Source of the DNA: Quercus robur
Taxonomy: Eukaryota > Streptophyta > Magnoliopsida > Fagales > Fagaceae
NCBI RefSeq assembly: GCF_932294415.1
Contig: NC_065536.1
Location: forward strand, 15,745,974 to 15,809,973
Direction: 5' to 3'
DNA: 64,000 bases
Shown: one piece after another, positions 1 through 64,000 of the stretch
How the letters are laid out: each line of letters opens with the position of its first letter
How positions within the stretch are numbered: the stretch's first letter is position 1
Position numbers and translations under genes: made by a program
The notes under the pieces: model-generated
Databases searched by the model: none
What the model was told of the DNA's origin: nothing
Seen by the model: only the letters and a program-made list of their open reading frames with translations

Positions 1-333
1 AGCAAGAGAACCTAGCTTCGACCTTAAAGGTCAACCTAGTGTCGGAACCTAGCAAGTATTTAGGTTTAAATTTCAAACTTAAGGGCAAGAGAGTTTAGGG
101 GGTAAAATCCAATCACTCCAAAACTTTAGGGGTATAATTTACAATTTACCCAAACTATAATAATAATTACCTCCAAAATTATTTAATAAAGTATATTAAA
201 TAAATTTTAACTACATCCTATTTATTTAGAGATCAGAGATAATCAGTTTCTTTAAGATTTTATCCTCACTCCTCGTACGTGTCAAATACTTAGTATATAA
301 AAAAAAAATAGAGATAAGATTCTAAGTATGAGT
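1..333. other. Intergenic AT-rich DNA
   Basis: No open frame or recognisable RNA gene is seen. The sequence is AT-rich with short A runs and lies upstream of the eIF2B-epsilon gene. Confidence 0.5.
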
Positions 334-520
334 TTGGATTGTGTATGGTGTTTGGCATTTAAATAGTGGATCTTATGCACTGTTCATGGGACCTACAATT
401 ATGGAATTCAGCAAAATTTTCAATAAAACTGGGTCCCATGGCACTATTCACATATTTAAAAATTATTTTATTACAATGTTTTTAGTTTTTTAGTTTTTAG
501 CAAATAAACGGTATCTAAAC
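334..520. mobile_element. MITE-like foldback element (TTTGGAT family)
   Basis: The left end contains GTTTGGATTG and the right end contains GGTATCTAAAC, which is roughly its inverted complement. The interior holds the phrases GCACTGTTCATGGGACC and CACTATTCACATATTTAAA, which recur in a second copy at 59103-59305 inside a HASTY intron. Two dispersed copies with inverted ends suggest a non-autonomous DNA element. I could not fix the target duplication. Confidence 0.55.
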
Positions 521-759
521 ATATTCTAAAGGACAAAATTTAGGTACAGTATTTTAGGTACTGTTCTTTAGGTTCCTCTTTTAAAATTCTGTCATGTGGC
601 TACTTAATTAAAAAATATACTTCCTTCTCATAAGAAAAATATACATGTTAGAATTTTAAGAGGAAAACCTAAGAAACAAGTACAACACCTAAATATTATA
701 CCTAAGTCTTACCCTATCCTAAATAATATTTTATGCAAAAGGAGGAGTGGTCTTATCGG

Positions 760-1085
760 CTAATGAAAACCGACCGCAGAGGAGTAAAGCCCCGATAAAA
801 ACTCAAGTCTGCTTCACGTCTCAACTCTCAAACAAAAAGAAAGGGTTTTTAATTTTGATAATTAGGGTTTTTCTTTTCTGATTGTCCCCCCCAAAAAAAA
901 AAAATTCTCAGTTAAATTCGATTTCAGAAAATAAAAAATTGTTTTTTGGGCTTTTGCAAAATCCCAATTCTGAGATCACAGTTTGACGTGAAATCAATAA
1001 ATTTCAGAGCTTGTAAAGGAGGGAGCGAGTGAGTGAGTGAGAACTAAGAGAAAGAAGAACAAGAAGAAGAAAGAAAGAAGGAAGA
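760..1085 (+). promoter_or_regulatory. Probable promoter-proximal region and 5' UTR of eIF2B-epsilon
   Basis: Just upstream of the start codon lie two AGGGTTT telo-box-like motifs at about 843-870. Such motifs are common in plant translation-machinery promoters. They are followed by a purine-rich GAAGAA leader ending at the ATG. No clear TATA box is seen. The transcription start is not determined. Confidence 0.4.
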
Positions 1086-1224
1086 ATGGGTGCACAGAAA
1101 AAGGGTGCAACTAGGTTTTCAGAGGACCCTGAGGAACTGGCACGTGTCCCCTTGCAAGCCATCCTATTGGCTGATAGCTTCACCACCAAGTTCCGACCCA
1201 TCACTCTCGACCGCCCCAAAGTAG

Positions 1225-1273
<49 letters not shown>

Positions 1274-4200
1274 GTATGTATGTATGTATCTATGTATGTA
1301 TTTATGTATGTTTGTATGTATTTATATGTATCTGTATGTATCTATAATTCTGTGTTGAATTGTGAAATTAATGTACATTGTTTGAAAGCTGTAGTCCTCT
1401 CAATTGGGTCAAGAATTGTGTTAGGATGGTATGGAGTATTAGTTTGATAAAATTTCACTTCTTTTTGTTTGGTTGCTCAATAGGGGTTGTAGTTTTTTTA
1501 ATAAGTTTTGATATTTTTGCTACTTTTGAGGCTTGAATGAGAGTCTAATATGGTTTACTAAGCTTAATTGTATGTGGGTTAATCTTAGATGAGTTAAAAA
1601 AGTACGAGACTTATATATAATGTTCAAATATTTCTCTTCCCCGAGCTACTTCTCTTGTAATAGCAACATGGAGGTTGAGAGGTTGTGTTAGGGGCGGATG
1701 CCCTAGGAAATAACTGGGCAGCTGGTTCTGGTGGGTGGGGCCGGTTGTCCGTAGGTTTTACTTGATGGAAACGAGTCCAAAGGGCTCTTCTTTAGAAAGG
1801 TTTCTTAGTTATCACAAGAATATATGTATTGGTCTTCCCTCAAAATTTTGCACCTAAGAAAAGTTACATTGATGAATTTGATCGAGCATATGTGAACGAG
1901 TAAACAAGGGTTATTCATTTAAGGATTGCTAAATGTTAGGGACTAGGCTAGTTGAATATAAAACAAAAACATCATTACATTGATTAAATTTCGGATAATT
2001 TTTATGAATGCTTTTGCTTGTTGCTAGCATTTAGATGTTTCAATCTTTATTATCACTTTTTTCCCCCTCCAGCTTACTTGGTCTCTCCATTTAGGCAGTT
2101 ACATGGGCTTTTATTGATAGAAACTTGTGATCATTTGTGTGGATTAAACCATTGCAATGAGATTTTATTGTTCTTTTCTTTTCTCATGTTGGACACTTGG
2201 ACCCCTTATTTATATAATTGTTCTTTTGATTCCATTCTTGTCTTATGTTATTCTTTTTTGAAGGTACTATTACCGTTAGTTAATATCCCGATGATAAATT
2301 ACACCCTAGCATGGCTTGAATCTGCTGGCGTTGAAGAGGTTATAGTTTTTTGCTGTGCTCACTCCAAGCAAGTGATTAATTATTTGGAGAGTTCCGAGTG
2401 GTTTTCACATCCGAACTTTTCTGTTGCAACAATAGAGTCGCACAATTCTATCAGTGCTGGTGATGCTTTGCGCTTAATATATGAGCGTAATGTGGTATGT
2501 CCTCTCAATTTCCAGCCTTTAAAATCTACCCTTTTGCAATTTTATCAATGAAAATATTTAGTCCCTTCTTTCCAGTTAGTTTCAATTATTCATTTTTTTA
2601 ACAAATGTAGTTCCACTGTGCTTGCATTTAGAACATGCTGTTTCACTGAGTAACAATTTTGTCATCTTCTCTGGCTTTTGAAGATACATGGAGATTTTGT
2701 CCTCATTAGTGGAGACACTGTGAGCAATATGTCACTTACACAGGTCCTTAAAGAACATAAGGAGAGAAAGAAGAAAGATAGTAATGCTATAATGACCATG
2801 ATTATTAAACGGTCAAAGTCTTCTTCAATCATTCAACAATCTCGACTTGGTACTGATGAGCTGTTTATGGCAATAGATCCTAATACTAAGCAGCTTTTAT
2901 ATTATGAGGACAAGGCAGACCATTCAAAAGGGGCAATATGTCTTGATAAGTTGCTGCTCACTGATAATCCTTCAATTTCTTTGCACAATGACAAGCAGGT
3001 TAATTCCTTGAATCCTCCTCTCAAAATTTTCAGCTTTATTTTCAGAATAGAATACCCTACAGAAACAATTATATTTTCAGAATACCTATTTACCTATAAG
3101 TCATAAATTTATCTTTTGGTCTTTAAACAATTCTAATTAGCCTCTTCTTTTATTCATGATAATGACCACAAGTTATTGTAGAATATTGAAGGGAATTTAA
3201 TGCTCGAGTGGATATACTCAATTTGATAGTAAAAAAATTGCTTGAGGTTTTATTCATTTTGGTAGCCAATATTATGTGATATTATATTGCTTGCCTGTTA
3301 CAACTTTCTAAGAAGGAATGTAAAGATTTTTTGGGTCCTTTTATTGTGATGGTATTCATATATTGGCATTGTCTCAGTTCTGGATTTTGTGAAATCTCTG
3401 GGCAGTGAATGCTCATAGGTGGCTTCTTGTATGTTGAAGGACCCATTCTGGCTAATTTATTCCCAGTTAAATTCCCTGGGCATTGTTGTTCAGGAATGGC
3501 GAGTTGATCTTAGTGCTCTCTGTGTGTGTGTGTGTCTGTGAATGTGCCTGCCAAGCATAAAAAGGCAATAGATGACTGTGACTTACTAAATCTGCACTTG
3601 CACTCAATGCTATGGCTTGCTTCAGTCTGTTCTCATTGCATGCATCGATAATCTATCTTGAATGACTATTAATTTTATTCCCATTTATATGTCTCTTCCC
3701 TAAGAAGTTCCGTGATTTTAATTTATGCTGAAATTTTTTTACTAAATTATGAATGTCTTCTCTGTAGGATTGCTATATTGACATCTGCTCACCGGAAGTC
3801 CTCAGCCTTTTTACAGACAATTTTGACTACCAACATCTTCGGCGCCATTTTGTCAAGGGATTGCTTGTTGATGATGTGTGTTGCTCATTATACATATCCT
3901 TTCTTTAAGCTAAATTTAATTGCTTTTAGGTGTAAATATTCTGCTGGTATGTTTAAAAGCTCTCTCTTTTTTACACATTTACGTATCTATGCTGCAAAGA
4001 CACATAAATGGACAGCACACAAAGACACTTTCCCCTGCAACTGATGTCTCCCTTTGTTATTCTTCAAAGTGTAAATGGAACTTTATTTTATTAGAAAAAG
4101 TGTATAGAAATAATATTTCATGTCTCTACATTTATCCTCAAACTTTTCTAGATACGTAGGATAAGATGGTGGTTAATAAAATGGTTGTTTTGTACACACA

Positions 4201-7200
4201 TGTTTGTGCACTCCATGGAAAAAGACCTACATTCTTTTATGCATTCACAACTATGAAACATGTTTTAATTAGCAGAACCATTAGCAGAACCATAAATTAT
4301 GAGTATTCCATACCGTGTTTGCATCTCAGTTTTTATTTTTATTTTTTATCTTCTTAGCAGTAAGTAGTGATGTAATTAAGATACCCTTCTCCTTTTTGGC
4401 TAATTGAAAATGGTCTCTACGTTTCATTTACAATGAATGACATTTTCTTGATCTGTAATTGCTTCAATGTTGTTGATAGTAAGTTCTGCTAATTGCACAT
4501 GTTTTCTCTTGGTTTTGACAATTTCATTTTACACATCTTCTAAGTTATCCATCTGTTCTATCAGATTATGGGCTACAAAGTATTCACTCATGAAATCCAC
4601 TCAAATTATGCGGCTAGAATTGATAACTTCCGAAGCTATGGCAGTATTAGTAAGGACATAATTCAGAGGTGGACATACCCATTTGTTCCAGACGTTAAGT
4701 TCTTTGGGAATTCTGCCATTAAACTTGAAAGACAAGGGATGTATCGAGCATCAGGTAATGATCAAAAGATCTAATTGGTCAAAGGTCAATGTAGTTGGTA
4801 ATAAGTGTTAGTTATTTTTTCCGTTAAATGTGATTTACTGAAACTTTGGTTTTTTCCCCCAGACATAGTGCAATCGCGTTCTGCAGAAATCGGTTCTTTC
4901 ACTGTTATTGGAAATGGTACCAGAATTGGGAATAACACTAAAATTTCAAATTCAGTTGTTGGGGAAGGTTGTACTATAGGATCAAATGTTTCAATAGAAG
5001 GTTCCTATATATGGGATAATGTTATTATTGAAGATGGTTGTAAGCTAATGCATTCAATAGTATGTGATGGAGTGGTTATAAAGTCAGGAGCAGTTTTGGA
5101 GCCTGGTGTAGTTTTGTCTTTTAAGGTATGTGTTTCAATTCCCCTGCTATTGCTCTTGTTTGAACTGCCGAATTTGATACTTTCCCAGTTCTTCAAACTG
5201 TTGGATTGCTTTCTACAAGCCACTGAACTCAATATTGTTAGTTCGTTGGTATATATTTTTTCAGTGTCTTTCCAAAATTCATATTTCCAAATAATAATTG
5301 AAAGATACATGATTACATTATTGATAGTTATGGTCCTTACGTGTTTTATTGGCTATATTTAGTTTGTGTGGTGTTTTGACAATTCATATTTTCCAGGTTA
5401 TAATAGGACAACAATTTGTTGTTCCTTCGTACTCTAAGGTATCGTTATTTCAACAGCCGACTAAGCAAGATAGTGACGAGGAGCTGGAGTATGCTGACAA
5501 TAGCAGTGGGATTGTAGAAAATTCATGTAACTTCTCCTGCACTGCATCCCTTACCCTACTTTTCTGTCTTGTTTAGTTTGTCTACAGTTAGATAATTGTT
5601 ATTGCAAAGCATAGCATTAATCTAATTATTATGATATGGGCAGAAATCTTAAGTTTATTGATAATAATTCTTGAGTAATATACGCCTTTTAGGTCAATGA
5701 GCTTTGGGCCAACTGGCACATCCACCTCAGTTATGGGGAACATTCAGGGTTGAATCTCCAAAAAAACCTCCACCTACCGGGAAAAAAAAAGTATTGAAGT
5801 GATGGGGAATTGTTGGCTCATAAAGCATTTTTTGTGGAAATATCAATTTCTTTTTAGGTGGGGGTTCTCTTATATATAAGGACATTTTATACAAGAGATA
5901 ATGGAGATGGAAAATATGAATTAAATGCTTTTTTTGTAGAAAAATAAATGCTATTTTTTTTTTTGGGCTCAAATGTGTAGTAACTCTTCAAATATGTAAA
6001 TATATCATTCTTTACTAGTTTTAAACTTTTGGCAAATTTTGGAATTCCACCACCTTCATAGTTTGTAGATTATATTTGAATGATTTGGATATGTCAAATA
6101 TCTGAACAATGAATACCATCCAACTTAATAGGGTGCTGCCCTATCATAGTTTTTCTGCGTATTTTATGTGTGTAAAAATGATTTTTGTTGTGTTTTACAA
6201 AGCATGAAAGGTATCAATGCTATATGTATTTGGCTGCTAATAAATTGCCAATAGAATTATAAACATCTTTTGTTATGGTAGATAGTGCCAAAGAGTTTTG
6301 GTACTAGTATTTTCTTTTTAATTTTTAATTTTATAGTTACAATTGGGGGGGTGGAGGGATTTAATACCTGGACATTTGTGTTAGAAACAATAGAAGGTGC
6401 CAGTTGAGCTACAAGGCTCTTGGCATTTTGGTACAAGTAGTTTTTCGGCTGTATTGTTAGTTCCCTTGCAATTCTTCTGTATAATGGTAAGATGTATATA
6501 TGATTTTTGAATTGTTATTTTGTGTTATTATAAGCAATTTTATATGCAGCAATGGCAGATACTGTGGATAAGTCAAATGGTCAGCTTACATCCGAATTAT
6601 TAGATGAAGAGTGTGGGCCTACATATGAGGTTAGCTTTAAATTTCTCTTTTGTATTTCCCCAGGATCAAGATTTAGCCTGATAGTGTTTAATATGTCTTG
6701 GTTTATTCTGTCACTTAGGTGATAGATTTTCATTTTTCATTATTTAGTACACGAATAATTCTTAAGTTAACACTATTTTGTGATTGAATATGCCAACGAG
6801 TCTTATACCAATTACTGTTATTGATCAGCTTGGTACAGGTGGGGTTGGATATATTTGGTCAATATGTGAAGGAAGTCATGAAGAAGAATGGAGGCATTCA
6901 ATTGCACCGATTCCTGCAGATAAACTTGCCGAGGCAATGCAAACTACCGATGATGATCTGGAGTTGTTAACTCAAGATGGCAGTGTTCTCCCTCCTTCCG
7001 GAGAATTAAAACCTGACTCTAATTATTCAGATGATAATGAAGATCCAAGAGATGTTTCCATCTACTTTGAGAAAGAGGTGAGAATGACAACCACAAAAGT
7101 GATGGTATTGGATAAACTTTTGTACAGAATGAACGTTTATTCATCCATTTTCATTTGCAGGTTGAAGCAACTTTTCTACGGGCTGTGCATGAAAACATTA

Positions 7201-10108
7201 AAGAAGATAATGTAATCTTAGAAGTGAACTCATTGCGGTATGCTATTTTTATTGGTCATTTCTTTTTAAGCAGTTTCAATTCACTATGTAGCTTGCGTAG
7301 TTGAGCTTCTAATAATTGTCATTCTCCCTCTCCCTCTTCCTTCACTACATTTAGGTCAACAGTACCAACATTCAACTTTTCTCCCAGGTTATCAAAAAAC
7401 TTTTCTCCCAGACTTCCCTGAAACACCACCACCACTACTTCCCTCCCATTAAATTTTAAGTTTTTATTGGTTTTAGTGTTGAGGCTTTTTGTGCAATCAG
7501 GAACTTGAAATTAGTTTTCATGTTCTCAACAAAACAATAAAGACATTTCTTGAAAATATTTTCCATTGAACTATTACATTGAAACAAGCTGAATTTATGA
7601 TGAGATTCATAATCACCTACTTATGTCTCTACCTCCTAGTTTGTTAAGCCTAGGCATGGTATTAGCCCTATTAATTTGCCTTTTGACAGAGTTACATTAT
7701 ACTTTCCTAACTCAGCTTCATGTCACTCCTTTCCTGCCCTCTTTCCTGGGTTATAGTGCCTTTTTCTAACTAGATAATGCTTAGGGCATAATGTAAAACT
7801 TTAGTTGGGGTTTTCATTAAACACATACTTTTATGTAATAATGATTCAGATGAAGGTGGGATGTTAAGGCTTTTAGAGCTTCAAAATAAATTACTTTTTC
7901 ATATGGCATTGATTTGATGTAGCAGGATGAGTATTGCAATCTTAGATAAATATTGAGCCCTGTATAGCTTCAGCAACGGTGAGTCTTGTTTTTAAACGTT
8001 TATTACCCACCACTAAAGCCTTTAAGTATTACATCTCTTGTCATATTGTACTTAAAAAAAAACTATAGTTAATTTATTGTGAACTTGGTGTTGTCCAAAA
8101 GTTTAATCAAACGATTCAAATCACAAGCATCAAATCTATTCTTTCACTATCACAATCCCAAAGAATCTTACTTTGCAAAACCTAGCCGAAGAAATAAGTC
8201 ATCATACACAGACAGCTTTTGGAATCTTTCTTGTGTCACCATTACAAATGTGAACCTCCATGTTATTCTTCTGGATTTTTGTTTCTTCTATAATTTTATA
8301 GGCTATGTTTGGATGTATTCATTGAATTATGCTTATATAATAGTGTTGGAATAATGGTTATAAACATTAGCATTCATCATTTCATACCAGCTTAAGTTTC
8401 TGGGACAAGTGGTAGTTTATCGTGTGTGTGTGTATATATATTTATGTATATATTCAGTTGGGATTAAGGTTTAGTTGATTTGAGTTCAGAATGGTTTTGT
8501 ATTCTGTGAGGGTTGTTTGCTTATCATATTACTTTCTTTCCCATTTACTTGGCAGGTTGTCATACAATAAATTATTCACAGACTGTGCTGGAGCTATATT
8601 TTATTCTTTGATGAAGTTGGCATTAGAAACTCCACATAGTTCACCTAGTAAGTTTTTTAATGTTTTCATTATTTCTTTCGTTTTTTTTCCTTGATCAGAA
8701 GTTTTTCTATGTTTCCTGGTAAGTACATCCATTCAGGTAGAGGTTCTTATTTCTGATCATTTCAAATAAAGCTCTTTATGCTTTTAAGTCATAATCGCTT
8801 TCTGCACTTTGATGAATATGTCTAAAGTAGATGAAGCAGTGTTGTAAATTATGATTGATATGACCAACTGTTAGTTTTTGCCCACTTTTGAGTTTTACCT
8901 TCAAAAACACTCTTTCATGTTATATGGCCTGAGAAAAATGCTAATTGTTGGAGTATAGCTTAATTGTTTTGGGGGGAAAATCCTCTTTGGAGGCCTTAGA
9001 CTTAACTAATGGCCCCCACAACATCTAAGGAGAATTTATTTCCCTGGGAGTAAGTCTCTTTGGTAGTTCATCAGGTTTGTCAATACCTTCTTCCCTTATA
9101 ATTAGCCATTGCCAGAAAATTCCAGCAACCACATATCTTTAAGATATTTTATTTAATCTATTATATATCCTTGTATTTTCAAGGCTCATTTGATTTATTA
9201 TATGTATGTAATTTTTTTTTTTAAATTAATTTTTTTTTTTTACAAACCATTACTTAATAATTATCTTCATGTATGCTTTTGGAATATATATATATATATA
9301 TATTTTTTTTTTTTTTGTTAAAAATTATGCCCCTTTTTATATTACTTGCAAATCATTACCCTTTTTTTATATGCCATGCACTCTTCCACCCTCTTTTGTT
9401 GTCATAATGCCAATGCTTATAAGGTCTCATGGCTCTTTATGATTCTCCTTGACCTAGTAAATTTTTGTGGATTAATATTTTCATTCACCTGCCTTGTCTT
9501 GCAAGGGGTTTGGGGTTTCTGTTGTCCAATGGGCTAAACTCTGAGAGGGGTGGCACACATACACTTAAATGAATTTTTTATGGTTTCAGCTTGGTTTTAA
9601 TGATAGCATATTGCATTTGTACATTTAGTTCTTTCTTATGCTGTTCATATCTTTCTCCATAACAGATGTCTTTTATATATGACAAGTTTTCTTTGCCTTT
9701 TGATCTATGCAATGAAAAAATTTTGTTTTTATTCCACTTTTTAGGTGAATTATGTAATAGCACAATGGACGTAATTACAAAATGGAAAAAACTTCTGAAG
9801 TCTTACCTGACTGACATTGATGAGCAGGTTTGTATTTGATAGTCCCTTATTGTAGCCATCTCTTTGACTTTAATTTTTTCTGAAGTTGCACTTCTGAACT
9901 GGCATTTTATAACAAGTCCTTCGTTTTAACCTCTTTGGAAGATGATTGTTTTTAGATTTAATTAGTTGATTTAAAACTATACTCGTCCTATGTTAATTTG
10001 GGAGGCAAATGAAAGGGATCCCCCCAACCCCCTCCAAAAAAAAAAGAAAAAAAGAGAGAGATTTTCTCTCAATTATTTTCAGACTCTGCATATATATATA
10101 TATATATA

Positions 10109-10153
<45 letters not shown>

Positions 10154-11795
10154 TCTCTACTTCTAACCCGTGTGCCAATTACACTACTACATTTCTCGGT
10201 TATTTCAATACAGTAATTTTCACTGATGGAAATTGAATGCTGATCTTAATCAGAGTCATATGGGTCTTTGCATTATAATTTTAGATATATTTACACAAGG
10301 CATGATTAACTTGGCTATAATGTTATTAGATATTGTATTAATGGTTACCAATCTAATGCTCATTATTTCATAGTCAATTTTGTACTAATTTTTTCTTGAA
10401 TACTTCACAGATCGAAGTAATACAAAAATTTGAAGAAATTTGTTTGGAATCTGCCAAGGAATTCTCTCCATTGTTTTCAAAGGTATAATTTTCTTACATT
10501 TTATGGTCGTAAGGTAGATGGGTACTATTAACGTGCTAAACAGACAAGAATGAGAGGGTGCACTTCTCTTCAGTATGTAGTTTTCTATGATGCTTGTGGT
10601 CCCTTATTATGATATTTTTGTTCCATCAAACACGCACACACATTGTTGCAGGCTCTTCCATCAGCAATGATGCTATCATAGTAATATAGTTTATGTGATC
10701 TACTTTGGGAGCCCTCCTCTGATTGGTTCCTTGAAGGTTGATTTAAATTGTTGGGTAAATTACATTTTAAACCTTATACTTTAGGGTTGGTTTCAAATTA
10801 AACCCTATTGCTTCAAAAGTCACAAATTAAACCCAAAGATTGTTATCAAATAAACACTTTAGTCTTGTTAGTTTCAGATTGATCCCTGGACTCTTAAAAT
10901 TGTATCAATTTAAACCCTCCAATCTAACCCATTAAACTGAAATCCAGGGTTTAAATTGATATGATTTTAAAAGTTTAGGTTTCAATTTGAATCTAGCGAA
11001 ACTATAAGGTTTAATTTGCAACAGTCTTAAACTTCAGTGTTTAGTTTGGAAACCTCGATTGACTTGGTACACACCACACCATGAAGAACAATTATTTCCA
11101 TTATCCAATCATTTCATTAAGATACCCTGAATAAGGTGGAGATCGCTGATGCAATGAGGTAGGGTTTCTGTAATGGCGGATGCTGGTAGTAGAAATGTTG
11201 TGAATTGGACTTAAGACAGAATACAGGTCATTGGAAAATTTTCCTATCTACTCAAAAGGGCTGTTGGCTTTCTAGCTATGTTGCACGGACACGGACACGG
11301 ACACAGGGATACGACGATTTTTGAAAAATAAGGACACGACATGGCAGGGACACGGCGGTTAAATAATTAATTAAATTTTATATTTAGGCACATTTTTTAA
11401 TATTTTTAGACATAAAATACATTTATGTCTAGAATTCAAATTATGTAAGAACTACAAATAAGTAAACTAACACCCAAAGTAGTACAATGATACACATAAA
11501 ATGTTTAGAGTACAAACCATAAAAGGATAACAAGTTTTAAACTTTCAAGATTATCACAGAACAACAACATCATCGTCATCAACATAGTCATTATTCTCAA
11601 CAATACTTGTCTCCATCTCTGGCTCATCTAGTGTGAGATAAGCAATCTCAAGCAACCCAGGTCCTCCAAATGGTTCATCCCAATTATCTCCACCAATGTC
11701 CCACTGGCAAAATATAGTCATTATAAGTTATAACTAATTAAAAAAAAAAAAAGGACAGAGGGCACGACAAAGGACACCCATAGGCCACAACAGCA

Positions 11796-11829
<34 letters not shown>

Positions 11830-13013
11830 GCGTTATAAATAAGTGAATAACAGTACACTCGCCCATTCACCAAAATTAACATTTGAAAGAAAGAAAGAAA
11901 AAAAAAAAAAACAGAGAGAGAACAGAGCAGAGAATCGGACCTGTTGTCCGCGCCGTAGAGATCGAAAGGGACAGAGCGCACGGCGTCGACGTCGGAGCTT
12001 GTCGATCAGCCTGATCTAACTCCGGCGAGGGACAGAGGGCAACGGTAGCAACAGAGGGAGGGTGGGTTGACTGTTGAGAAGAACTTGAGAGTTGAGATGT
12101 GTGGTTTCAACTTTCAATTTTCAGACTCTAAACATGCTTTATTGTTTTAGGGTTATCACAGAATCAACGGTATTGGTAAGTCCACCTGTCAAAATCTGTG
12201 ATTTTTTTTTCTTTTTTTTTTTAACTGCTGGCGTGTTGGATGCGTTGGAACACGCTCGGTGCCGTGTTGGAGTTGTGTCGGAGAAATGAAAAAAAAAAAA
12301 AAAAAAGGGACATCGCCGGACACCAGAATCTGGCACATCGTCCCCGTTCCGGTGTCCGACACGTGTTGGTGCAACCTAGCTTTCTAGCCTTGTAGTTGTT
12401 TTTATAAACCCTGTAAATTGGTAGGCAAAATGGAACTGGATTTCTTGGCTAAAATAGGTGCCATGTAATTGGAAAATGATGGAGACTGTTATTATTTTGT
12501 GGTGGATTCTTCATTTTTTCCATCAAGTTTTATTGTTAAGTAGACTCAGTTTGATTTTGTTTTATTCTGCCGATGCTAATCATTGCATTTTTCTTTTGCA
12601 GATTCTGTTTCATCTGTATGACAAAGATCTCATACAAGAAGATGCTATTCTAAAGTGGGATGATGAGAAAAAAAATGCTGAAGAAGCAGATAAAGTTTTT
12701 GTTAAGCAGTCAGAAAAATTTATTCAAGTAAGAATCATTACTCATAAATTTTCTTTTCTTAAAAATAAGAGAAAGAATTTTCTTTTTTCAATAACTTGTT
12801 CCTGCAATGTGGCCAATATCTTTATTCTGGATTGCTTGACTTTTAAGGAATAAAAATTAAGATAGATGATTTCTACCCTTCCTATTGGCCATGCTTCTCT
12901 CAAATATCACCTGATGTTGTCAAAATATTTGCATGTTCATATGTGTTTTTCGGTTGCAGTGGTTGAGAGAGGCACCGGAAGAAGATGATGAAGAAGAAGA
13001 TGAAGAAGAATAG
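1086..13013 (+). CDS. Translation initiation factor eIF2B subunit epsilon (15 exons)
   Basis: This is the catalytic subunit of the eIF2B guanine-nucleotide exchange factor, which reloads eIF2 with GTP in the cytosol. Exons: 1086-1220, 2264-2494, 2684-2998, 3768-3875, 4565-4754, 4863-5125, 5397-5526, 6550-6629, 6829-7077, 7161-7237, 8556-8647, 9745-9827, 10411-10482, 12602-12727, 12960-13013. All junctions are GT-AG with consistent phase, giving 734 residues, close to the plant family's usual length. Residues about 23-260 form the nucleotidyltransferase-like domain (start [12 protein letters not shown]). Residues about 327-420 carry left-handed beta-helix hexapeptides ([14 protein letters not shown]). 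Residues about 560-734 form the W2/eIF5C domain ([11 protein letters not shown]) and end in an acidic Glu/Asp tail. The ATG was chosen because family members start this way and the purine-rich leader precedes it. Intron 13 holds a hAT element. Family assignment is from remembered similarity and is strong. Confidence 0.95.
1225..1345 (+). repeat. (CT)n then (GTAT)n microsatellite at a 5' splice site
   Basis: A long CT run begins within a few bases of the exon 1 donor (GTAGTC at 1221) and passes into GTAT/TATG tetranucleotides. It lies in intron 1 of eIF2B-epsilon. Confidence 0.9.
5695..5790 (+). mobile_element. tRNA-derived SINE fragment
   Basis: An A-box-like TGGGCCAACTGGC at about 5706-5718 is followed about 30 bases later by a B-box-like GGTTGAATCTCC. 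That is the internal Pol III promoter layout of plant SINEs. It sits in intron 7 of eIF2B-epsilon. The 3' end is not clear and may reach about 5970. Confidence 0.5.
6344..6430 (-). mobile_element. tRNA-derived SINE fragment
   Basis: Read on the minus strand it starts GCCAAGAGCCTTGTAGCTCAA, has an A box TAGCTCAACTGGC, and has a degenerate B box GGTATTAAATCCC. It lies in intron 7 of eIF2B-epsilon, close to a second SINE in the opposite orientation. Confidence 0.6.
10088..10151 (+). repeat. (AT)n(GA)n compound microsatellite
   Basis: An AT dinucleotide run of about 23 bases is followed directly by a GA run of about 40 bases, in intron 12 of eIF2B-epsilon. Confidence 0.9.
10752..11056. repeat. 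Dispersed AAATTAAACCC-rich repeat, weakly foldback
   Basis: The segment starts GGGTAAATTACATTTTAAACC and repeats phrases such as AAATTAAACCC, then inverse-like phrases (AAGGTTTAATTTG) near its right end. Similar openings (GGTAAATTGCATTTTTGGTCC at about 45719, TAAATTACTAATTTGGTCC at about 59558) occur elsewhere in the window. No coding potential is seen. Confidence 0.35.
11276..12379. mobile_element. Non-autonomous hAT-like DNA transposon in an eIF2B-epsilon intron
   Basis: The ends are CTATGTTGCAC on the left and GTGCAACCTAG on the right, inverted repeats matching at 10 of 11 positions. The flanks carry an identical 8-bp CTTTCTAG at 11268-11275 and 12380-12387, as expected for hAT insertion. 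An alternative alignment gives a 10-bp duplication, which would suit a MULE. Inside lie GGACACGG repeats at the left, a transposase C-terminal remnant on the minus strand (11554-11703), and several long A or T runs. At about 1.1 kb it cannot encode a full transposase. Confidence 0.75.
11554..11703 (-). pseudogene. C-terminal exon remnant of a hAT-type transposase
   Basis: On the minus strand a splice acceptor (TTGCCAG) precedes a 50-codon open stretch. It begins [14 protein letters not shown], contains [14 protein letters not shown] and ends in an acidic tail before TGA. The LDEPE motif with a Gly/Asp-rich run resembles the extreme C-terminus of plant hAT/DUF659 transposases. The rest of the enzyme is absent, so this is a relic inside the non-autonomous element. 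Confidence 0.5.
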
Positions 13014-13744
13014 AAAGGAGATCTAATTTGCCCGGGGTGGGATATACTGTTACAATTATCAAATTGATGTATCATCTTTTAGGGTGTTGTATTATATAGT
13101 GGTGATAAGGGTTTTGTCCATGGTCTAAAAATTTGTAAGAGCCATGATCCATTTTCAATAGAGGGAACCCAAAACTGAAACTTTAAAAAAAAAAAAAAAA
13201 AAAAAAAAATTCTTTTGACTTGTCTTTATATAATTTTGAATGAAAAGTAAGGTTTGAGAAAATAATTTCCCAAATTTGTTACTTTCATAGTCTGATTTTA
13301 TCATTTATGCCATTTTTTTTCCCAATTTTCAAATGTAGGTCCTTTTTTTTTTTTTTTTTTACAAACCATCTGCATCTGTAATTATTAATAGTTAAACTTG
13401 AGACTGTTTACTTGAACCATCTCTTTTATCTCATTGTAAGTACTTTTGATTTCTTTGTTAATGGTTTTCGGATTCTCAGTTGTACCACAAGTCGTGGCCT
13501 AAATCACATTATATAACAGCAATGATATAAAAGAAAGTAATTTTCTTTTAAACTGACAAATCACTAATTGGGTAAAATATTTCATTACTGAAGGCATAAT
13601 AAAAGGTTTCGTTCGTAATTTTGTTGGATTTTGTATTGAGTTGGTGATTGAGATTTTTTGGTATAGGTATCTGGGAATTTTTTGAAAACTCTCAATTTTT
13701 GTACGATAAATATGTGGAATCAATACACTACGCGAAAATCAACA
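13014..13744 (+). other. 3' UTR and downstream spacer of eIF2B-epsilon
   Basis: About 170 bases follow the stop codon before a genomic A run at about 13185-13209. The 3' UTR probably ends near here, though a clear AATAAA signal was not found. The rest is AT-rich with no gene. Confidence 0.45.
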
Positions 13745-14140
13745 TTATACACAACCAATATAAATTATGTTACTTATTGTACTAAATAAATATACAAAAT
13801 CCATAAAATAAATATACAAAATCAATATTATAAACTGAAACTAGACAAATAAACACAATTATTTTTTAAATTGAGTCTGGATAAATGATAATGCATGATC
13901 AATTATGAATATACAAAACATGTGTTAGAAATGGGCTGCTTTGAAGGGAGGAGGCCCACCAAACACTGGTCCGCAGCAGCTCTCTATGATGCAGCAGCAG
14001 CAGAGGAAATAAAAACTGCCAATCAAAATATCAAATAAATTTAAAAAAAAAAATTACAAGAGCACCTTTTTATTTTTTATTTCAAAATTTATCACAATTA
14101 TACCATTTCTAAACTGGGCTGCAAATTGGGCCGAAAATCT
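13745..14140. repeat. Segmental duplicate of 18905-19290
   Basis: About 0.4 kb matches 18905-19290 in the same orientation. Shared phrases include TACACAACCAATATAAATT, AAATTGAGTCTG, CCAAACACTGGTCCGCAGCA and CATTTCTAAA(C/T)TGGGCTGCA. The copied block covers exon 2 of a CYSTM-like gene plus flanks on both sides. The other copy belongs to the intact gene at 19075-20448. Confidence 0.85.
13925..14015 (-). pseudogene. Exon 2 fragment of a CYSTM-like gene
   Basis: On the minus strand an intact acceptor (GGCAG) leads into an open frame FYFLCCCCIIESCCGPVF followed by a short Pro-rich tail. It stops at 13927-13925. It closely matches exon 2 of the gene at 19075-20448 but lacks most of the Gly-Pro tail. 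No exon 1 with the MSGWGPPP or MPPRWGPPP type start was found upstream. It is therefore best read as a duplicated 3' fragment without its first exon. Confidence 0.75.
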
Positions 14141-14799
14141 TACGCCCTTGATGCCAATAGGGTCCATAAGGTGCCCAGGTAGTATTGAGATAATTATAAG
14201 CGGTACATTTACCAGCATCAGTTTGGGGTCTAGAAGCAAAGACATGGTCATGTGTCTTTAGGGTTTATAAGAATTTAAATTTGGGGAGGCACGCACGCAA
14301 GAGAGATGTGGAAAAAATTTGGTTTTTTTTTAATTGATTTTAAAAAAGGGTGTTTCGATCTTCTAAGTTTGTTTCACCTAAGAATGAAACATGTGCTTGT
14401 CATGTGCAGTAAGATTCCGTTAAATATAAAAGCAAAAATAACACTGGAGTGTAAAGTATGATAAATGTGATAGTTTAGGGTGCAATATGTGCATTCAAAT
14501 AGTTTAGGGTGTAAAGTGTAATCTGATGCATAGTTTAGGATGATAAAGTATAATTTCCCCTATTATTATTTTAAGGAAATAAACATAAAAAAGGATTCAA
14601 TAAATCAATTCAACTAAAACCTATACATCTCTCTCTCTCTCTCTAGTAATTTTATCTAATTTTCCATTCATTTCTTTTAAATGTCGTGACACAGAACAAG
14701 TTTACCAACTTGACTTAAACAACATGAAGTAACAAACTGACAACATCAATTAATTGAACCTATATATACTAAAAGAAAAGAAAAATATTTATTATAATG
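14141..14799. other. Non-coding AT-rich spacer
   Basis: No gene is seen. A short CT microsatellite lies at about 14626-14645. The phrase 'TAGTTTAGG(G/A)TG' recurs three times at 14470-14545, which suggests a decayed repeat. Confidence 0.4.
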
Positions 14800-15345
14800 G
14801 AAAAAAATTGTTGCAATAACATCAAAGTTATTGCAATAGTTGATACGAGTTATTGCAATAAAATTTGAAGTAATAAATTTGTGCAACAAAAAAATCGTTT
14901 AAGTAAAATTTAGATATTTTAATGACAACATTGCTATTACATATTTGTTGTTGCAACAAATAATTTACTACTTCAAATATCTTGTAACAATAGGTTATTA
15001 CTTTACGAATTTTATTACAATAGATTGCAAATAGTTTACCAAAATAATTTGGGTCAAGTTATTCAATAATATTTTTGTTGTAATTAATAATTGTTTCGTG
15101 TTTGTTATTGCAATAGATTGTAAAATAATTGATATCGAATTATTGCAATAATATTTTTGTTATAGTTTCATGTTTGTCATTGCAATAGATTGTAAAATAA
15201 TAAATATTTTATTATTGCAATAACCTATTACTTTGAAATTTTAATTTTAATTGTAATAGATTATAAAAATAATTGGTATCAAATTATTGCAACAATTTCT
15301 TTGATTTAAGTTATTGCAACAAATTTTTGTAATGTAGTTTTATAT
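14800..15345 (+). repeat. TTGCAATA-rich repeat, left copy
   Basis: The segment is saturated with ATTGCAATA, TTGCAATAG and TTGTAAAATAAT phrases. Its right part (about 15000-15330) matches 16165-16512 in the same orientation, sharing 'ATTGCAAATA(G/A)TTTA' and 'AAGTTATTGCAACAAATTTT'. The two copies bracket a NLR remnant. Confidence 0.7.
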
Positions 15346-15407
15346 TTAAGAGAGAGATTTTTCAATTTGGTCAAGGAAATCAACCAAGGAGACAGTGTGA
15401 GGCCCTG

Positions 15408-16149
15408 TTACTCTCCAATGCGTAAACCTTCCAAGTCTAGAGGTGGCTCTAAGGCGTTTAGAACTAATACATCACTTCTCATTTTTTCATTCACTTTCTC
15501 AAAAAAGAGATACAAATCATGGAGGTGTGTCATTTTCTTGAGTTGTGCATTCTTGGCTTCACTTACATCAAGTTGTTCAAAATTTTCAATTCTCCAAGGT
15601 TACATCCTCTAGTATCCTTATCATTTATGTTGAAAATTTCTAATGTTCTAAGAGATACCAATCTTCCAAATCCCATTGGAAAAATTAAACAACCTCCAAA
15701 GAGAATAAGATATCTTAAGTTAATTCGTTTGCCCATCCCCTACGGTAATTCTATGTACTCAAAAATATTAAGCCAAGTAATCTTCAAAAATTATAAATTT
15801 ATAAATTGCACATATTACTAGCAATTTACCATAGCAGTCAACTACATTGAGATACTTTAAATGTATTAAATTATCCATTGTATCTAAAAGTTCCACTGAA
15901 TTCTTCAAAGTTAATGCTCGTAATTGTTTAAAATTTTGAAATAAATCAGTGCTACAACCCATTTAAGAGAAAGTGCATAGACTTTTAGCACTATCAATGA
16001 ACACATTAAATGGAGCTTATATTTGACTGTCTAAATACAGATGCCAAGCATTTGTATAATCAGATTCCATCCAATTGTCACTATCTTTCGCGATGCTTTC
16101 CTTTTTTGTGATTGATTGTACAAAGTCATGCACAATATCATGCATTTTT
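15408..16149 (-). pseudogene. Scrambled CC-NBS-LRR (NLR) resistance gene remnant
   Basis: On the minus strand three blocks resemble RGA-type CNL proteins. At 16149-16030 the block KMHDIVHDFVQSITKKE carries the MHD-like motif that follows the NB-ARC domain. At about 15960-15830 there is an LRR block (FKQLRALTLKN, DNLIHLKYLNV). At about 15570-15408 there is a late LRR block (AQLKKMTHLHDLYLFFE, LEPPLDLEGLRIGE) ending in a stop. Between them, at about 15637-15770, an LRR-like stretch (NLPNPIGKI, RIRYLKLI) reads on the plus strand, so the copy is rearranged. No NB-ARC P-loop is present. It cannot be functional. Confidence 0.7.
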
Positions 16150-16164
16150 AATCACAATAACTTA

Positions 16165-16512
16165 GTACTAGCCTTCACAAATTTTATTGCAATAGATTGC
16201 AAATAATTTATCAAAATAATTTAGGTCAAGTTGTTGCAACGATATCTTTGTTGTAATAGATAGTTGTTTTATGGTTGACATTGCAATAGTTTGTAAAATA
16301 ATCAATATTGGATTATTGTAATAATATTTTCATTGCAATTTCATATTTGTCATTGTAATAGATTGTAAAATAATTGATATTTAGTTATTGCAATGATTGC
16401 TTCATTGCAATAATCGATCACTTTGAAATTTTCATTGTAATATATTGTAAAAAGAATTGGTATCAAGTTATTGCAATGATTTTTCAATTTAAGTTATTGC
16501 AACAAATTTTTG
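16165..16512 (+). repeat. TTGCAATA-rich repeat, right copy
   Basis: This is a direct repeat of about 15000-15330 with many substitutions. It ends at the same shared phrase AAGTTATTGCAACAAATTTTT. Confidence 0.7.
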
Positions 16513-16615
16513 GTACCACCATTCTACTACACTATACTTTTTGGTACCACTATTATAATACACTATACTTTTTGGTACCACCATTATACTATACCATCAT
16601 TATACTATACTTTTT
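16505..16615 (+). repeat. Short tandem repeat around TTTTTGGTACCACCATTATA
   Basis: The core 'TTTTTGGTACCA(C/T)(C/T)ATTATA' recurs about three times with spacing near 40 bases, followed by a shorter ACCATCATTATACTATAC unit. Non-coding. Confidence 0.6.
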
Positions 16616-16739
16616 TCATTTTTTGTCTTGTATGGTGGGAATTGATAAAAGACATTTGAAGTTTAAGAAAAACCATTATAATAAGTTTGGCGATACAACA
16701 ATTTGCACAATTTTTGTTGCATGAGCCAATTGTGATAAA

Positions 16740-18904
16740 AGTTGTAGAAATTATTTGGGTATTAAACTTTTTGAAACCCTTATTACACTCTTGTTAGTGA
16801 AAAAAGCATAAGTCTACTACCACAATAATTTCCACAACTTTTGCTACAACTTACCCACATGATGAATTGTGAATGATGGAATTGTGAAATAATTATGGTA
16901 CTAGACTTGCTCATGAGGAAGAAAAATTTGGATGTTACAAATTTTCTCCAATTATTTACTCTAAAAGCCTAGGAGAATAAAGAGAAAACAAGGTAACCCA
17001 TGATGTGTGTCAGCATGACAGGTTGGCATCAAAGGGAGGAATTATTTCATAAGGACCGGCCTAAGTGCCCTTTAGCACATTATTTTCATCTTTGTCTTGC
17101 TTTTTATCTCCACTCGCTCATTATTAATCCCTTATCCACATTCACCCAATGACTATTTAAATTTTTTTTCTCTCTCTTAAATAAAGATAATTAAAATTTG
17201 TGACTCAAACCAAATTTAGTAATTAATTGTAAAAAAGAAAGAAAAAGGAGATGAATCTCTTAAATTTAAAATTTTATAATATTGAAAACATTTTTAAAAA
17301 AAAAACTCACAAATAAGTATAAACATATATGTGTATGTATATATATATTACATAGGGTTTGGTCATATTTTTCATTTATTCTAATTTAAGGTTTACACGT
17401 TTACTCATTAATATTAAGCATTTAGAATTTATAAAGTGGATAAAGCAATTTGAAAATCAACAGGAGAGTGGTCCTATTTTTTAGACAATTTTTTAGTGGG
17501 AGTTAAAGTTGTATTTTTACTAAATTGTTCTTTAGTTTTGTCTCTACTTAAAGGGTGTAGGGGTATTTTTGAACAAAAAAAATGAGGATTCTTTTTGACC
17601 ATAAAAAAAAAAAAAAAAAATGAGGATTCCAAATAGGAGAAGTTCCTTAAATAGTAGTATATATATAATCTTACCTAAAAGTAAATAAAAAATAATTAAA
17701 AGTTATAACATTAATAACTTTCTTAGGAGAAGTTTCCATGACCCTTGTTCATTAAATTTGAAAAACCAATTAGTTTTTGGTATAAGTGGGATTTAGAAGT
17801 CAAATCACAAGTCTATTAAGAATAACACATCAATTTGCAAAATCTAATAGCGGTTGTTGGAGCATCACTCTTCATCAGATAATCATACTCTTCTCTTTCT
17901 CAAATGTTGGTCAAACCAAAATTAAATTTGTATTGACTAGTAAAATGAGCTTAGGAGCCATATAAATATATAATAAATAAATAAATAAATAAATAAATCC
18001 TCACCCTTTACATCTAAGAACCTGCACCCCAAATTTTTTATTAAAAATAACCTACAATTATAATAGACCATAAAATAATTTAATATAAAGAATATATGAA
18101 ACTCGTTTTAGAATTTTCTTACAATTTTTGATGATTGAGTTTTAATTACAACAGTACTTTATTTTTTTAAAATATTTGGTAATAGAATTTCACTTAAAAT
18201 AGACTACATTAAATTATAATGTACTTACAATTCCTATTAAATAATAATAATAATAATAATAATAATGTACTTACAACTGGTCACATCGGAAACTATATTC
18301 TTAAACTCGTAATACATTTTTGGTTAATTTTTTGTTTTTTATTCCTAAACTTCAAAAAATTAGTTTATCATCACTAAAAGTTTTAAAGAATTATTTTCAA
18401 TAGTTTAGAAGTTTTAAAGAATTATTTTCAATAGTTTAGGGAGAAAATATTGTTTACCATAGTTGAAGCAGATACAAGTGGAGCTTTTATTTTTGAGCTT
18501 TTTCTTTTGTTGTCTACATGCCCAATGCATGCATGCTAATTAGTACATTTTATCTTCTTCTCCTTTGGTATTCTTGTTACAAATTAAATTGTACAAATTT
18601 ACACTCAAAATGCAGGGGAACTGGAAATATGGTCTTTTACTTTATAGGTTTAAAACACTCAGACCCAACAATTGTTAGTGCATTAACCATACACTTCCAG
18701 CATTCACTTGCATCCTTGCTGTCTGTCCTTTTCAGGTAGTTTATTATTTGAGTGTCTGTGTGTTCTGGAAATTTAATTTTGGTTTCTTTTCTTCCAATTC
18801 ATATGAATTAAAGGTTTTTAAGTTGATGATTTTGTAGGAAAGAATATGTGGGAATTAAAGACCAGGGCAGGGTAAGCCATTAGTATGTATTAGATGATGA
18901 AAAC
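16740..18904. other. Gene-free AT-rich region
   Basis: No coding region was recognised. There is an (AATA)n run at about 17970-17998 and a (TAA)n run at about 18240-18266. A roughly 30-base unit containing TTTTAAAGAATTATTTTCAA is tandemly doubled at about 18372-18440. Confidence 0.45.
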
Positions 18905-19290
18905 TCACTCACAATTTATACACAACCAATATAAATTATGTTCCTTATTGTACTAAATAAATATACAAGACCCATAAAATAAATATACAAAATCAATATT
19001 AAAAACTTAAATTAGACAAATAAACACATATTTATTTTTTTAAATTGAGTCTGCTTAGAAGGGAAATGGGCTACTTAGAAGGGAGGCCCACCAGGTGGGC
19101 CAGGGGGCCCTCCTGGCCCAGGTGGTCCACCAAACACTGGTCCGCAGCAGCTCTCTATGATGCAGCAGCAACAGAGGAAATAAAAACTGCCAATCAAAAT
19201 ATCAAAAAAATTAAAAAGAGAGTACAAGACCAATTTTTTTTTCCTCAAAATTTATCACAATTTTACCATTTCTAAATTGGGCTGCACATT
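18905..19290. repeat. Segmental duplicate of 13745-14140
   Basis: This is the partner of the block at 13745-14140. It includes exon 2 of the intact CYSTM-like gene and its flanks. Confidence 0.85.
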
Positions 19291-20448
19291 GGGCCGAAAA
19301 GGGGTCTAATTTTTGTGAAATTTCTAATAATCCCAATTTTGTCCTGATTGTGAGCTTAACTCCTTCTCTCTCAAATAGTAGGTCACACAATAAGAGTAAC
19401 CTTTCTCTTCCTTCACTTCAAGGTCTACCAACTTTTAAAGCTTTTCAGTTTTTCAATTTTCTATATACATTGAGGTTACAACGTATTTTTTATGTGTAAA
19501 ACTAGATGAACATTTATACTTTTGCATTCTCCATTAATGTCAAAAATCTTGTTAACAATCAAAACTGTCAAGCATTCTTTGCAATTGTTTTTTGTGTGGC
19601 TAGGGTCATGCTGCTATAAAACACAAGTGCTCATTTTGAAGTTTTGAACCCATCCCAATAATCCCAAAACCCATCTAATAAACATAACCAACCCAAAATT
19701 GCACCTGCCTGGACTCCACCTTGTGATACATTTGTCTCTGTTATCTATCTATATTCTTTTCTTTGTTTGTTTGTTTTTTTTTCCCAAACATATTTAAGCC
19801 TTTGGTTTACGATTTGCAATGTATATAACTTACCAATATTACTGAAAACTCATTTGATTTCTTATATTTTTATTCAAAAAAGAATTTTTCTATGAAAAAT
19901 ATTATATTAATATTAATATTAACTTTTTTTTCCCCCAAACATATTTAAGCCTTTGGTATACGATTTGCAATGTATATAACTTACCAGTATTACTGAAAAC
20001 TCATTTGATTTCTAATATTTTTATTCAAAATAGAATTTTTCTATGAAAAATATTAAATTAATATTAAGATTAACTTATAGCAATTATCAATAATTATTAT
20101 AAACTCATATGCCATTCAAATTCAAATTTTAATAGTGAATTAGTCAACATGATATCATCAAAAGCAACTTAATATATTTCAACTTCAATTTCAAGTATTT
20201 AAATACAGAGAATTCTCTCATAGCTTTCCTTAGAAACTTGACATATTAAAATCCAAAAAAAGAAATATAAATTTGTAATAAAGAGAATTAAAATATTATT
20301 GACCTTAAGCTATCTTAATATTAAGAGAGAGATATATAACTCACCATGAAGATATAAGCCTGCATATACCACCACAACAAAAATCACAGCAACCACATAG
20401 CCCCGGAGGACCGGGAGGTCCTCCTGGTGGCGGTCCCCAACCTGACAT
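19075..20448 (-). CDS. CYSTM-like small Cys-rich membrane protein with Gly-Pro tracts (two exons)
   Basis: Exon 1 is 20448-20345 and exon 2 is 19186-19075, both on the minus strand. The intron has a GT donor and a GGCAG acceptor in phase 2, and the junction codon is Cys. The product is 71 residues. The N-terminus is Gly/Pro-rich (MSGWGPPPGGPPGPPG). The centre is cysteine-rich (CGCCDFCCGG) and leads to the hydrophobic module CFYFLCCCCIIESCCG, which fits the CYSTM pattern CxxxLCCCCxxDxC. The tail is Gly-Pro rich (GGPPGPGGPPGPPGG). CYSTM proteins are small stress-related plant proteins thought to sit in the plasma membrane; that role is family knowledge. Neighbouring paralogues lie at 13925-14015, 22915-47618 and 52409-53521. 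A TATA box lies 70 bases upstream. The C-terminal Gly-Pro extension is not part of the usual CYSTM layout. Confidence 0.8.
19775..20072. repeat. Tandem duplication of about 148 bp inside the intron
   Basis: Two adjacent copies, about 19775-19922 and 19923-20072, share CAAACATATTTAAGCCTTTG, GATTTGCAATGTATATAACT and ATTTTTCTATGAAAAATATT with few mismatches. They lie within the intron of the gene at 19075-20448. Confidence 0.9.
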
Positions 20449-20530
20449 CTCTCCTTTTCTCTTTCAATTTAGCTACTGAAATTGAATTTAGTAGGAACAA
20501 GGTACAGGTTTAGGTGTTTATTTATAGACA
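20449..20530 (-). promoter_or_regulatory. Core promoter and 5' UTR of the CYSTM-like gene
   Basis: On the minus strand a TATA box CTATAAATAAA (20517-20527) lies about 70 bases upstream of the ATG at 20448. The leader between them is AT-rich and has no upstream ATG that I could see. Confidence 0.55.
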
Positions 20531-22914
20531 CTTACTGAAGGAGAGAAAGAGAGCTTAAATGGATAAGGATTCTTGAATTTCTAGCACCCTATTGGACTAG
20601 TAAGTAAAGAAGTCATGAATTCTTTAATTTGGATAAGGACATTTTATATGCGTCTAATCTTCTTTTAACCTAATAGTCCAAAATTCAACATATATGCATG
20701 GTTTTACAATGGCTTTTCAGGCGGCTAAAATGGTAAAAGCAATAAATGCAGTCTTTTAAGGCCCAAGTAAAAATAGGCTCCCAAATTTTAACCAAGAGTA
20801 TTATTTATAATCAATAAATAAAATAATATTTTTTATCAAATGAAAAACAAATAAAAAAGAGAGAAAAATGTTATCTCCATAATATTTTTCACAACACTTT
20901 TATAACAAATGCTAAATAATAGGTTGTTACAGTTTGTTATTGATGGCAAAAAAATAATTATAGTAGAGTTTTCAAATAGAAAACAAGAAGCAACTTAAAA
21001 CCTAAGATTTGTTATGAAAAATATGTGAATGTTGCACTTCTAAAAAATAAAATAATAATAAGAGTTGAGTTAGTAAACTTTTACTAGTTTTTATCTAATA
21101 GTAGACCCACTCTTTTTGCTTATTACTATCAATTTGTCATATCAACAAGTGTGAAAAGGTTTGTCAAATTTTTTGTGTCTATAAAATTTCTAAAAAAAGA
21201 AAAAATTATATATTGTTCATGTTAATTAGTAGTAATTTTGCATCTAAAACAATATAATCAATTTTTACATTAGGCCCTAAATGCATCAGGCCGTCCTGTG
21301 ACTGTGTAAAGTTACATTGTGGGCACAAAACAGATATGCAGCACACAGAAATGGCATGATGTGACTGGAAATTGCAGGAGTTGAAAATTGAAGGTAGAAA
21401 GTTATGGGGGAGAAGAACATTTTTACAATGGATTTGCTAAAGAGAGGCCACGCCATCTGTTTTGGTTTAGGTTCTTTATCTTCCCCAATCAAATCGAGGT
21501 CTAAGAATGACATTTTATCCCAATTTATTATTAAATTGAATGTAAAGATATTGTTGTTATCATAATCTTTTGGTAGGTAGGTCGGTTATTCAATGTTGTC
21601 TAATTATCCGACCACAATGGAATTTAATACTCAAATAGTAGCACACGTTGATAATGGAATTTTGAGGAAATTCGCAATATGGGGAAGGTAATTTAAAATT
21701 AAACCTTAAATTAAAAAGAAAAAAAGATTAGAACCCTAAAATTTAAATATTCTTTCAATTCACTCCTTCAAAGAGTTATTGTGAAAAATAATGAAAAGTC
21801 AAATAAACTTCACTTGAAACTTATTTGGGCACTAAAGGGCTAGGCATATCATGTGAGATTTTCATTAAAATCTACTTATTTATTAGGATTTAGTCATTTT
21901 CTAAGGTTTTTTGGTGCTAAAATACAATATACAAGTCAGAACAATTTAACGTGTTTGGGTTAAATTTCAGTCTCGACTTATGGGAATTTCTACAACTTTT
22001 AGCTAAAAGTGACTCATTGATAGTGTGAATTGAGACCATTGAGAAAGTTCAAGGTTTTATTTTTATTTTTTTAATTTAGGGTTTAATTTCAAGGCACTCC
22101 TAAAATGTAGGGGAAATATTATAAAATTTCAATTAAGAATTCCCACTCCAAGATTCTGAGCCATAGATAGTCAGGGTGCAAACTAATGGAGGGAATTGAT
22201 TTGGGATGAAGAATGATCAATGTTGATTGAGGAAAGAAAAGTAAAAGAGAAGCATAACCCATGACTCATGAGAGTCCTTTGTTGCCCTCTTTCCTAGTTC
22301 TTTTTAGTGAACATTAGCTTTTCATGTTGTTTGTGTATTTTTTATACTCATAAGAGAACAAACACAATTGCAGTTGCACTTTGAAGATAAAATCAAAATT
22401 AAACCAAACCCTCTCTCTCTCTCTCTATGTATATATATGTATGTATGTATGTATAAGCTATATTTCTAATTCTTCATGGGGAAGCACTTGAAAAGTTGAA
22501 TGGTAACAGGTGTGTAAAGTTAAACTGGAGAACCAAAAATTGCAAGTTATATATGAAAGTCTGATTACAAAATGGCATAATAGATTAAAGCAAAGAGATT
22601 GGTTCTGTTACCAACTGTATATTATCACTGTTTCATATTATAGGTCATACTCATTACCAACATGGTTGGTTTGAATGTGTAATAATTGCCAAACAGCATC
22701 CACTGAGTTTAGACTCAAACTAAACTCAAAAGCCTAACTGGTATTGGCATTGTTATTCTCACATTCCCAAACAGTCAGCAACAATACAAGGTGAGAATTG
22801 AAAGGCTAGCAACATAGCAATAGTAAAATCAAATCTAAACTCATTTCTTATTAATAACAACATAGCAATATTGTTCATTCATGATATTACAAAACGCTTT
22901 GGAAATCAGCTTGA
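20531..22914. other. Gene-free spacer
   Basis: Short open frames occur but none matches a known family or shows splice context. A (CT)n-(GTAT)n microsatellite lies at about 22408-22453. Otherwise the stretch is AT-rich and featureless. Confidence 0.4.
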
Positions 22915-23007
22915 TCAGAAGCGAGGTGGGCCACCAGGCCCACCGGGCCCACCAGGCCCACCAAACAATGGTCCACAGCAATTCTCGAAGAGGCAACAGC
23001 AGCACAG

Positions 23008-23016
23008 GAAATAGAA
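23008..23016. repeat. 9-bp target-site duplication, left
   Basis: GAAATAGAA lies immediately outside the left end of the MULE and is identical to 46967-46975. Both copies derive from one exon 2 sequence of the CYSTM-like gene. Confidence 0.9.
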
Positions 23017-23679
23017 GGCGATTTTGGCCCATTAGCATTGTTTTTTAAAATATTTAGGCCCGAAACACTGTTTGGGAAATATTTAGGGAAGTACCACTTT
23101 TGGGCGTACTCGAGCTTGGAGAGCTCGAGTACCCCATATTTCTGTTCCAGCGTGGCACCTGACGTTGGAACGTTGGAACAGAAAAATTTAAAAAATAAAC
23201 TTGGTACCCGAGCTCATGAAGCTCGAGTACTGCTCAGCCATCTCTCCCTATTACCCCACACTTAAACCTTCTGTTACCCACAATACCCAACCAAGAACAG
23301 AGCAAAACATACCCACAAACCAAACCTCTCAATCTCGCTATCTCCCTCTCTCAATCTCGTTATCTCCCTCTCAATCTAAAGCTATTTCCACACAAATACT
23401 CTCATTCTGCCTCTCAATCTCGCAAATACTCCCATTCTCCCTCTCAATCTCGCGATCTGCTTCATTCTCCGTCTCCGTCTCGCTCTCGGTCTCCCTCTCA
23501 CAAGGTATGTCTCGCTCAGCTTGCATGTTTAGCTTGTGGGTATTTTTGTTTGTAAATTTGTTATTTTTATGCATAGAAATGTTAAACTTACTAAGCCATA
23601 TTGTGGGTATTTTTGTGGGTATTTTTATGGGTATTTTTGTGGGTATTTTTATGGGTATTTCAAACAGAGGGGCATCATT
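23017..23679 (+). repeat. Left terminal inverted repeat of the MULE
   Basis: Its 663 bp match 46966-46316 in inverted orientation. It contains two hairpins: GTACTCGAGCT with AGCTCGAGTAC at 23106-23132, and GGTACCCGAGCT with AGCTCGAGTAC at about 23201-23228. A CTCTCAATCTCG-rich stretch follows, then a 12-bp minisatellite near the inner edge. An open reading frame runs through it, but it is low-complexity and present at both ends, so I do not call it a gene. Confidence 0.92.
23603..23660 (+). repeat. 12-bp minisatellite (GTGGGTATTTTT/ATGGGTATTTTT) in the left TIR
   Basis: About five tandem units are seen here. The right TIR has one unit fewer (46331-46383). This is the only difference between the two TIRs that I noticed. 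Confidence 0.85.
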
Positions 23680-24489
23680 TAGTTAGTTAGTTAATTTATA
23701 TTTTTCGGTGATTACTAGAATGTTGGTCTTGTTGTGCTTGTCTTTTGGGTTCAATTCTGGATTCACTCATGAAAGGTTCTGTCCATGAAAGTCAGCAAAT
23801 AATGAGGCCTACGGATTGAAACCCCAAATTCTACCTGAATAATTTAAAGATATAGGAATGATACCAATCTAGATATCGACATGGATGTTTCATTCAGATA
23901 TGGACCAAACATAAAATTAAAAATTAGAAAGGATATTTTAATTTGGGACAAAATTTAGGCAAAAATAAGTTTTGTACATTAGTTCCCCAAATTAATACAA
24001 ACACATGGTTGCATTGACCAATGAAACACAAACAATATTATATTTCCAAAGACAAGTAACTTCAATGCAGCTGTGTTTGAACATAATTGGGAAACATATA
24101 TTGCACCTAAGCACCTAACATATTGTGCATAAACTTTACCCTTTTATTTGATTTAGTTTAACCACACATGAAATATAGAAGAAGAACAACAACAAAAACA
24201 AGAAATAAAAAACATAAGAATTTAGGTCTCCAAAGTTGTGCTGAGAATCGTCAGGCTACCAATGTTGATAGGAGGAAGTGCCTTTCATGTTATAGTAGAT
24301 AGATCACACTAATTTGAAGAAAAGCAGATCTTTGATCTTTATCGTGACCCTGTTAATGATTCTTAAACAAAAAGAGAAGTTTCATATCAAGATGATTTGA
24401 TACATAGCTTCATAATCTAAAAGGAAAATTTCAGTTTGAAATAATATATAAAACATCATTATACCATTAATTTTTCTATATATTGGTAA
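23680..24489. other. MULE interior without recognised genes
   Basis: AT-rich sequence between the left TIR and the first captured fragments. No recognised coding region. Confidence 0.4.
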
Positions 24490-24600
24490 TTTACACACAC
24501 ACCTTGTATGGGTCTTGAACCCACAACCACACCCCCTACCTTGCTCTTACAAGGGAAGAAGCCATTCGAGCCAGAGCTCATTAGCTCTAATATCATTATA
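24490..24600 (-). mobile_element. tRNA-derived SINE
   Basis: Read on the minus strand, an A-box-like TGGCTCGAATGGC is followed by GGGGGTGTGG and a full B box GGGTTCAAGACCC. This is the Pol III promoter arrangement of plant SINEs. It is inserted within the MULE. Confidence 0.7.
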
Positions 24601-24727
24601 TCATCACTGATATCTAGAAGCCTTTTATTGAACAATCGAACATAAAAACTATCCTAAAACCAGATAAAGTGCGAGCCCACAACAAAAATAGAATTAAACA
24701 TAGTCCTCTTTACAAGAATGTATAATA

Positions 24728-24855
24728 AGCACCTTCTTCATGCGGGTCTTGATTTCAAATTTGCGGGATTTGTTGTAGATGCGCCTTTTCTCAGCTTGAC
24801 GAGCCCTCTTTGCAGCTGAGTCTGCTTTCTTAGTTGGAGCCGCCTCACACACTGC
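24728..24855 (-). pseudogene. Captured fragment of plastid ribosomal protein bS20c
   Basis: The minus strand reads VCEAAPTKKADSAAKRAR, then QAEKRRIYNKSRKFEIKTRM and KKVL. This matches the start of mature chloroplast S20, a nuclear-encoded 30S protein that binds 16S rRNA, just after its transit peptide. Only about 43 residues are present, with no recognisable transit peptide and no C-terminal half. The open frame overlapping it in another phase is a shadow. The fragment lies inside the MULE beside other host gene pieces and is best read as transposon-captured DNA. Confidence 0.75.
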
Positions 24856-25064
24856 TTTCTTGAAAAATTCACAAAACCCAGAATTTCAAATCGTCCTAAA
24901 ATTTCATTACCAGAACTTGGGGTTCTGAGAAAAGAAATGAACAAGGAATTGTCATTCATTGGAACTTGAAAAGGCCAAGACATAAAATTAAAATAAAAAA
25001 AACTTTATTCAACTGTACTTTAGCAGCTGGGTTATTTTCAATTTTTGAAAGTAACAACATGAAT

Positions 25065-25580
25065 CATAAAAATCTAGTCTGCTGTGCAGCCAGTGATTTA
25101 TTTTGGCAGCTGGAATTGTTTTGAGACTGAAGTTCAGTTTGTCCTGAATCTTCTGGACCAGTGATTGAAATTTCAGTCTCTTTCATTGATTTAGTACTGA
25201 AGCCACCATTACTCATGAAGTAAGGCTGTTGTTTAATAGAATTCATTTCCTCACATATTCTTCGCTGCTTTGCACCCAAACTAAGGTAGGCATGCTCATT
25301 TTGTTCCAATGGCCTTTTCCGAAATGATTCTTGACACATCACACCCTCTAATTCTCTCACATCAAGTAGAAGAACCGGTGTATTTAACTCTACTTGATTG
25401 CAGTAAAAAGAAACAAGATGGCCGTAAGTCATTTAAGACAACTCCTTGAGAGTGTGCAGAATCCACTAACTCCACAATCTGCCTGAATATAAGCACACTT
25501 TCAGCTTTGTTTAGTTTACTATGCCCAGGTTTAAGCCAACCTATCAATTCTATGTGTGCAAGATTGACCATTGTTGGCAC
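25065..25580 (-). pseudogene. Captured fragment of a SPA3/SPA4-like gene
   Basis: The minus strand reads GWLKPGHSKLNKAE, FRQIVELVDSAHSQGVVLND and LRPSCFFLLQSSRVKYTGS. This is the N-terminal kinase-like domain of SPA proteins, which act with COP1 in light-dependent ubiquitination. A second frame continues with RELEGVMCQESFRKRPLEQN and SLGAKQRRICEEM, the next part of the same family, and ends in a stop at about 25065. The two parts are in different frames. No coiled-coil or WD40 region is present. It is a partial copy carried in the MULE and cannot make a SPA protein. Confidence 0.7.
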
Positions 25581-25599
25581 TTAATTTTATAATGAGAAA

Positions 25600-26767
25600 T
25601 ATATAATACAAATCCATAAAACATATTTTGTAGCATTGCTGGTTCCAACTTCCAAACATTTTTTTTCTTCAAAAATTCTTGCAATTGGATTTGAATACGC
25701 ATTGTTCAATACGCATATCATGGAAGATGTTATTCTTTCTGCTAAATATAGTTAAGGAAGACAAGGCTCACACCTCAGTCCATACTTGTGGTGCTATTAT
25801 TTCATAATTGCTGGAATTTTATTGTTTCTTCATTTTCTGTTTGATTTTGTTTTCTTTCATTCTTTCTGCTGCTTGTTTCTGTTCAAGAATGGCAGTGGCT
25901 TTTGTCTCCAATATTTTTTTCAGCGTACTAGGTTAATGCAAATGTGAATATGCAAGTTTATTTGAATATTTTAGATTTATTAAAAAGAGAATTTATGCAA
26001 TTTGTATTGTGAAGAATGTTATTGCACCACACAATCGCGTACTCAAATTTTTTTTGTAATTCATTTTATTCAAGTCAATAAGCCATTGAAACTCTATATT
26101 TGAGAAGAAAATTGAACTACCCATGATGCGCTTACATTTTTGGCATTTTTTGGGTGTGATTGGTATGTAAATAACCCAAATGGCGAAAAGTGACAGCATC
26201 AAAATTTATTTCAAGATTTTGTACTAATTAAATAAATTAAAATTTATTAATGACTGCAATCTCTTATTCTTTAAGGAAACTGATATGGTTTTGAGAATAC
26301 TGATTGCCAATGTGAATGGGAACTTGGTATTGTGGTCCAAATGTATATCTTTCCAATGTTAATCGGAAAATTATAATTGTATCCCGGACCCATGAGCTGC
26401 ACAAATCTTTTCACGCACTCACGCACATGCACACATTGCAAGATAAAAAGTTCTGTCTCATGTTAAAAAATAGTTAATGTAATTATTATTTTAACACGTT
26501 TTTATGTTATTTATAATTTATTTTAGTAGTGTAGAGATAAGTTTGAATTGTAGAAACACATGCTTTGATACTATGTTAATTTATCAAAAGAAATGTTAAT
26601 TTGTTAAATGAATCAATTGTCGAAACACATGCTTTGATAACTAACTTTTCTAAAATAATTTATTAAATCAGTGAAAGACTATATTAGATGAATAATGTTG
26701 CCATTTTCAGACAAATTTGTTTATAATTAAAAATAAATAAATAAGACTGTGTTGATGTTGTTTCCAA
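25600..26767. other. MULE interior upstream of the PMD gene
   Basis: AT-rich with no recognised gene. It probably includes the PMD gene promoter and leader, but I could not choose a TATA box among many AT stretches. Confidence 0.35.
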
Positions 26768-29653
26768 ATGCCAGATATGGACCCACATGGAGCTATACAG
26801 ACTTTGTGCACGAGGCAGGATAAGCATCGTTCAAGTTTGCTTTTCGATGCTCCTTTGGAAGGCGAGGTATGCACTTGTTCAATATATGTAGTCGAAAGAT
26901 GGGCGGAATTTAACTTTGAAGCGTACTTATTATGTGGTACTGTAATTATTATTAATACTACGCTGCTCTATTTGCAGGAAGTGCCAGGTGTATTGACTTG
27001 TCGTCACCGAGACAAAGGTCTGCTTGAAGGAGGGGTAGATGGGTTAGATCCACGAATTCTCGCTTATATCACTGATGCGGGGTTAGATGGGCTGCTTCGG
27101 GTCCCACATATGGACATTGACCACGCATTGATCACAGCGTTGGTGGAGAGATGGCGGCCGGAGACGCACTCATTTCACTTGCCCCACGGTGAGATGACCA
27201 TCACACTACAAGATATGGAGGTTATAATGGGGGTACCTGTAGATGGCTTGCCGTTGGTGGAATCTATACCCTCGACGGGCAGTTGGCGTGAAGTCTGCAG
27301 AAGATTGCTAGGGCGTAATCCGCCAAGTAGAGAACTTAGAAACCCAAGAAAGAACACTGGAGTGCTGGAAGGGGCGAGCATAAAAGCCAAATGGCTTGAG
27401 GATCAGTTTCGCGACCCTCTCCCGGTTGACGCCCCTGAGGCGTTTGTGCAGGAGTATGCTCGTTTTTACATATTGGAGTTGTTAGGTGGTACGCTATTTA
27501 TGGATAAGTCTGGAGAACGGATCTCAGTTAGGTATTTGCAATATTTCGATCCAATCAGCAATGGAAAGAAGTATAGTTGGGGTAGTGCAGCACTAAGTTG
27601 GCTCTATAGACACCTCTGTAACGCATCAGAGAAGACAGCCAAGCAGATTGGGGGTGCACTACTATTGGTGCAGTTGTGGGCGTGGGCGAGGTTTCCCCAC
27701 ATATGTCCTGTGATGAGGCATCCACACCAGGCACTGCCTCCAGGTCCACTTGCTGTCAGGTATGTAGCATCTTAGATAGTTATCGTTTTACATTTCCTCA
27801 ATCACTTTGTTCGCATGAGAATTATGTAAGTAACTAATATGAAGGTTATGTCTGTGTTGTTTGCTAGATGGAAAGGGGCTAAGATAACAATTGAACATTC
27901 GATGCACGTCCTACGTGCCTATCGTGTGTCGTTTACTTCACTGCGGCCAAATCAGGTATCGTGTCTTATAAGTGGAAACCGCTTTGGCATGTAGTTTTTG
28001 TACTTACAATTCACTTTGGAGTGAATAAACATTCTTAATTATATATCTTTCTTACTTATCAAAAAAAAAAAAAAAAACATTCTTAATTTCAGAGTTACAT
28101 GTATTGTTCACATTCGTTACACATTTTTTCTAATTATATTGTTAATATGGTTGTTTGCATCTGATGAATCATTGCAGATTGTTTGGGAGCCGTACAGAAA
28201 TTATTTGCGTTCTCTACCCGCATATTGTACGGCAGGCCAACGTATATGGAGGTCTATTGTGCCGCTGATACATTTTTGGGTGGTTGAAGGCCATCATCCC
28301 GAACGTGTTCTCCGACAGTTTGGGATGAAGCAAGGCATACCAGAAAATGTTGATACTTCAATTGAACTGCACAAGATCACCCTCCAGGGCAAGCACGAAA
28401 AAGATTGGGCCCAAATACATGCCCCGCATATTGCTAAATGGGCTGCGCACGCCAAAATTGCCGATGCACCGGCCTTTCACGGGGAGATGAATTACAATGA
28501 CGAGTATTTGGTTTGGTTTCGTCCCCGCACTATTCGCCATATTACAAAAGAGACTTCGTACTGGGACACTATGGTAAATTTACAAAGACTGTTTCATTAT
28601 AAATGTACTTTGCTTCGCATAGTTTAGTTAAACCTACTAACATTACTCTTGTATATTTCTGACAGGTTGAATCACAGTTGCGCATTATAACGAAGTGCGA
28701 ACCAGGGTCTGAGATCTACACCGATTGTATTAATACCTTGCAAGCTGTTGAAGAGATCGGTCGGTTATCCTTGGACCATGCACGTGACGTGGGCAACACA
28801 AGTGAACCAGCTGTACGACGTGGTCGGCAAGCAAGTGGACGTCAAGGGCGTGGAGGCTGTCAATCTAGCCAGCGTCATACATCTAGTCGGCCTCCCACAT
28901 CTGGTCAGCGTCACACACCCGTGCCCACATCTAGTCGACGTCCCACATCTGCTCGACGTCCCACATCTGCTCGGCGTCCTACATCTGGTTCACGTCACAC
29001 ACCCGTGTCCACATCTGGTCAGCGTCACACACCCGTGCCCACATCTAGTCGGCGCCACACACCCGTGCATGACCACACCATGGAGGAAGCAAGTCAGACA
29101 ACAGATGAGATGTCAGACGACACCGCTTATGACGTAGGCTCCATGGCACACGATGATACGGGTCCATCCCATACGTTTGCCCATAGAGACACATTTGGGT
29201 CCCCATCCATGAGGAGCGATGGTACTTGCCCACCCACACCCCCTAGTACATCTCTGTTGCCCACCACCTGTACGTCTCCCCCACTGACTGCCGGCCTTGC
29301 CCCCGCAGTTTTAGATGGTAGAGATGAGATGAGGTTCATGCCCACTCCTGGGCGACCCACCCCTGTTGCTGTCCCCCCTGAGTTTGTGCATACCGAGTTT
29401 ATCCAGACACAGATACCCACCCCCCCATCAGAGCCTTCGCACATCGAGGATCGGCCACGAAGGCCGCAACGCACACGGACACATCCTCCTGACTGTGGGA
29501 CTGGACATGGTACTATAGTTTGATTCGATACCGATTACATATACATCGCTTTATAGTTAAATCATTTGCTTATTAATATTTGTTTGTGTTGTGTTCTTTT
29601 CAGGCAAGGTGAGACCAGTCAAGGAACCGGTGAGGAGAAGAAAACGAGAATGA
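26768..29653 (+). CDS. Plant mobile domain (PMD) protein carried by the MULE (six exons)
   Basis: Exons are 26768-26866, 26978-27759, 27868-27955, 28178-28573, 28666-29509 and 29604-29653. All have GT-AG junctions and consistent phase, giving 752 residues. Residues about 40-420 form the PMD fold (ILAYITDAGLDGLLRVPHMD, LVERWRPETHSFHLPHGEMT, LQDMEVIMGVPVDG, QIGGALLLVQLWAWARFP). This domain is shared by transposons and the host MAIN/MAIL genes. The C-terminal third is Ser/Thr/Pro/Arg-rich with tandem RRPTSA and HTPV(P/S)TS units. It ends in a basic RRRKRE tail that may be a nuclear signal. Intron 1 (111 bp) is in frame and free of stops, so it could be retained. The biochemical function of PMD proteins is not established. 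The gene is open throughout, which agrees with a young element. Confidence 0.82.
28041..28074 (+). mobile_element. Very short 5'-truncated LINE tail with 14-bp target duplication
   Basis: In PMD intron 3 the sequence AAACATTCTTAATT occurs at 28027-28040 and again at 28075-28088. Between them are ATATATCTTTCTTACTTATC and a poly-A run, only 34 bases in all. A poly-A tail plus a long target duplication is the hallmark of target-primed reverse transcription, here heavily 5'-truncated. Confidence 0.65.
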
Positions 29654-30278
29654 TTCAAGGGCAGAATTTGTGCTTTGGGTTTGTAATGGTATAGGATCTT
29701 TTTGTCATGTATAGGATCTTCTTGTATATATTTTATATGATGAGCCACTATTATGCAATCCACATGGATTACAAGATATAGACTGGAATGTTATAGGCAT
29801 TCTTATATAGATGATTTCATGGTAGTGGTTGATAAGCATTGTGCATGCTTTAGTAAGCATTGTGGCAACAATCAGTTGTTATGGGATGTTTCTATTAATG
29901 GGTATTTGGTAATTGTAGAGATGAATGTGGGATGTTTAGAAATGCAATAGAAGGAAACTTTTTGTTGAAGTTGGGCGTAGCGAATGTAGATGCAATTATA
30001 ACTGTGAATTTTATTATTAATTGTGTGTTCAGCCTCTAGAAAGGGTCTACGAAGTGGAATTATTAACATTGTTTAGATTTAGGTCCAATGTAGAGTGGAT
30101 TTGGCAACCCAAACCTTTCAAATCTCACCTGCCAAGGGCTGGAATTGAAACTGTGTACTTGTATATTTATCAAATTTTTCACCTTTGCAAATTATGAGGA
30201 ACCCTTTATTGTAAAGGTCAGCTACTGCCATATTGTCAGTGGACGGATTCTATTTCAGAAACTATATGTTTTTTTCAG
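29654..30278. other. PMD 3' flank and start of the captured NT-C2 segment
   Basis: No complete gene. Near 30100-30210 the plus strand may hold a degraded earlier exon of the NT-C2 gene described next (around GGCAACCC...ATTGAAACTGTG), but I cannot support a frame. Confidence 0.35.
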
Positions 30279-32040
30279 GATGACTCTTCAAAGGAGCTAC
30301 AGGATTGTTTCTTCAAGCTTGTTGTCTCCATGGTATTGTTGTTTCTACCACATACTCTTTCTTTTGGTCATTAACCTTTGTTCATCTTCCTTTTTTCTTT
30401 CCTGCTAAATGAGATATGATTCATGACATTATCTCTTTGCCAATTTTCCAGCCTCTAAATAAAAACATACCTTGTGCTTCTTGTACTTCTTTTTTATTTC
30501 AGTTTATCTATTAGAATGTGTGTGTTATAGACTTGTAGTCATCAGCTCCATCTGTTTAAACATTCTGGTTATCTAAATAATTTTGGATGACTTTCTTACT
30601 GTAGGGTTCAGCCCCATCTGGCATCCTTGGAGAGGCTACAGTCAATATGATAGGCTATATGAGTTCACCTGCTCCTGTTCCAGTTTCACTAAGATTGAAA
30701 AAGTGCAATCATGGGACAATTTTACAAGTGAGTTGTACAATTGTATGCTATTTGTTTCTTGGTGTTTGTTTAGACTTTGCCACGTTACACATCATTAGAA
30801 AAAAAATTAGGACCTTCTTCTTATACCTATCTGATTCTTTTTCCCCCTTTTGGGAGAGATATTTTATGTCTTTATTATGAAAGGTTCAAGCCCTTGAAGA
30901 AGAATTAAAGCTGATGAAGGACGGGAAGCAGAACCAGAGGGAGTCCAGCACTATGAAGGTTCCTAGTTTGTCTAAAACCCATGCTAAAGTTACTCCTGTC
31001 CATGAAGATATGAAGCCCTCAAAGGTCAGTTTCATTTGTTCTGCAATTGCATGGTAATATTCAGTGTCAACACTAACTAAATAGCCTTTTTACTTGTACA
31101 TTGGTTTAGAAGAATGAAGTGGTGAAAAACACTAGTCAGCAACGTGATAATAAAAATAAGCAATCCTTGAAGAATGCTCAAGTACAAGAACTTGCAAAAG
31201 ATCATCAGAAGCTTTGTAGCAACCAATATCAAAGAGAGGTAGGGTATCCGAATATTTGGTTTATTCAAATATTGCCCCATAGCTATTGTACATTAGACTC
31301 AACTTATTTACATAGGGCTAAACGGATGGTGGAAAATCTGCTGATTGTCACCAAAAGAACATTTTCTCATCTCTTTCATCATGCATATATCTCTTGTTAT
31401 ATCTGCATGAGAATATTGAATTGCAAAGGAATCCTTTAGTTTGGATGATCTCATCTTAAACTTTTTTTCACAACATATGACTCTGTTGTTTAATTCTTAA
31501 AGGATGGTAGTGGCAATGAGATTCTTGATGAAAGTCCTCTTGCTGTTGGAGTCGATCCTGCTTCAAAGATTCAGTTGATTCCTTGACTTTTTCTGAAATA
31601 GTGATAAAAAACAAACTTCTTAACCACAATCATCATAGTCTAGGAGTCTGATTTTTAATCTTATTACTCAACAATAAATAGCAAATAAAAGAACTGTAAT
31701 TTTGTTTATTACAGGAAACTAGCATAGGCCTTAAGCATGCAAAACTCTACTTAATTTTTTTAGTTCTACTTTTCATTCTGAACAGAATTTTCTGCATCTT
31801 TGCTGCAGGTTGTCTAAAAGCCGAAACAACCATGCACACTCTCCTAAAAAATCAATAGCAGAAGATGACATAGTGGCAAAAGAAAGTAATGGACGCACCA
31901 AATCATCACTAGAGGCAGAGTTAATAGACATTCGCGAGCGATACCTCCACATGAGCCTCAGATACGCTGAGGTAGAAGCTCAGCGTGAGGAACTTGTGAT
32001 GAAGCTCAGGGCTAGCAAAAATGTAAAAAGATGGTTTTAA
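30279..32040 (+). pseudogene. Captured NT-C2/coiled-coil protein gene fragment with introns
   Basis: Exon-like blocks lie at 30279-30332, 30605-30727, 30884-31024, 31110-31238, 31503-31586 and about 31810-32040, with GT-AG borders for the first four. The first two read DDSSKELQDCFFKLVVSM and SGILGEATVNMIGYM...CNHGTILQ, part of the NT-type C2 domain of plant myosin-heavy-chain-like proteins. The next blocks are charged coiled coil. The last carries the family's typical C-terminus (IRERYLHMSLRYAEVEA, LVMKLRASKN, KRWF then stop). The fifth block runs into a stop instead of a donor, and the long central coiled coil is missing, so this is an internally deleted copy. Retained introns show it was captured at DNA level. 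Confidence 0.7.
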
Positions 32041-32613
32041 TGAACTCATGACCATAAACAAGCAATTTCTTGTACTTTTTCAGTCTCCCCAATTCAGGTA
32101 GCTTGTTCCACGAATTTTTGAAGTATCTAAGATTTCTCAATCTTTTACGTATATTCCAGAGTGTGAGTTATTGTAAAGAAGAATAATACACCCCTAGCCC
32201 AGCATAGAGACGTGAAAGAAATAAAACAAAATGGTTTTCTTTTTTCCTTTTCTTTCTTAATTTCTTTCTTTCTTCTTCTTTTATTTTTTATTTTTATACA
32301 AACAAGGAGCAGGCAAAATAAGGAAAGAAACCCCAAAGTATAATGTTTTATAATGTGGGAAAATGGAGTAGGTCTACTTTCCTGAACTACTTTTCAACAA
32401 GATTTTTAAAAGTAATACAGCAAAATCCAATAGCATTTCAATTGTCACTAAATAAATTCGAATATCATTTGAATATTCTTGTAATTATACTGTAATTGTT
32501 CGTACGGAAGCCATTGGTGGTGCAAAGAGCTTACAAACTAGAGGTAGAAAAAAAACTTTTTTTAGGGGGAGCTGTGTGTAATAGCGCTGGGCCACACCTG
32601 GGAACTTTGCAAA
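32041..32613. other. MULE spacer before the first palindrome array
   Basis: AT-rich, with CTTT-rich tracts at about 32230-32290. No gene recognised. Confidence 0.4.
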
Positions 32614-33496
32614 GTACCCGAGTCCACCAAACTCGGGTACTCTGCTAGTGGAATTTCCAAAATTGGCAGGTGGGTACCCGAGCTTTCAAGACTCGGGTAC
32701 CTTGTGAAGTACCCGAGTTCACCAAGCTCGGGTACCCACCTGCCAATTTTGAAAATACGAGAGTTTGACTATTTCGAAACTGGGCTGGTTGGTACCCGAG
32801 CATGGTGGACTCGGGTACTTTGTGAAGTACCCGAGTCCACCAAACTCGGGTACTCTGCTAGTGGCATTTTCAAAATTTGCAGGTGGGTACTCGGGTACCT
32901 TGTGAAGTACCCGAGACTACCATACTCGGGTACCAACCTGCAAATTTTGAACATGCGAGAGCTTGACAATTTGGAAGTTGGCAGGTTGGTACCCGAGCTT
33001 GGTGAACTCGGGTACTTTGTGAAGTACCCGAGTGTACCAAGCTCGGGTACCAACCTGCCAATTTTGAAAATACGAGAGTTTGACTATTTCGAAACTGGGC
33101 TGGTTGGTACCCGAGCATGGTGGACTCGGGTACTTTGTGAAGTACCCGAGTCCACCAAACTCGGGTACTCTGCTAGTGGCATTTTCAAAATTTGCAGGTG
33201 GGTACCCGAGATTTCTAGACTCGGGTACCTTGTGAAGTACCCGAGACTACCATACTCGGGTACCAACCTGCAAATTTTGAACATGCGAGAGCTTGACAAT
33301 TTGGAAGTTGGCAGGTTGGTACCCGAGCTTGGTGAACTCGGGTACTTTGTGAAGTACCCGAGTGTACCAAGCTCGGGTACCAACCTGCCAACTTCCAAAT
33401 TGTCAAGCTCGTGGTACCTTGCAAATTGGCATTTTTTTTTTTTTTTTTTTAAATATGAAGTCTGCCTAGTACCCGAGCATGGTGGGCTCGGGTACT
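32614..33496. repeat. Nested palindrome array 1 (15 hairpins with constant arms and variable loops)
   Basis: The 27-nt unit GTACCCGAG-N9-CTCGGGTAC occurs about 15 times, the first at 32614-32640 and the last at 33470-33496, plus one collapsed copy near 32886. Arms are nearly invariant. The 9-nt loops vary (TCCACCAAA, CTTTCAAGA, CATGGTGGA, ACTACCATA, CTTGGTGAA, TGTACCAAG, ATTTCTAGA). Hairpins come in pairs joined by about 8 nt (TTTGTGAA type). Within several pairs the second loop is nearly the reverse complement of the first, so each pair is itself a larger dyad, extended by GGCAGGTTG/CAACCTGCC flanks. A unit of about 313 bp is duplicated (about 32755-33067 and 33068-33395). Long open frames through it on both strands are a by-product of the repeats. 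Confidence 0.9.
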
Positions 33497-33540
33497 TCAC
33501 AAAGACCGCTACCAAGTTACGCGAACTTGGTTGGCGTTAA

Positions 33541-35335
33541 TTATTATTTTTTTTTTATTGACGATAAATCAATGTGTAATGAAGCCAACGTTTTTTTTTT
33601 TTCTTTATTTTTGTCATGAGAATAAATAAATTATAAATGTCATGTCACCTTTTCATTAGCCACATAAGTATTATTTTTATATTGTACACACAAACTTCCA
33701 CACACATTATTATTTACACAAATAATATTATAACAAAAAATAATGCACACAATCAATATTACATATACTCTCATACACATATAATATAAATAATAATGCT
33801 AGAGACGACAAACTGTCAATCAAATTTTTTTACAAACTGCTGTTGTGGTGAGTGATTAAGCTATTATGAAAAAATGCATATTAGTGGTAGGCCTAAATAA
33901 AAAACCAATAACAAGTTGGCCACATCAACATTTTGTACAAATTGTTAATTATGGTTGTAACATTACTGTAATATAAATTTATGATAGAGTGACACTTACA
34001 ATCTACAAACACTTATTCTAATCTTCAAACAAAAATGAAAAAAAAAGAGCTATAAATGAGCATTTGATCTTCCAAATTTAAGTGAAATTCACCTTTTTTT
34101 TTTCCCTGCCCACTTGTCTGACGCCAACCACTAAGTTAAGGCAAATGGTACCTTCTGACTCTCCCTCACCAGCTTACTTGTACACTTTATGACCATAATG
34201 ACTCTTGCACTAACATCACAAGTCCATGTGAAGAGTCTGTTGTTGCCGTGTGAAATATTCCTGAAGCTATTTACAGTTGGGTCACCATCTGCAGCTGAAG
34301 TGTGAAGTGTGTCAGTTTTTTCCATTGCAGGCAAAGCATTTCACCTTTGGGTCCTGCCTATTGTATACATAGAGGTAAGTTAAATGTTTTGTCTGATTGT
34401 GTGTGCATGTGTGGTTCGTATGACATTAATTTTGCATGACCACAGTTCATGAGTTCAGTTTTTTGCAACACCGCAGGTCCATGTACAACTGCTGATATAT
34501 TAAAAATTGTGTATATTGTGAAATCTAAAAATATTAAAAATATAGCAAATACTTGTAAAGTTGTGTATATTGTTTGCTGTCTGATTGCTTCTCACAATAT
34601 GCCCCATTCGTCATTTACTTCTCTATCCTTCTAAATATTTAAAAAACTTAGTTTATAACAAAAATTCAGAATTTAAAATTGTAAAAAAATTTATACATAT
34701 ATGATGAAATTGTTCACATTCATTTATGAGATAAGCAAGAAAGGCAAGTGATGTGAATAGTGATATTGGTAAAGAAAATGAACGTCTATACAATATCAAA
34801 AATCATTTGGGGGGAGCCACAGTTAACATAAACTATATCTAAATAACAAAAAACTCAAGAAGAAGAAAGAAATTCGTATCATTAAAACTTATATTTGCCT
34901 ATGCTTTGGGGAATTCATTTTATATTTTATGTTTCTATGTATTTAGTTATTTAGATGTAAAAGAATTTGTATCATTGTCATTATATTTGCCTATGCTTTG
35001 AATCTTAAATTTAATATTTTATTTTTCTATGTATTTTATTTATTTAGATGTAAAAGAATACTATGTCATTATATATTGTTTATTCTATAATTTACAAGTT
35101 ATCTAAATATTAAATAAAACACAGTTTTTGTTTACAATTTGCAGGCAGCCAAGTATTGTAATTAAATATATTATAAATTATAGATATGTGGTTAAAACGA
35201 TTGAAAATTATTTATATCTCTATACAGAAAGTTTAGGAGGTTGAGTTTGAATATAATTTGTTTTTATCATACGTCATCTTTATTTAAGTGGTTATAGATG
35301 ATGACAACTTTTATATTGTTAATAATAGGTCGGTG
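33541..35335. other. AT-rich spacer upstream of the transposase gene
   Basis: No coding region recognised. It probably holds the transposase promoter. An internal near-duplicate containing AATTTGTATCATTGTCATTA and ATATTTGCCTATGCTTTG is seen at about 34878-34910 and 34968-35000. Confidence 0.4.
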
Positions 35336-38277
35336 ATGGATTTTCACTTTTTCTATGTGTACTACGACGGGGAGATGTATTATCATGACTTGCATGGGTT
35401 GTCATACCAAGGCTCGAACCAACAGCAAAAATACGTTAAGGTGAAACGTGGGATAGGGCTTATGAACTTGCAACGAAGAATATTGAAGGCGATGGGGTTA
35501 GACCACTCTAGGCATAAGATTTCCATCGTGTATCGAGCACCTCAACGGGTTGTAGACACACAGGTTTTCTACAATTCACTACAATTATCGGGTGGCACCG
35601 AAGTGAAGATGATGTGGGAAATGGTTGCACAAATGGTGGCTCGAGGATTCATTGCTTCGGATCTCTATGTCACTGTTGAGCCCGCCACAGTAGAGGCTGG
35701 AGAGGGTTCAGAACATACTGTTTTGGATGGAAGAGTAGATGAGCACATCGAGTCAATACCAGAAAGATCTTATGAAGGGTGTGTAGAGAACACAGGAGAT
35801 GGGTATGGCAATGAATCGTGGCAGACATTTGCCCATGGGAACTCGATTGAGGAGGAGGAAGGGCCCCAGCAAGTGCATGAAGGAGAGCATTTACCTGATG
35901 ATGAGCTCCATAGGGGCACATCCGACAATAACCCTAATGATCACGGAGTTGGTGATGATGCAACCCATATCGATGTTACTAGGGATGACTTCGAGGAGCT
36001 CCTAGATACCATGGGTGAACATGAGGATGTTGATCATATCGAAGATGTGGTTGTAGAAGAAAATAGAGAGACATGCCCCGGTCCCGATCCTACGCCGGAA
36101 TGGTTCACCCAAAACACTTGGGATAATATGTTTGATCCATCACCGGTTATGCAAGCGGAAGTATTACCATGGACGCCTGGGGAGCAGCCAATTAAAGGGA
36201 TGGTATTCGCAACTAAATTGGCGGTGCGACGTGCGTTGACTTGGTACGCAGTGCGAGATAATTTTAGCTTCAAAACTGAGCATTCAGACTCAGAGAGGCT
36301 TATGGTGAGTTGCGAGGATGATTCCTGTCCATGGTCAGTCCGTGCGATATGTTGCAAGGGAGACAATATCTGGAAGATCGCAAAATGCAAGGGCCCCCAC
36401 ACGTGCGACAAAATTCAGAATGCTCATGATGGTCGGATGATTGATTCGGTGTTCTTATCATATGTACTTGAGCGCTATATACGAGAAGACCCTGCGTATA
36501 AGATAAAGAACTTACGCCACGTTGCTTTGGCAGAGTTAAAACACGAAATATCTTATTACAAGGTATTCTATTCTTTAACTTGCATTATATTTTCAATACA
36601 ACATAGAGACATCAGTCTTTTGGGAAGTATAATCATGATATTTTTTTTCCCAAAACCCATGAATACTTTATATTATGAAAATTGAAATTGAAAAAAGAAA
36701 AGAAAAAAAGGAATGCGGAGCGAAGAAATAATATAGTCTTACAAGTCTTGATTTGTTTTCTTCAAGTTTCTTTATTTAACTTGTATTCATTTCTAACGTA
36801 ATCATTATGGTTCACATACAAGGTATGGGATGCCAAACAAAAGGCCGTTGCATCTATATACGGGGATTTTAAGGAGTCTTATGCGGAGTTGCCGCGTTTT
36901 TTGGCAGGACTGAAGGACGCAAGTCCGGGTACAGAGTATAAGTTAATAGTGGACGATAATTATGAACAGGGAACCTGTACATTCAAGTCCGTATTTTGGG
37001 CGTTTCGTCCATGTATTGTTGGGTTCAAGAAGTGTAGGCCTGTGATTAGCATTGATGCAACCCACCTCTATGGAAAATATAAAGGGAATTTGATGATTGC
37101 AATGGCGACAGATGCTAATAATAAAATTTATCCAGTAGCCTTCGCCGTTGTCGAGAGCGAGAGCACAGAGACTTGGGGTTGGTTCTTGGCTTGTATAAGA
37201 ACGTATGTTACTGACCGGAGACACCTGTGTGTCATATCTGACAGACACCCTGGGATACAAGCTATTTTTAGAGACAATAATCGAGACTTTTCCCTGCGGC
37301 CTCCCATGACAGAACATCGTTACTGCCTTCGTCATCTATGTAGTAACGTCAACACTAGATGGAAGAATGAAACTTTAAAGAATCTAGTATGGAGGGCAGC
37401 AAGTGCTACCCAAGAGCGAAAGTTCAATGCCACCTTCGAGTTAATTGAGAATGTCAACCGGGATGCGCACCAATATCTAAAGGATGTGCCCAAAGAGAAA
37501 TGGGCTCTAAGTTTTGACAAGGGTTATCGTTATGGGGCAATGACGACAAACGTCTCTGAGTGCTTCAATGGTGTTCTAAAGGGTGCTCGTAGCTTGCCCA
37601 TTACGGCAATGGTGAAATACACATGGTTCAAATTGAATTCTTACTTCGATGATCGTCGCAATAAGAGCATAGCACAGTCAAATTCGGGACAAAAATGGAC
37701 TAAATATGCCTTGGATATCTTCATGAGAAATAAGGCGAAGGCGGAGCGTCATAGGGTGACAAGATTGAGCGCGCAACAACAATCATATCAAGTAGATACA
37801 CCGCATAATCCAGAGAGTGCTGGACATGGGGATCACACACATGGAGTTAATTTGTTGCAAAGAAGTTGCACATGTCAAAAATGGAAGTTGTACAAGATAC
37901 CATGTTCACATGTCATTGCAGTTTGTATTAGGTATCGACATGATGCAGAGCAATACATTGACCCATGCTATAGCGTGGATGCACTGTTTCGGAGCTATGC
38001 TCCCGTTTTCCCTGCGTTGAAAGATAGATTATCATGGCCGGATCCTGAAGAAACTCGAAGGGTCCTCCCTAACCCCCGATTGATTCGAGAGAAAGGCCGC
38101 CCTGTCTCAACACGAATCAGGAATGAGATGGACGAGGGTGGGAGACGGCGGAGAACCACACCGTGGAAGGAGGGGGGGAGGAAGGTGCAATGCGGGTTGT
38201 GTGACCAAGAGGGGCATAACCGAAGAACATGCCCTAAGCGGAATGAGGTACCGACAAGTGGTGGTGTCGCAGACTAG
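35336..38277 (+). CDS. MuDR-type MULE transposase (two exons, open)
   Basis: Exons are 35336-36562 and 36823-38277 with a GT-AG intron, giving 893 residues. The open frame extends upstream of 35336 without an ATG, so MDFHFFYVYYDGEM is the first Met that fits. Residues about 1-115 resemble the MuDR N-terminal domain. Residues about 285-355 form the Mutator DNA-binding zinc region (CEDDSCPWSVRAICC...HTC). The MULE catalytic domain has Asp at about residue 487 (VISIDATHLYGKYKGN) and Asp at about 549 (CVISDRHPGI). The third acidic residue is likely near 617 but not certain. A SWIM zinc finger (CTCQKWKLYKIPCSH) starts at about 758 and a CCHC knuckle (CGLCDQEGHNRRTC) at about 866. It would bind the terminal repeats and cut and paste the element. 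It lies between the two palindrome arrays. No internal stop is seen. Confidence 0.92.
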
Positions 38278-39633
38278 GTACGCTAATTTTAAACCGTGGC
38301 ATTCTTCTAAATGCAACTTGAAACAAAATGCATGCTATATGCCATTCAATTATGTATTTTTATAACTTAAGAAAGATTGGAAAAAATTTGAAGGACCAAC
38401 TATGACATATATCGTTAAAATATCATCGTTGCTTGTGTACATGTGGTTCATTCCAATTCCAAAGTTTTGGGACTAAGACTTTCTCTTCTTATGCTTGGTG
38501 TTGATGACTGCATTATTTCTAGTGTTGATTTTGTATGTGTTGGATCATTATGTGTAAAATGCTAATGCCCATTTCTTACAAGTGTTTTTCAATCGTATCA
38601 TCCATTGGATTGAAACAAAAAATAGGATATGATGTGAATGAAGTGATAAGTATTCAAATTCAGCATGCTGAAGTCCCTATTTTTGCAAAATATTTCAACA
38701 ATTGATGGTATTCTAATCAACTCATTTTCCCATTTATCAAGTGCTGTCATTTATCTACCACATTGTTAAAAAAAGTTCAAAAAAGTAGGACTTGTTTTGA
38801 TTTTGTGTAATTATTAGAATGAACTTCCAGATACTAATACTATAGTCTATTTGTTTGATATTACATCATGAGCATGACTACTAGGTTGCTGATTTATCTG
38901 TTTCTGTTGTTTTCCAAAGGATGCTTCTTCACATCGTCTGGAGGCTTGAGGAGTTATGCACACCCCCTTAATGAGGTGAAGCCTGTGCCAAGGGTGGAAA
39001 TTTCTGGTCAGGTGTGTGGTGTAACTTTCACCGTGGATGAAGAGTCGAAGAGGGAAAATGTCGGCATGCCAAGAGTTGGAAGTGCTACCAACTGCTCATC
39101 TAACTACTAATATTGTTATAGTTTCCTTTTATGGCATGGCTATCATTATTAGTGGGCCTTGCCTTTGATCTCCTTTTTGTTATCATACTACTCTCATCTT
39201 GAAAGGCTTGAAATGCTTTTATGGGTGCTTAGATTTATATCCTTTTTAGTACTACCAAAGACATGATTTTATGTTGCTGTACATGTTGCGTAATGTCAAA
39301 CTAAGCCAGGATCTCAAGAAATAATATGATTGCTCTTCAAGACTGATCAATGGTAGATTTCTATTTGATATTTTTCTCCATTTTTATCGCTTCTTGAATC
39401 AGGCTTTGATCATGATAATAATTTCGGTCACATTCTTGATGATAATCAGGGCAGCTAAAGCTTTTCATTGCTTTCCTATTGGTCTGATTCATGATTTACA
39501 ACTTTAAAGTAAATCATCACATGACGGATAAATACTGAAATACTGAAAGACGCAAAAAGAAAAAAATGAAAGAAGATACGAAACCATTCTAATTAAGTCT
39601 CGCCAATTAAAAACAAAAAAGAGAATTACCCAT
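38278..39633. other. Transposase 3' flank
   Basis: AT-rich with no recognised gene. An 80-residue open frame at 38868-39110 has a hydrophobic start but no family match. Confidence 0.4.
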
Positions 39634-40154
39634 GTACTGAGCTTGGTGGACTCGGGTACTAATCTGACAGTCATTTTTTTTCTGTTCTGAAATTTGGTAA
39701 TTCCGGAGTAGGCAGATTGGTACCCGAGCTTGCTAGACTCGGGTACTTCACAAGGTACCCGAGTCCAGGAAACTCGGGTACGAACCTGCCAATTTTCGAA
39801 ATAGGCCTGGGTACCACGTTGACAATTTTGAAAATTGGCAGGTTGGTACCCGAGCTTTCTGGACTCGGGTACCTTGTGAAGTACCCGAGTCTAGCAAGCT
39901 CGGGTACCAAGCTGCAAATGAACAAAATAAGACTGGGTAACCAATGTTGGAAATTGGTAGGTTGGTACCAGAGTTTGGTGGACTCGGGTACTTCACAAGG
40001 TACCCGAGTTCACCAAACTCGGGTACCAACCTGCCAATTTTCAAAATAGGACTGGGTAACCAATGTTGACGATTTTGCAAATTGGCAGGTTGGTACCCGA
40101 GATTTGTGGACTCGGGTACTTCACAAAGTACCCGAGTCCACTAAGCTCGGGTAC
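39634..40154. repeat. Nested palindrome array 2 (eight hairpins plus a degenerate one)
   Basis: The same GTACCCGAG-N9-CTCGGGTAC unit occurs at about 39720, 39756, 39847, 39879, 39965 (one arm mutated), 40000, 40094 and 40128. A degenerate copy lies near 39634. They form four pairs with spacers such as TTCACAAG. Loops of pair 1 (CTTGCTAGA, TCCAGGAAA) are the near reverse complements, in reverse order, of the loops of pair 2 (CTTTCTGGA, TCTAGCAAG). The two pairs are therefore inverted copies. Pairs are separated by CAACCTGCCAATTTTC and its complement, giving dyads of about 100 nt. Confidence 0.9.
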
Positions 40155-40199
40155 CAACCTGCCAACTTGCAAATTTGTCAACATGTACCCAGTCCTATT

Positions 40200-43100
40200 T
40201 TTTTCAGAATTACTTTGGGCTGCACGTGCTAGCCAATACCAACATAGATATACTTGTAAGCTTTTTCACCCATAATATAAATCCCACATCTACAATAAAG
40301 TCCAATTCAGACACATATATATATTATATAGTCATGAAATAATGAAAGAATATTGTTACATGTCATAAAATTAAAACAACATATAAATTACATTCCCATA
40401 TATTTGGACCCACCAGCCATCTAGGAGAGACTCTGGAACGAAGAATAATCCCATTAGTTGTACAAGACATGGAGTAGTACCTGAAAATGAAACCAATTTT
40501 ATTGATGACCATATAGTGACTAGTGAAGGACCAAGAGTGTCTCTCTCTCTACTGTATCTAAGGTAGAGTGCTTATGTTAGTGATTTTTTTTTAGGGAGGG
40601 TAAATAGTAAACACCTAGGCCATCATCTACTCCTAGTGTCCAGACCACATTTGATCCCAAATGCATAAACCTTTCACTCACATTCTTTAAAAATCCCTAA
40701 AGCTTTTTTTTTTTTTTTTGAGAAACCCAATCCACTCATTAAACACTAAAAGTTCCAACTTAACTTATTTTATAATTTGTTATGCTTCCACAAAATACAC
40801 TATTTTTTGCTTCAAATTTATTTCTACTAAGGTGACCCCACTATTTGGACACTTAAGGTAAAGAGCACTGAGCACATAAACTTGTGGAGTATATTCCACT
40901 TCAAAAGTTCTTATGTGATCATTTAATATCAAAAAGTCTACCAAATAACTTAATCAAAACCAAATCTAACCCAAATACCAAAATCAAAACCAATCCAGCC
41001 AAAATACCCAAACCTATATCATATATATTAACCAAAAAAAAAAGAAAAAACCTTTATGGGTAGTGGCAAATTTGTTGGTTATGGGTTCTATAATGAGTAA
41101 CTGGAAACTTTATAGTTGGCATGCTTTTCATAAGAATAACCCACCAAATTGTTCAAACAAATTTTCAAAGGAAGAAAGCATAGTTAACAATAACTAAGGC
41201 GCAAGTTAGAATGGCGCAGATAATAACATTTAGCATCTCTATAAAATTATTTTATGATTTCTCAGGTTTCTTTCTTGACTGTTCAAACTACCAACCCATA
41301 GTAAAATATTTACTGCTTAAGCAACCAATTAAAAAATGTAGCAAATGCAAACAATAACTCAATTGAGCCCCCAATATGATGTGAGAAAATAAAGATCCAA
41401 AGCTTCAAATCAGCAAACTATGATGTGTGAAAATAAAGTGGTGAAAGAATGGAAGTCATATTCATAAAATATAATATGGTCACTCAATTTAGTGCCACTG
41501 ATCTCCTATTCTCTCGCAATACATTTATCAAAAAACTGATAGGCATTTTTGACTAACATTGTTCTTTTGAAAGAAAGGAAAATAACCTCCAAAGACTTTA
41601 TATGCTTTCTCACCAAAGCATCTCTAATGATGCCAACACAAAGTGTGCAGAAAATTATGAAAGGATTAAATGATTATAAACCAACTAAAGATGAATGACC
41701 CATATAGGCTAAGAACTACAATAATACAGTGGAAAAAATGTCCAGATTTAGTGGGGATATTGCAAGCAGAAGAACAAAGACAAAGGCAAACACAAAACTC
41801 AAATGATATGATCCATACAGGCTAAGAATTGCAATAATTCTTTGCATCGGAGTGGTAAAGGTTGGGCATGAGAAAATCAATTCCTAGCTATAAGTAATTA
41901 TAGATATAAACATGTTTAGAACTCTATTTTAAAAGAATCCAGCCACAAGAAATTACAAATGGCTACACATATAATTCCTATGTCATTATTTGTTGTTGAA
42001 AATGTAACTTAATCTAAAATATAACTCAGTTAAATATGATTAAGCAGGATGAGAATGGTATGGACATACCAGAAATATTTCAAGACCAAAGAAGATATTG
42101 TCATTCATCTCTTTGAAGGCTTATAAGATGCAAAGATAAAGTGCATATACTGAGGCTAAACTGTCTACAATACAAAAATAAATATGAACATAGTTAGGCT
42201 ACAACATTTAAGTTGCTCCACATCAAACACGTGGTGAGGGAAACTATCTAAACAAAAGCTAATTGTAAAATCACATTTCAAACAAAACATACATACACAT
42301 GCATTTAGGTTACCAATCTCAGCATGTAATACAAAGTTTGAAGAGTATCAACCCAGACCCACAAACAAAAAGTAAATGATTTTTGTGTTCTATCCTCAGT
42401 TAATAGGTTGAGTCAAAATAATAAACAAATAGATAACATATCTTTCCGATTTCAATGCCTTAAAAACAAATATTTACCAACCAACTAACTAAATTTGAAT
42501 GCTGAAACTAAAACTCTTTTCGATTCTCAATGCATCTATTTGGCTACATTGAACTTAAAAAAAAATAACATTGACTCAAAATTCAATAGAATTCACCCCC
42601 TCACATCATAATCAATAATTGTTCAACAGCTATAGTTTTACATGTAACTAATTATTTATGTAGATTTTTGTCAACTGTGTTTCTTTTGTAAACTAACTCC
42701 AAAACTAATCATAAATTAATCTCAAAAACCAAATCTTGTTGGAATTTGAACATATAGCACAAATTAATCAACCATTTATTAACAAAAGATTAAATTAAGA
42801 ATGGGACAATTAAGGGGGAAATTCATAAAAACTTACCTTTCAAAAATTTTGGTGCTCGTTCTAATGCAATGACGTAATCACTATAATCTGTGAACGCTGT
42901 AACCTATGTATCGCAACTACAAGGAAAAAATTAAATTTGATTTTAATTTTTTTAATAAAAAGCATTCAAATAACTTGACAAAAACGAACAAAGAGAACAT
43001 TAGAAACAAGAACATAGGAAGAAGGAATGAAATAAATACCAATAAAAAAAAATAAAAAAAATAAAAACATAAATAAAAAGGCATGCATGTTGATTTTAAA

Positions 43101-43764
43101 CAGATACCCAAAACGAATGCAACCCAAATAGACAAAAACAAAAACAATTCTAATCCAATTTCTTTAGGCAAAACCCAATATAACCCAAATACCAAAAAAT
43201 AAAAAATAAAAAACAAAAGAACCATCAGTCCGTGCTGACAGTGGAGGCAACCCACAGATTTCAATCTCTACCTTACAGACTCAGACTCTCTCTCAGTTGT
43301 ATAGGTCTATATCATCAGTCCATTTTTTCCCGTTGTTAAAAAATAGAGAGAATGACATGGGATTAGGCAAAAATGGAACCAAATTATGATCAGTGAAACT
43401 TCAAAGTGGAAATATTAGAGAGAGAGAGCATTTACCTATAGTGTGTTAGCTGAAAATACCAAAAAATGGAACCAAATCCCCTTTCTCTATGATCTATTTC
43501 TCTCTCCCTCTTTCAATATCTTCTCACCTTAGAAAGGAGAAACTTCAATTAAACTTACCTACACTAAGTTTCAAAATCACCAACACAACCTCACAAGTCA
43601 CAGCACCCACACAAACAAACTAGTTAAGTTCTTCACAACACATTATTCACCAAAAACTAAAACCCAAATAAAAAACTTAGTGGGAACCACAAATTCAATG
43701 AATTCTAACCCATTCCCATTATCACTGACCCTCATGCAAGAAAAGAAAACAGTCTTATCCACCT
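40200..43764. other. Long gene-free stretch in the MULE
   Basis: I recognise no coding region, RNA gene or known repeat family here. The sequence is AT-rich. A purine-rich stretch at about 43300-43460 (GAGAGAGAG) and C/T-rich text at about 43490-43520 could be the leader of another captured gene. I cannot support this. Confidence 0.35.
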
Positions 43765-44810
43765 ACAGAAACAGATAGAGAACAGCCTCAGAAGAAAATC
43801 ATAATCAAACGGCCCAAAGAAATTATTGACCTGGACCAGGTCAGTCAGGATGGAAGTCCTAGTTTTGAGTTCCGGAAGACTAAAAGAATAGTTGAATTAT
43901 CAAATACTGCAAAGCACGGGAGGTTCTTCTGAAGTTGGATGTTTGTGAGGAGGAGATTGCGAAACTGACTACGTGGCACCGTATTGCTATGATACGCAAA
44001 CTTTCAAGTGAGCAAGCTGCATCGGGGATACAGATTGATCCCACAACTATCAGCAAGTATGCGCGTGGCCAGCAGATGTCATTTCTTCAACTGCAACAGC
44101 AGACAAGGGAGAAGTGTCAGGAGATTTGGGAACGACAAGTTCAGAGTCTTTCTGCCTTAGATCGTGAAAATGAGAGTGACTCTGAAGGAAATAGTGATCT
44201 TGATTCATTTGCTGGGGATTTAGAGAATCTTCTTGATGCAGAGGAATGTGAGGAAGAAGTAGGTAACTATGAGTCAAAGCATGACAAAGCAGATGGTGTT
44301 AAGGGGCTCAAAATGAGAAGGCGCCCATCCATAGCTCAGGCAGAAGAGGAAAATGAAGATGAAGCCGTTGAAGCTGCCGAATTATGCAGGTTACTCATGG
44401 AAGATGATGAGGCTGAGAGGAGGAAGAAGAAAAAGACTAAAGTTGTGAGGGAGGAAACAGGGCTGGCTTTGGGCTTGCAACCAAGTTTTGGTTTTGAGAA
44501 CACAAATCGGATCAAGCAAATTGTCAGTACTGCCCAACCTGATGGGTCCTATTCTTCCAAAGAGATATTTAATAAAGACATGAAGGAGGTAGAAAATGTT
44601 ATTGCGAAAAAAGGCAAGTATGGAAAGCTTTAGGTGAAAGCTTTAACGAAAAAGAATGATATCACAAGTGTTGGTCTAGTCAGTAAGAAAATCAAAATAT
44701 CGGGAGATGAAGTCAAGGTTTTTAAGGACAGGAAATCTGCAAGAGAGAGTTTTGTTTGTGGGGCATGTGGTCAGCTTGGACATATGAGGACAAACAAGAC
44801 AGGAAACATG
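43765..44810 (+). pseudogene. Rearranged, partial TAF1 (TFIID subunit 1) copy
   Basis: At about 43768-43920 the plus strand reads QPQKKIIIKRPKEIIDLDQV and FEFRKTKRIVELSN, then hits a stop. From 43935 another frame reads LTTWHRIAMIRKLSSEQAAS, MSFLQLQQQTREKCQEIWER and SDLDSFAGDLENLLDAEE. After one in-frame TAG at 44631 it continues with ARESFVCGACGQLGHMRTNK, a zinc knuckle. These are conserved parts of plant TAF1, the large TFIID scaffold. In the host protein, as I recall it, the KIIIKRPKE block follows the zinc knuckle, so the order here is inverted. The main 0.9-kb part has no evident introns, and the bromodomain is absent. The copy is non-functional and carried in the MULE. Confidence 0.75.
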
Positions 44811-44934
44811 AAAAATATGGATTTTAGGGTGAGATGGGCAGGGGATGCGCACCCTCAAAACCTTTTTCTTTTTCCCAGAGAATACACACCCCACAACCTT
44901 AATTATGGACTAACCTTTTTTTTGCTGTGAGGTG

Positions 44935-46315
44935 GACTTATTCTAGTAATGATCTCCTTTTCAATAATAGAATCCTAAACTGAATTTATACATTAAGAGA
45001 ATCATGAAGCACATGCAGGAAACACAATTCTTATATGCTGTATATCTCATTGAATCTAGAAACTTTTGCTTGCATTGTATTATTTAGTCTATGTATTGGA
45101 ATTGATACATTCGAGATTATGCAAGACTATACATGAAAGATCCTTTTTTGGCTCTCTTTTTTGCTAGTTTTTTCCTTATCTTATGTGTGCTCTAAAGGTT
45201 GCAGGGAAGTTTATGTTTGTTGTTTCTAATCAAATCCTTCATGACTCATGAGCCTTCTTAATCATTATAAATTCCTTTAAAACTCTTCCTAATCACCTAT
45301 GTTGTCTCTGTTTGAAGAACCTGCTAAGCATTTAGAAATTGAAGTGTATGATGCTGATCAATTAAAAACGCAAACTTAGACTATAAAAAAGAGAGAATCA
45401 AATTAAGGCTTAGATTAGTCTAACCTCTCAAATAAAAGCTAAACTTCCTATAAGACACAACCACTCTGATTTGGAATCCAATTTCAACATCAAGATGTCA
45501 AATTGAGATATGGCAGCTCATGTACACAACAGAAAAACAAGCATGGTAGTCGGAATAGAAGCTTTTGTAAGTAACATTGTCATCAAGGTTTTAACACTGC
45601 ACTTTGCAAAGTTTGGTGAAGCTCAAATTTGAGCAATATCAATTGTAGGTTTATATTTGTTGCCTTTGTTTGCTTCAAGAACTACAATTATACCACCACT
45701 ATTTAGTGTTGAGGGTAAATTGCATTTTTGGTCCCTCAATTTTAAAAGGTTTGATTTTGGTCTTACAAATTTTTAAATTTAGCAATATAATCCCTGTCTA
45801 AAAGCCATGAAAGTTGAAATATTGGAAAAACACCCATTTCCAAGGGCAAGTGCAACTCTACAAACTCAACTAAAATATATGGTTCATATACGTGTATTGA
45901 AAATTTAAAACAAAAACCAAGACATGGAATTGCAGCGCCAAAACCAGTTGGATTAGTGAAAATTAAGAGAAAAAGAACTCAAATTTTTCGGAGAGAGAGA
46001 GCTTACAAAGCGCCATTGAAGGGGAAATGGTCCGCGTGGCGACTCTGTGAAATGAAATTGAAAACCCTAATTGGTCGGAGACAGGGAGAAGAAAGGGCGA
46101 AGAAGAAGATGAGGACGAAGACGACGTCGCACCACTGTCACCCAACGGAAAAGGCCATTACCATCGCTCCTCCAACAACCACCACTTTCCCTTCTCCTAT
46201 TCCCTCAGGCGCGACGGCGACGGAGACCACGATTCCACTCCCCCGGCCATCATCGATACGCGAATTAGCCTTACAAATTATGCATAAAAATACCCACAAA
46301 TTAGCCTCAGAAGTG
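44935..46315. other. MULE interior before the right TIR
   Basis: Mostly gene-free. At about 45960-46260 the sequence becomes GC-richer. On the minus strand it resembles a plant 5' leader plus a short open start (MALCKLSLSEKFE at about 45990-46030), possibly a captured first exon. I cannot name the donor gene. A copy of the 'GGTAAATT...TTTTGGTCC' repeat lies at about 45719-45800. Confidence 0.35.
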
Positions 46316-46966
46316 AATGATGCCCCTCTGTTTGAAATACCCATAAAAATACCCATAAAAATACCCACAAAAATACCCACAATATGGCTTAGTAAGTTTA
46401 ACATTTCTATGCATAAAAATAACAAATTTACAAACAAAAATACCCACAAGCTAAACATGCAAGCTGAGCGAGACATACCTTGTGAGAGGGAGACCGAGAG
46501 CGAGACGGAGACGGAGAATGAAGCAGATCGCGAGATTGAGAGGGAGAATGGGAGTATTTGCGAGATTGAGAGGCAGAATGAGAGTATTTGTGTGGAAATA
46601 GCTTTAGATTGAGAGGGAGATAACGAGATTGAGAGAGGGAGATAGCGAGATTGAGAGGTTTGGTTTGTGGGTATGTTTTGCTCTGTTCTTGGTTGGGTAT
46701 TGTGGGTAACAGAAGGTTTAAGTGTGGGGTAATAGGGAGAGATGGCTGAGCAGTACTCGAGCTTCATGAGCTCGGGTACCAAGTTTATTTTTTAAATTTT
46801 TCTGTTCCAACGTTCCAACGTCAGGTGCCACGCTGGAACAGAAATATGGGGTACTCGAGCTCTCCAAGCTCGAGTACGCCCAAAAGTGGTACTTCCCTAA
46901 ATATTTCCCAAACAGTGTTTCGGGCCTAAATATTTTAAAAAACAATGCTAATGGGCCAAAATCGCC
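46316..46966 (-). repeat. Right terminal inverted repeat of the MULE
   Basis: Its 651 bp are the inverted match of 23017-23679 and 12 bp shorter because of one minisatellite unit. They carry the same two hairpins (about 46755-46782 and 46851-46877). Confidence 0.92.
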
Positions 46967-46975
46967 GAAATAGAA
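46967..46975. repeat. 9-bp target-site duplication, right
   Basis: GAAATAGAA directly abuts the right MULE end and is identical to 23008-23016. One base further lies the exon 2 acceptor of the split CYSTM-like gene. Confidence 0.9.
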
Positions 46976-47618
46976 ACTGCCAACAAAATAGCCCAAATTA
47001 GAAACTTTTAAAATGTACCAAACAAAAGCAGAATGATAATTTATAATATATATTATATCATAATCTACATTACTACTTTCTTTTTCGTTTTTCTTTTTTT
47101 CATTTTCTCAAACTAGGTTGTACATTGATATAAAATTAACGATCATTTTTTTGTGATATTTGTAATGAGATAAAGTTTAGCTACAATATTGATTATAATC
47201 TTAAGCTATAACCTTATTTAATATCTTTCTATTGGAGGTGATTTTTGACAAACCCACCATTGAATTACATATTCTTCTTATAATATCCATGCTTGCAAAA
47301 CTTTGTCCTTTGTAATGGGTATGATTCAAAGTTTCTTAAAAATGAATTACAAGTTTGTTAATCCAGTCCAATATATATGTAGCACCTTAGCCAAGCTCAA
47401 TTGAATCCTAATTTTTCTGTTCTATTTTCAACTAATTAACAAGATTATCCCCAAAAAGAAGTAGCATTCTAATTTTCAAGAAAAAAAAATAAAAAAATAG
47501 TAAAAATAAAAACTCACCAGGAAGATACAAGCCTGCATATACCACCACAGAGAAAATCACAGCAACCAAATGGTCCTGGACCGGGAGGCCCTGGTGGAGG
47601 TCCCCAACGAGGAGGCAT

Positions 47619-47745
47619 TTCTCTCTATCAATCTCCTTTCTCTTAGTTCTAAGTTTTGGACAATGTGGCTAACTTCTTTCACTAAGTTTGCAATGTTGTT
47701 ATATATGAAAATGAGCTAAACCTATAGGTCTCTATATAAAGACTT
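47619..47745 (-). promoter_or_regulatory. Promoter remnant of the split CYSTM-like gene
   Basis: On the minus strand a TATA box CTTTATATAGAG (about 47730-47741) lies roughly 115 bases upstream of the ATG at 47618. Confidence 0.5.
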
Positions 47746-48311
47746 TCAAGATAGGGAAAGAACCTTTTTTTTTAAGTTAATTTGTTTTCTTTTTCTTCTT
47801 TGAGAAAGAGAGCTTAATGGTTAAGGATACAAGTTTCTTGAAGATTCTAGCGTACTGGTGGACTAGTAAGTCAAAGAAAATTGTACATAGTTTAGTTGGT
47901 TTGAGGATATTTTGATGATTTCATCCACTTATCTTTTTCAACCTAACGTTCCATGCAAAACCTAACATTCAAAGTTTCAAGACTAAGTTATGTTTTTTTG
48001 AGACACAAGACTAAGTTATCTTTCTTGTTCTCTTCAAGATACTTCATTGCTTTCAATGAGTTGTACGTTTCACTTTCTCTGCCCCATTCCAATGCAATTT
48101 GTAAACAAAAAGACTAGCACGTGTCGGCATGCGTACGAACTGAGACCATTGCCATGTCGGTCTCTCATAATTCATAACTCTACTAATCAACATGTTTTGT
48201 GTGGAACCATCTTTATCAAGCAATCCATAAGTTGAGGAATGAAGGTTGTTCTGCTACTGTGGAGTTTAGTTTGTATTCCGACCCAATATGGAAGCATGAC
48301 GATTTTAAATG
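47746..48311. other. Gene-free spacer
   Basis: No recognised gene or repeat family. Confidence 0.35.
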
Positions 48312-48462
48312 AGATTTGGGTCCGTTTGATATATGAAATTAAACAACAGTTTTTAGTTTTTAAACAACATTATACGTATTTTCACACACTTTTTCACCCA
48401 CATGTATTTCCAAAAAATACAAACAATGTTACTAGAACAACATTACCAAATGGGCCCATAAT
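48312..48462. mobile_element. MITE-like foldback element
   Basis: The left end TTTGGGTCCGTTTGATAT and the right end TTACCAAATGGGCCCATAA form imperfect inverted repeats about 150 bases apart, with no coding content. This suits a small non-autonomous DNA element. Confidence 0.5.
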
Positions 48463-49148
48463 TTCTAAGTCTTAGTTTATGAGTGGTCCGACTTGGGTTG
48501 AAAAATTTTTGCCCCGATTTTAGCACATTTTAAACCTGTGGTTTGGGTGGTTTTTTTTTTTTTTTTTTTTTTAATGTTTTTTTATGTGCTTTTTTTTTTT
48601 ATGTATGCTTTAGATTAGAGTTTTTATGTATTAATATACTATAATTGCCACCTCTGTATTTTTTTTTTTTTTTGACATGGAACTAAAAACTCAACAATTT
48701 CTCAGACATTGGTAAATTGTCGAACTATGTAATTGTCTTTATTTATTATCTATTTTTAGTCTCTTGTATATTTGGGAATTCGTTGAAATAACCAACAAAG
48801 GGCATGGATAAATTCTAAGGATGAGATGCGACAATTCGTATTTCAATGAAATAACTATTTTGTCACTTGCTTTTTTATTTTGTCAAAAAGATAAAACTAA
48901 TGGTGGTACAAAAAGAAGGTGACCAAAAAAAAAAAAAAAGCCAATTTCAACCTTTTGCTACATGGAAATAGGATTTTTACTATTTTGGTGTCCTCTTTTC
49001 AATAACTAAAACATCTCCAACTCATAACCAAAAGCCAAATAAAATGAATACATTAAAGATAGTCATTATAGTAAATTATTTTAACTCAACTAAACAATTA
49101 ACAAACCCATCTTTTCACATCTACCTACAAGGCTACAACATTCTCTTT
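48463..49148. other. Gene-free spacer with T-rich runs
   Basis: Long T runs at about 48552-48572 and 48660-48675. No coding region. Confidence 0.4.
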
Positions 49149-49570
49149 TCACTTTCTTTTTCTTTCTTCCATCTTATTTCTGTCAATAGTGACTGACGAA
49201 AAGTGATCATGTACAAAACCTAGAACGTCCCATGTTGATGTTGGCAAAATATGGTTGAAACTTGAAAGGTTCATTGATGAAAAGCATATTGGCCAAGAAG
49301 AAATTGGCCATGTATGTATATAGTTGCCATTTGGACAATCCATGAGAATATGTAGTAAAGATTGGTCCGCTACCTTACAAACAAGACATGCTAATTCTTC
49401 AAGAGAGAGTCTAATACTTAGAAGTTAGAACCTCCCTTGTTGACAAAATATTTCAGGCAATTTTTCAGATGAGAATATTCTTGCTCTCATTTATGATTTT
49501 TCTTTAACTTCCATATGGATTTCCAATCCATAGATGTCATCAGTCCTGTGTCTAAGAACCCTGACTGCTG
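49149..49570 (-). pseudogene. LINE remnant: zinc-binding reverse-transcriptase (zf-RVT) tail
   Basis: Read on the minus strand the blocks MDWKSIWKLK, LACLVCKVAD and LLHILMDCPNGNYI, in shifting frames, resemble the zf-RVT region near the C-terminus of plant L1-type LINEs (WKSIWKL...CxxC...H...C). The last open part runs 49343-49149. No reverse-transcriptase or endonuclease domain is near. It is old and decayed. Confidence 0.5.
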
Positions 49571-49927
49571 GTTGGCCAAATAAGCCAATGTCTTTGAGAA
49601 AGATCCATTACTACTAGTGATCTAAACTCTAAAGGAATGAATCTTCTTTAAGAGAAGAAGGAATATGTATGTTGAAAATATTGATTGTTGTGTTGGAATC
49701 AAACAATTCAAATATTTTGTTTCCATCCCAAGTTCTAGTAATATTTTCAACTCTTTTTAATATGCTTCTATATTTCTATCCCAAGCCCTAGTAATATTTT
49801 CAACTATTTTTAACATGAAATTAGAAATATGCTTCATATTATCTAATATAGTATCAAAGTTGAAGTTTAAGTGATAACCTAATGCATCAATTATGGTGTC
49901 TTATGTTTGGTTTGAACCAAACCTCTA

Positions 49928-50029
49928 CCTCCCCCACTATTTACCCATCCAATATATGTATAAAGATCAAAATTTGGCCCTCCCCCACTATTTACCCATC
50001 CAATATATGTATAAAGATCAAAATTTGGC
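49928..50029. repeat. 51-bp tandem duplication
   Basis: Two adjacent units containing CCCCCACTATTTACCCATCC and AAGATCAAAATTTGGCC are essentially identical. This is a simple recent duplication in non-coding DNA. Confidence 0.92.
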
Positions 50030-50625
50030 CTGTTACCTAATTAGAGTACTAATGACCAAACTTTGGGTGCGTTTGGATAAGCTCTTGCAAAACAATTTTT
50101 TGGATTTAAAATGAGCATTTGTAAAAAACCTATGAGGAGTTGTTATTGTGAAATGGAGTTTTGAGTTTTAAAAACGCCTAACTAAACGTACCATTTGAAA
50201 ATATAAAAATGTACCAATTTCCCTTACCATAACTTATAGTCGCTGTGTATAAGGCAATCCCTATTGTGGCAAATGTTTTTTCATACACATATTAGTCCCA
50301 TAATGCTAATGTTTAAGGACCACAAATGTTTACTTGTCTTCATATATTCTGTTTTTGTGAGATTAGGACGTGACTTAACATGCCAAATTGCCAATATAAG
50401 CGTCATAAATACAATATGTGAAAAAGATATTTGTAACATCAGTAATTGTCATTCGTAGGATGAAAAATAAGTTAGGTATAAAAATAACATTGAGTCGCTT
50501 TTGAAATTTCAATGATTAAATTGAAATAATTGATGTTTTTAAGAATGAAATTGAACATTGTCAAGTAATTTGACATTTTTAATTTTTAGATAAGTAGACA
50601 TTGAGAAGAGTGAGAGGAAGGCAAA

Positions 50626-50765
50626 ATTTTCATATGCGCCCGTCTTATGTGCCTTATATGAAACTAAGATGTGAGTTCTATAAGTGTAAGACTCATATGT
50701 CAATCTCACATTAAGAATTATATGTCAGTTTCACATAGAACACATGAGACAAGCGCAAGAAATAC
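50626..50765. mobile_element. MITE-like foldback element with TIRs of about 35 bp
   Basis: The left arm reads TTTCATATGCGCCCGTCTTA. The inverse of the right arm reads TTTCTTGCGCTTGTCTCATG. They align over about 35 bases with several mismatches and continue to a shared AAACT. The interior has no coding content. The target duplication is unclear. Confidence 0.55.
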
Positions 50766-50769
50766 TTTC

Positions 50770-52408
50770 TTAAGAGGAGAGAGAGGTACAATTAATTACA
50801 CTTATTATGCAATCGTTACAAATAAATCCAACCACTAGAATAAATGAAACAGCCATCCCCATCACAAGTTAAAGCATAAATTGGCCCATGAATTGGCCCG
50901 TCCTCGTTCAAACTAGCTTTTTAAACGATCACAACATGGTACACCAAGAATAGTTTTTAACCTTTGGTTGCTATCTAATCTCATATAATCTATATTACAA
51001 GTATCCGGAGAAGTAGAATGAGATTTTAAATTACCTTTAAAATTTAAAAAAAGCTATTCTTTATTATGAAATAAACATTGTCAATTTTAATTAAATGAAG
51101 AGGATTATTTTTATTTTATATTATATTCTGAAGGTGCCCATTGACAATCTATGTCGAGTTTCACTGCTATTAGTGAAAAGTGAAAACAGCTATTGGCTTT
51201 TGTGACTGATTGAGTCGAATTTCGTGGCCCTTAAAACTTCTTATCTTGACTTGACAAGTACTGATTGTTTTTTTTTGTGTGAATATCCTACAAGCCTGCA
51301 TGAAGCAAAACCCGATTCTTTTTGAACCTGTCACATATTGGGTTACATATATAATCTCTCATCCCTTCAGCAATGCCCAAAACGTGAGGATGATCAAAGG
51401 TTTGCCTAAAGTCATTGAAGCAGCTGAACCTTTTATCCAATTAAGATCAAAATTCAAGATTACTGTGTATTTAACAATTCAAAAATCGAAAGCCTTAGTT
51501 CTTACGGAGAGTGGATAATAAGAGGTTTTTTTTTTAATATAAAAATAATAAGAGTTTTCTTAATCCATTATAAATCCCAAAGCAATAATGGAGGACCTCC
51601 AACCATCAGTTCTACTTCTACCTAATTCTCACCATCCATATTCATTACTCTGGTTTGAAGTAAATTCAACAGCTCAAAATAATAGTGTTTGTGTGTGTGA
51701 TGGCATAAGTAAAGTCTTTTTCCCTTTAGTTTATCACTTCTACTTCTACCTAATCCCCTTGTCTCTATTCCGAGCTTTTGTCTTGGCATTTTTTTATTTG
51801 CTATGCACCACTAACCTCTATTTAATACTAAAGTGAGTTGTGGACTTGACTCCCCTTATTATTTTGAACCTGAGTTGAAAGGTTCAATTTATTAAATTTT
51901 CATAAAACCAGAAGAAAATTTAGTAACAAATTTATTAAAGGCAGTACCAAGGCTACTAATTGAGTCCAAACGCACCCTAATTAATTGGTTTAAATTTTGA
52001 TTTGATTTTGATTAACACAAGAACTATCATGTACTGCATAATCATCTCAAGACTTCCCAAAAAAAAAAAAAGTGTAAAGCAAATTGTTAAATGCCAATAT
52101 TTGCAAACAACCACATTTTGCACAAGAAACTCAAAAGGAATGAATGCATCGGATTGGATGGTTCATTCAGATCATCACATATATCCAATAGTTATAATTA
52201 AAATTAAATGCATACAAATAAATGTCCAATAGCCATTGATAAAGAGAGACATTAAACTGGCACACTAAAAACCAGTATGTCTTTCAATTTTAGTAACTTG
52301 TTACTAAGTCCTTTTGCTCTAAAGTGGTCATTATTTTCACATAGCTGATAGATGTATATCTCTAGATAGTAGTTGCACATGGTGTGTGTATTGGTAGGAA
52401 GAAGTTGA
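50770..52408. other. Gene-free spacer
   Basis: Several short open frames occur, none recognisable. AT-rich. Confidence 0.4.
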
Positions 52409-53235
52409 TTATGGAGGAGGTGGTCCTGGTGGGCCAGGGGGCCCAGGAGGCCCAGGTGGGCCACCAAAGCAATCTTGAAACAACCAGCAACAGCATAAGA
52501 AGCTCAGGCTGCAGCCAAAAATATCAAATAAAACAAAGTCATTAAAACCAGGATTGGTACAATAATAATTATATCAATAAAAAAAATTAATTAAATTTTT
52601 TTTTTTTTAAACTTCAATGTTCCCGTACAAACTCAATCTTAAATAAATAAATAAATAAAACCCTTTCAATATTTTGCCACAAACTTTTAAATTTTTTTAG
52701 CCAACATTAAAAAATAAGGCTTGGTTGTTGTTATAGAGATCAATAATCTTTAAAATGCAACTTTTTTTTTCATTATACTCTAATGTTCTATATATTAGTA
52801 TATTATGAGTTTGTTATTGAGCCAAAAGTTTTGTAACTCGATTGGCATCTCCTAATGTTTCTAATAGAGATATCATGAGATATCATCCCCAACTATCGAA
52901 TTATCAAGAAATGATTATGTTATTGAAAAAAGGAAAATAGTGTGGGATACTCGTTCTTGTAAGCTAGATTAAAACTAATTCAAAGAAAAAGTTTTGAAAA
53001 CCAGAAATATTAAGCTTCAGTGAATTACAAGGAAATGAAAAAACAACACCTGTTTCTCATGTTCTACATATAATATGTCACCTCACAGCTCACCATTCCT
53101 TTGAGAATAATAATGCCAACAAGCCATTGAATCTTAATTGATTAATGAGATCATATAACTACAATAGCAAGGAAGCTTGAGTCCAATAAAGAGAAATTCA
53201 AAAAGGTGGAATGCTCAAAATTAAAATTACTTAAT

Positions 53236-53277
<42 letters not shown>

Positions 53278-53521
53278 AGTAGTAAATTGAAACCAAAACT
53301 TAGATGTTAGAATGTACATACCAAGTACCAATCATGTCAAAAAAACCACAGAAGAACGGTCCTCCTGGTCCTGGACCCCATCCGGGTGGTCCAGGCGGTC
53401 CGGGTGGACCCCATCCAGGTGGTCCGGGTGGCCCTGGCGGTCCAGGTGGTCCTGGTGGTCCTCCTGGTCCTGGACCCCATCCGGGTGGTCCGGGCGGTCC
53501 TCCTGGCCCTCCAGGTCCCAT
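52409..53521 (-). CDS. CYSTM-like protein with long collagen-like Gly-Pro-Pro tracts (two exons)
   Basis: Exon 1 is 53521-53322 and exon 2 is 52508-52409 on the minus strand, with a GTATGT donor, a CTGCAG acceptor and a phase-2 intron whose junction codon is Cys. The product is 99 residues. Residues 1-55 are almost wholly Gly, Pro and Trp: GPP triplets broken by three GWGP motifs. Then FFCGFFDMIGT leads to the CYSTM-like module CLSFLCCCWLFQDCF. The last 17 residues are again GPP repeats ending PPPP. Intron position and phase match the paralogue at 19075-20448, but the N-terminal tract is about three times longer. Replication slippage in the GC-rich repeat is the likely cause. The collagen-like pattern need not mean a triple helix. 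Its function is unknown, and the membrane location is inferred from the CYSTM family. Confidence 0.8.
53239..53275 (+). repeat. Long A run in the intron
   Basis: A run of about 36 A lies in the intron of the gene at 52409-53521, roughly 45 bases from the exon 1 donor. Confidence 0.9.
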
Positions 53522-53639
53522 TACAAGCTAACTCTTAATGATATCACCACCACCACCACTGCCACAGTCTCCACCAGAAGAAGGTGCACTCTCAGAACTT
53601 CAGAATATGTCTAACATAATATACACAGCAATAGCAAAA

Positions 53640-53680
53640 GTTCCTAGTAGCTCCTTGGGAACTTATATAAGCCCAAAGGG
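53640..53680 (-). promoter_or_regulatory. TATA box of the GPP-rich CYSTM-like gene
   Basis: On the minus strand GCTTATATAAGTTCC places a TATA box at about 53661-53672, some 140 bases upstream of the ATG at 53521. Confidence 0.5.
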
Positions 53681-56266
53681 GTTTTTATGGGGTTTATAGA
53701 GGGAATTGCTTAGACTAGAAGCATCCTTATGACTACCATGCATTCAAATTTATATCGAACCAATTAGCTATCCTCCAATCTTTTTGTACATGTGACTCTA
53801 TTTCACCTAATCGTCTCCAAGCTACCAGTCAAGGCCAATCCTCCTTTTGTATAGTCCCATTTTATCACGTATCTCATGGCAAATTTGTCTCAAAGTTATT
53901 TGTGCATGCAATGCATTTTCCAAAACACATTAGGCATGAGGCCCAACACAAGGCATGCATGCCACGTAGTGCTTCCACAGAATTCTTGAGATTGTTAATT
54001 AGTACAAAGTTTTGTTATTAAATGGCATATATAAATTATAATTGCCTCTGGATTAGGTGGACAGCCTGGAAATTAGACATCTGCATAAATTAGCTTATGA
54101 AATTATTTTGAGACAGTGATGTGGCATTGCAAATAGTCTCAATTTTCTTTCTTTTTTTCTTTTCAGCCTAAAGTAACTATGCCTCCTCATATTTATAGAG
54201 CAGCCTCAAGGCTAACCAGATTTTCCAACTGCAGTTCATTTTCTTGAAGATTGGTTTCACCATGGAATTTGATTTAAGTGCAACAATAATGTCAACTCAG
54301 GCCATTTGGGCTTTTGAAATCAACTATAAGTGAAATGGACAGCTCCAATCCTCCAACTCCATTGGGTTCTTGTTAAATCCTCTGGTTTTGAAATACTGTG
54401 TGCTTTACTGCTATACAGCTATGTTTTAATTTGTGGTTGTTTGCCAATTTCTTTTCTTCTTAAAAAAAATTGTGTTGTCCAATTTCTTTACATTTTTGTT
54501 TATATAACTTTAATGTTGTATTTTTTTATGGGTACGTGCGTTTTTTTTTTTTTTTTTTTGGGGTAGAAATGGGTATGTGTTGTTGAGTACCTGTTATTGT
54601 GCTTTTGCCTAAATGCAAAGTGATAGATTAGTTTAAAGTAAATTTCATATATATTTTATAAAATGGTTTTGTTTGTTGTACATTAATGTATTTATATTTG
54701 GTTTAGAGCTTGCTTAATTGTTTGATTTTATCTCACTGATTTTACACCATTAGCTAAAGGAAGAATAATTTATGAGAAAAAAACATCCACAATTTATGCA
54801 TATTTAAAAAAAAAAAAAAAATTCAAGATTTGCAAATTGTAATTCAATTATTTATGATTTATCTCAAATTCTAAAATTCTGAAATCTTAAACCGCCTAAA
54901 GGATAAAAAATGTGATTTTAAGAAAATAGATACTATTTCCTTGAAACTTATCCTAAATTTTGACAATATAGACAATTTTGAGTGAATGAATTATGAATAT
55001 AAGAATTTTTTTTTTTTTTTTACTTAAAAATTATATTATATTTAACTTGCCCCTCTAGGAAAAATTTATGGCTTAGCCACTGATACGGAGTAAAACTTTA
55101 TTACTGTGACGGAGTCTCTTTCACTGGGGAAGGTGAAAAGTAAGGTTGGTAGGAGTATTTTTTGTTTATTGAATGTTGAATTTTTTGTTTATTGAAAGCT
55201 AGTCTACTCCTAAATGTCTTGAATATTTAATTTTGGGTTTTTGTCTTGCTGATAATACAATTCAGTAGTAGAGATTCAGGTTGATATCTTAAATCCAAGA
55301 AAACATCCCCAAAGGTTGTTTAGGAGGATACTGTCATGTGTTAGAAAAATACTTCAGAACTACCCGTTTTTTTTTTTGAAGATTTGATTGAATGTCTAAA
55401 ACAACTTGATTGGAAAATACAAATGCACACATGACAGTATGTGAAAGGGAATAATGAAGTTTGATTATTAATCTCCATAAAATAATGAGAAATTTGATTA
55501 ATTAATTTGAAATTTAAAAAAAGTTTAGTTGTATCAAAAAAAAAAAAAAAAGAGAGGAAAACATAACACACTATAACAAAAGTTTGAAGAATATAGATCA
55601 CTTCAAAGAAGAATAATATCAATCAAACGCGCCTAAACTTTCTTCAGCTTTTATTTTTGTTCCAATGATTTCAAATTTTTTTTTCATATGATGCTGCTAA
55701 ACCCCATAAAAGAACATAGTTTTGTTATCGAAAGTAGATGGAGCTTAACGGAGCTTAACGGCACAATTTAAATAAAGACTGACATAAGAATTATATAGGA
55801 AATAAATGTAAATAGTAAAGAACTGGAATGGAAAATAATAATAATAATAATAATAAAAGAAAAAAAAAAAACATAAAAAAGTCAAAAGGATTTAATTTGT
55901 CTAACCCTAACGTTTACTCCAAAACCAGGACAACCCTAGAACACTTTAGAAAGTACCTTGTGATGACAAGGCCTCTGGTGTGTTAGACTTACACAGCTAA
56001 CTTTCTCGAATACTGGCCTAATTTTTCTGATGTAAAATGACAAACCTACCATTGAAATGCAATTAGCTATCTTCCATAATGCACGTTAATTCCACAAAGA
56101 ACCGGCTAAATTGAACATTGGACATTATATTAGTAATTACATTCCTTTTTTTACATCTTTGCCAGTATGCCAATGATTGATTGGCAACTCAATCCTTGGT
56201 ACATTCTAGGTTTCTCTCCAATTTTTTATTTATTTTTTATTTTTTTTAAATGTTGGTTTTTTACAG
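53681..56266. other. Gene-free spacer
   Basis: AT-rich with several T or A runs, an (ATA)n run at about 55826-55855, and no recognised coding region. I searched its minus strand for the missing last exon of HASTY and did not find it. Confidence 0.4.
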
Positions 56267-56950
56267 CTACAAACAAAGCAATATGGCCACATCCTGTAGA
56301 TGAAAAGGTGCTCAAAGCATTTGAACAAAATAGCATTCAGTAAGCTTCTGGAAGTCTATATATGCCTTGAAACATGACCAGGATTCTCTATTTCAAACTT
56401 AAGAAGCTACTAGGGTGTTCATCCAAAAAAAGAAGCTACTAGGGTAAGGAATAGTTTAATCATAGGCTGACAGTCTGTAAGTGTGGTTTAAATCTAGAAA
56501 AGAAAGATAAAATATAAATGAAGTATATATCAATTTGAAAAGCCTCACTCCCATGGCAATACACGCATATAAATAATGGAATGCCATGGAACTTTTGTAC
56601 CCCCAGTCAAAATCTTCTATATTCAGGGTTCTCGGAGGGTGAACTGGTTTGCTGTTGACCTTCGGCGAGAAAAATGTGCCTTAGACCATGGTATACTTGA
56701 GAAAAAATATACCTTGACCTTCGTTGTATCCGTGGTTTACTCCGCAGGGATGAGTTCAAAGGGTCCTACCTTGTTGAGGTTCTATGTCATCAAAAAATAT
56801 ATATATTTGTGAGAAGATATCCCCACTTTTAAAATAAAACTCAAATCTGTACAAGAAATCTGCCATGATCACAAGATTGCTGCCAATCCCACAACTTCCC
56901 CATCATCAGATCTGGATTCTGGAGCATTTACCAAATTGCGCGGCCTTGCT
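56267..56950 (+). pseudogene. Unidentified exon-like fragments
   Basis: Four blocks look like exons with splice borders. 56267-56339 (acceptor TTACAG, donor GTAAGC) reads NKAIWPHPVDEKVLKAFEQN. 56627-56690 (acceptor ATTCAG, donor GTATAC) reads RRVNWFAVDLRREKCALDH. From 56748 a block after CCGCAG reads DEFKGSYLVEVLCH. A last block ending at 56950 before GTGAGT reads NPTTSPSSDLDSGAFTKLRG. The phases do not join cleanly and no start or stop is evident. I do not recognise the protein. It is most likely a partial gene copy. A roughly 30-bp tandem repeat (GAAGCTACTAGGGT) lies between the first two blocks. Confidence 0.4.
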
Positions 56951-57441
56951 GTGAGTAGGAATGTGCTATATGTTAGCAAATATTACCAAACTGATAAGAT
57001 TATAAGATAAATAAAAAACATATGTTGTAATGAAAAGATGTTTATACTTTATATATGTTTATGCAAACTCTAAAGCTAAATATAGGGCATGGGAAATTTA
57101 GTCACACAATAGAGATAGGCAATGGAAAGAGAATATTGAATAATAAACTTTCCAAACTCATAAATATTTCCATTTTGATTTATCATCTTCCATGGAATAA
57201 ATTGTCATTGGACAATGACAACATCAACAACAATTACCCCAAATTATTTGGTATTGGTAAGGATATTCCATAGATTAGTCAAGGTTGGCCACATTTTTTT
57301 TTTTTCTCAATTCTATTATATCCAAAGTTATACACTTTGTTACTTCCTTAATTGACATGACCTTTTTAACTACTTCTACTAATGTTATTTTGAAAATGAA
57401 TTAAAAAGAAATGCAAAAAATTGATAACTATGAAAGCTTAC
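56951..57441. other. Spacer next to the HASTY 3' end
   Basis: No gene recognised. If the last HASTY exon is spliced, its intron starts here on the minus strand. If the donor at 57441 is not used, translation would stop at 57430-57428 after three extra codons. Confidence 0.35.
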
Positions 57442-57721
57442 TTGAAACATTTGTAATAACATTTACACTTTTCTGAGCAGCAAGTGCTTTCAACTTGTTT
57501 CCAGTAGCTAATAAAAGCAGGCTCTTCATATGCTGCTTCTGTTCCTTAGGACTAGATGTCTTTGTTAAAGCTTCTTCAAAAGCAGCCAAATCATGGGGTT
57601 TGATATAAGGGAGTGAGAGCAACACCTGGGACAACCAAAGAAACACATCCCCTCTCATTAAAACTTCTTAGATACTCCTTTAATCAAAACCTACCCACTT
57701 GCAAATGTCATGCACAAGACA

Positions 57722-57758
<37 letters not shown>

Positions 57759-60700
57759 AGAGGGAGGAATCACAACTAACCTCCCTAGGAGCAGGATCTC
57801 TATCACAGAGATAAATGAATATTTCACGACAGAGACCAACCAGATCTGCACTGATAATAGCATTAGACTCAAGGGCCAACCCTCGGATAATTGCAGAAAA
57901 CAGATCTCTAGAAACAAATGCTTGAAGTTCCTCATTATTGGTTGATATGGCTAGGACAACCAAAGCAGCAGAAAATGAGGAAACTTTTGTCACAGCTTCA
58001 CCATCAGTCCATGTGAAAGCTTCTAGACATATCCTTAAGGCTGGAAGGGCTAGACCTTTGTGTGTCCAAAGGAAACTGCAAACGAATCACAATTTTTTAA
58101 ACAAATTTGTTGGTAAGGATGCAAAGAATCCTACAAACAACAGAAAAAGCTCCAGTAAGTAGTGCACATACCCAACCATAGAGCTCAACCTGAAAGCATC
58201 TAAATCTTTAAGAGAAGACGTATCGACACGGCTTGCATGCCCAGACTGTTCTAGAGAAGGAAGGCCAGTATTTAGAGGTGGCCAAGCTATGGCGGAGAGG
58301 AGTGAACATATTTCACGAGTTAGATCTCGAAGTAGCTTTTCTTCCATTACTTCCACTTTTAAGTCTGACCCAGCAAGTATGCCACGGACATCTGGAACCC
58401 TTGCTCTACCTTCACGTAGAAGACTGGACCATGAGAAGTTTAGAGCCTGCTGAGAGTGGTTAAATAATGGGTGCAGAATCTTTTCCAGCCAGACATCCCA
58501 CAAGTCAGAAGGGCAAAATTTAACCAAAAGAATCAAAACTGAATGAACAAGCTGCCTTATATGCCTGAACTCCATTGACTGTATATTCTCCACTAGGGCT
58601 AGCTCAACAGAATGTAGATCCGTACCTCTGAAAAATGAATCTCCAATGGTTGTTGACAAGCCCAATACATTGTACCTAGGATTACATAGGTAGGATGCAT
58701 CAGCATCAAAAAGGAACATTTCGCATCAACCTAAACCTAAATAGTACATGACAAAACTAGTTTAAAAGATTCATTATTGCATACATCCATAATATGTCAT
58801 TAAACGAAACCAATAAATGCTCATGAATATATAAATGAAATTTTAATTATAAAAAATATAAAATGATTCACTCCACTAATTACCAAAAACAATATTAGAA
58901 TTTACTTCAGCTTGAAATTTGTAACATAATAGTGATGAAGAGATACTGATCCCAACTGACAACTTATGGCAACAGAGCCATCACTGTCTCAATTAAGCGC
59001 AAGTAAATGAGGAGTCATTCAAAGATGTCCATGGATTCTTCACTCAAGACTTCAAATATGCTTTTTTGTTTGATTAATTAGATGAATCTAAAAATTGCAC
59101 CAAACAACATTAAGTGTATGTTTGGATAGCAGCCACGTCCAGCATTTTTTGTGGGTCCCGTGCACTGTTCACGGGACCCACAAGTATTTTTTTTTTTTTT
59201 TCAGAATAACAACTTTAAAACTGTCCCACGATACTATTCACATATTTAAAAATTATTTTGCTACAAAGTTTTCAGCAATAAGCGGTATCCAAACAAACCC
59301 TAATTGCATGAAGAAAATACTTGGCTATGTGAAGTTTTGTATAATTCTCCCATGGTGCTTCATGATTCTTGAGCGGCCAAACCTGAACCAGAATCAAAGC
59401 TAAGAGACTAGGAGAAATTTCCCAAGCATATCTTTCATTATTCATTGAAAATGTTGGCCAGAATATCTGTCTTTATCACATTGATAAGATAAAAAGCAAA
59501 TACATAGTCTGCCTCTCTGATAAACCAGTTCTGAACATCTAGTGAAAATATTTTGGTTAAATTACTAATTTGGTCCTCCAATTATTGGGTAAAGTTCAAT
59601 TTGGTCTCCAAACTATGAATTGTGCCTTTTGGTCCTCATGTACTAATTGTGTCAATTTAGTGCCTCAACTTTCAATATCAAGTCAATTTCAAATATTAAT
59701 TTTATTAAAATTTAAACAAAGATGATATTAACCAAATATTTTCAATACTCTAGATTTGAGTTCAATGTTGACTCTTTTGCCAAATTTATATGAAGGATTC
59801 CTCGGCCCCCATAAACACGCTACTGCATGGTTATACCTAACTGAGAAGCAAATATTGCTGTCCATGATAGAATAAGAAGTCATCTGAGGGTTTCGGTAAA
59901 TTTTCAATAGTTTTATTGCATCAACAATAGGTTAATTCAATACATAATATAACATTTTCCATTTTTCTTTGTCTTGCACTGGAGAGCATATAGAAATTTG
60001 ATTTGAAACAGCCTTTTCTGTTTGTTTGCCTTTTTTTTACTAGTTTACGTGAAAATGGAACATGGTTTCAATGGGAAAATTTTTTTTAGGACATTTGGGG
60101 TTAATATCTAGTATGACTGTCTTTTGATCTTAATTTTGGGCCTCTTTTCTCTATTTCTTTATCTTCTAATGTATTCATGATCTATGATAAGGGCAAAATA
60201 GGGAAAGGGGTAAGAAAAAAGTATCAACAAATATTCAAATAATAACTTTGAGTAATCAAAGAGAACCCAAATGCATACATACGTACCCACTGTCTCTGAT
60301 ACCTTTCAACCAATTTCGTATATCATCAGACCCATTTGGCTCTGCATATCCTTCCTTACCCATGTCAGCATGAGATCCATCTGTGAAAATTAATGCACCC
60401 TTTGACAATTTAGGATTCCCTTCCCCAAGGAGACTGAATTGCTCAGCATCAGTCATGCTCATTGCAGCTTTAATCTCTCCAGGTAACATTTGAGATATGG
60501 ATGGAGACCAAAGGGAATTTACAGCACGAAGAAGCTGCAAATAAACAAAGACATGCCACAATTATTACTATCTAGAAACTTAAAGAATATAAACAGTCAA
60601 ATTATTGCCTGGCCCTAAAAATATCACATTTAAAGAGCATCACTGATGAGAATATTTAACATGGCGAATGCATACTTTTAAAAGAGGAGGCAGCATCCAT

Positions 60701-63700
60701 GACAGATGAGAAGCCATTGGGTGTAAAGGATTAGAGCTAGATGTCAAGTTGTTTTGTAAATTTGAATACGTTTTTCTCAGTCCACTCCTCTTAAGTGCCT
60801 TCTCAAAGAATGTCACGGTGTGGAAAATTGACCACATAGTTGTTGTCTCAGAGCACAGGCGAACCATACCAAGTGGTTCAGACAAATAATTATTTTGCCA
60901 CTCAAGTTGTGTCCACTGTTGGCTCAACGGATTTAGTAACCATGCCAAAACTTCTTGCTGCTGCTGAATCCTGCACCAATTTTACAAACTCACAATAATA
61001 AGAAAGACATACAAAATCACACATATAAACACAGGGTCAGTCACTATAAGCAAGTAATTACCCAGCAGTAGAAGCCATTACAAGAAATGCTTCCCCAAGA
61101 ATATTATGTTCACCACGGAGCAAACAACCTTCTCTTTGCATATGCGCCATGGTGTCTGCTATATCCTTTACAAAGAGAACATTACAAAGTGAATAAGATA
61201 CCAGAGATGAGCTCTTAGGTTCTTTTTTATGTGGAAATGGATGATTATATAACTTTATTTTCCTTATATGTTTATGAGGTATTGATATGTACAAAAGAAG
61301 CATGAATAAGCATTGTGTGCAGGCAGTACTTGAATTTAGAGTATGTTACTTCTAGAATAATGGTCAAGTGATTAATTTCACCCTTTCCTATAAACTTAAG
61401 CTTTTGGAATAAGTAGTAGTTTATCATGGTATCAAAGTAGTGGGTCCTAAGTTCAAAACATGTCTCCATTCTACCTCTCATTTAAAATTTTAAAATTTCG
61501 TAAGTTGAGCACCACTTATTGAGAAGAGTTTGGGTGCACACATGAGGGGGGAGTAAGAATAGCAGTTGCATATGCTCATTATGCAGCATGTCGTTTGAAA
61601 CCTCTGGACCTGGGCTGTGAATTACAAACAAGTAGATAAAAAAACTCACCTTCATGTGAGGCAGAATACTTTTGTCAGCAGCTTTGGCTATTCGAATAAA
61701 TGATGTACAAATCTGCAACCTCGCATACCGTGCACTACTTGTAGAAGGATCCTGCAAAGTGAAACTGGTTTAAATTCCATGCCTCTTACGGTTTTCTTTA
61801 CAAGGAATTGAAAAGGAAAATGACAACTAAAAGTTGCAGACAACCTTAACAACGAAAGGAAGTGAGTTTAGGAGCTCAAATAGCTTATTGATGACACTAC
61901 CAACTGCAGCAGGAAAATGCTTCAGAAAGGGACCCAATGCATCTAAATAGTGCCCGAGTACTTCCACAAGTGCTGGCTCAGTCCATTTCAAAGAAAGCAG
62001 TTGCTGGAGTAAACCTTCAGGTCAAGCAACCAAAATGATTTAAGGAGTCCAATATATATAACCAAAAACTAAAAACTCTAATAGGATGAAAAAAGTTTGC
62101 TAAAAAAAACCTTCAAATATTCTACACAGTGCAAGCTGAACTTCAGAACTACCCCCTCCAAATTCATTTGATCCATCAAAAATGGAATTCACAATATTTT
62201 CTAGAGCCAATTGCATACTTTCCATCACAGGTAAGTCCTGAAATTTAGAAAAGCAAGTACACAGCAAAAGACTGTCATTTATGACATAGGCATGAAGTGA
62301 TGCTGGGAATCTTGCAACTCCAGAGAGAGTAAATCCTATAAACAAATGTTTATAACCAAACCTGAGCAGGCATTTGAGAAAGCAAGAGGTGTTTGATGAT
62401 TGCAATAGATCTTTCAGAAACTTTGGCACCAGCTATGAGGGGCTTGTAAGAAGCAACAAACCTGACCAACTCCAACTGCATTAAGAGATCACACATCATT
62501 AAACAAAACCCCAGAAAAGAAAGATCAAAAAGAAAGAACCCTAAGACCTTTACCTGTAAGGACTATCTGAGACATACAATGTTAGTCCCTCTGACCTCCC
62601 CTAGCAAAAGGTAACTACCTAAAAGGACATAACATCCCACTCCTAGGCCACACTATGGATTTAATCATAAAATCAAAACAGCGGGGAAAAAAACCCTTAT
62701 ATAATGCAAGATGTAAACTACTCTTCTTTTTTCCTTGCCTTTATTTTGTTTTTATTATTATAAACTATACAAATAATCCCCTCTAAAAAAATTGCAATTG
62801 CATGACAATTACCAGATTTACAGATTATGAGCTGTGGCCAAAGCGAGGCTGTGGACATTTCTAAATCCCAACTTATAACGTACTATGTTGATGACAGTGT
62901 TAAGTGTCAAAATTTTCTATTGAAAATAAATGATCCTAACTTAATGGAACTTTGATTATAGAATGATTCGTAATATAAATAATAGAGCAAATATAGAGCA
63001 GGGGGGAAGGGGAACCCCTGCTAGCACACATCCCTAGTCTTCTCCATGCCACTTCACCATTTTTTTCTTTTTCTGTTTGAAACAGACTTCCATTTTGCAC
63101 AATATCCATTGGCCATAAAAAATTAAGATTAGAAAAACTCAGTTATACCTTCGTTGGTATTTTGACATCTCCCTTCGTCTGAGTTGAAATTATCAACAAA
63201 ACCTAATGTATAGGACTAGAACATCCTTAGAAATTACAATGCACACCTGTTATGGCTGTATGAATAAACCCCCCCCCCCCCCCCCTGGCGGCAGGGGGCG
63301 CCCTTCTCTTATTAGAAAAAACTATCATAATTGCAGCATATTGTTAACAAGAAAAAGAAAAAGGCAGGGTATCAGAATGCAAAATTAACAAAACTAATTC
63401 CAAACCATGTGATACATACCAGCCTTGAACGATATTGGCCGAAATCACCCCTGCCCTCAAAATCATCACTCCACAACTCCAATGCCCCCAGCGGAAATGC
63501 TGTTCCAGGAGGAACCTTTTCTCTCTTTAGCGTGCGCTGGAAAGATATATCCAGAATTGCACTACAAATATCATCATTCACAAAACTTAAGATCTTTCTC
63601 TTTTCATTATCAACCTGCCCAGAACCAGTGCTCAGACTATTCACAGCTGAACTGTCTCCAGTTGAATGTGCAACAACCTTTGGCTTTGACATTAAGTCTC

Positions 63701-63864
63701 TCATTAGTGCCTAACAAGGGAAGCAAGCATTAAAAACATTTAAAGGTAACTAGGTACTACCTAACCTTTATTATTGATAATTGGAAAATTACTACACATA
63801 CCAGCCAAAAGAGCAGGGAGTGATAATGAAGACCTAGCTTAACGTGTTGAAAAAACCCCAACAT
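57442..63864 (-). CDS. HST: HASTY (plant exportin-5), partial: 12 exons, 5' end outside the window
   Basis: HASTY is an importin-beta/karyopherin family protein that promotes microRNA biogenesis and movement. Exons on the minus strand: 63864-63802, 63710-63420, 62475-62362, 62237-62111, 62014-61845, 61751-61650, 61165-61062, 60970-60676, 60534-60287, 58675-58172, 58075-57781, 57625-57442. All borders are GT-AG and all phases agree. Together they give about 832 residues, roughly the C-terminal two thirds of a protein of about 1200. Landmarks are NDDICSAILDISFQRTLKRE, ARLQICTSFIRIAKAADKS, LRGEHNILGEAFLVMAS, WLKGIRDSGYNVLGLSTTIG, VEVMEEKLLRDLTREI and NKLKALAAQKSVNVITNVS. The first ~350 residues lie beyond 64000. 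The final ~30 residues, normally in one more exon, were not located. The 1.6-kb intron at 58676-60286 holds a MITE. The family match is strong. Confidence 0.93.
57725..57755 (+). repeat. Long T run in a HASTY intron
   Basis: A run of about 29 T lies within the 155-bp intron 57626-57780. On the sense strand this is an A run upstream of the acceptor. Confidence 0.9.
59103..59305. mobile_element. MITE-like foldback element (second TTTGGATA copy)
   Basis: The ends GTGTATGTTTGGATAGC and GCGGTATCCAAACAAACCC are inverted repeats. The centre GGGTCCCGTGCACTGTTCAC with CGGGACCCAC forms a further hairpin. CACTATTCACATATTTAAA or similar text is shared with the copy at 334-520. It lies in a HASTY intron. 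Confidence 0.65.
59555..59735. repeat. Dispersed 'TTTGGTCC' repeat fragment
   Basis: Phrases AATTTGGTCCTCCAATTA, CAATTTGGTCTCCAAACTA and TTTTGGTCCTCATGTACTA recur at short spacing. Related text occurs at about 10752 and 45719. Non-coding, in a HASTY intron. Confidence 0.4.
61370..61480 (+). mobile_element. Possible SINE fragment
   Basis: The text CTTAAGCTTTTGGAATAAGT, GTTTATCATGGTATCAAAG and a B-box-like GTCCTAAGTTCAAAACATG resembles a family of dispersed plant SINE-like repeats. A related piece (CTTAAGTTTCTGGGACAAGT) occurs at about 8391-8425. The A box is unclear. Confidence 0.35.
63269..63300 (+). repeat. 17-base C run next to GGCGGCAGGGGGCGCCC
   Basis: A run of 17 C followed by TGGCGGCAGGGGGCGCCC stands out in an AT-rich HASTY intron (62476-63419). 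The C run and the G tract could pair with each other. Confidence 0.9.
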
Positions 63865-64000
63865 CTGGAAAGAATATTAAATGGGTTATAATGTAATTGA
63901 CTAAATCAATCACACATTAAACATCCATGGAAATGAATAGTTCACACAATTACACATGATGAGAAATCATTTGGAACTAGAGTTTAACAATTTAGATTAT
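63865..64000. other. HASTY intron running off the window
   Basis: The exon at 63864-63802 is preceded by an acceptor (TTCCAG on the minus strand), so the bases to the right are intron. No further exon appears before the edge. Confidence 0.6.

Follow-up and report, generated by a model that had tools for sequence, protein, structure and literature searches.

A 24-kb, probably autonomous Mutator-like element in exon 2 of a small cysteine-rich gene of Quercus robur

Among the described systems closest to the element reported here, all compared on the basis of excerpts of the cited papers, MUDR, MDR and MUDRAVI2 are clades of Mutator-like elements (MULEs) that combine a DDE transposase with a SWIM domain, 9-10-bp target duplications, long inverted termini and an extra plant mobile domain (PMD) gene (Dupeyron et al., 2019, PMC6446971). 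PMD genes are usual beside the transposase in several MULE clades (PMC6446971), and their role for MULEs has been called undetermined (PMC5418596). In Pack-MULEs, which by definition have no transposase gene (PMC6446971), several host gene pieces lie between MULE termini; those studied by Jiang et al. (2004) were no longer than 7 kb according to PMC6431247. VANDAL elements are MULEs with an extra gene, and the short motifs to which their VANC proteins bind lie in non-coding tandem repeats prone to expansion and contraction (PMC10398659). Gap filling in Pack-TIR elements joins filler sequence at microhomology inside the element (PMC8277862). DNA transposons are thought to become less efficient as their size grows (PMC6431247).

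The oak element resembles each of these systems in part. It shares transposase domains, duplications, long termini and PMD gene with MUDR, MDR and MUDRAVI2 and differs from them by its 24 kb, its gene pieces and its motif arrays; in addition, its termini measure 651-663 bp as opposed to 30-447 bp in the rows for these elements, and its PMD gene lies on the transposase strand, whereas it is often antisense in that table (PMC6446971). Like Pack-MULEs it holds host gene pieces between MULE termini, namely TAF1, DUF3700 and pieces matching loci on C4, C35 and C2, but it retains an open transposase and is therefore not a Pack-MULE in the strict sense. As in VANDAL elements, an extra gene accompanies short motifs in expanding and contracting tandem repeats; unlike there (PMC10398659), the motif also occurs in the long termini, and a PMD protein in the place of VANC is only our proposal. 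Filler joined at microhomology recalls Pack-TIR gap filling (PMC8277862), from which the oak element differs in that its filler is a spliced TAF1 copy. In excerpts of open-licence papers on large or PMD-bearing MULEs and on spliced capture, we did not find this family described.

The window analysed is a stretch of 64,000 nt from Quercus robur (GCF_932294415.1, contig NC_065536.1, 15,745,974-15,809,973, plus strand). The copy of the element in this window is called W; C1, C2a, C40, C3b and C4a are other copies in the same genome. The element's borders and the interrupted host gene are as follows.

22915-23007, minus strand: host gene, left half, remainder of exon 2 through the stop codon
23008-23016, unstranded: left copy of the target duplication, GAAATAGAA, 9 bp
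23017-46966, unstranded: Mutator-like element, 23,950 bp, recognised by termini, target duplication and like-sized copies
23017-23679, plus strand: left terminal inverted repeat of 663 bp, its palindromic motif pairs spanning 23106-23132 and 23204-23230
46316-46966, minus strand: right terminal inverted repeat of 651 bp, its motif pairs spanning 46753-46779 and 46851-46877
46967-46975, unstranded: right copy of the target duplication, GAAATAGAA, 9 bp
46967-47618, minus strand: right half of the host gene, with exon 1 at 47618-47518, the intron and, at 46976-46967, the opening 10 bases of exon 2

Both termini start with GGCGATTTTGGCCC and are identical at 651 of 651 aligned bases, the sole difference being in a small tandem repeat, where one of them has a single 12-bp unit more. 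On the plus strand of the window, GAAATAGAA occurs only at the two element borders; the minus strand has it at one further place, 30248. The initial annotation had placed a MULE with a 9-bp target duplication at 23008-46975, with borders exact to the base, in exon 2 of a CYSTM-like gene. The borders stand, as the inverted termini abut the duplication on each side, while the element proper is 23017-46966, the interval given having included both duplications. Termini, duplication and Pfam transposase domains agree on a MULE, the superfamily being marked by long inverted termini and 8-11-bp target duplications. Read on the minus strand, the right flank shows the acceptor TTGGCAG followed by T plus TTCTATTTC (10 bases), and the left flank resumes exon 2 with CTGTGCTGC. 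Insertion in exon 2 is borne out by the flanks, which when joined over one target copy give an open 67-aa protein from two exons (exon 1 101 bp, intron 541 bp), and by the paralogous exons 19201-19093 and 14030-13952 of the same window, which align uninterrupted through the insertion point. The interrupted gene is small and cysteine-rich, but its identification as CYSTM was rejected, the host protein showing no Pfam family at E<=1. A search of this assembly's genome for an empty site found none: it matched only the two halves, three paralogous places in the window and, weakly, one further place (E 0.62). Most likely, the insertion destroys the interrupted gene copy. Two paralogues of the host gene adjoin it. 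From comparison of these sequences with the copies described below, we conclude with high confidence that a complete and in all likelihood autonomous MULE entered exon 2 of this gene in a single 24-kb jump.

The interior contains the following pieces of host origin and a repeat.

25075-25589, minus strand: host gene piece, 89% to C4:35218193-35218747
30880-32579, plus strand: host gene piece including intron sequence, 96% and 91% to C35:7364333-7366505
38859-39107, plus strand: piece of an aluminium-induced-protein gene (DUF3700), Pfam E 4.7e-15
43759-44798, plus strand: TAF1 fragment, a later exon segment to about 43921, then five consecutive earlier exons joined without introns
44793-45032, plus strand: repeat bordering the TAF1 fragment, 98% in an older copy at C2:69.64 Mb
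45028-45902, plus strand: recently gained piece, 97-99% to C2:93741112-93742270, minus 281 bp

The first of these, with a sub-threshold Pfam kinase match only (E 0.0062), is by name presumably a SPA-like kinase, and the second we take by name to be an NT-C2/coiled-coil protein. Relative to a copy at C3:19.38 Mb, the second piece has lost 350 and 413 bp at 4-bp repeats; splicing was rejected for these two gaps, as they are deletions between the repeats AAAG and GTTG and one removes coding sequence. It was likewise rejected for the 281-bp gap at 45575, whose borders fit GT-AG on neither strand. The TAF1 fragment differs in that four host introns (about 0.40, 0.16, 5.8 and 0.09 kb) are absent from it at splice-site borders, and therefore an RNA step was needed. 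It consists of two mRNA segments in swapped order, and we infer that it is probably a cDNA patch left by repair. An ordinary retrogene inserted into the element would likewise account for the four splice-bordered junctions, yet this alternative is doubtful: the fragment is internal with its parts swapped, neither a poly(A) tail nor a target duplication was seen at its borders, and its ends join the flanks through short shared bases, at a site that in the older copy at C2:69.64 Mb is occupied by about 2.6 kb of other sequence. Circular RNA, considered for the later-before-earlier order, was discarded, since the late segment stops within an exon and not at a donor. For the nine bases GCACGGGAG that precede 43923, a search of the host stretch examined found neither a back-splice nor an exon upstream of the TAF1 start.

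Besides these pieces, the element carries two genes.

26768-28624, plus strand: PMD gene, exon 1 ending at 27759, exon 2 27868-27955, third part within 28139-28624
35288-38277, plus strand: MURA-like transposase, exon 1 35288-36562, exon 2 36823-38277

The transposase has 894 aa counted from 35333, the first ATG in frame, with the Pfam domains MULE (DDE) PF10551 (E 6.4e-19), SWIM PF04434 (E 6.6e-10) and DBD_Tnp_Mut PF03108 (E 1.9e-12) and, by eye, a CX2CX4HX4C knuckle. The PMD gene beside it matches PF10536 (E 1e-53 and 6.6e-20), as in the PMD-carrying MULE clade, to which the likeness is one of shared features. Against three diverged copies (dS 0.18-0.23), which contain 0, 17 and 12 stops as well as 3, 7 and 6 gaps that break the frame, transposase dN/dS is 0.32, 0.49 and 0.42; for PMD it is 0.54-0.68 against three diverged copies. 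Close comparisons, which comprise few changes, give values above 1 for both the transposase (C2a 1.7, C40 1.6) and PMD (C3b 1.2, C4a 1.4). That W is a non-autonomous passenger, with a non-functional transposase or PMD gene and moved in trans by a relative, is unlikely: the transposase exon borders and PMD splice sites were read by eye and short derivatives without genes are numerous in the genome, which would leave room for it, whereas the transposase frame is open, identical in W and C1, and free of stops and frameshifts in C2a and C40.

The initial annotation had considered both the presence of these two genes and the size of about 24 kb worthy of note, but it had missed the captured gene pieces, the motif arrays and the like-sized relatives. 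Pfam confirms the genes; their pairing is not unusual, being common in MULE clades (PMC6446971), and 21 of the 29 PMD places have a transposase match within 40 kb. A PMD gene in a MULE is thus ordinary, while 24 kb is out of the ordinary for a MULE, and other copies corroborate this size. The genome search for copies of similar length that had been called for found C1, C2a (23,950 bp) and C40 (23,959 bp). The copy on contig C1 aligns with W along its whole length in three collinear blocks that total about 23.7 kb and contain 25 mismatches (0.1%), and it has its own 9-bp target duplication, CAATACTAC. C2a and C40 share the internal patchwork of W at about 1% mismatch, and all three copies keep the internal order of W, each between its own flanks. 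Duplications of 9-10 bp accompany six of the seven two-ended copies examined; C40 has only TTGTT. Several family members measure 21-24 kb and have intact ends, and two of these are only 0.1% apart; the 14-base terminus pattern, found at 154 places genome-wide against 60 for its reversed control, is a weak probe. Near-identical full copies with their own duplications on other contigs suggest that the element moves as a unit.

Since the internal patchwork is common to C1, C2a and C40, it was in place before insertion at the present site. A small MULE that landed first and then grew in place by later insertions might also leave an interior of host pieces and repeats, but it is very improbable, as the same patchwork in these copies predates the jump and only the larger first motif array (31 versus 20 half-sites) is particular to W in comparison with C1. 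Several near-identical 24-kb copies can mislead assembly, but a misassembly of unrelated termini around the exon is hardly credible because C1, with its own duplication, matches W end to end, the flanks form one exon with one duplication copy per side, the order recurs between other flanks and the window contains zero N.

The motif GTACYCGAG occurs 55 times in the window, where 0.15 would be expected, and all 55 lie inside the element, four in each terminus and 47 in two internal arrays.

32614-33495, unstranded: internal array, 31 GTACCCGAG half-sites
39651-40154, unstranded: internal array, 16 GTACCCGAG half-sites

The first array has 20 half-sites in C1 and 13 each in C2a and C40. The palindrome GTACCCGAG-N9-CTCGGGTAC was found at 161 places genome-wide (reversed control 0), and among the matches listed 50 of 50 fall within loci of this MULE family; all three two-ended short elements fetched have one motif pair per terminus. 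Counting against a family-specific reading of the motif, the TIR-type palindrome GTACTCGAG-N9-CTCGAGTAC has 1,091 places, and in a lone terminus (L003) the motifs lie outside the end, with none inside it.

In such a 24-kb jump, the element's own transposase would bind the 27-bp palindromes located about 90 bp in from each end, pair the ends and move the whole element by cut and paste. Gap repair would add copies and, when faulty, may patch the interior with foreign sequence, which in one case would have been TAF1 cDNA. The two half-site arrays, variable in number between copies, could be docking places for an element-encoded DNA-binding protein, either the transposase or a PMD protein that counters silencing in the way VANC proteins act for VANDAL elements. 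More generally, we tentatively suggest that PMD-carrying MULEs might run a sequence-specific self-recognition in which PMD or transposase reads the GTACYCGAG palindromes: those in the termini would serve cutting, and their multiplied copies in the internal arrays would help the element to evade silencing or to fold its 24 kb so that its distant ends meet.

If true, such self-recognition by PMD or transposase would be a counterpart of VANC/VANDAL using a different protein, and it would explain both the 24-kb size and the purpose of PMD; the motif arrays make the role of PMD in MULEs directly testable. Several members of 21-24 kb with intact ends contrast with the loss of efficiency expected with size. 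Taken together, the family offers a young, datable case for how a 24-kb MULE brings its ends together, for what the PMD gene does for MULEs, and for the way in which a DNA transposon takes up host sequence, in this case even that of spliced mRNA.

The 24-kb Mutator-like element (MULE) referred to here as W spans 23017-46966 (23,950 bp) and splits exon 2 of a two-exon, 67-codon cysteine-rich gene on the minus strand. When borders, termini and flanks were re-read, the description in the initial annotation (a 9-mer shared by both ends, inverted termini and two halves of one exon outside them) held; the insertion is real, and the reading given to it is right in substance. The terminal inverted repeats measure 663 and 651 bp, their sole difference being a 12-bp stretch, a single unit of a short tandem repeat. 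Removal of the element with retention of a single target copy results in an open, Cys/Pro/Gly-rich protein of 67 aa, and exon 2 of two paralogues in the same window aligns across the insertion point.

Tandem paralogues of the host gene within 13952-20441
exon 1 20441-20338, exon 2 19201-19093: tandem paralogue
14030-13952: further paralogous exon 2

The 67-aa protein matched no Pfam family at E<=1. A whole-genome search with it returned six places, namely both parts of the split gene, three paralogous sites within the window and one weak match (E 0.62), and therefore no empty allele of the insertion site in this genome. Read-through of exon 2 would enter the terminus, swapping out the cysteine-rich tail; this copy of the host gene has most likely been lost through the insertion. 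The flanking frames at 4805-5362 and 58087-58719 are candidates for eIF2B epsilon and HASTY/exportin-5, respectively.

The initial annotation had proposed a search with the terminus for copies of similar length, and such copies were found (C1, C2a and C40). The first 14 bases occur exactly at 154 places genome-wide (100 of which were listed) versus 60 for the reversed control. Seven two-ended copies were compared, W included, leaving out a partly covered stretch at C4:76.23 Mb.

Two-ended copies of the element
W: 23,950 bp, 9-10-bp duplication
C1: 23,445 bp, 9-10-bp duplication
C2a: 23,950 bp, 9-10-bp duplication
C40, 5415178-5439136: 23,959 bp, full-length, without the 9-10-bp duplication, flanks sharing TTGTT only
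C3b: 20,898 bp, 9-10-bp duplication
C4a: 14,054 bp, 9-10-bp duplication
C2b: 12,139 bp, 9-10-bp duplication

The flank of the C40 copy perhaps changed after insertion, hence the lack of a long duplication. W diverges from C40 and C2a by about 1.2-1.3%. Between W and C1, 25 mismatches were counted across three blocks covering about 23.7 kb, and the two ends inside each full copy are identical or 1-2 bases apart, gaps aside, which argues that the 24-kb unit moved whole and recently. At C37:65053961-65055335, 84 bp of the PMD (plant mobile domain) region are enclosed by two inverted, 100% identical copies of the initial 0.65 kb inside the terminus, which makes this locus a fold-back derivative.

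The transposase (894 aa from the first ATG, with one intron placed by eye) contains the Pfam domains DBD_Tnp_Mut, MULE and SWIM and has zero stops and zero frameshifts in W, C1, C2a and C40. Its dN/dS against three diverged copies (dS 0.18-0.23) is 0.32, 0.49 and 0.42, values that set an upper limit for the lineage still active, because those copies carry 0, 17 and 12 stops; in close pairs the ratio exceeds 1, resting on a dozen changes. The PMD gene is recognised in two exons (Pfam E 1e-53 and 6.6e-20), and comparison with three diverged copies gives it dN/dS values of 0.68, 0.67 and 0.54; for C2a, C40 and C3b the values are 0.65, 0.36 and 1.23, respectively. Among 29 places picked from the PMD matches, 21 lie no more than 40 kb from a match to the transposase, and in some diverged relatives PMD and transposase are encoded on opposite strands.

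Diverged relatives in which the two genes are oppositely oriented
C3:7451120-7467381
C3:63205888-63217270
C38:27028566-27050468

Both termini contain a splice-donor-like CACAAG|GTATGT behind a CT-rich leader (23490-23505 and its mirror), a pattern that looks as if transcripts started in the termini and were spliced inwards.

The motif GTACYCGAG occurs at 55 places in the window, all inside the element, versus a mean of 0.15 (maximum 1) in 100 shuffled controls. These half-sites come in inverted pairs whose members are 18 bases apart, and 17 bases separate one pair from the next; each terminus of W holds two pairs, and the remaining half-sites lie in two internal arrays of 31 and 16. The other six two-ended copies have totals of 20 to 44. 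Genome-wide, the palindrome GTACCCGAG-N9-CTCGGGTAC is found at 161 places versus 0 for the reversed control, and all 50 places listed fall in known loci of this MULE family. The terminus form GTACTCGAG-N9-CTCGAGTAC is found at 1,091 places versus 0, and among the 50 listed, all on C1, few were assigned to known elements. All three short two-ended elements examined (0.6-0.9 kb) retain one pair in either end, at a distance of about 89 bases from the tip.

Short two-ended elements that share the terminus, each end with a single palindrome
C1:19081295-19082037 (19.08 Mb)
C1:23770186-23771045 (23.77 Mb)
C1:54715008-54715644 (54.72 Mb)

Given the 1,091 terminus palindromes, a large passenger family of such elements may exist. 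A lone terminus at C1:13815911 (L003) has palindromes outside its end and none inside. The position of the terminal palindrome and its conservation in the short passengers point to a putative site needed by the transposase. The internal arrays of W may be likened to the VANC targets of VANDAL elements, which passages of PMC10398659 describe as short motifs located in tandem repeats that are non-coding and undergo expansion and contraction.

The cargo includes a DUF3700 piece (Pfam), a piece with intron sequence (96% and 91% to a C35 locus), one with 89% to a C4 locus and one with 97-99% to C2:93.74 Mb; the latter three loci may be donors or receivers. In the TAF1 piece (43759-44798, plus strand), the frame 43896-44630 matches human TFIID subunit 1 (E 3.5e-13). 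Its exon blocks adjoin in the element, and the host locus on C40 spaces them by about 0.40, 0.16, 5.8 and 0.09 kb, with three GT-AG and one GC-AG splice signals at these borders; since the host locus retains introns, the direction is from host to element. Upstream of the five-exon run lie 163 bp from a later TAF1 exon (C40:24375266-24375104), ending mid-exon. A 6-bp insert brings a stop into the frame, so that no full-length part of the TAF1 protein is claimed. The earlier exon run is present at 12 loci, the window counted. In an older copy (C2:69.64 Mb), about 2.6 kb separate the flanks that border the TAF1 piece in W, and TAF1 is absent save for a 28-bp match to intron sequence. The simplest order of events would be loss of the approximately 2.6-kb stretch followed by repair of the gap with TAF1 cDNA. 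The stretch in place of the TAF1 piece (C2:69636218-69638809, L042) contains a reading frame that may encode a Der/EngA-type GTPase.

Taken together, W is a large, young PMD-MULE with cargo and is probably autonomous. MULEs carrying PMD genes are already described in passages of PMC5418596 and PMC6446971, and W is a variant of this known kind of element.
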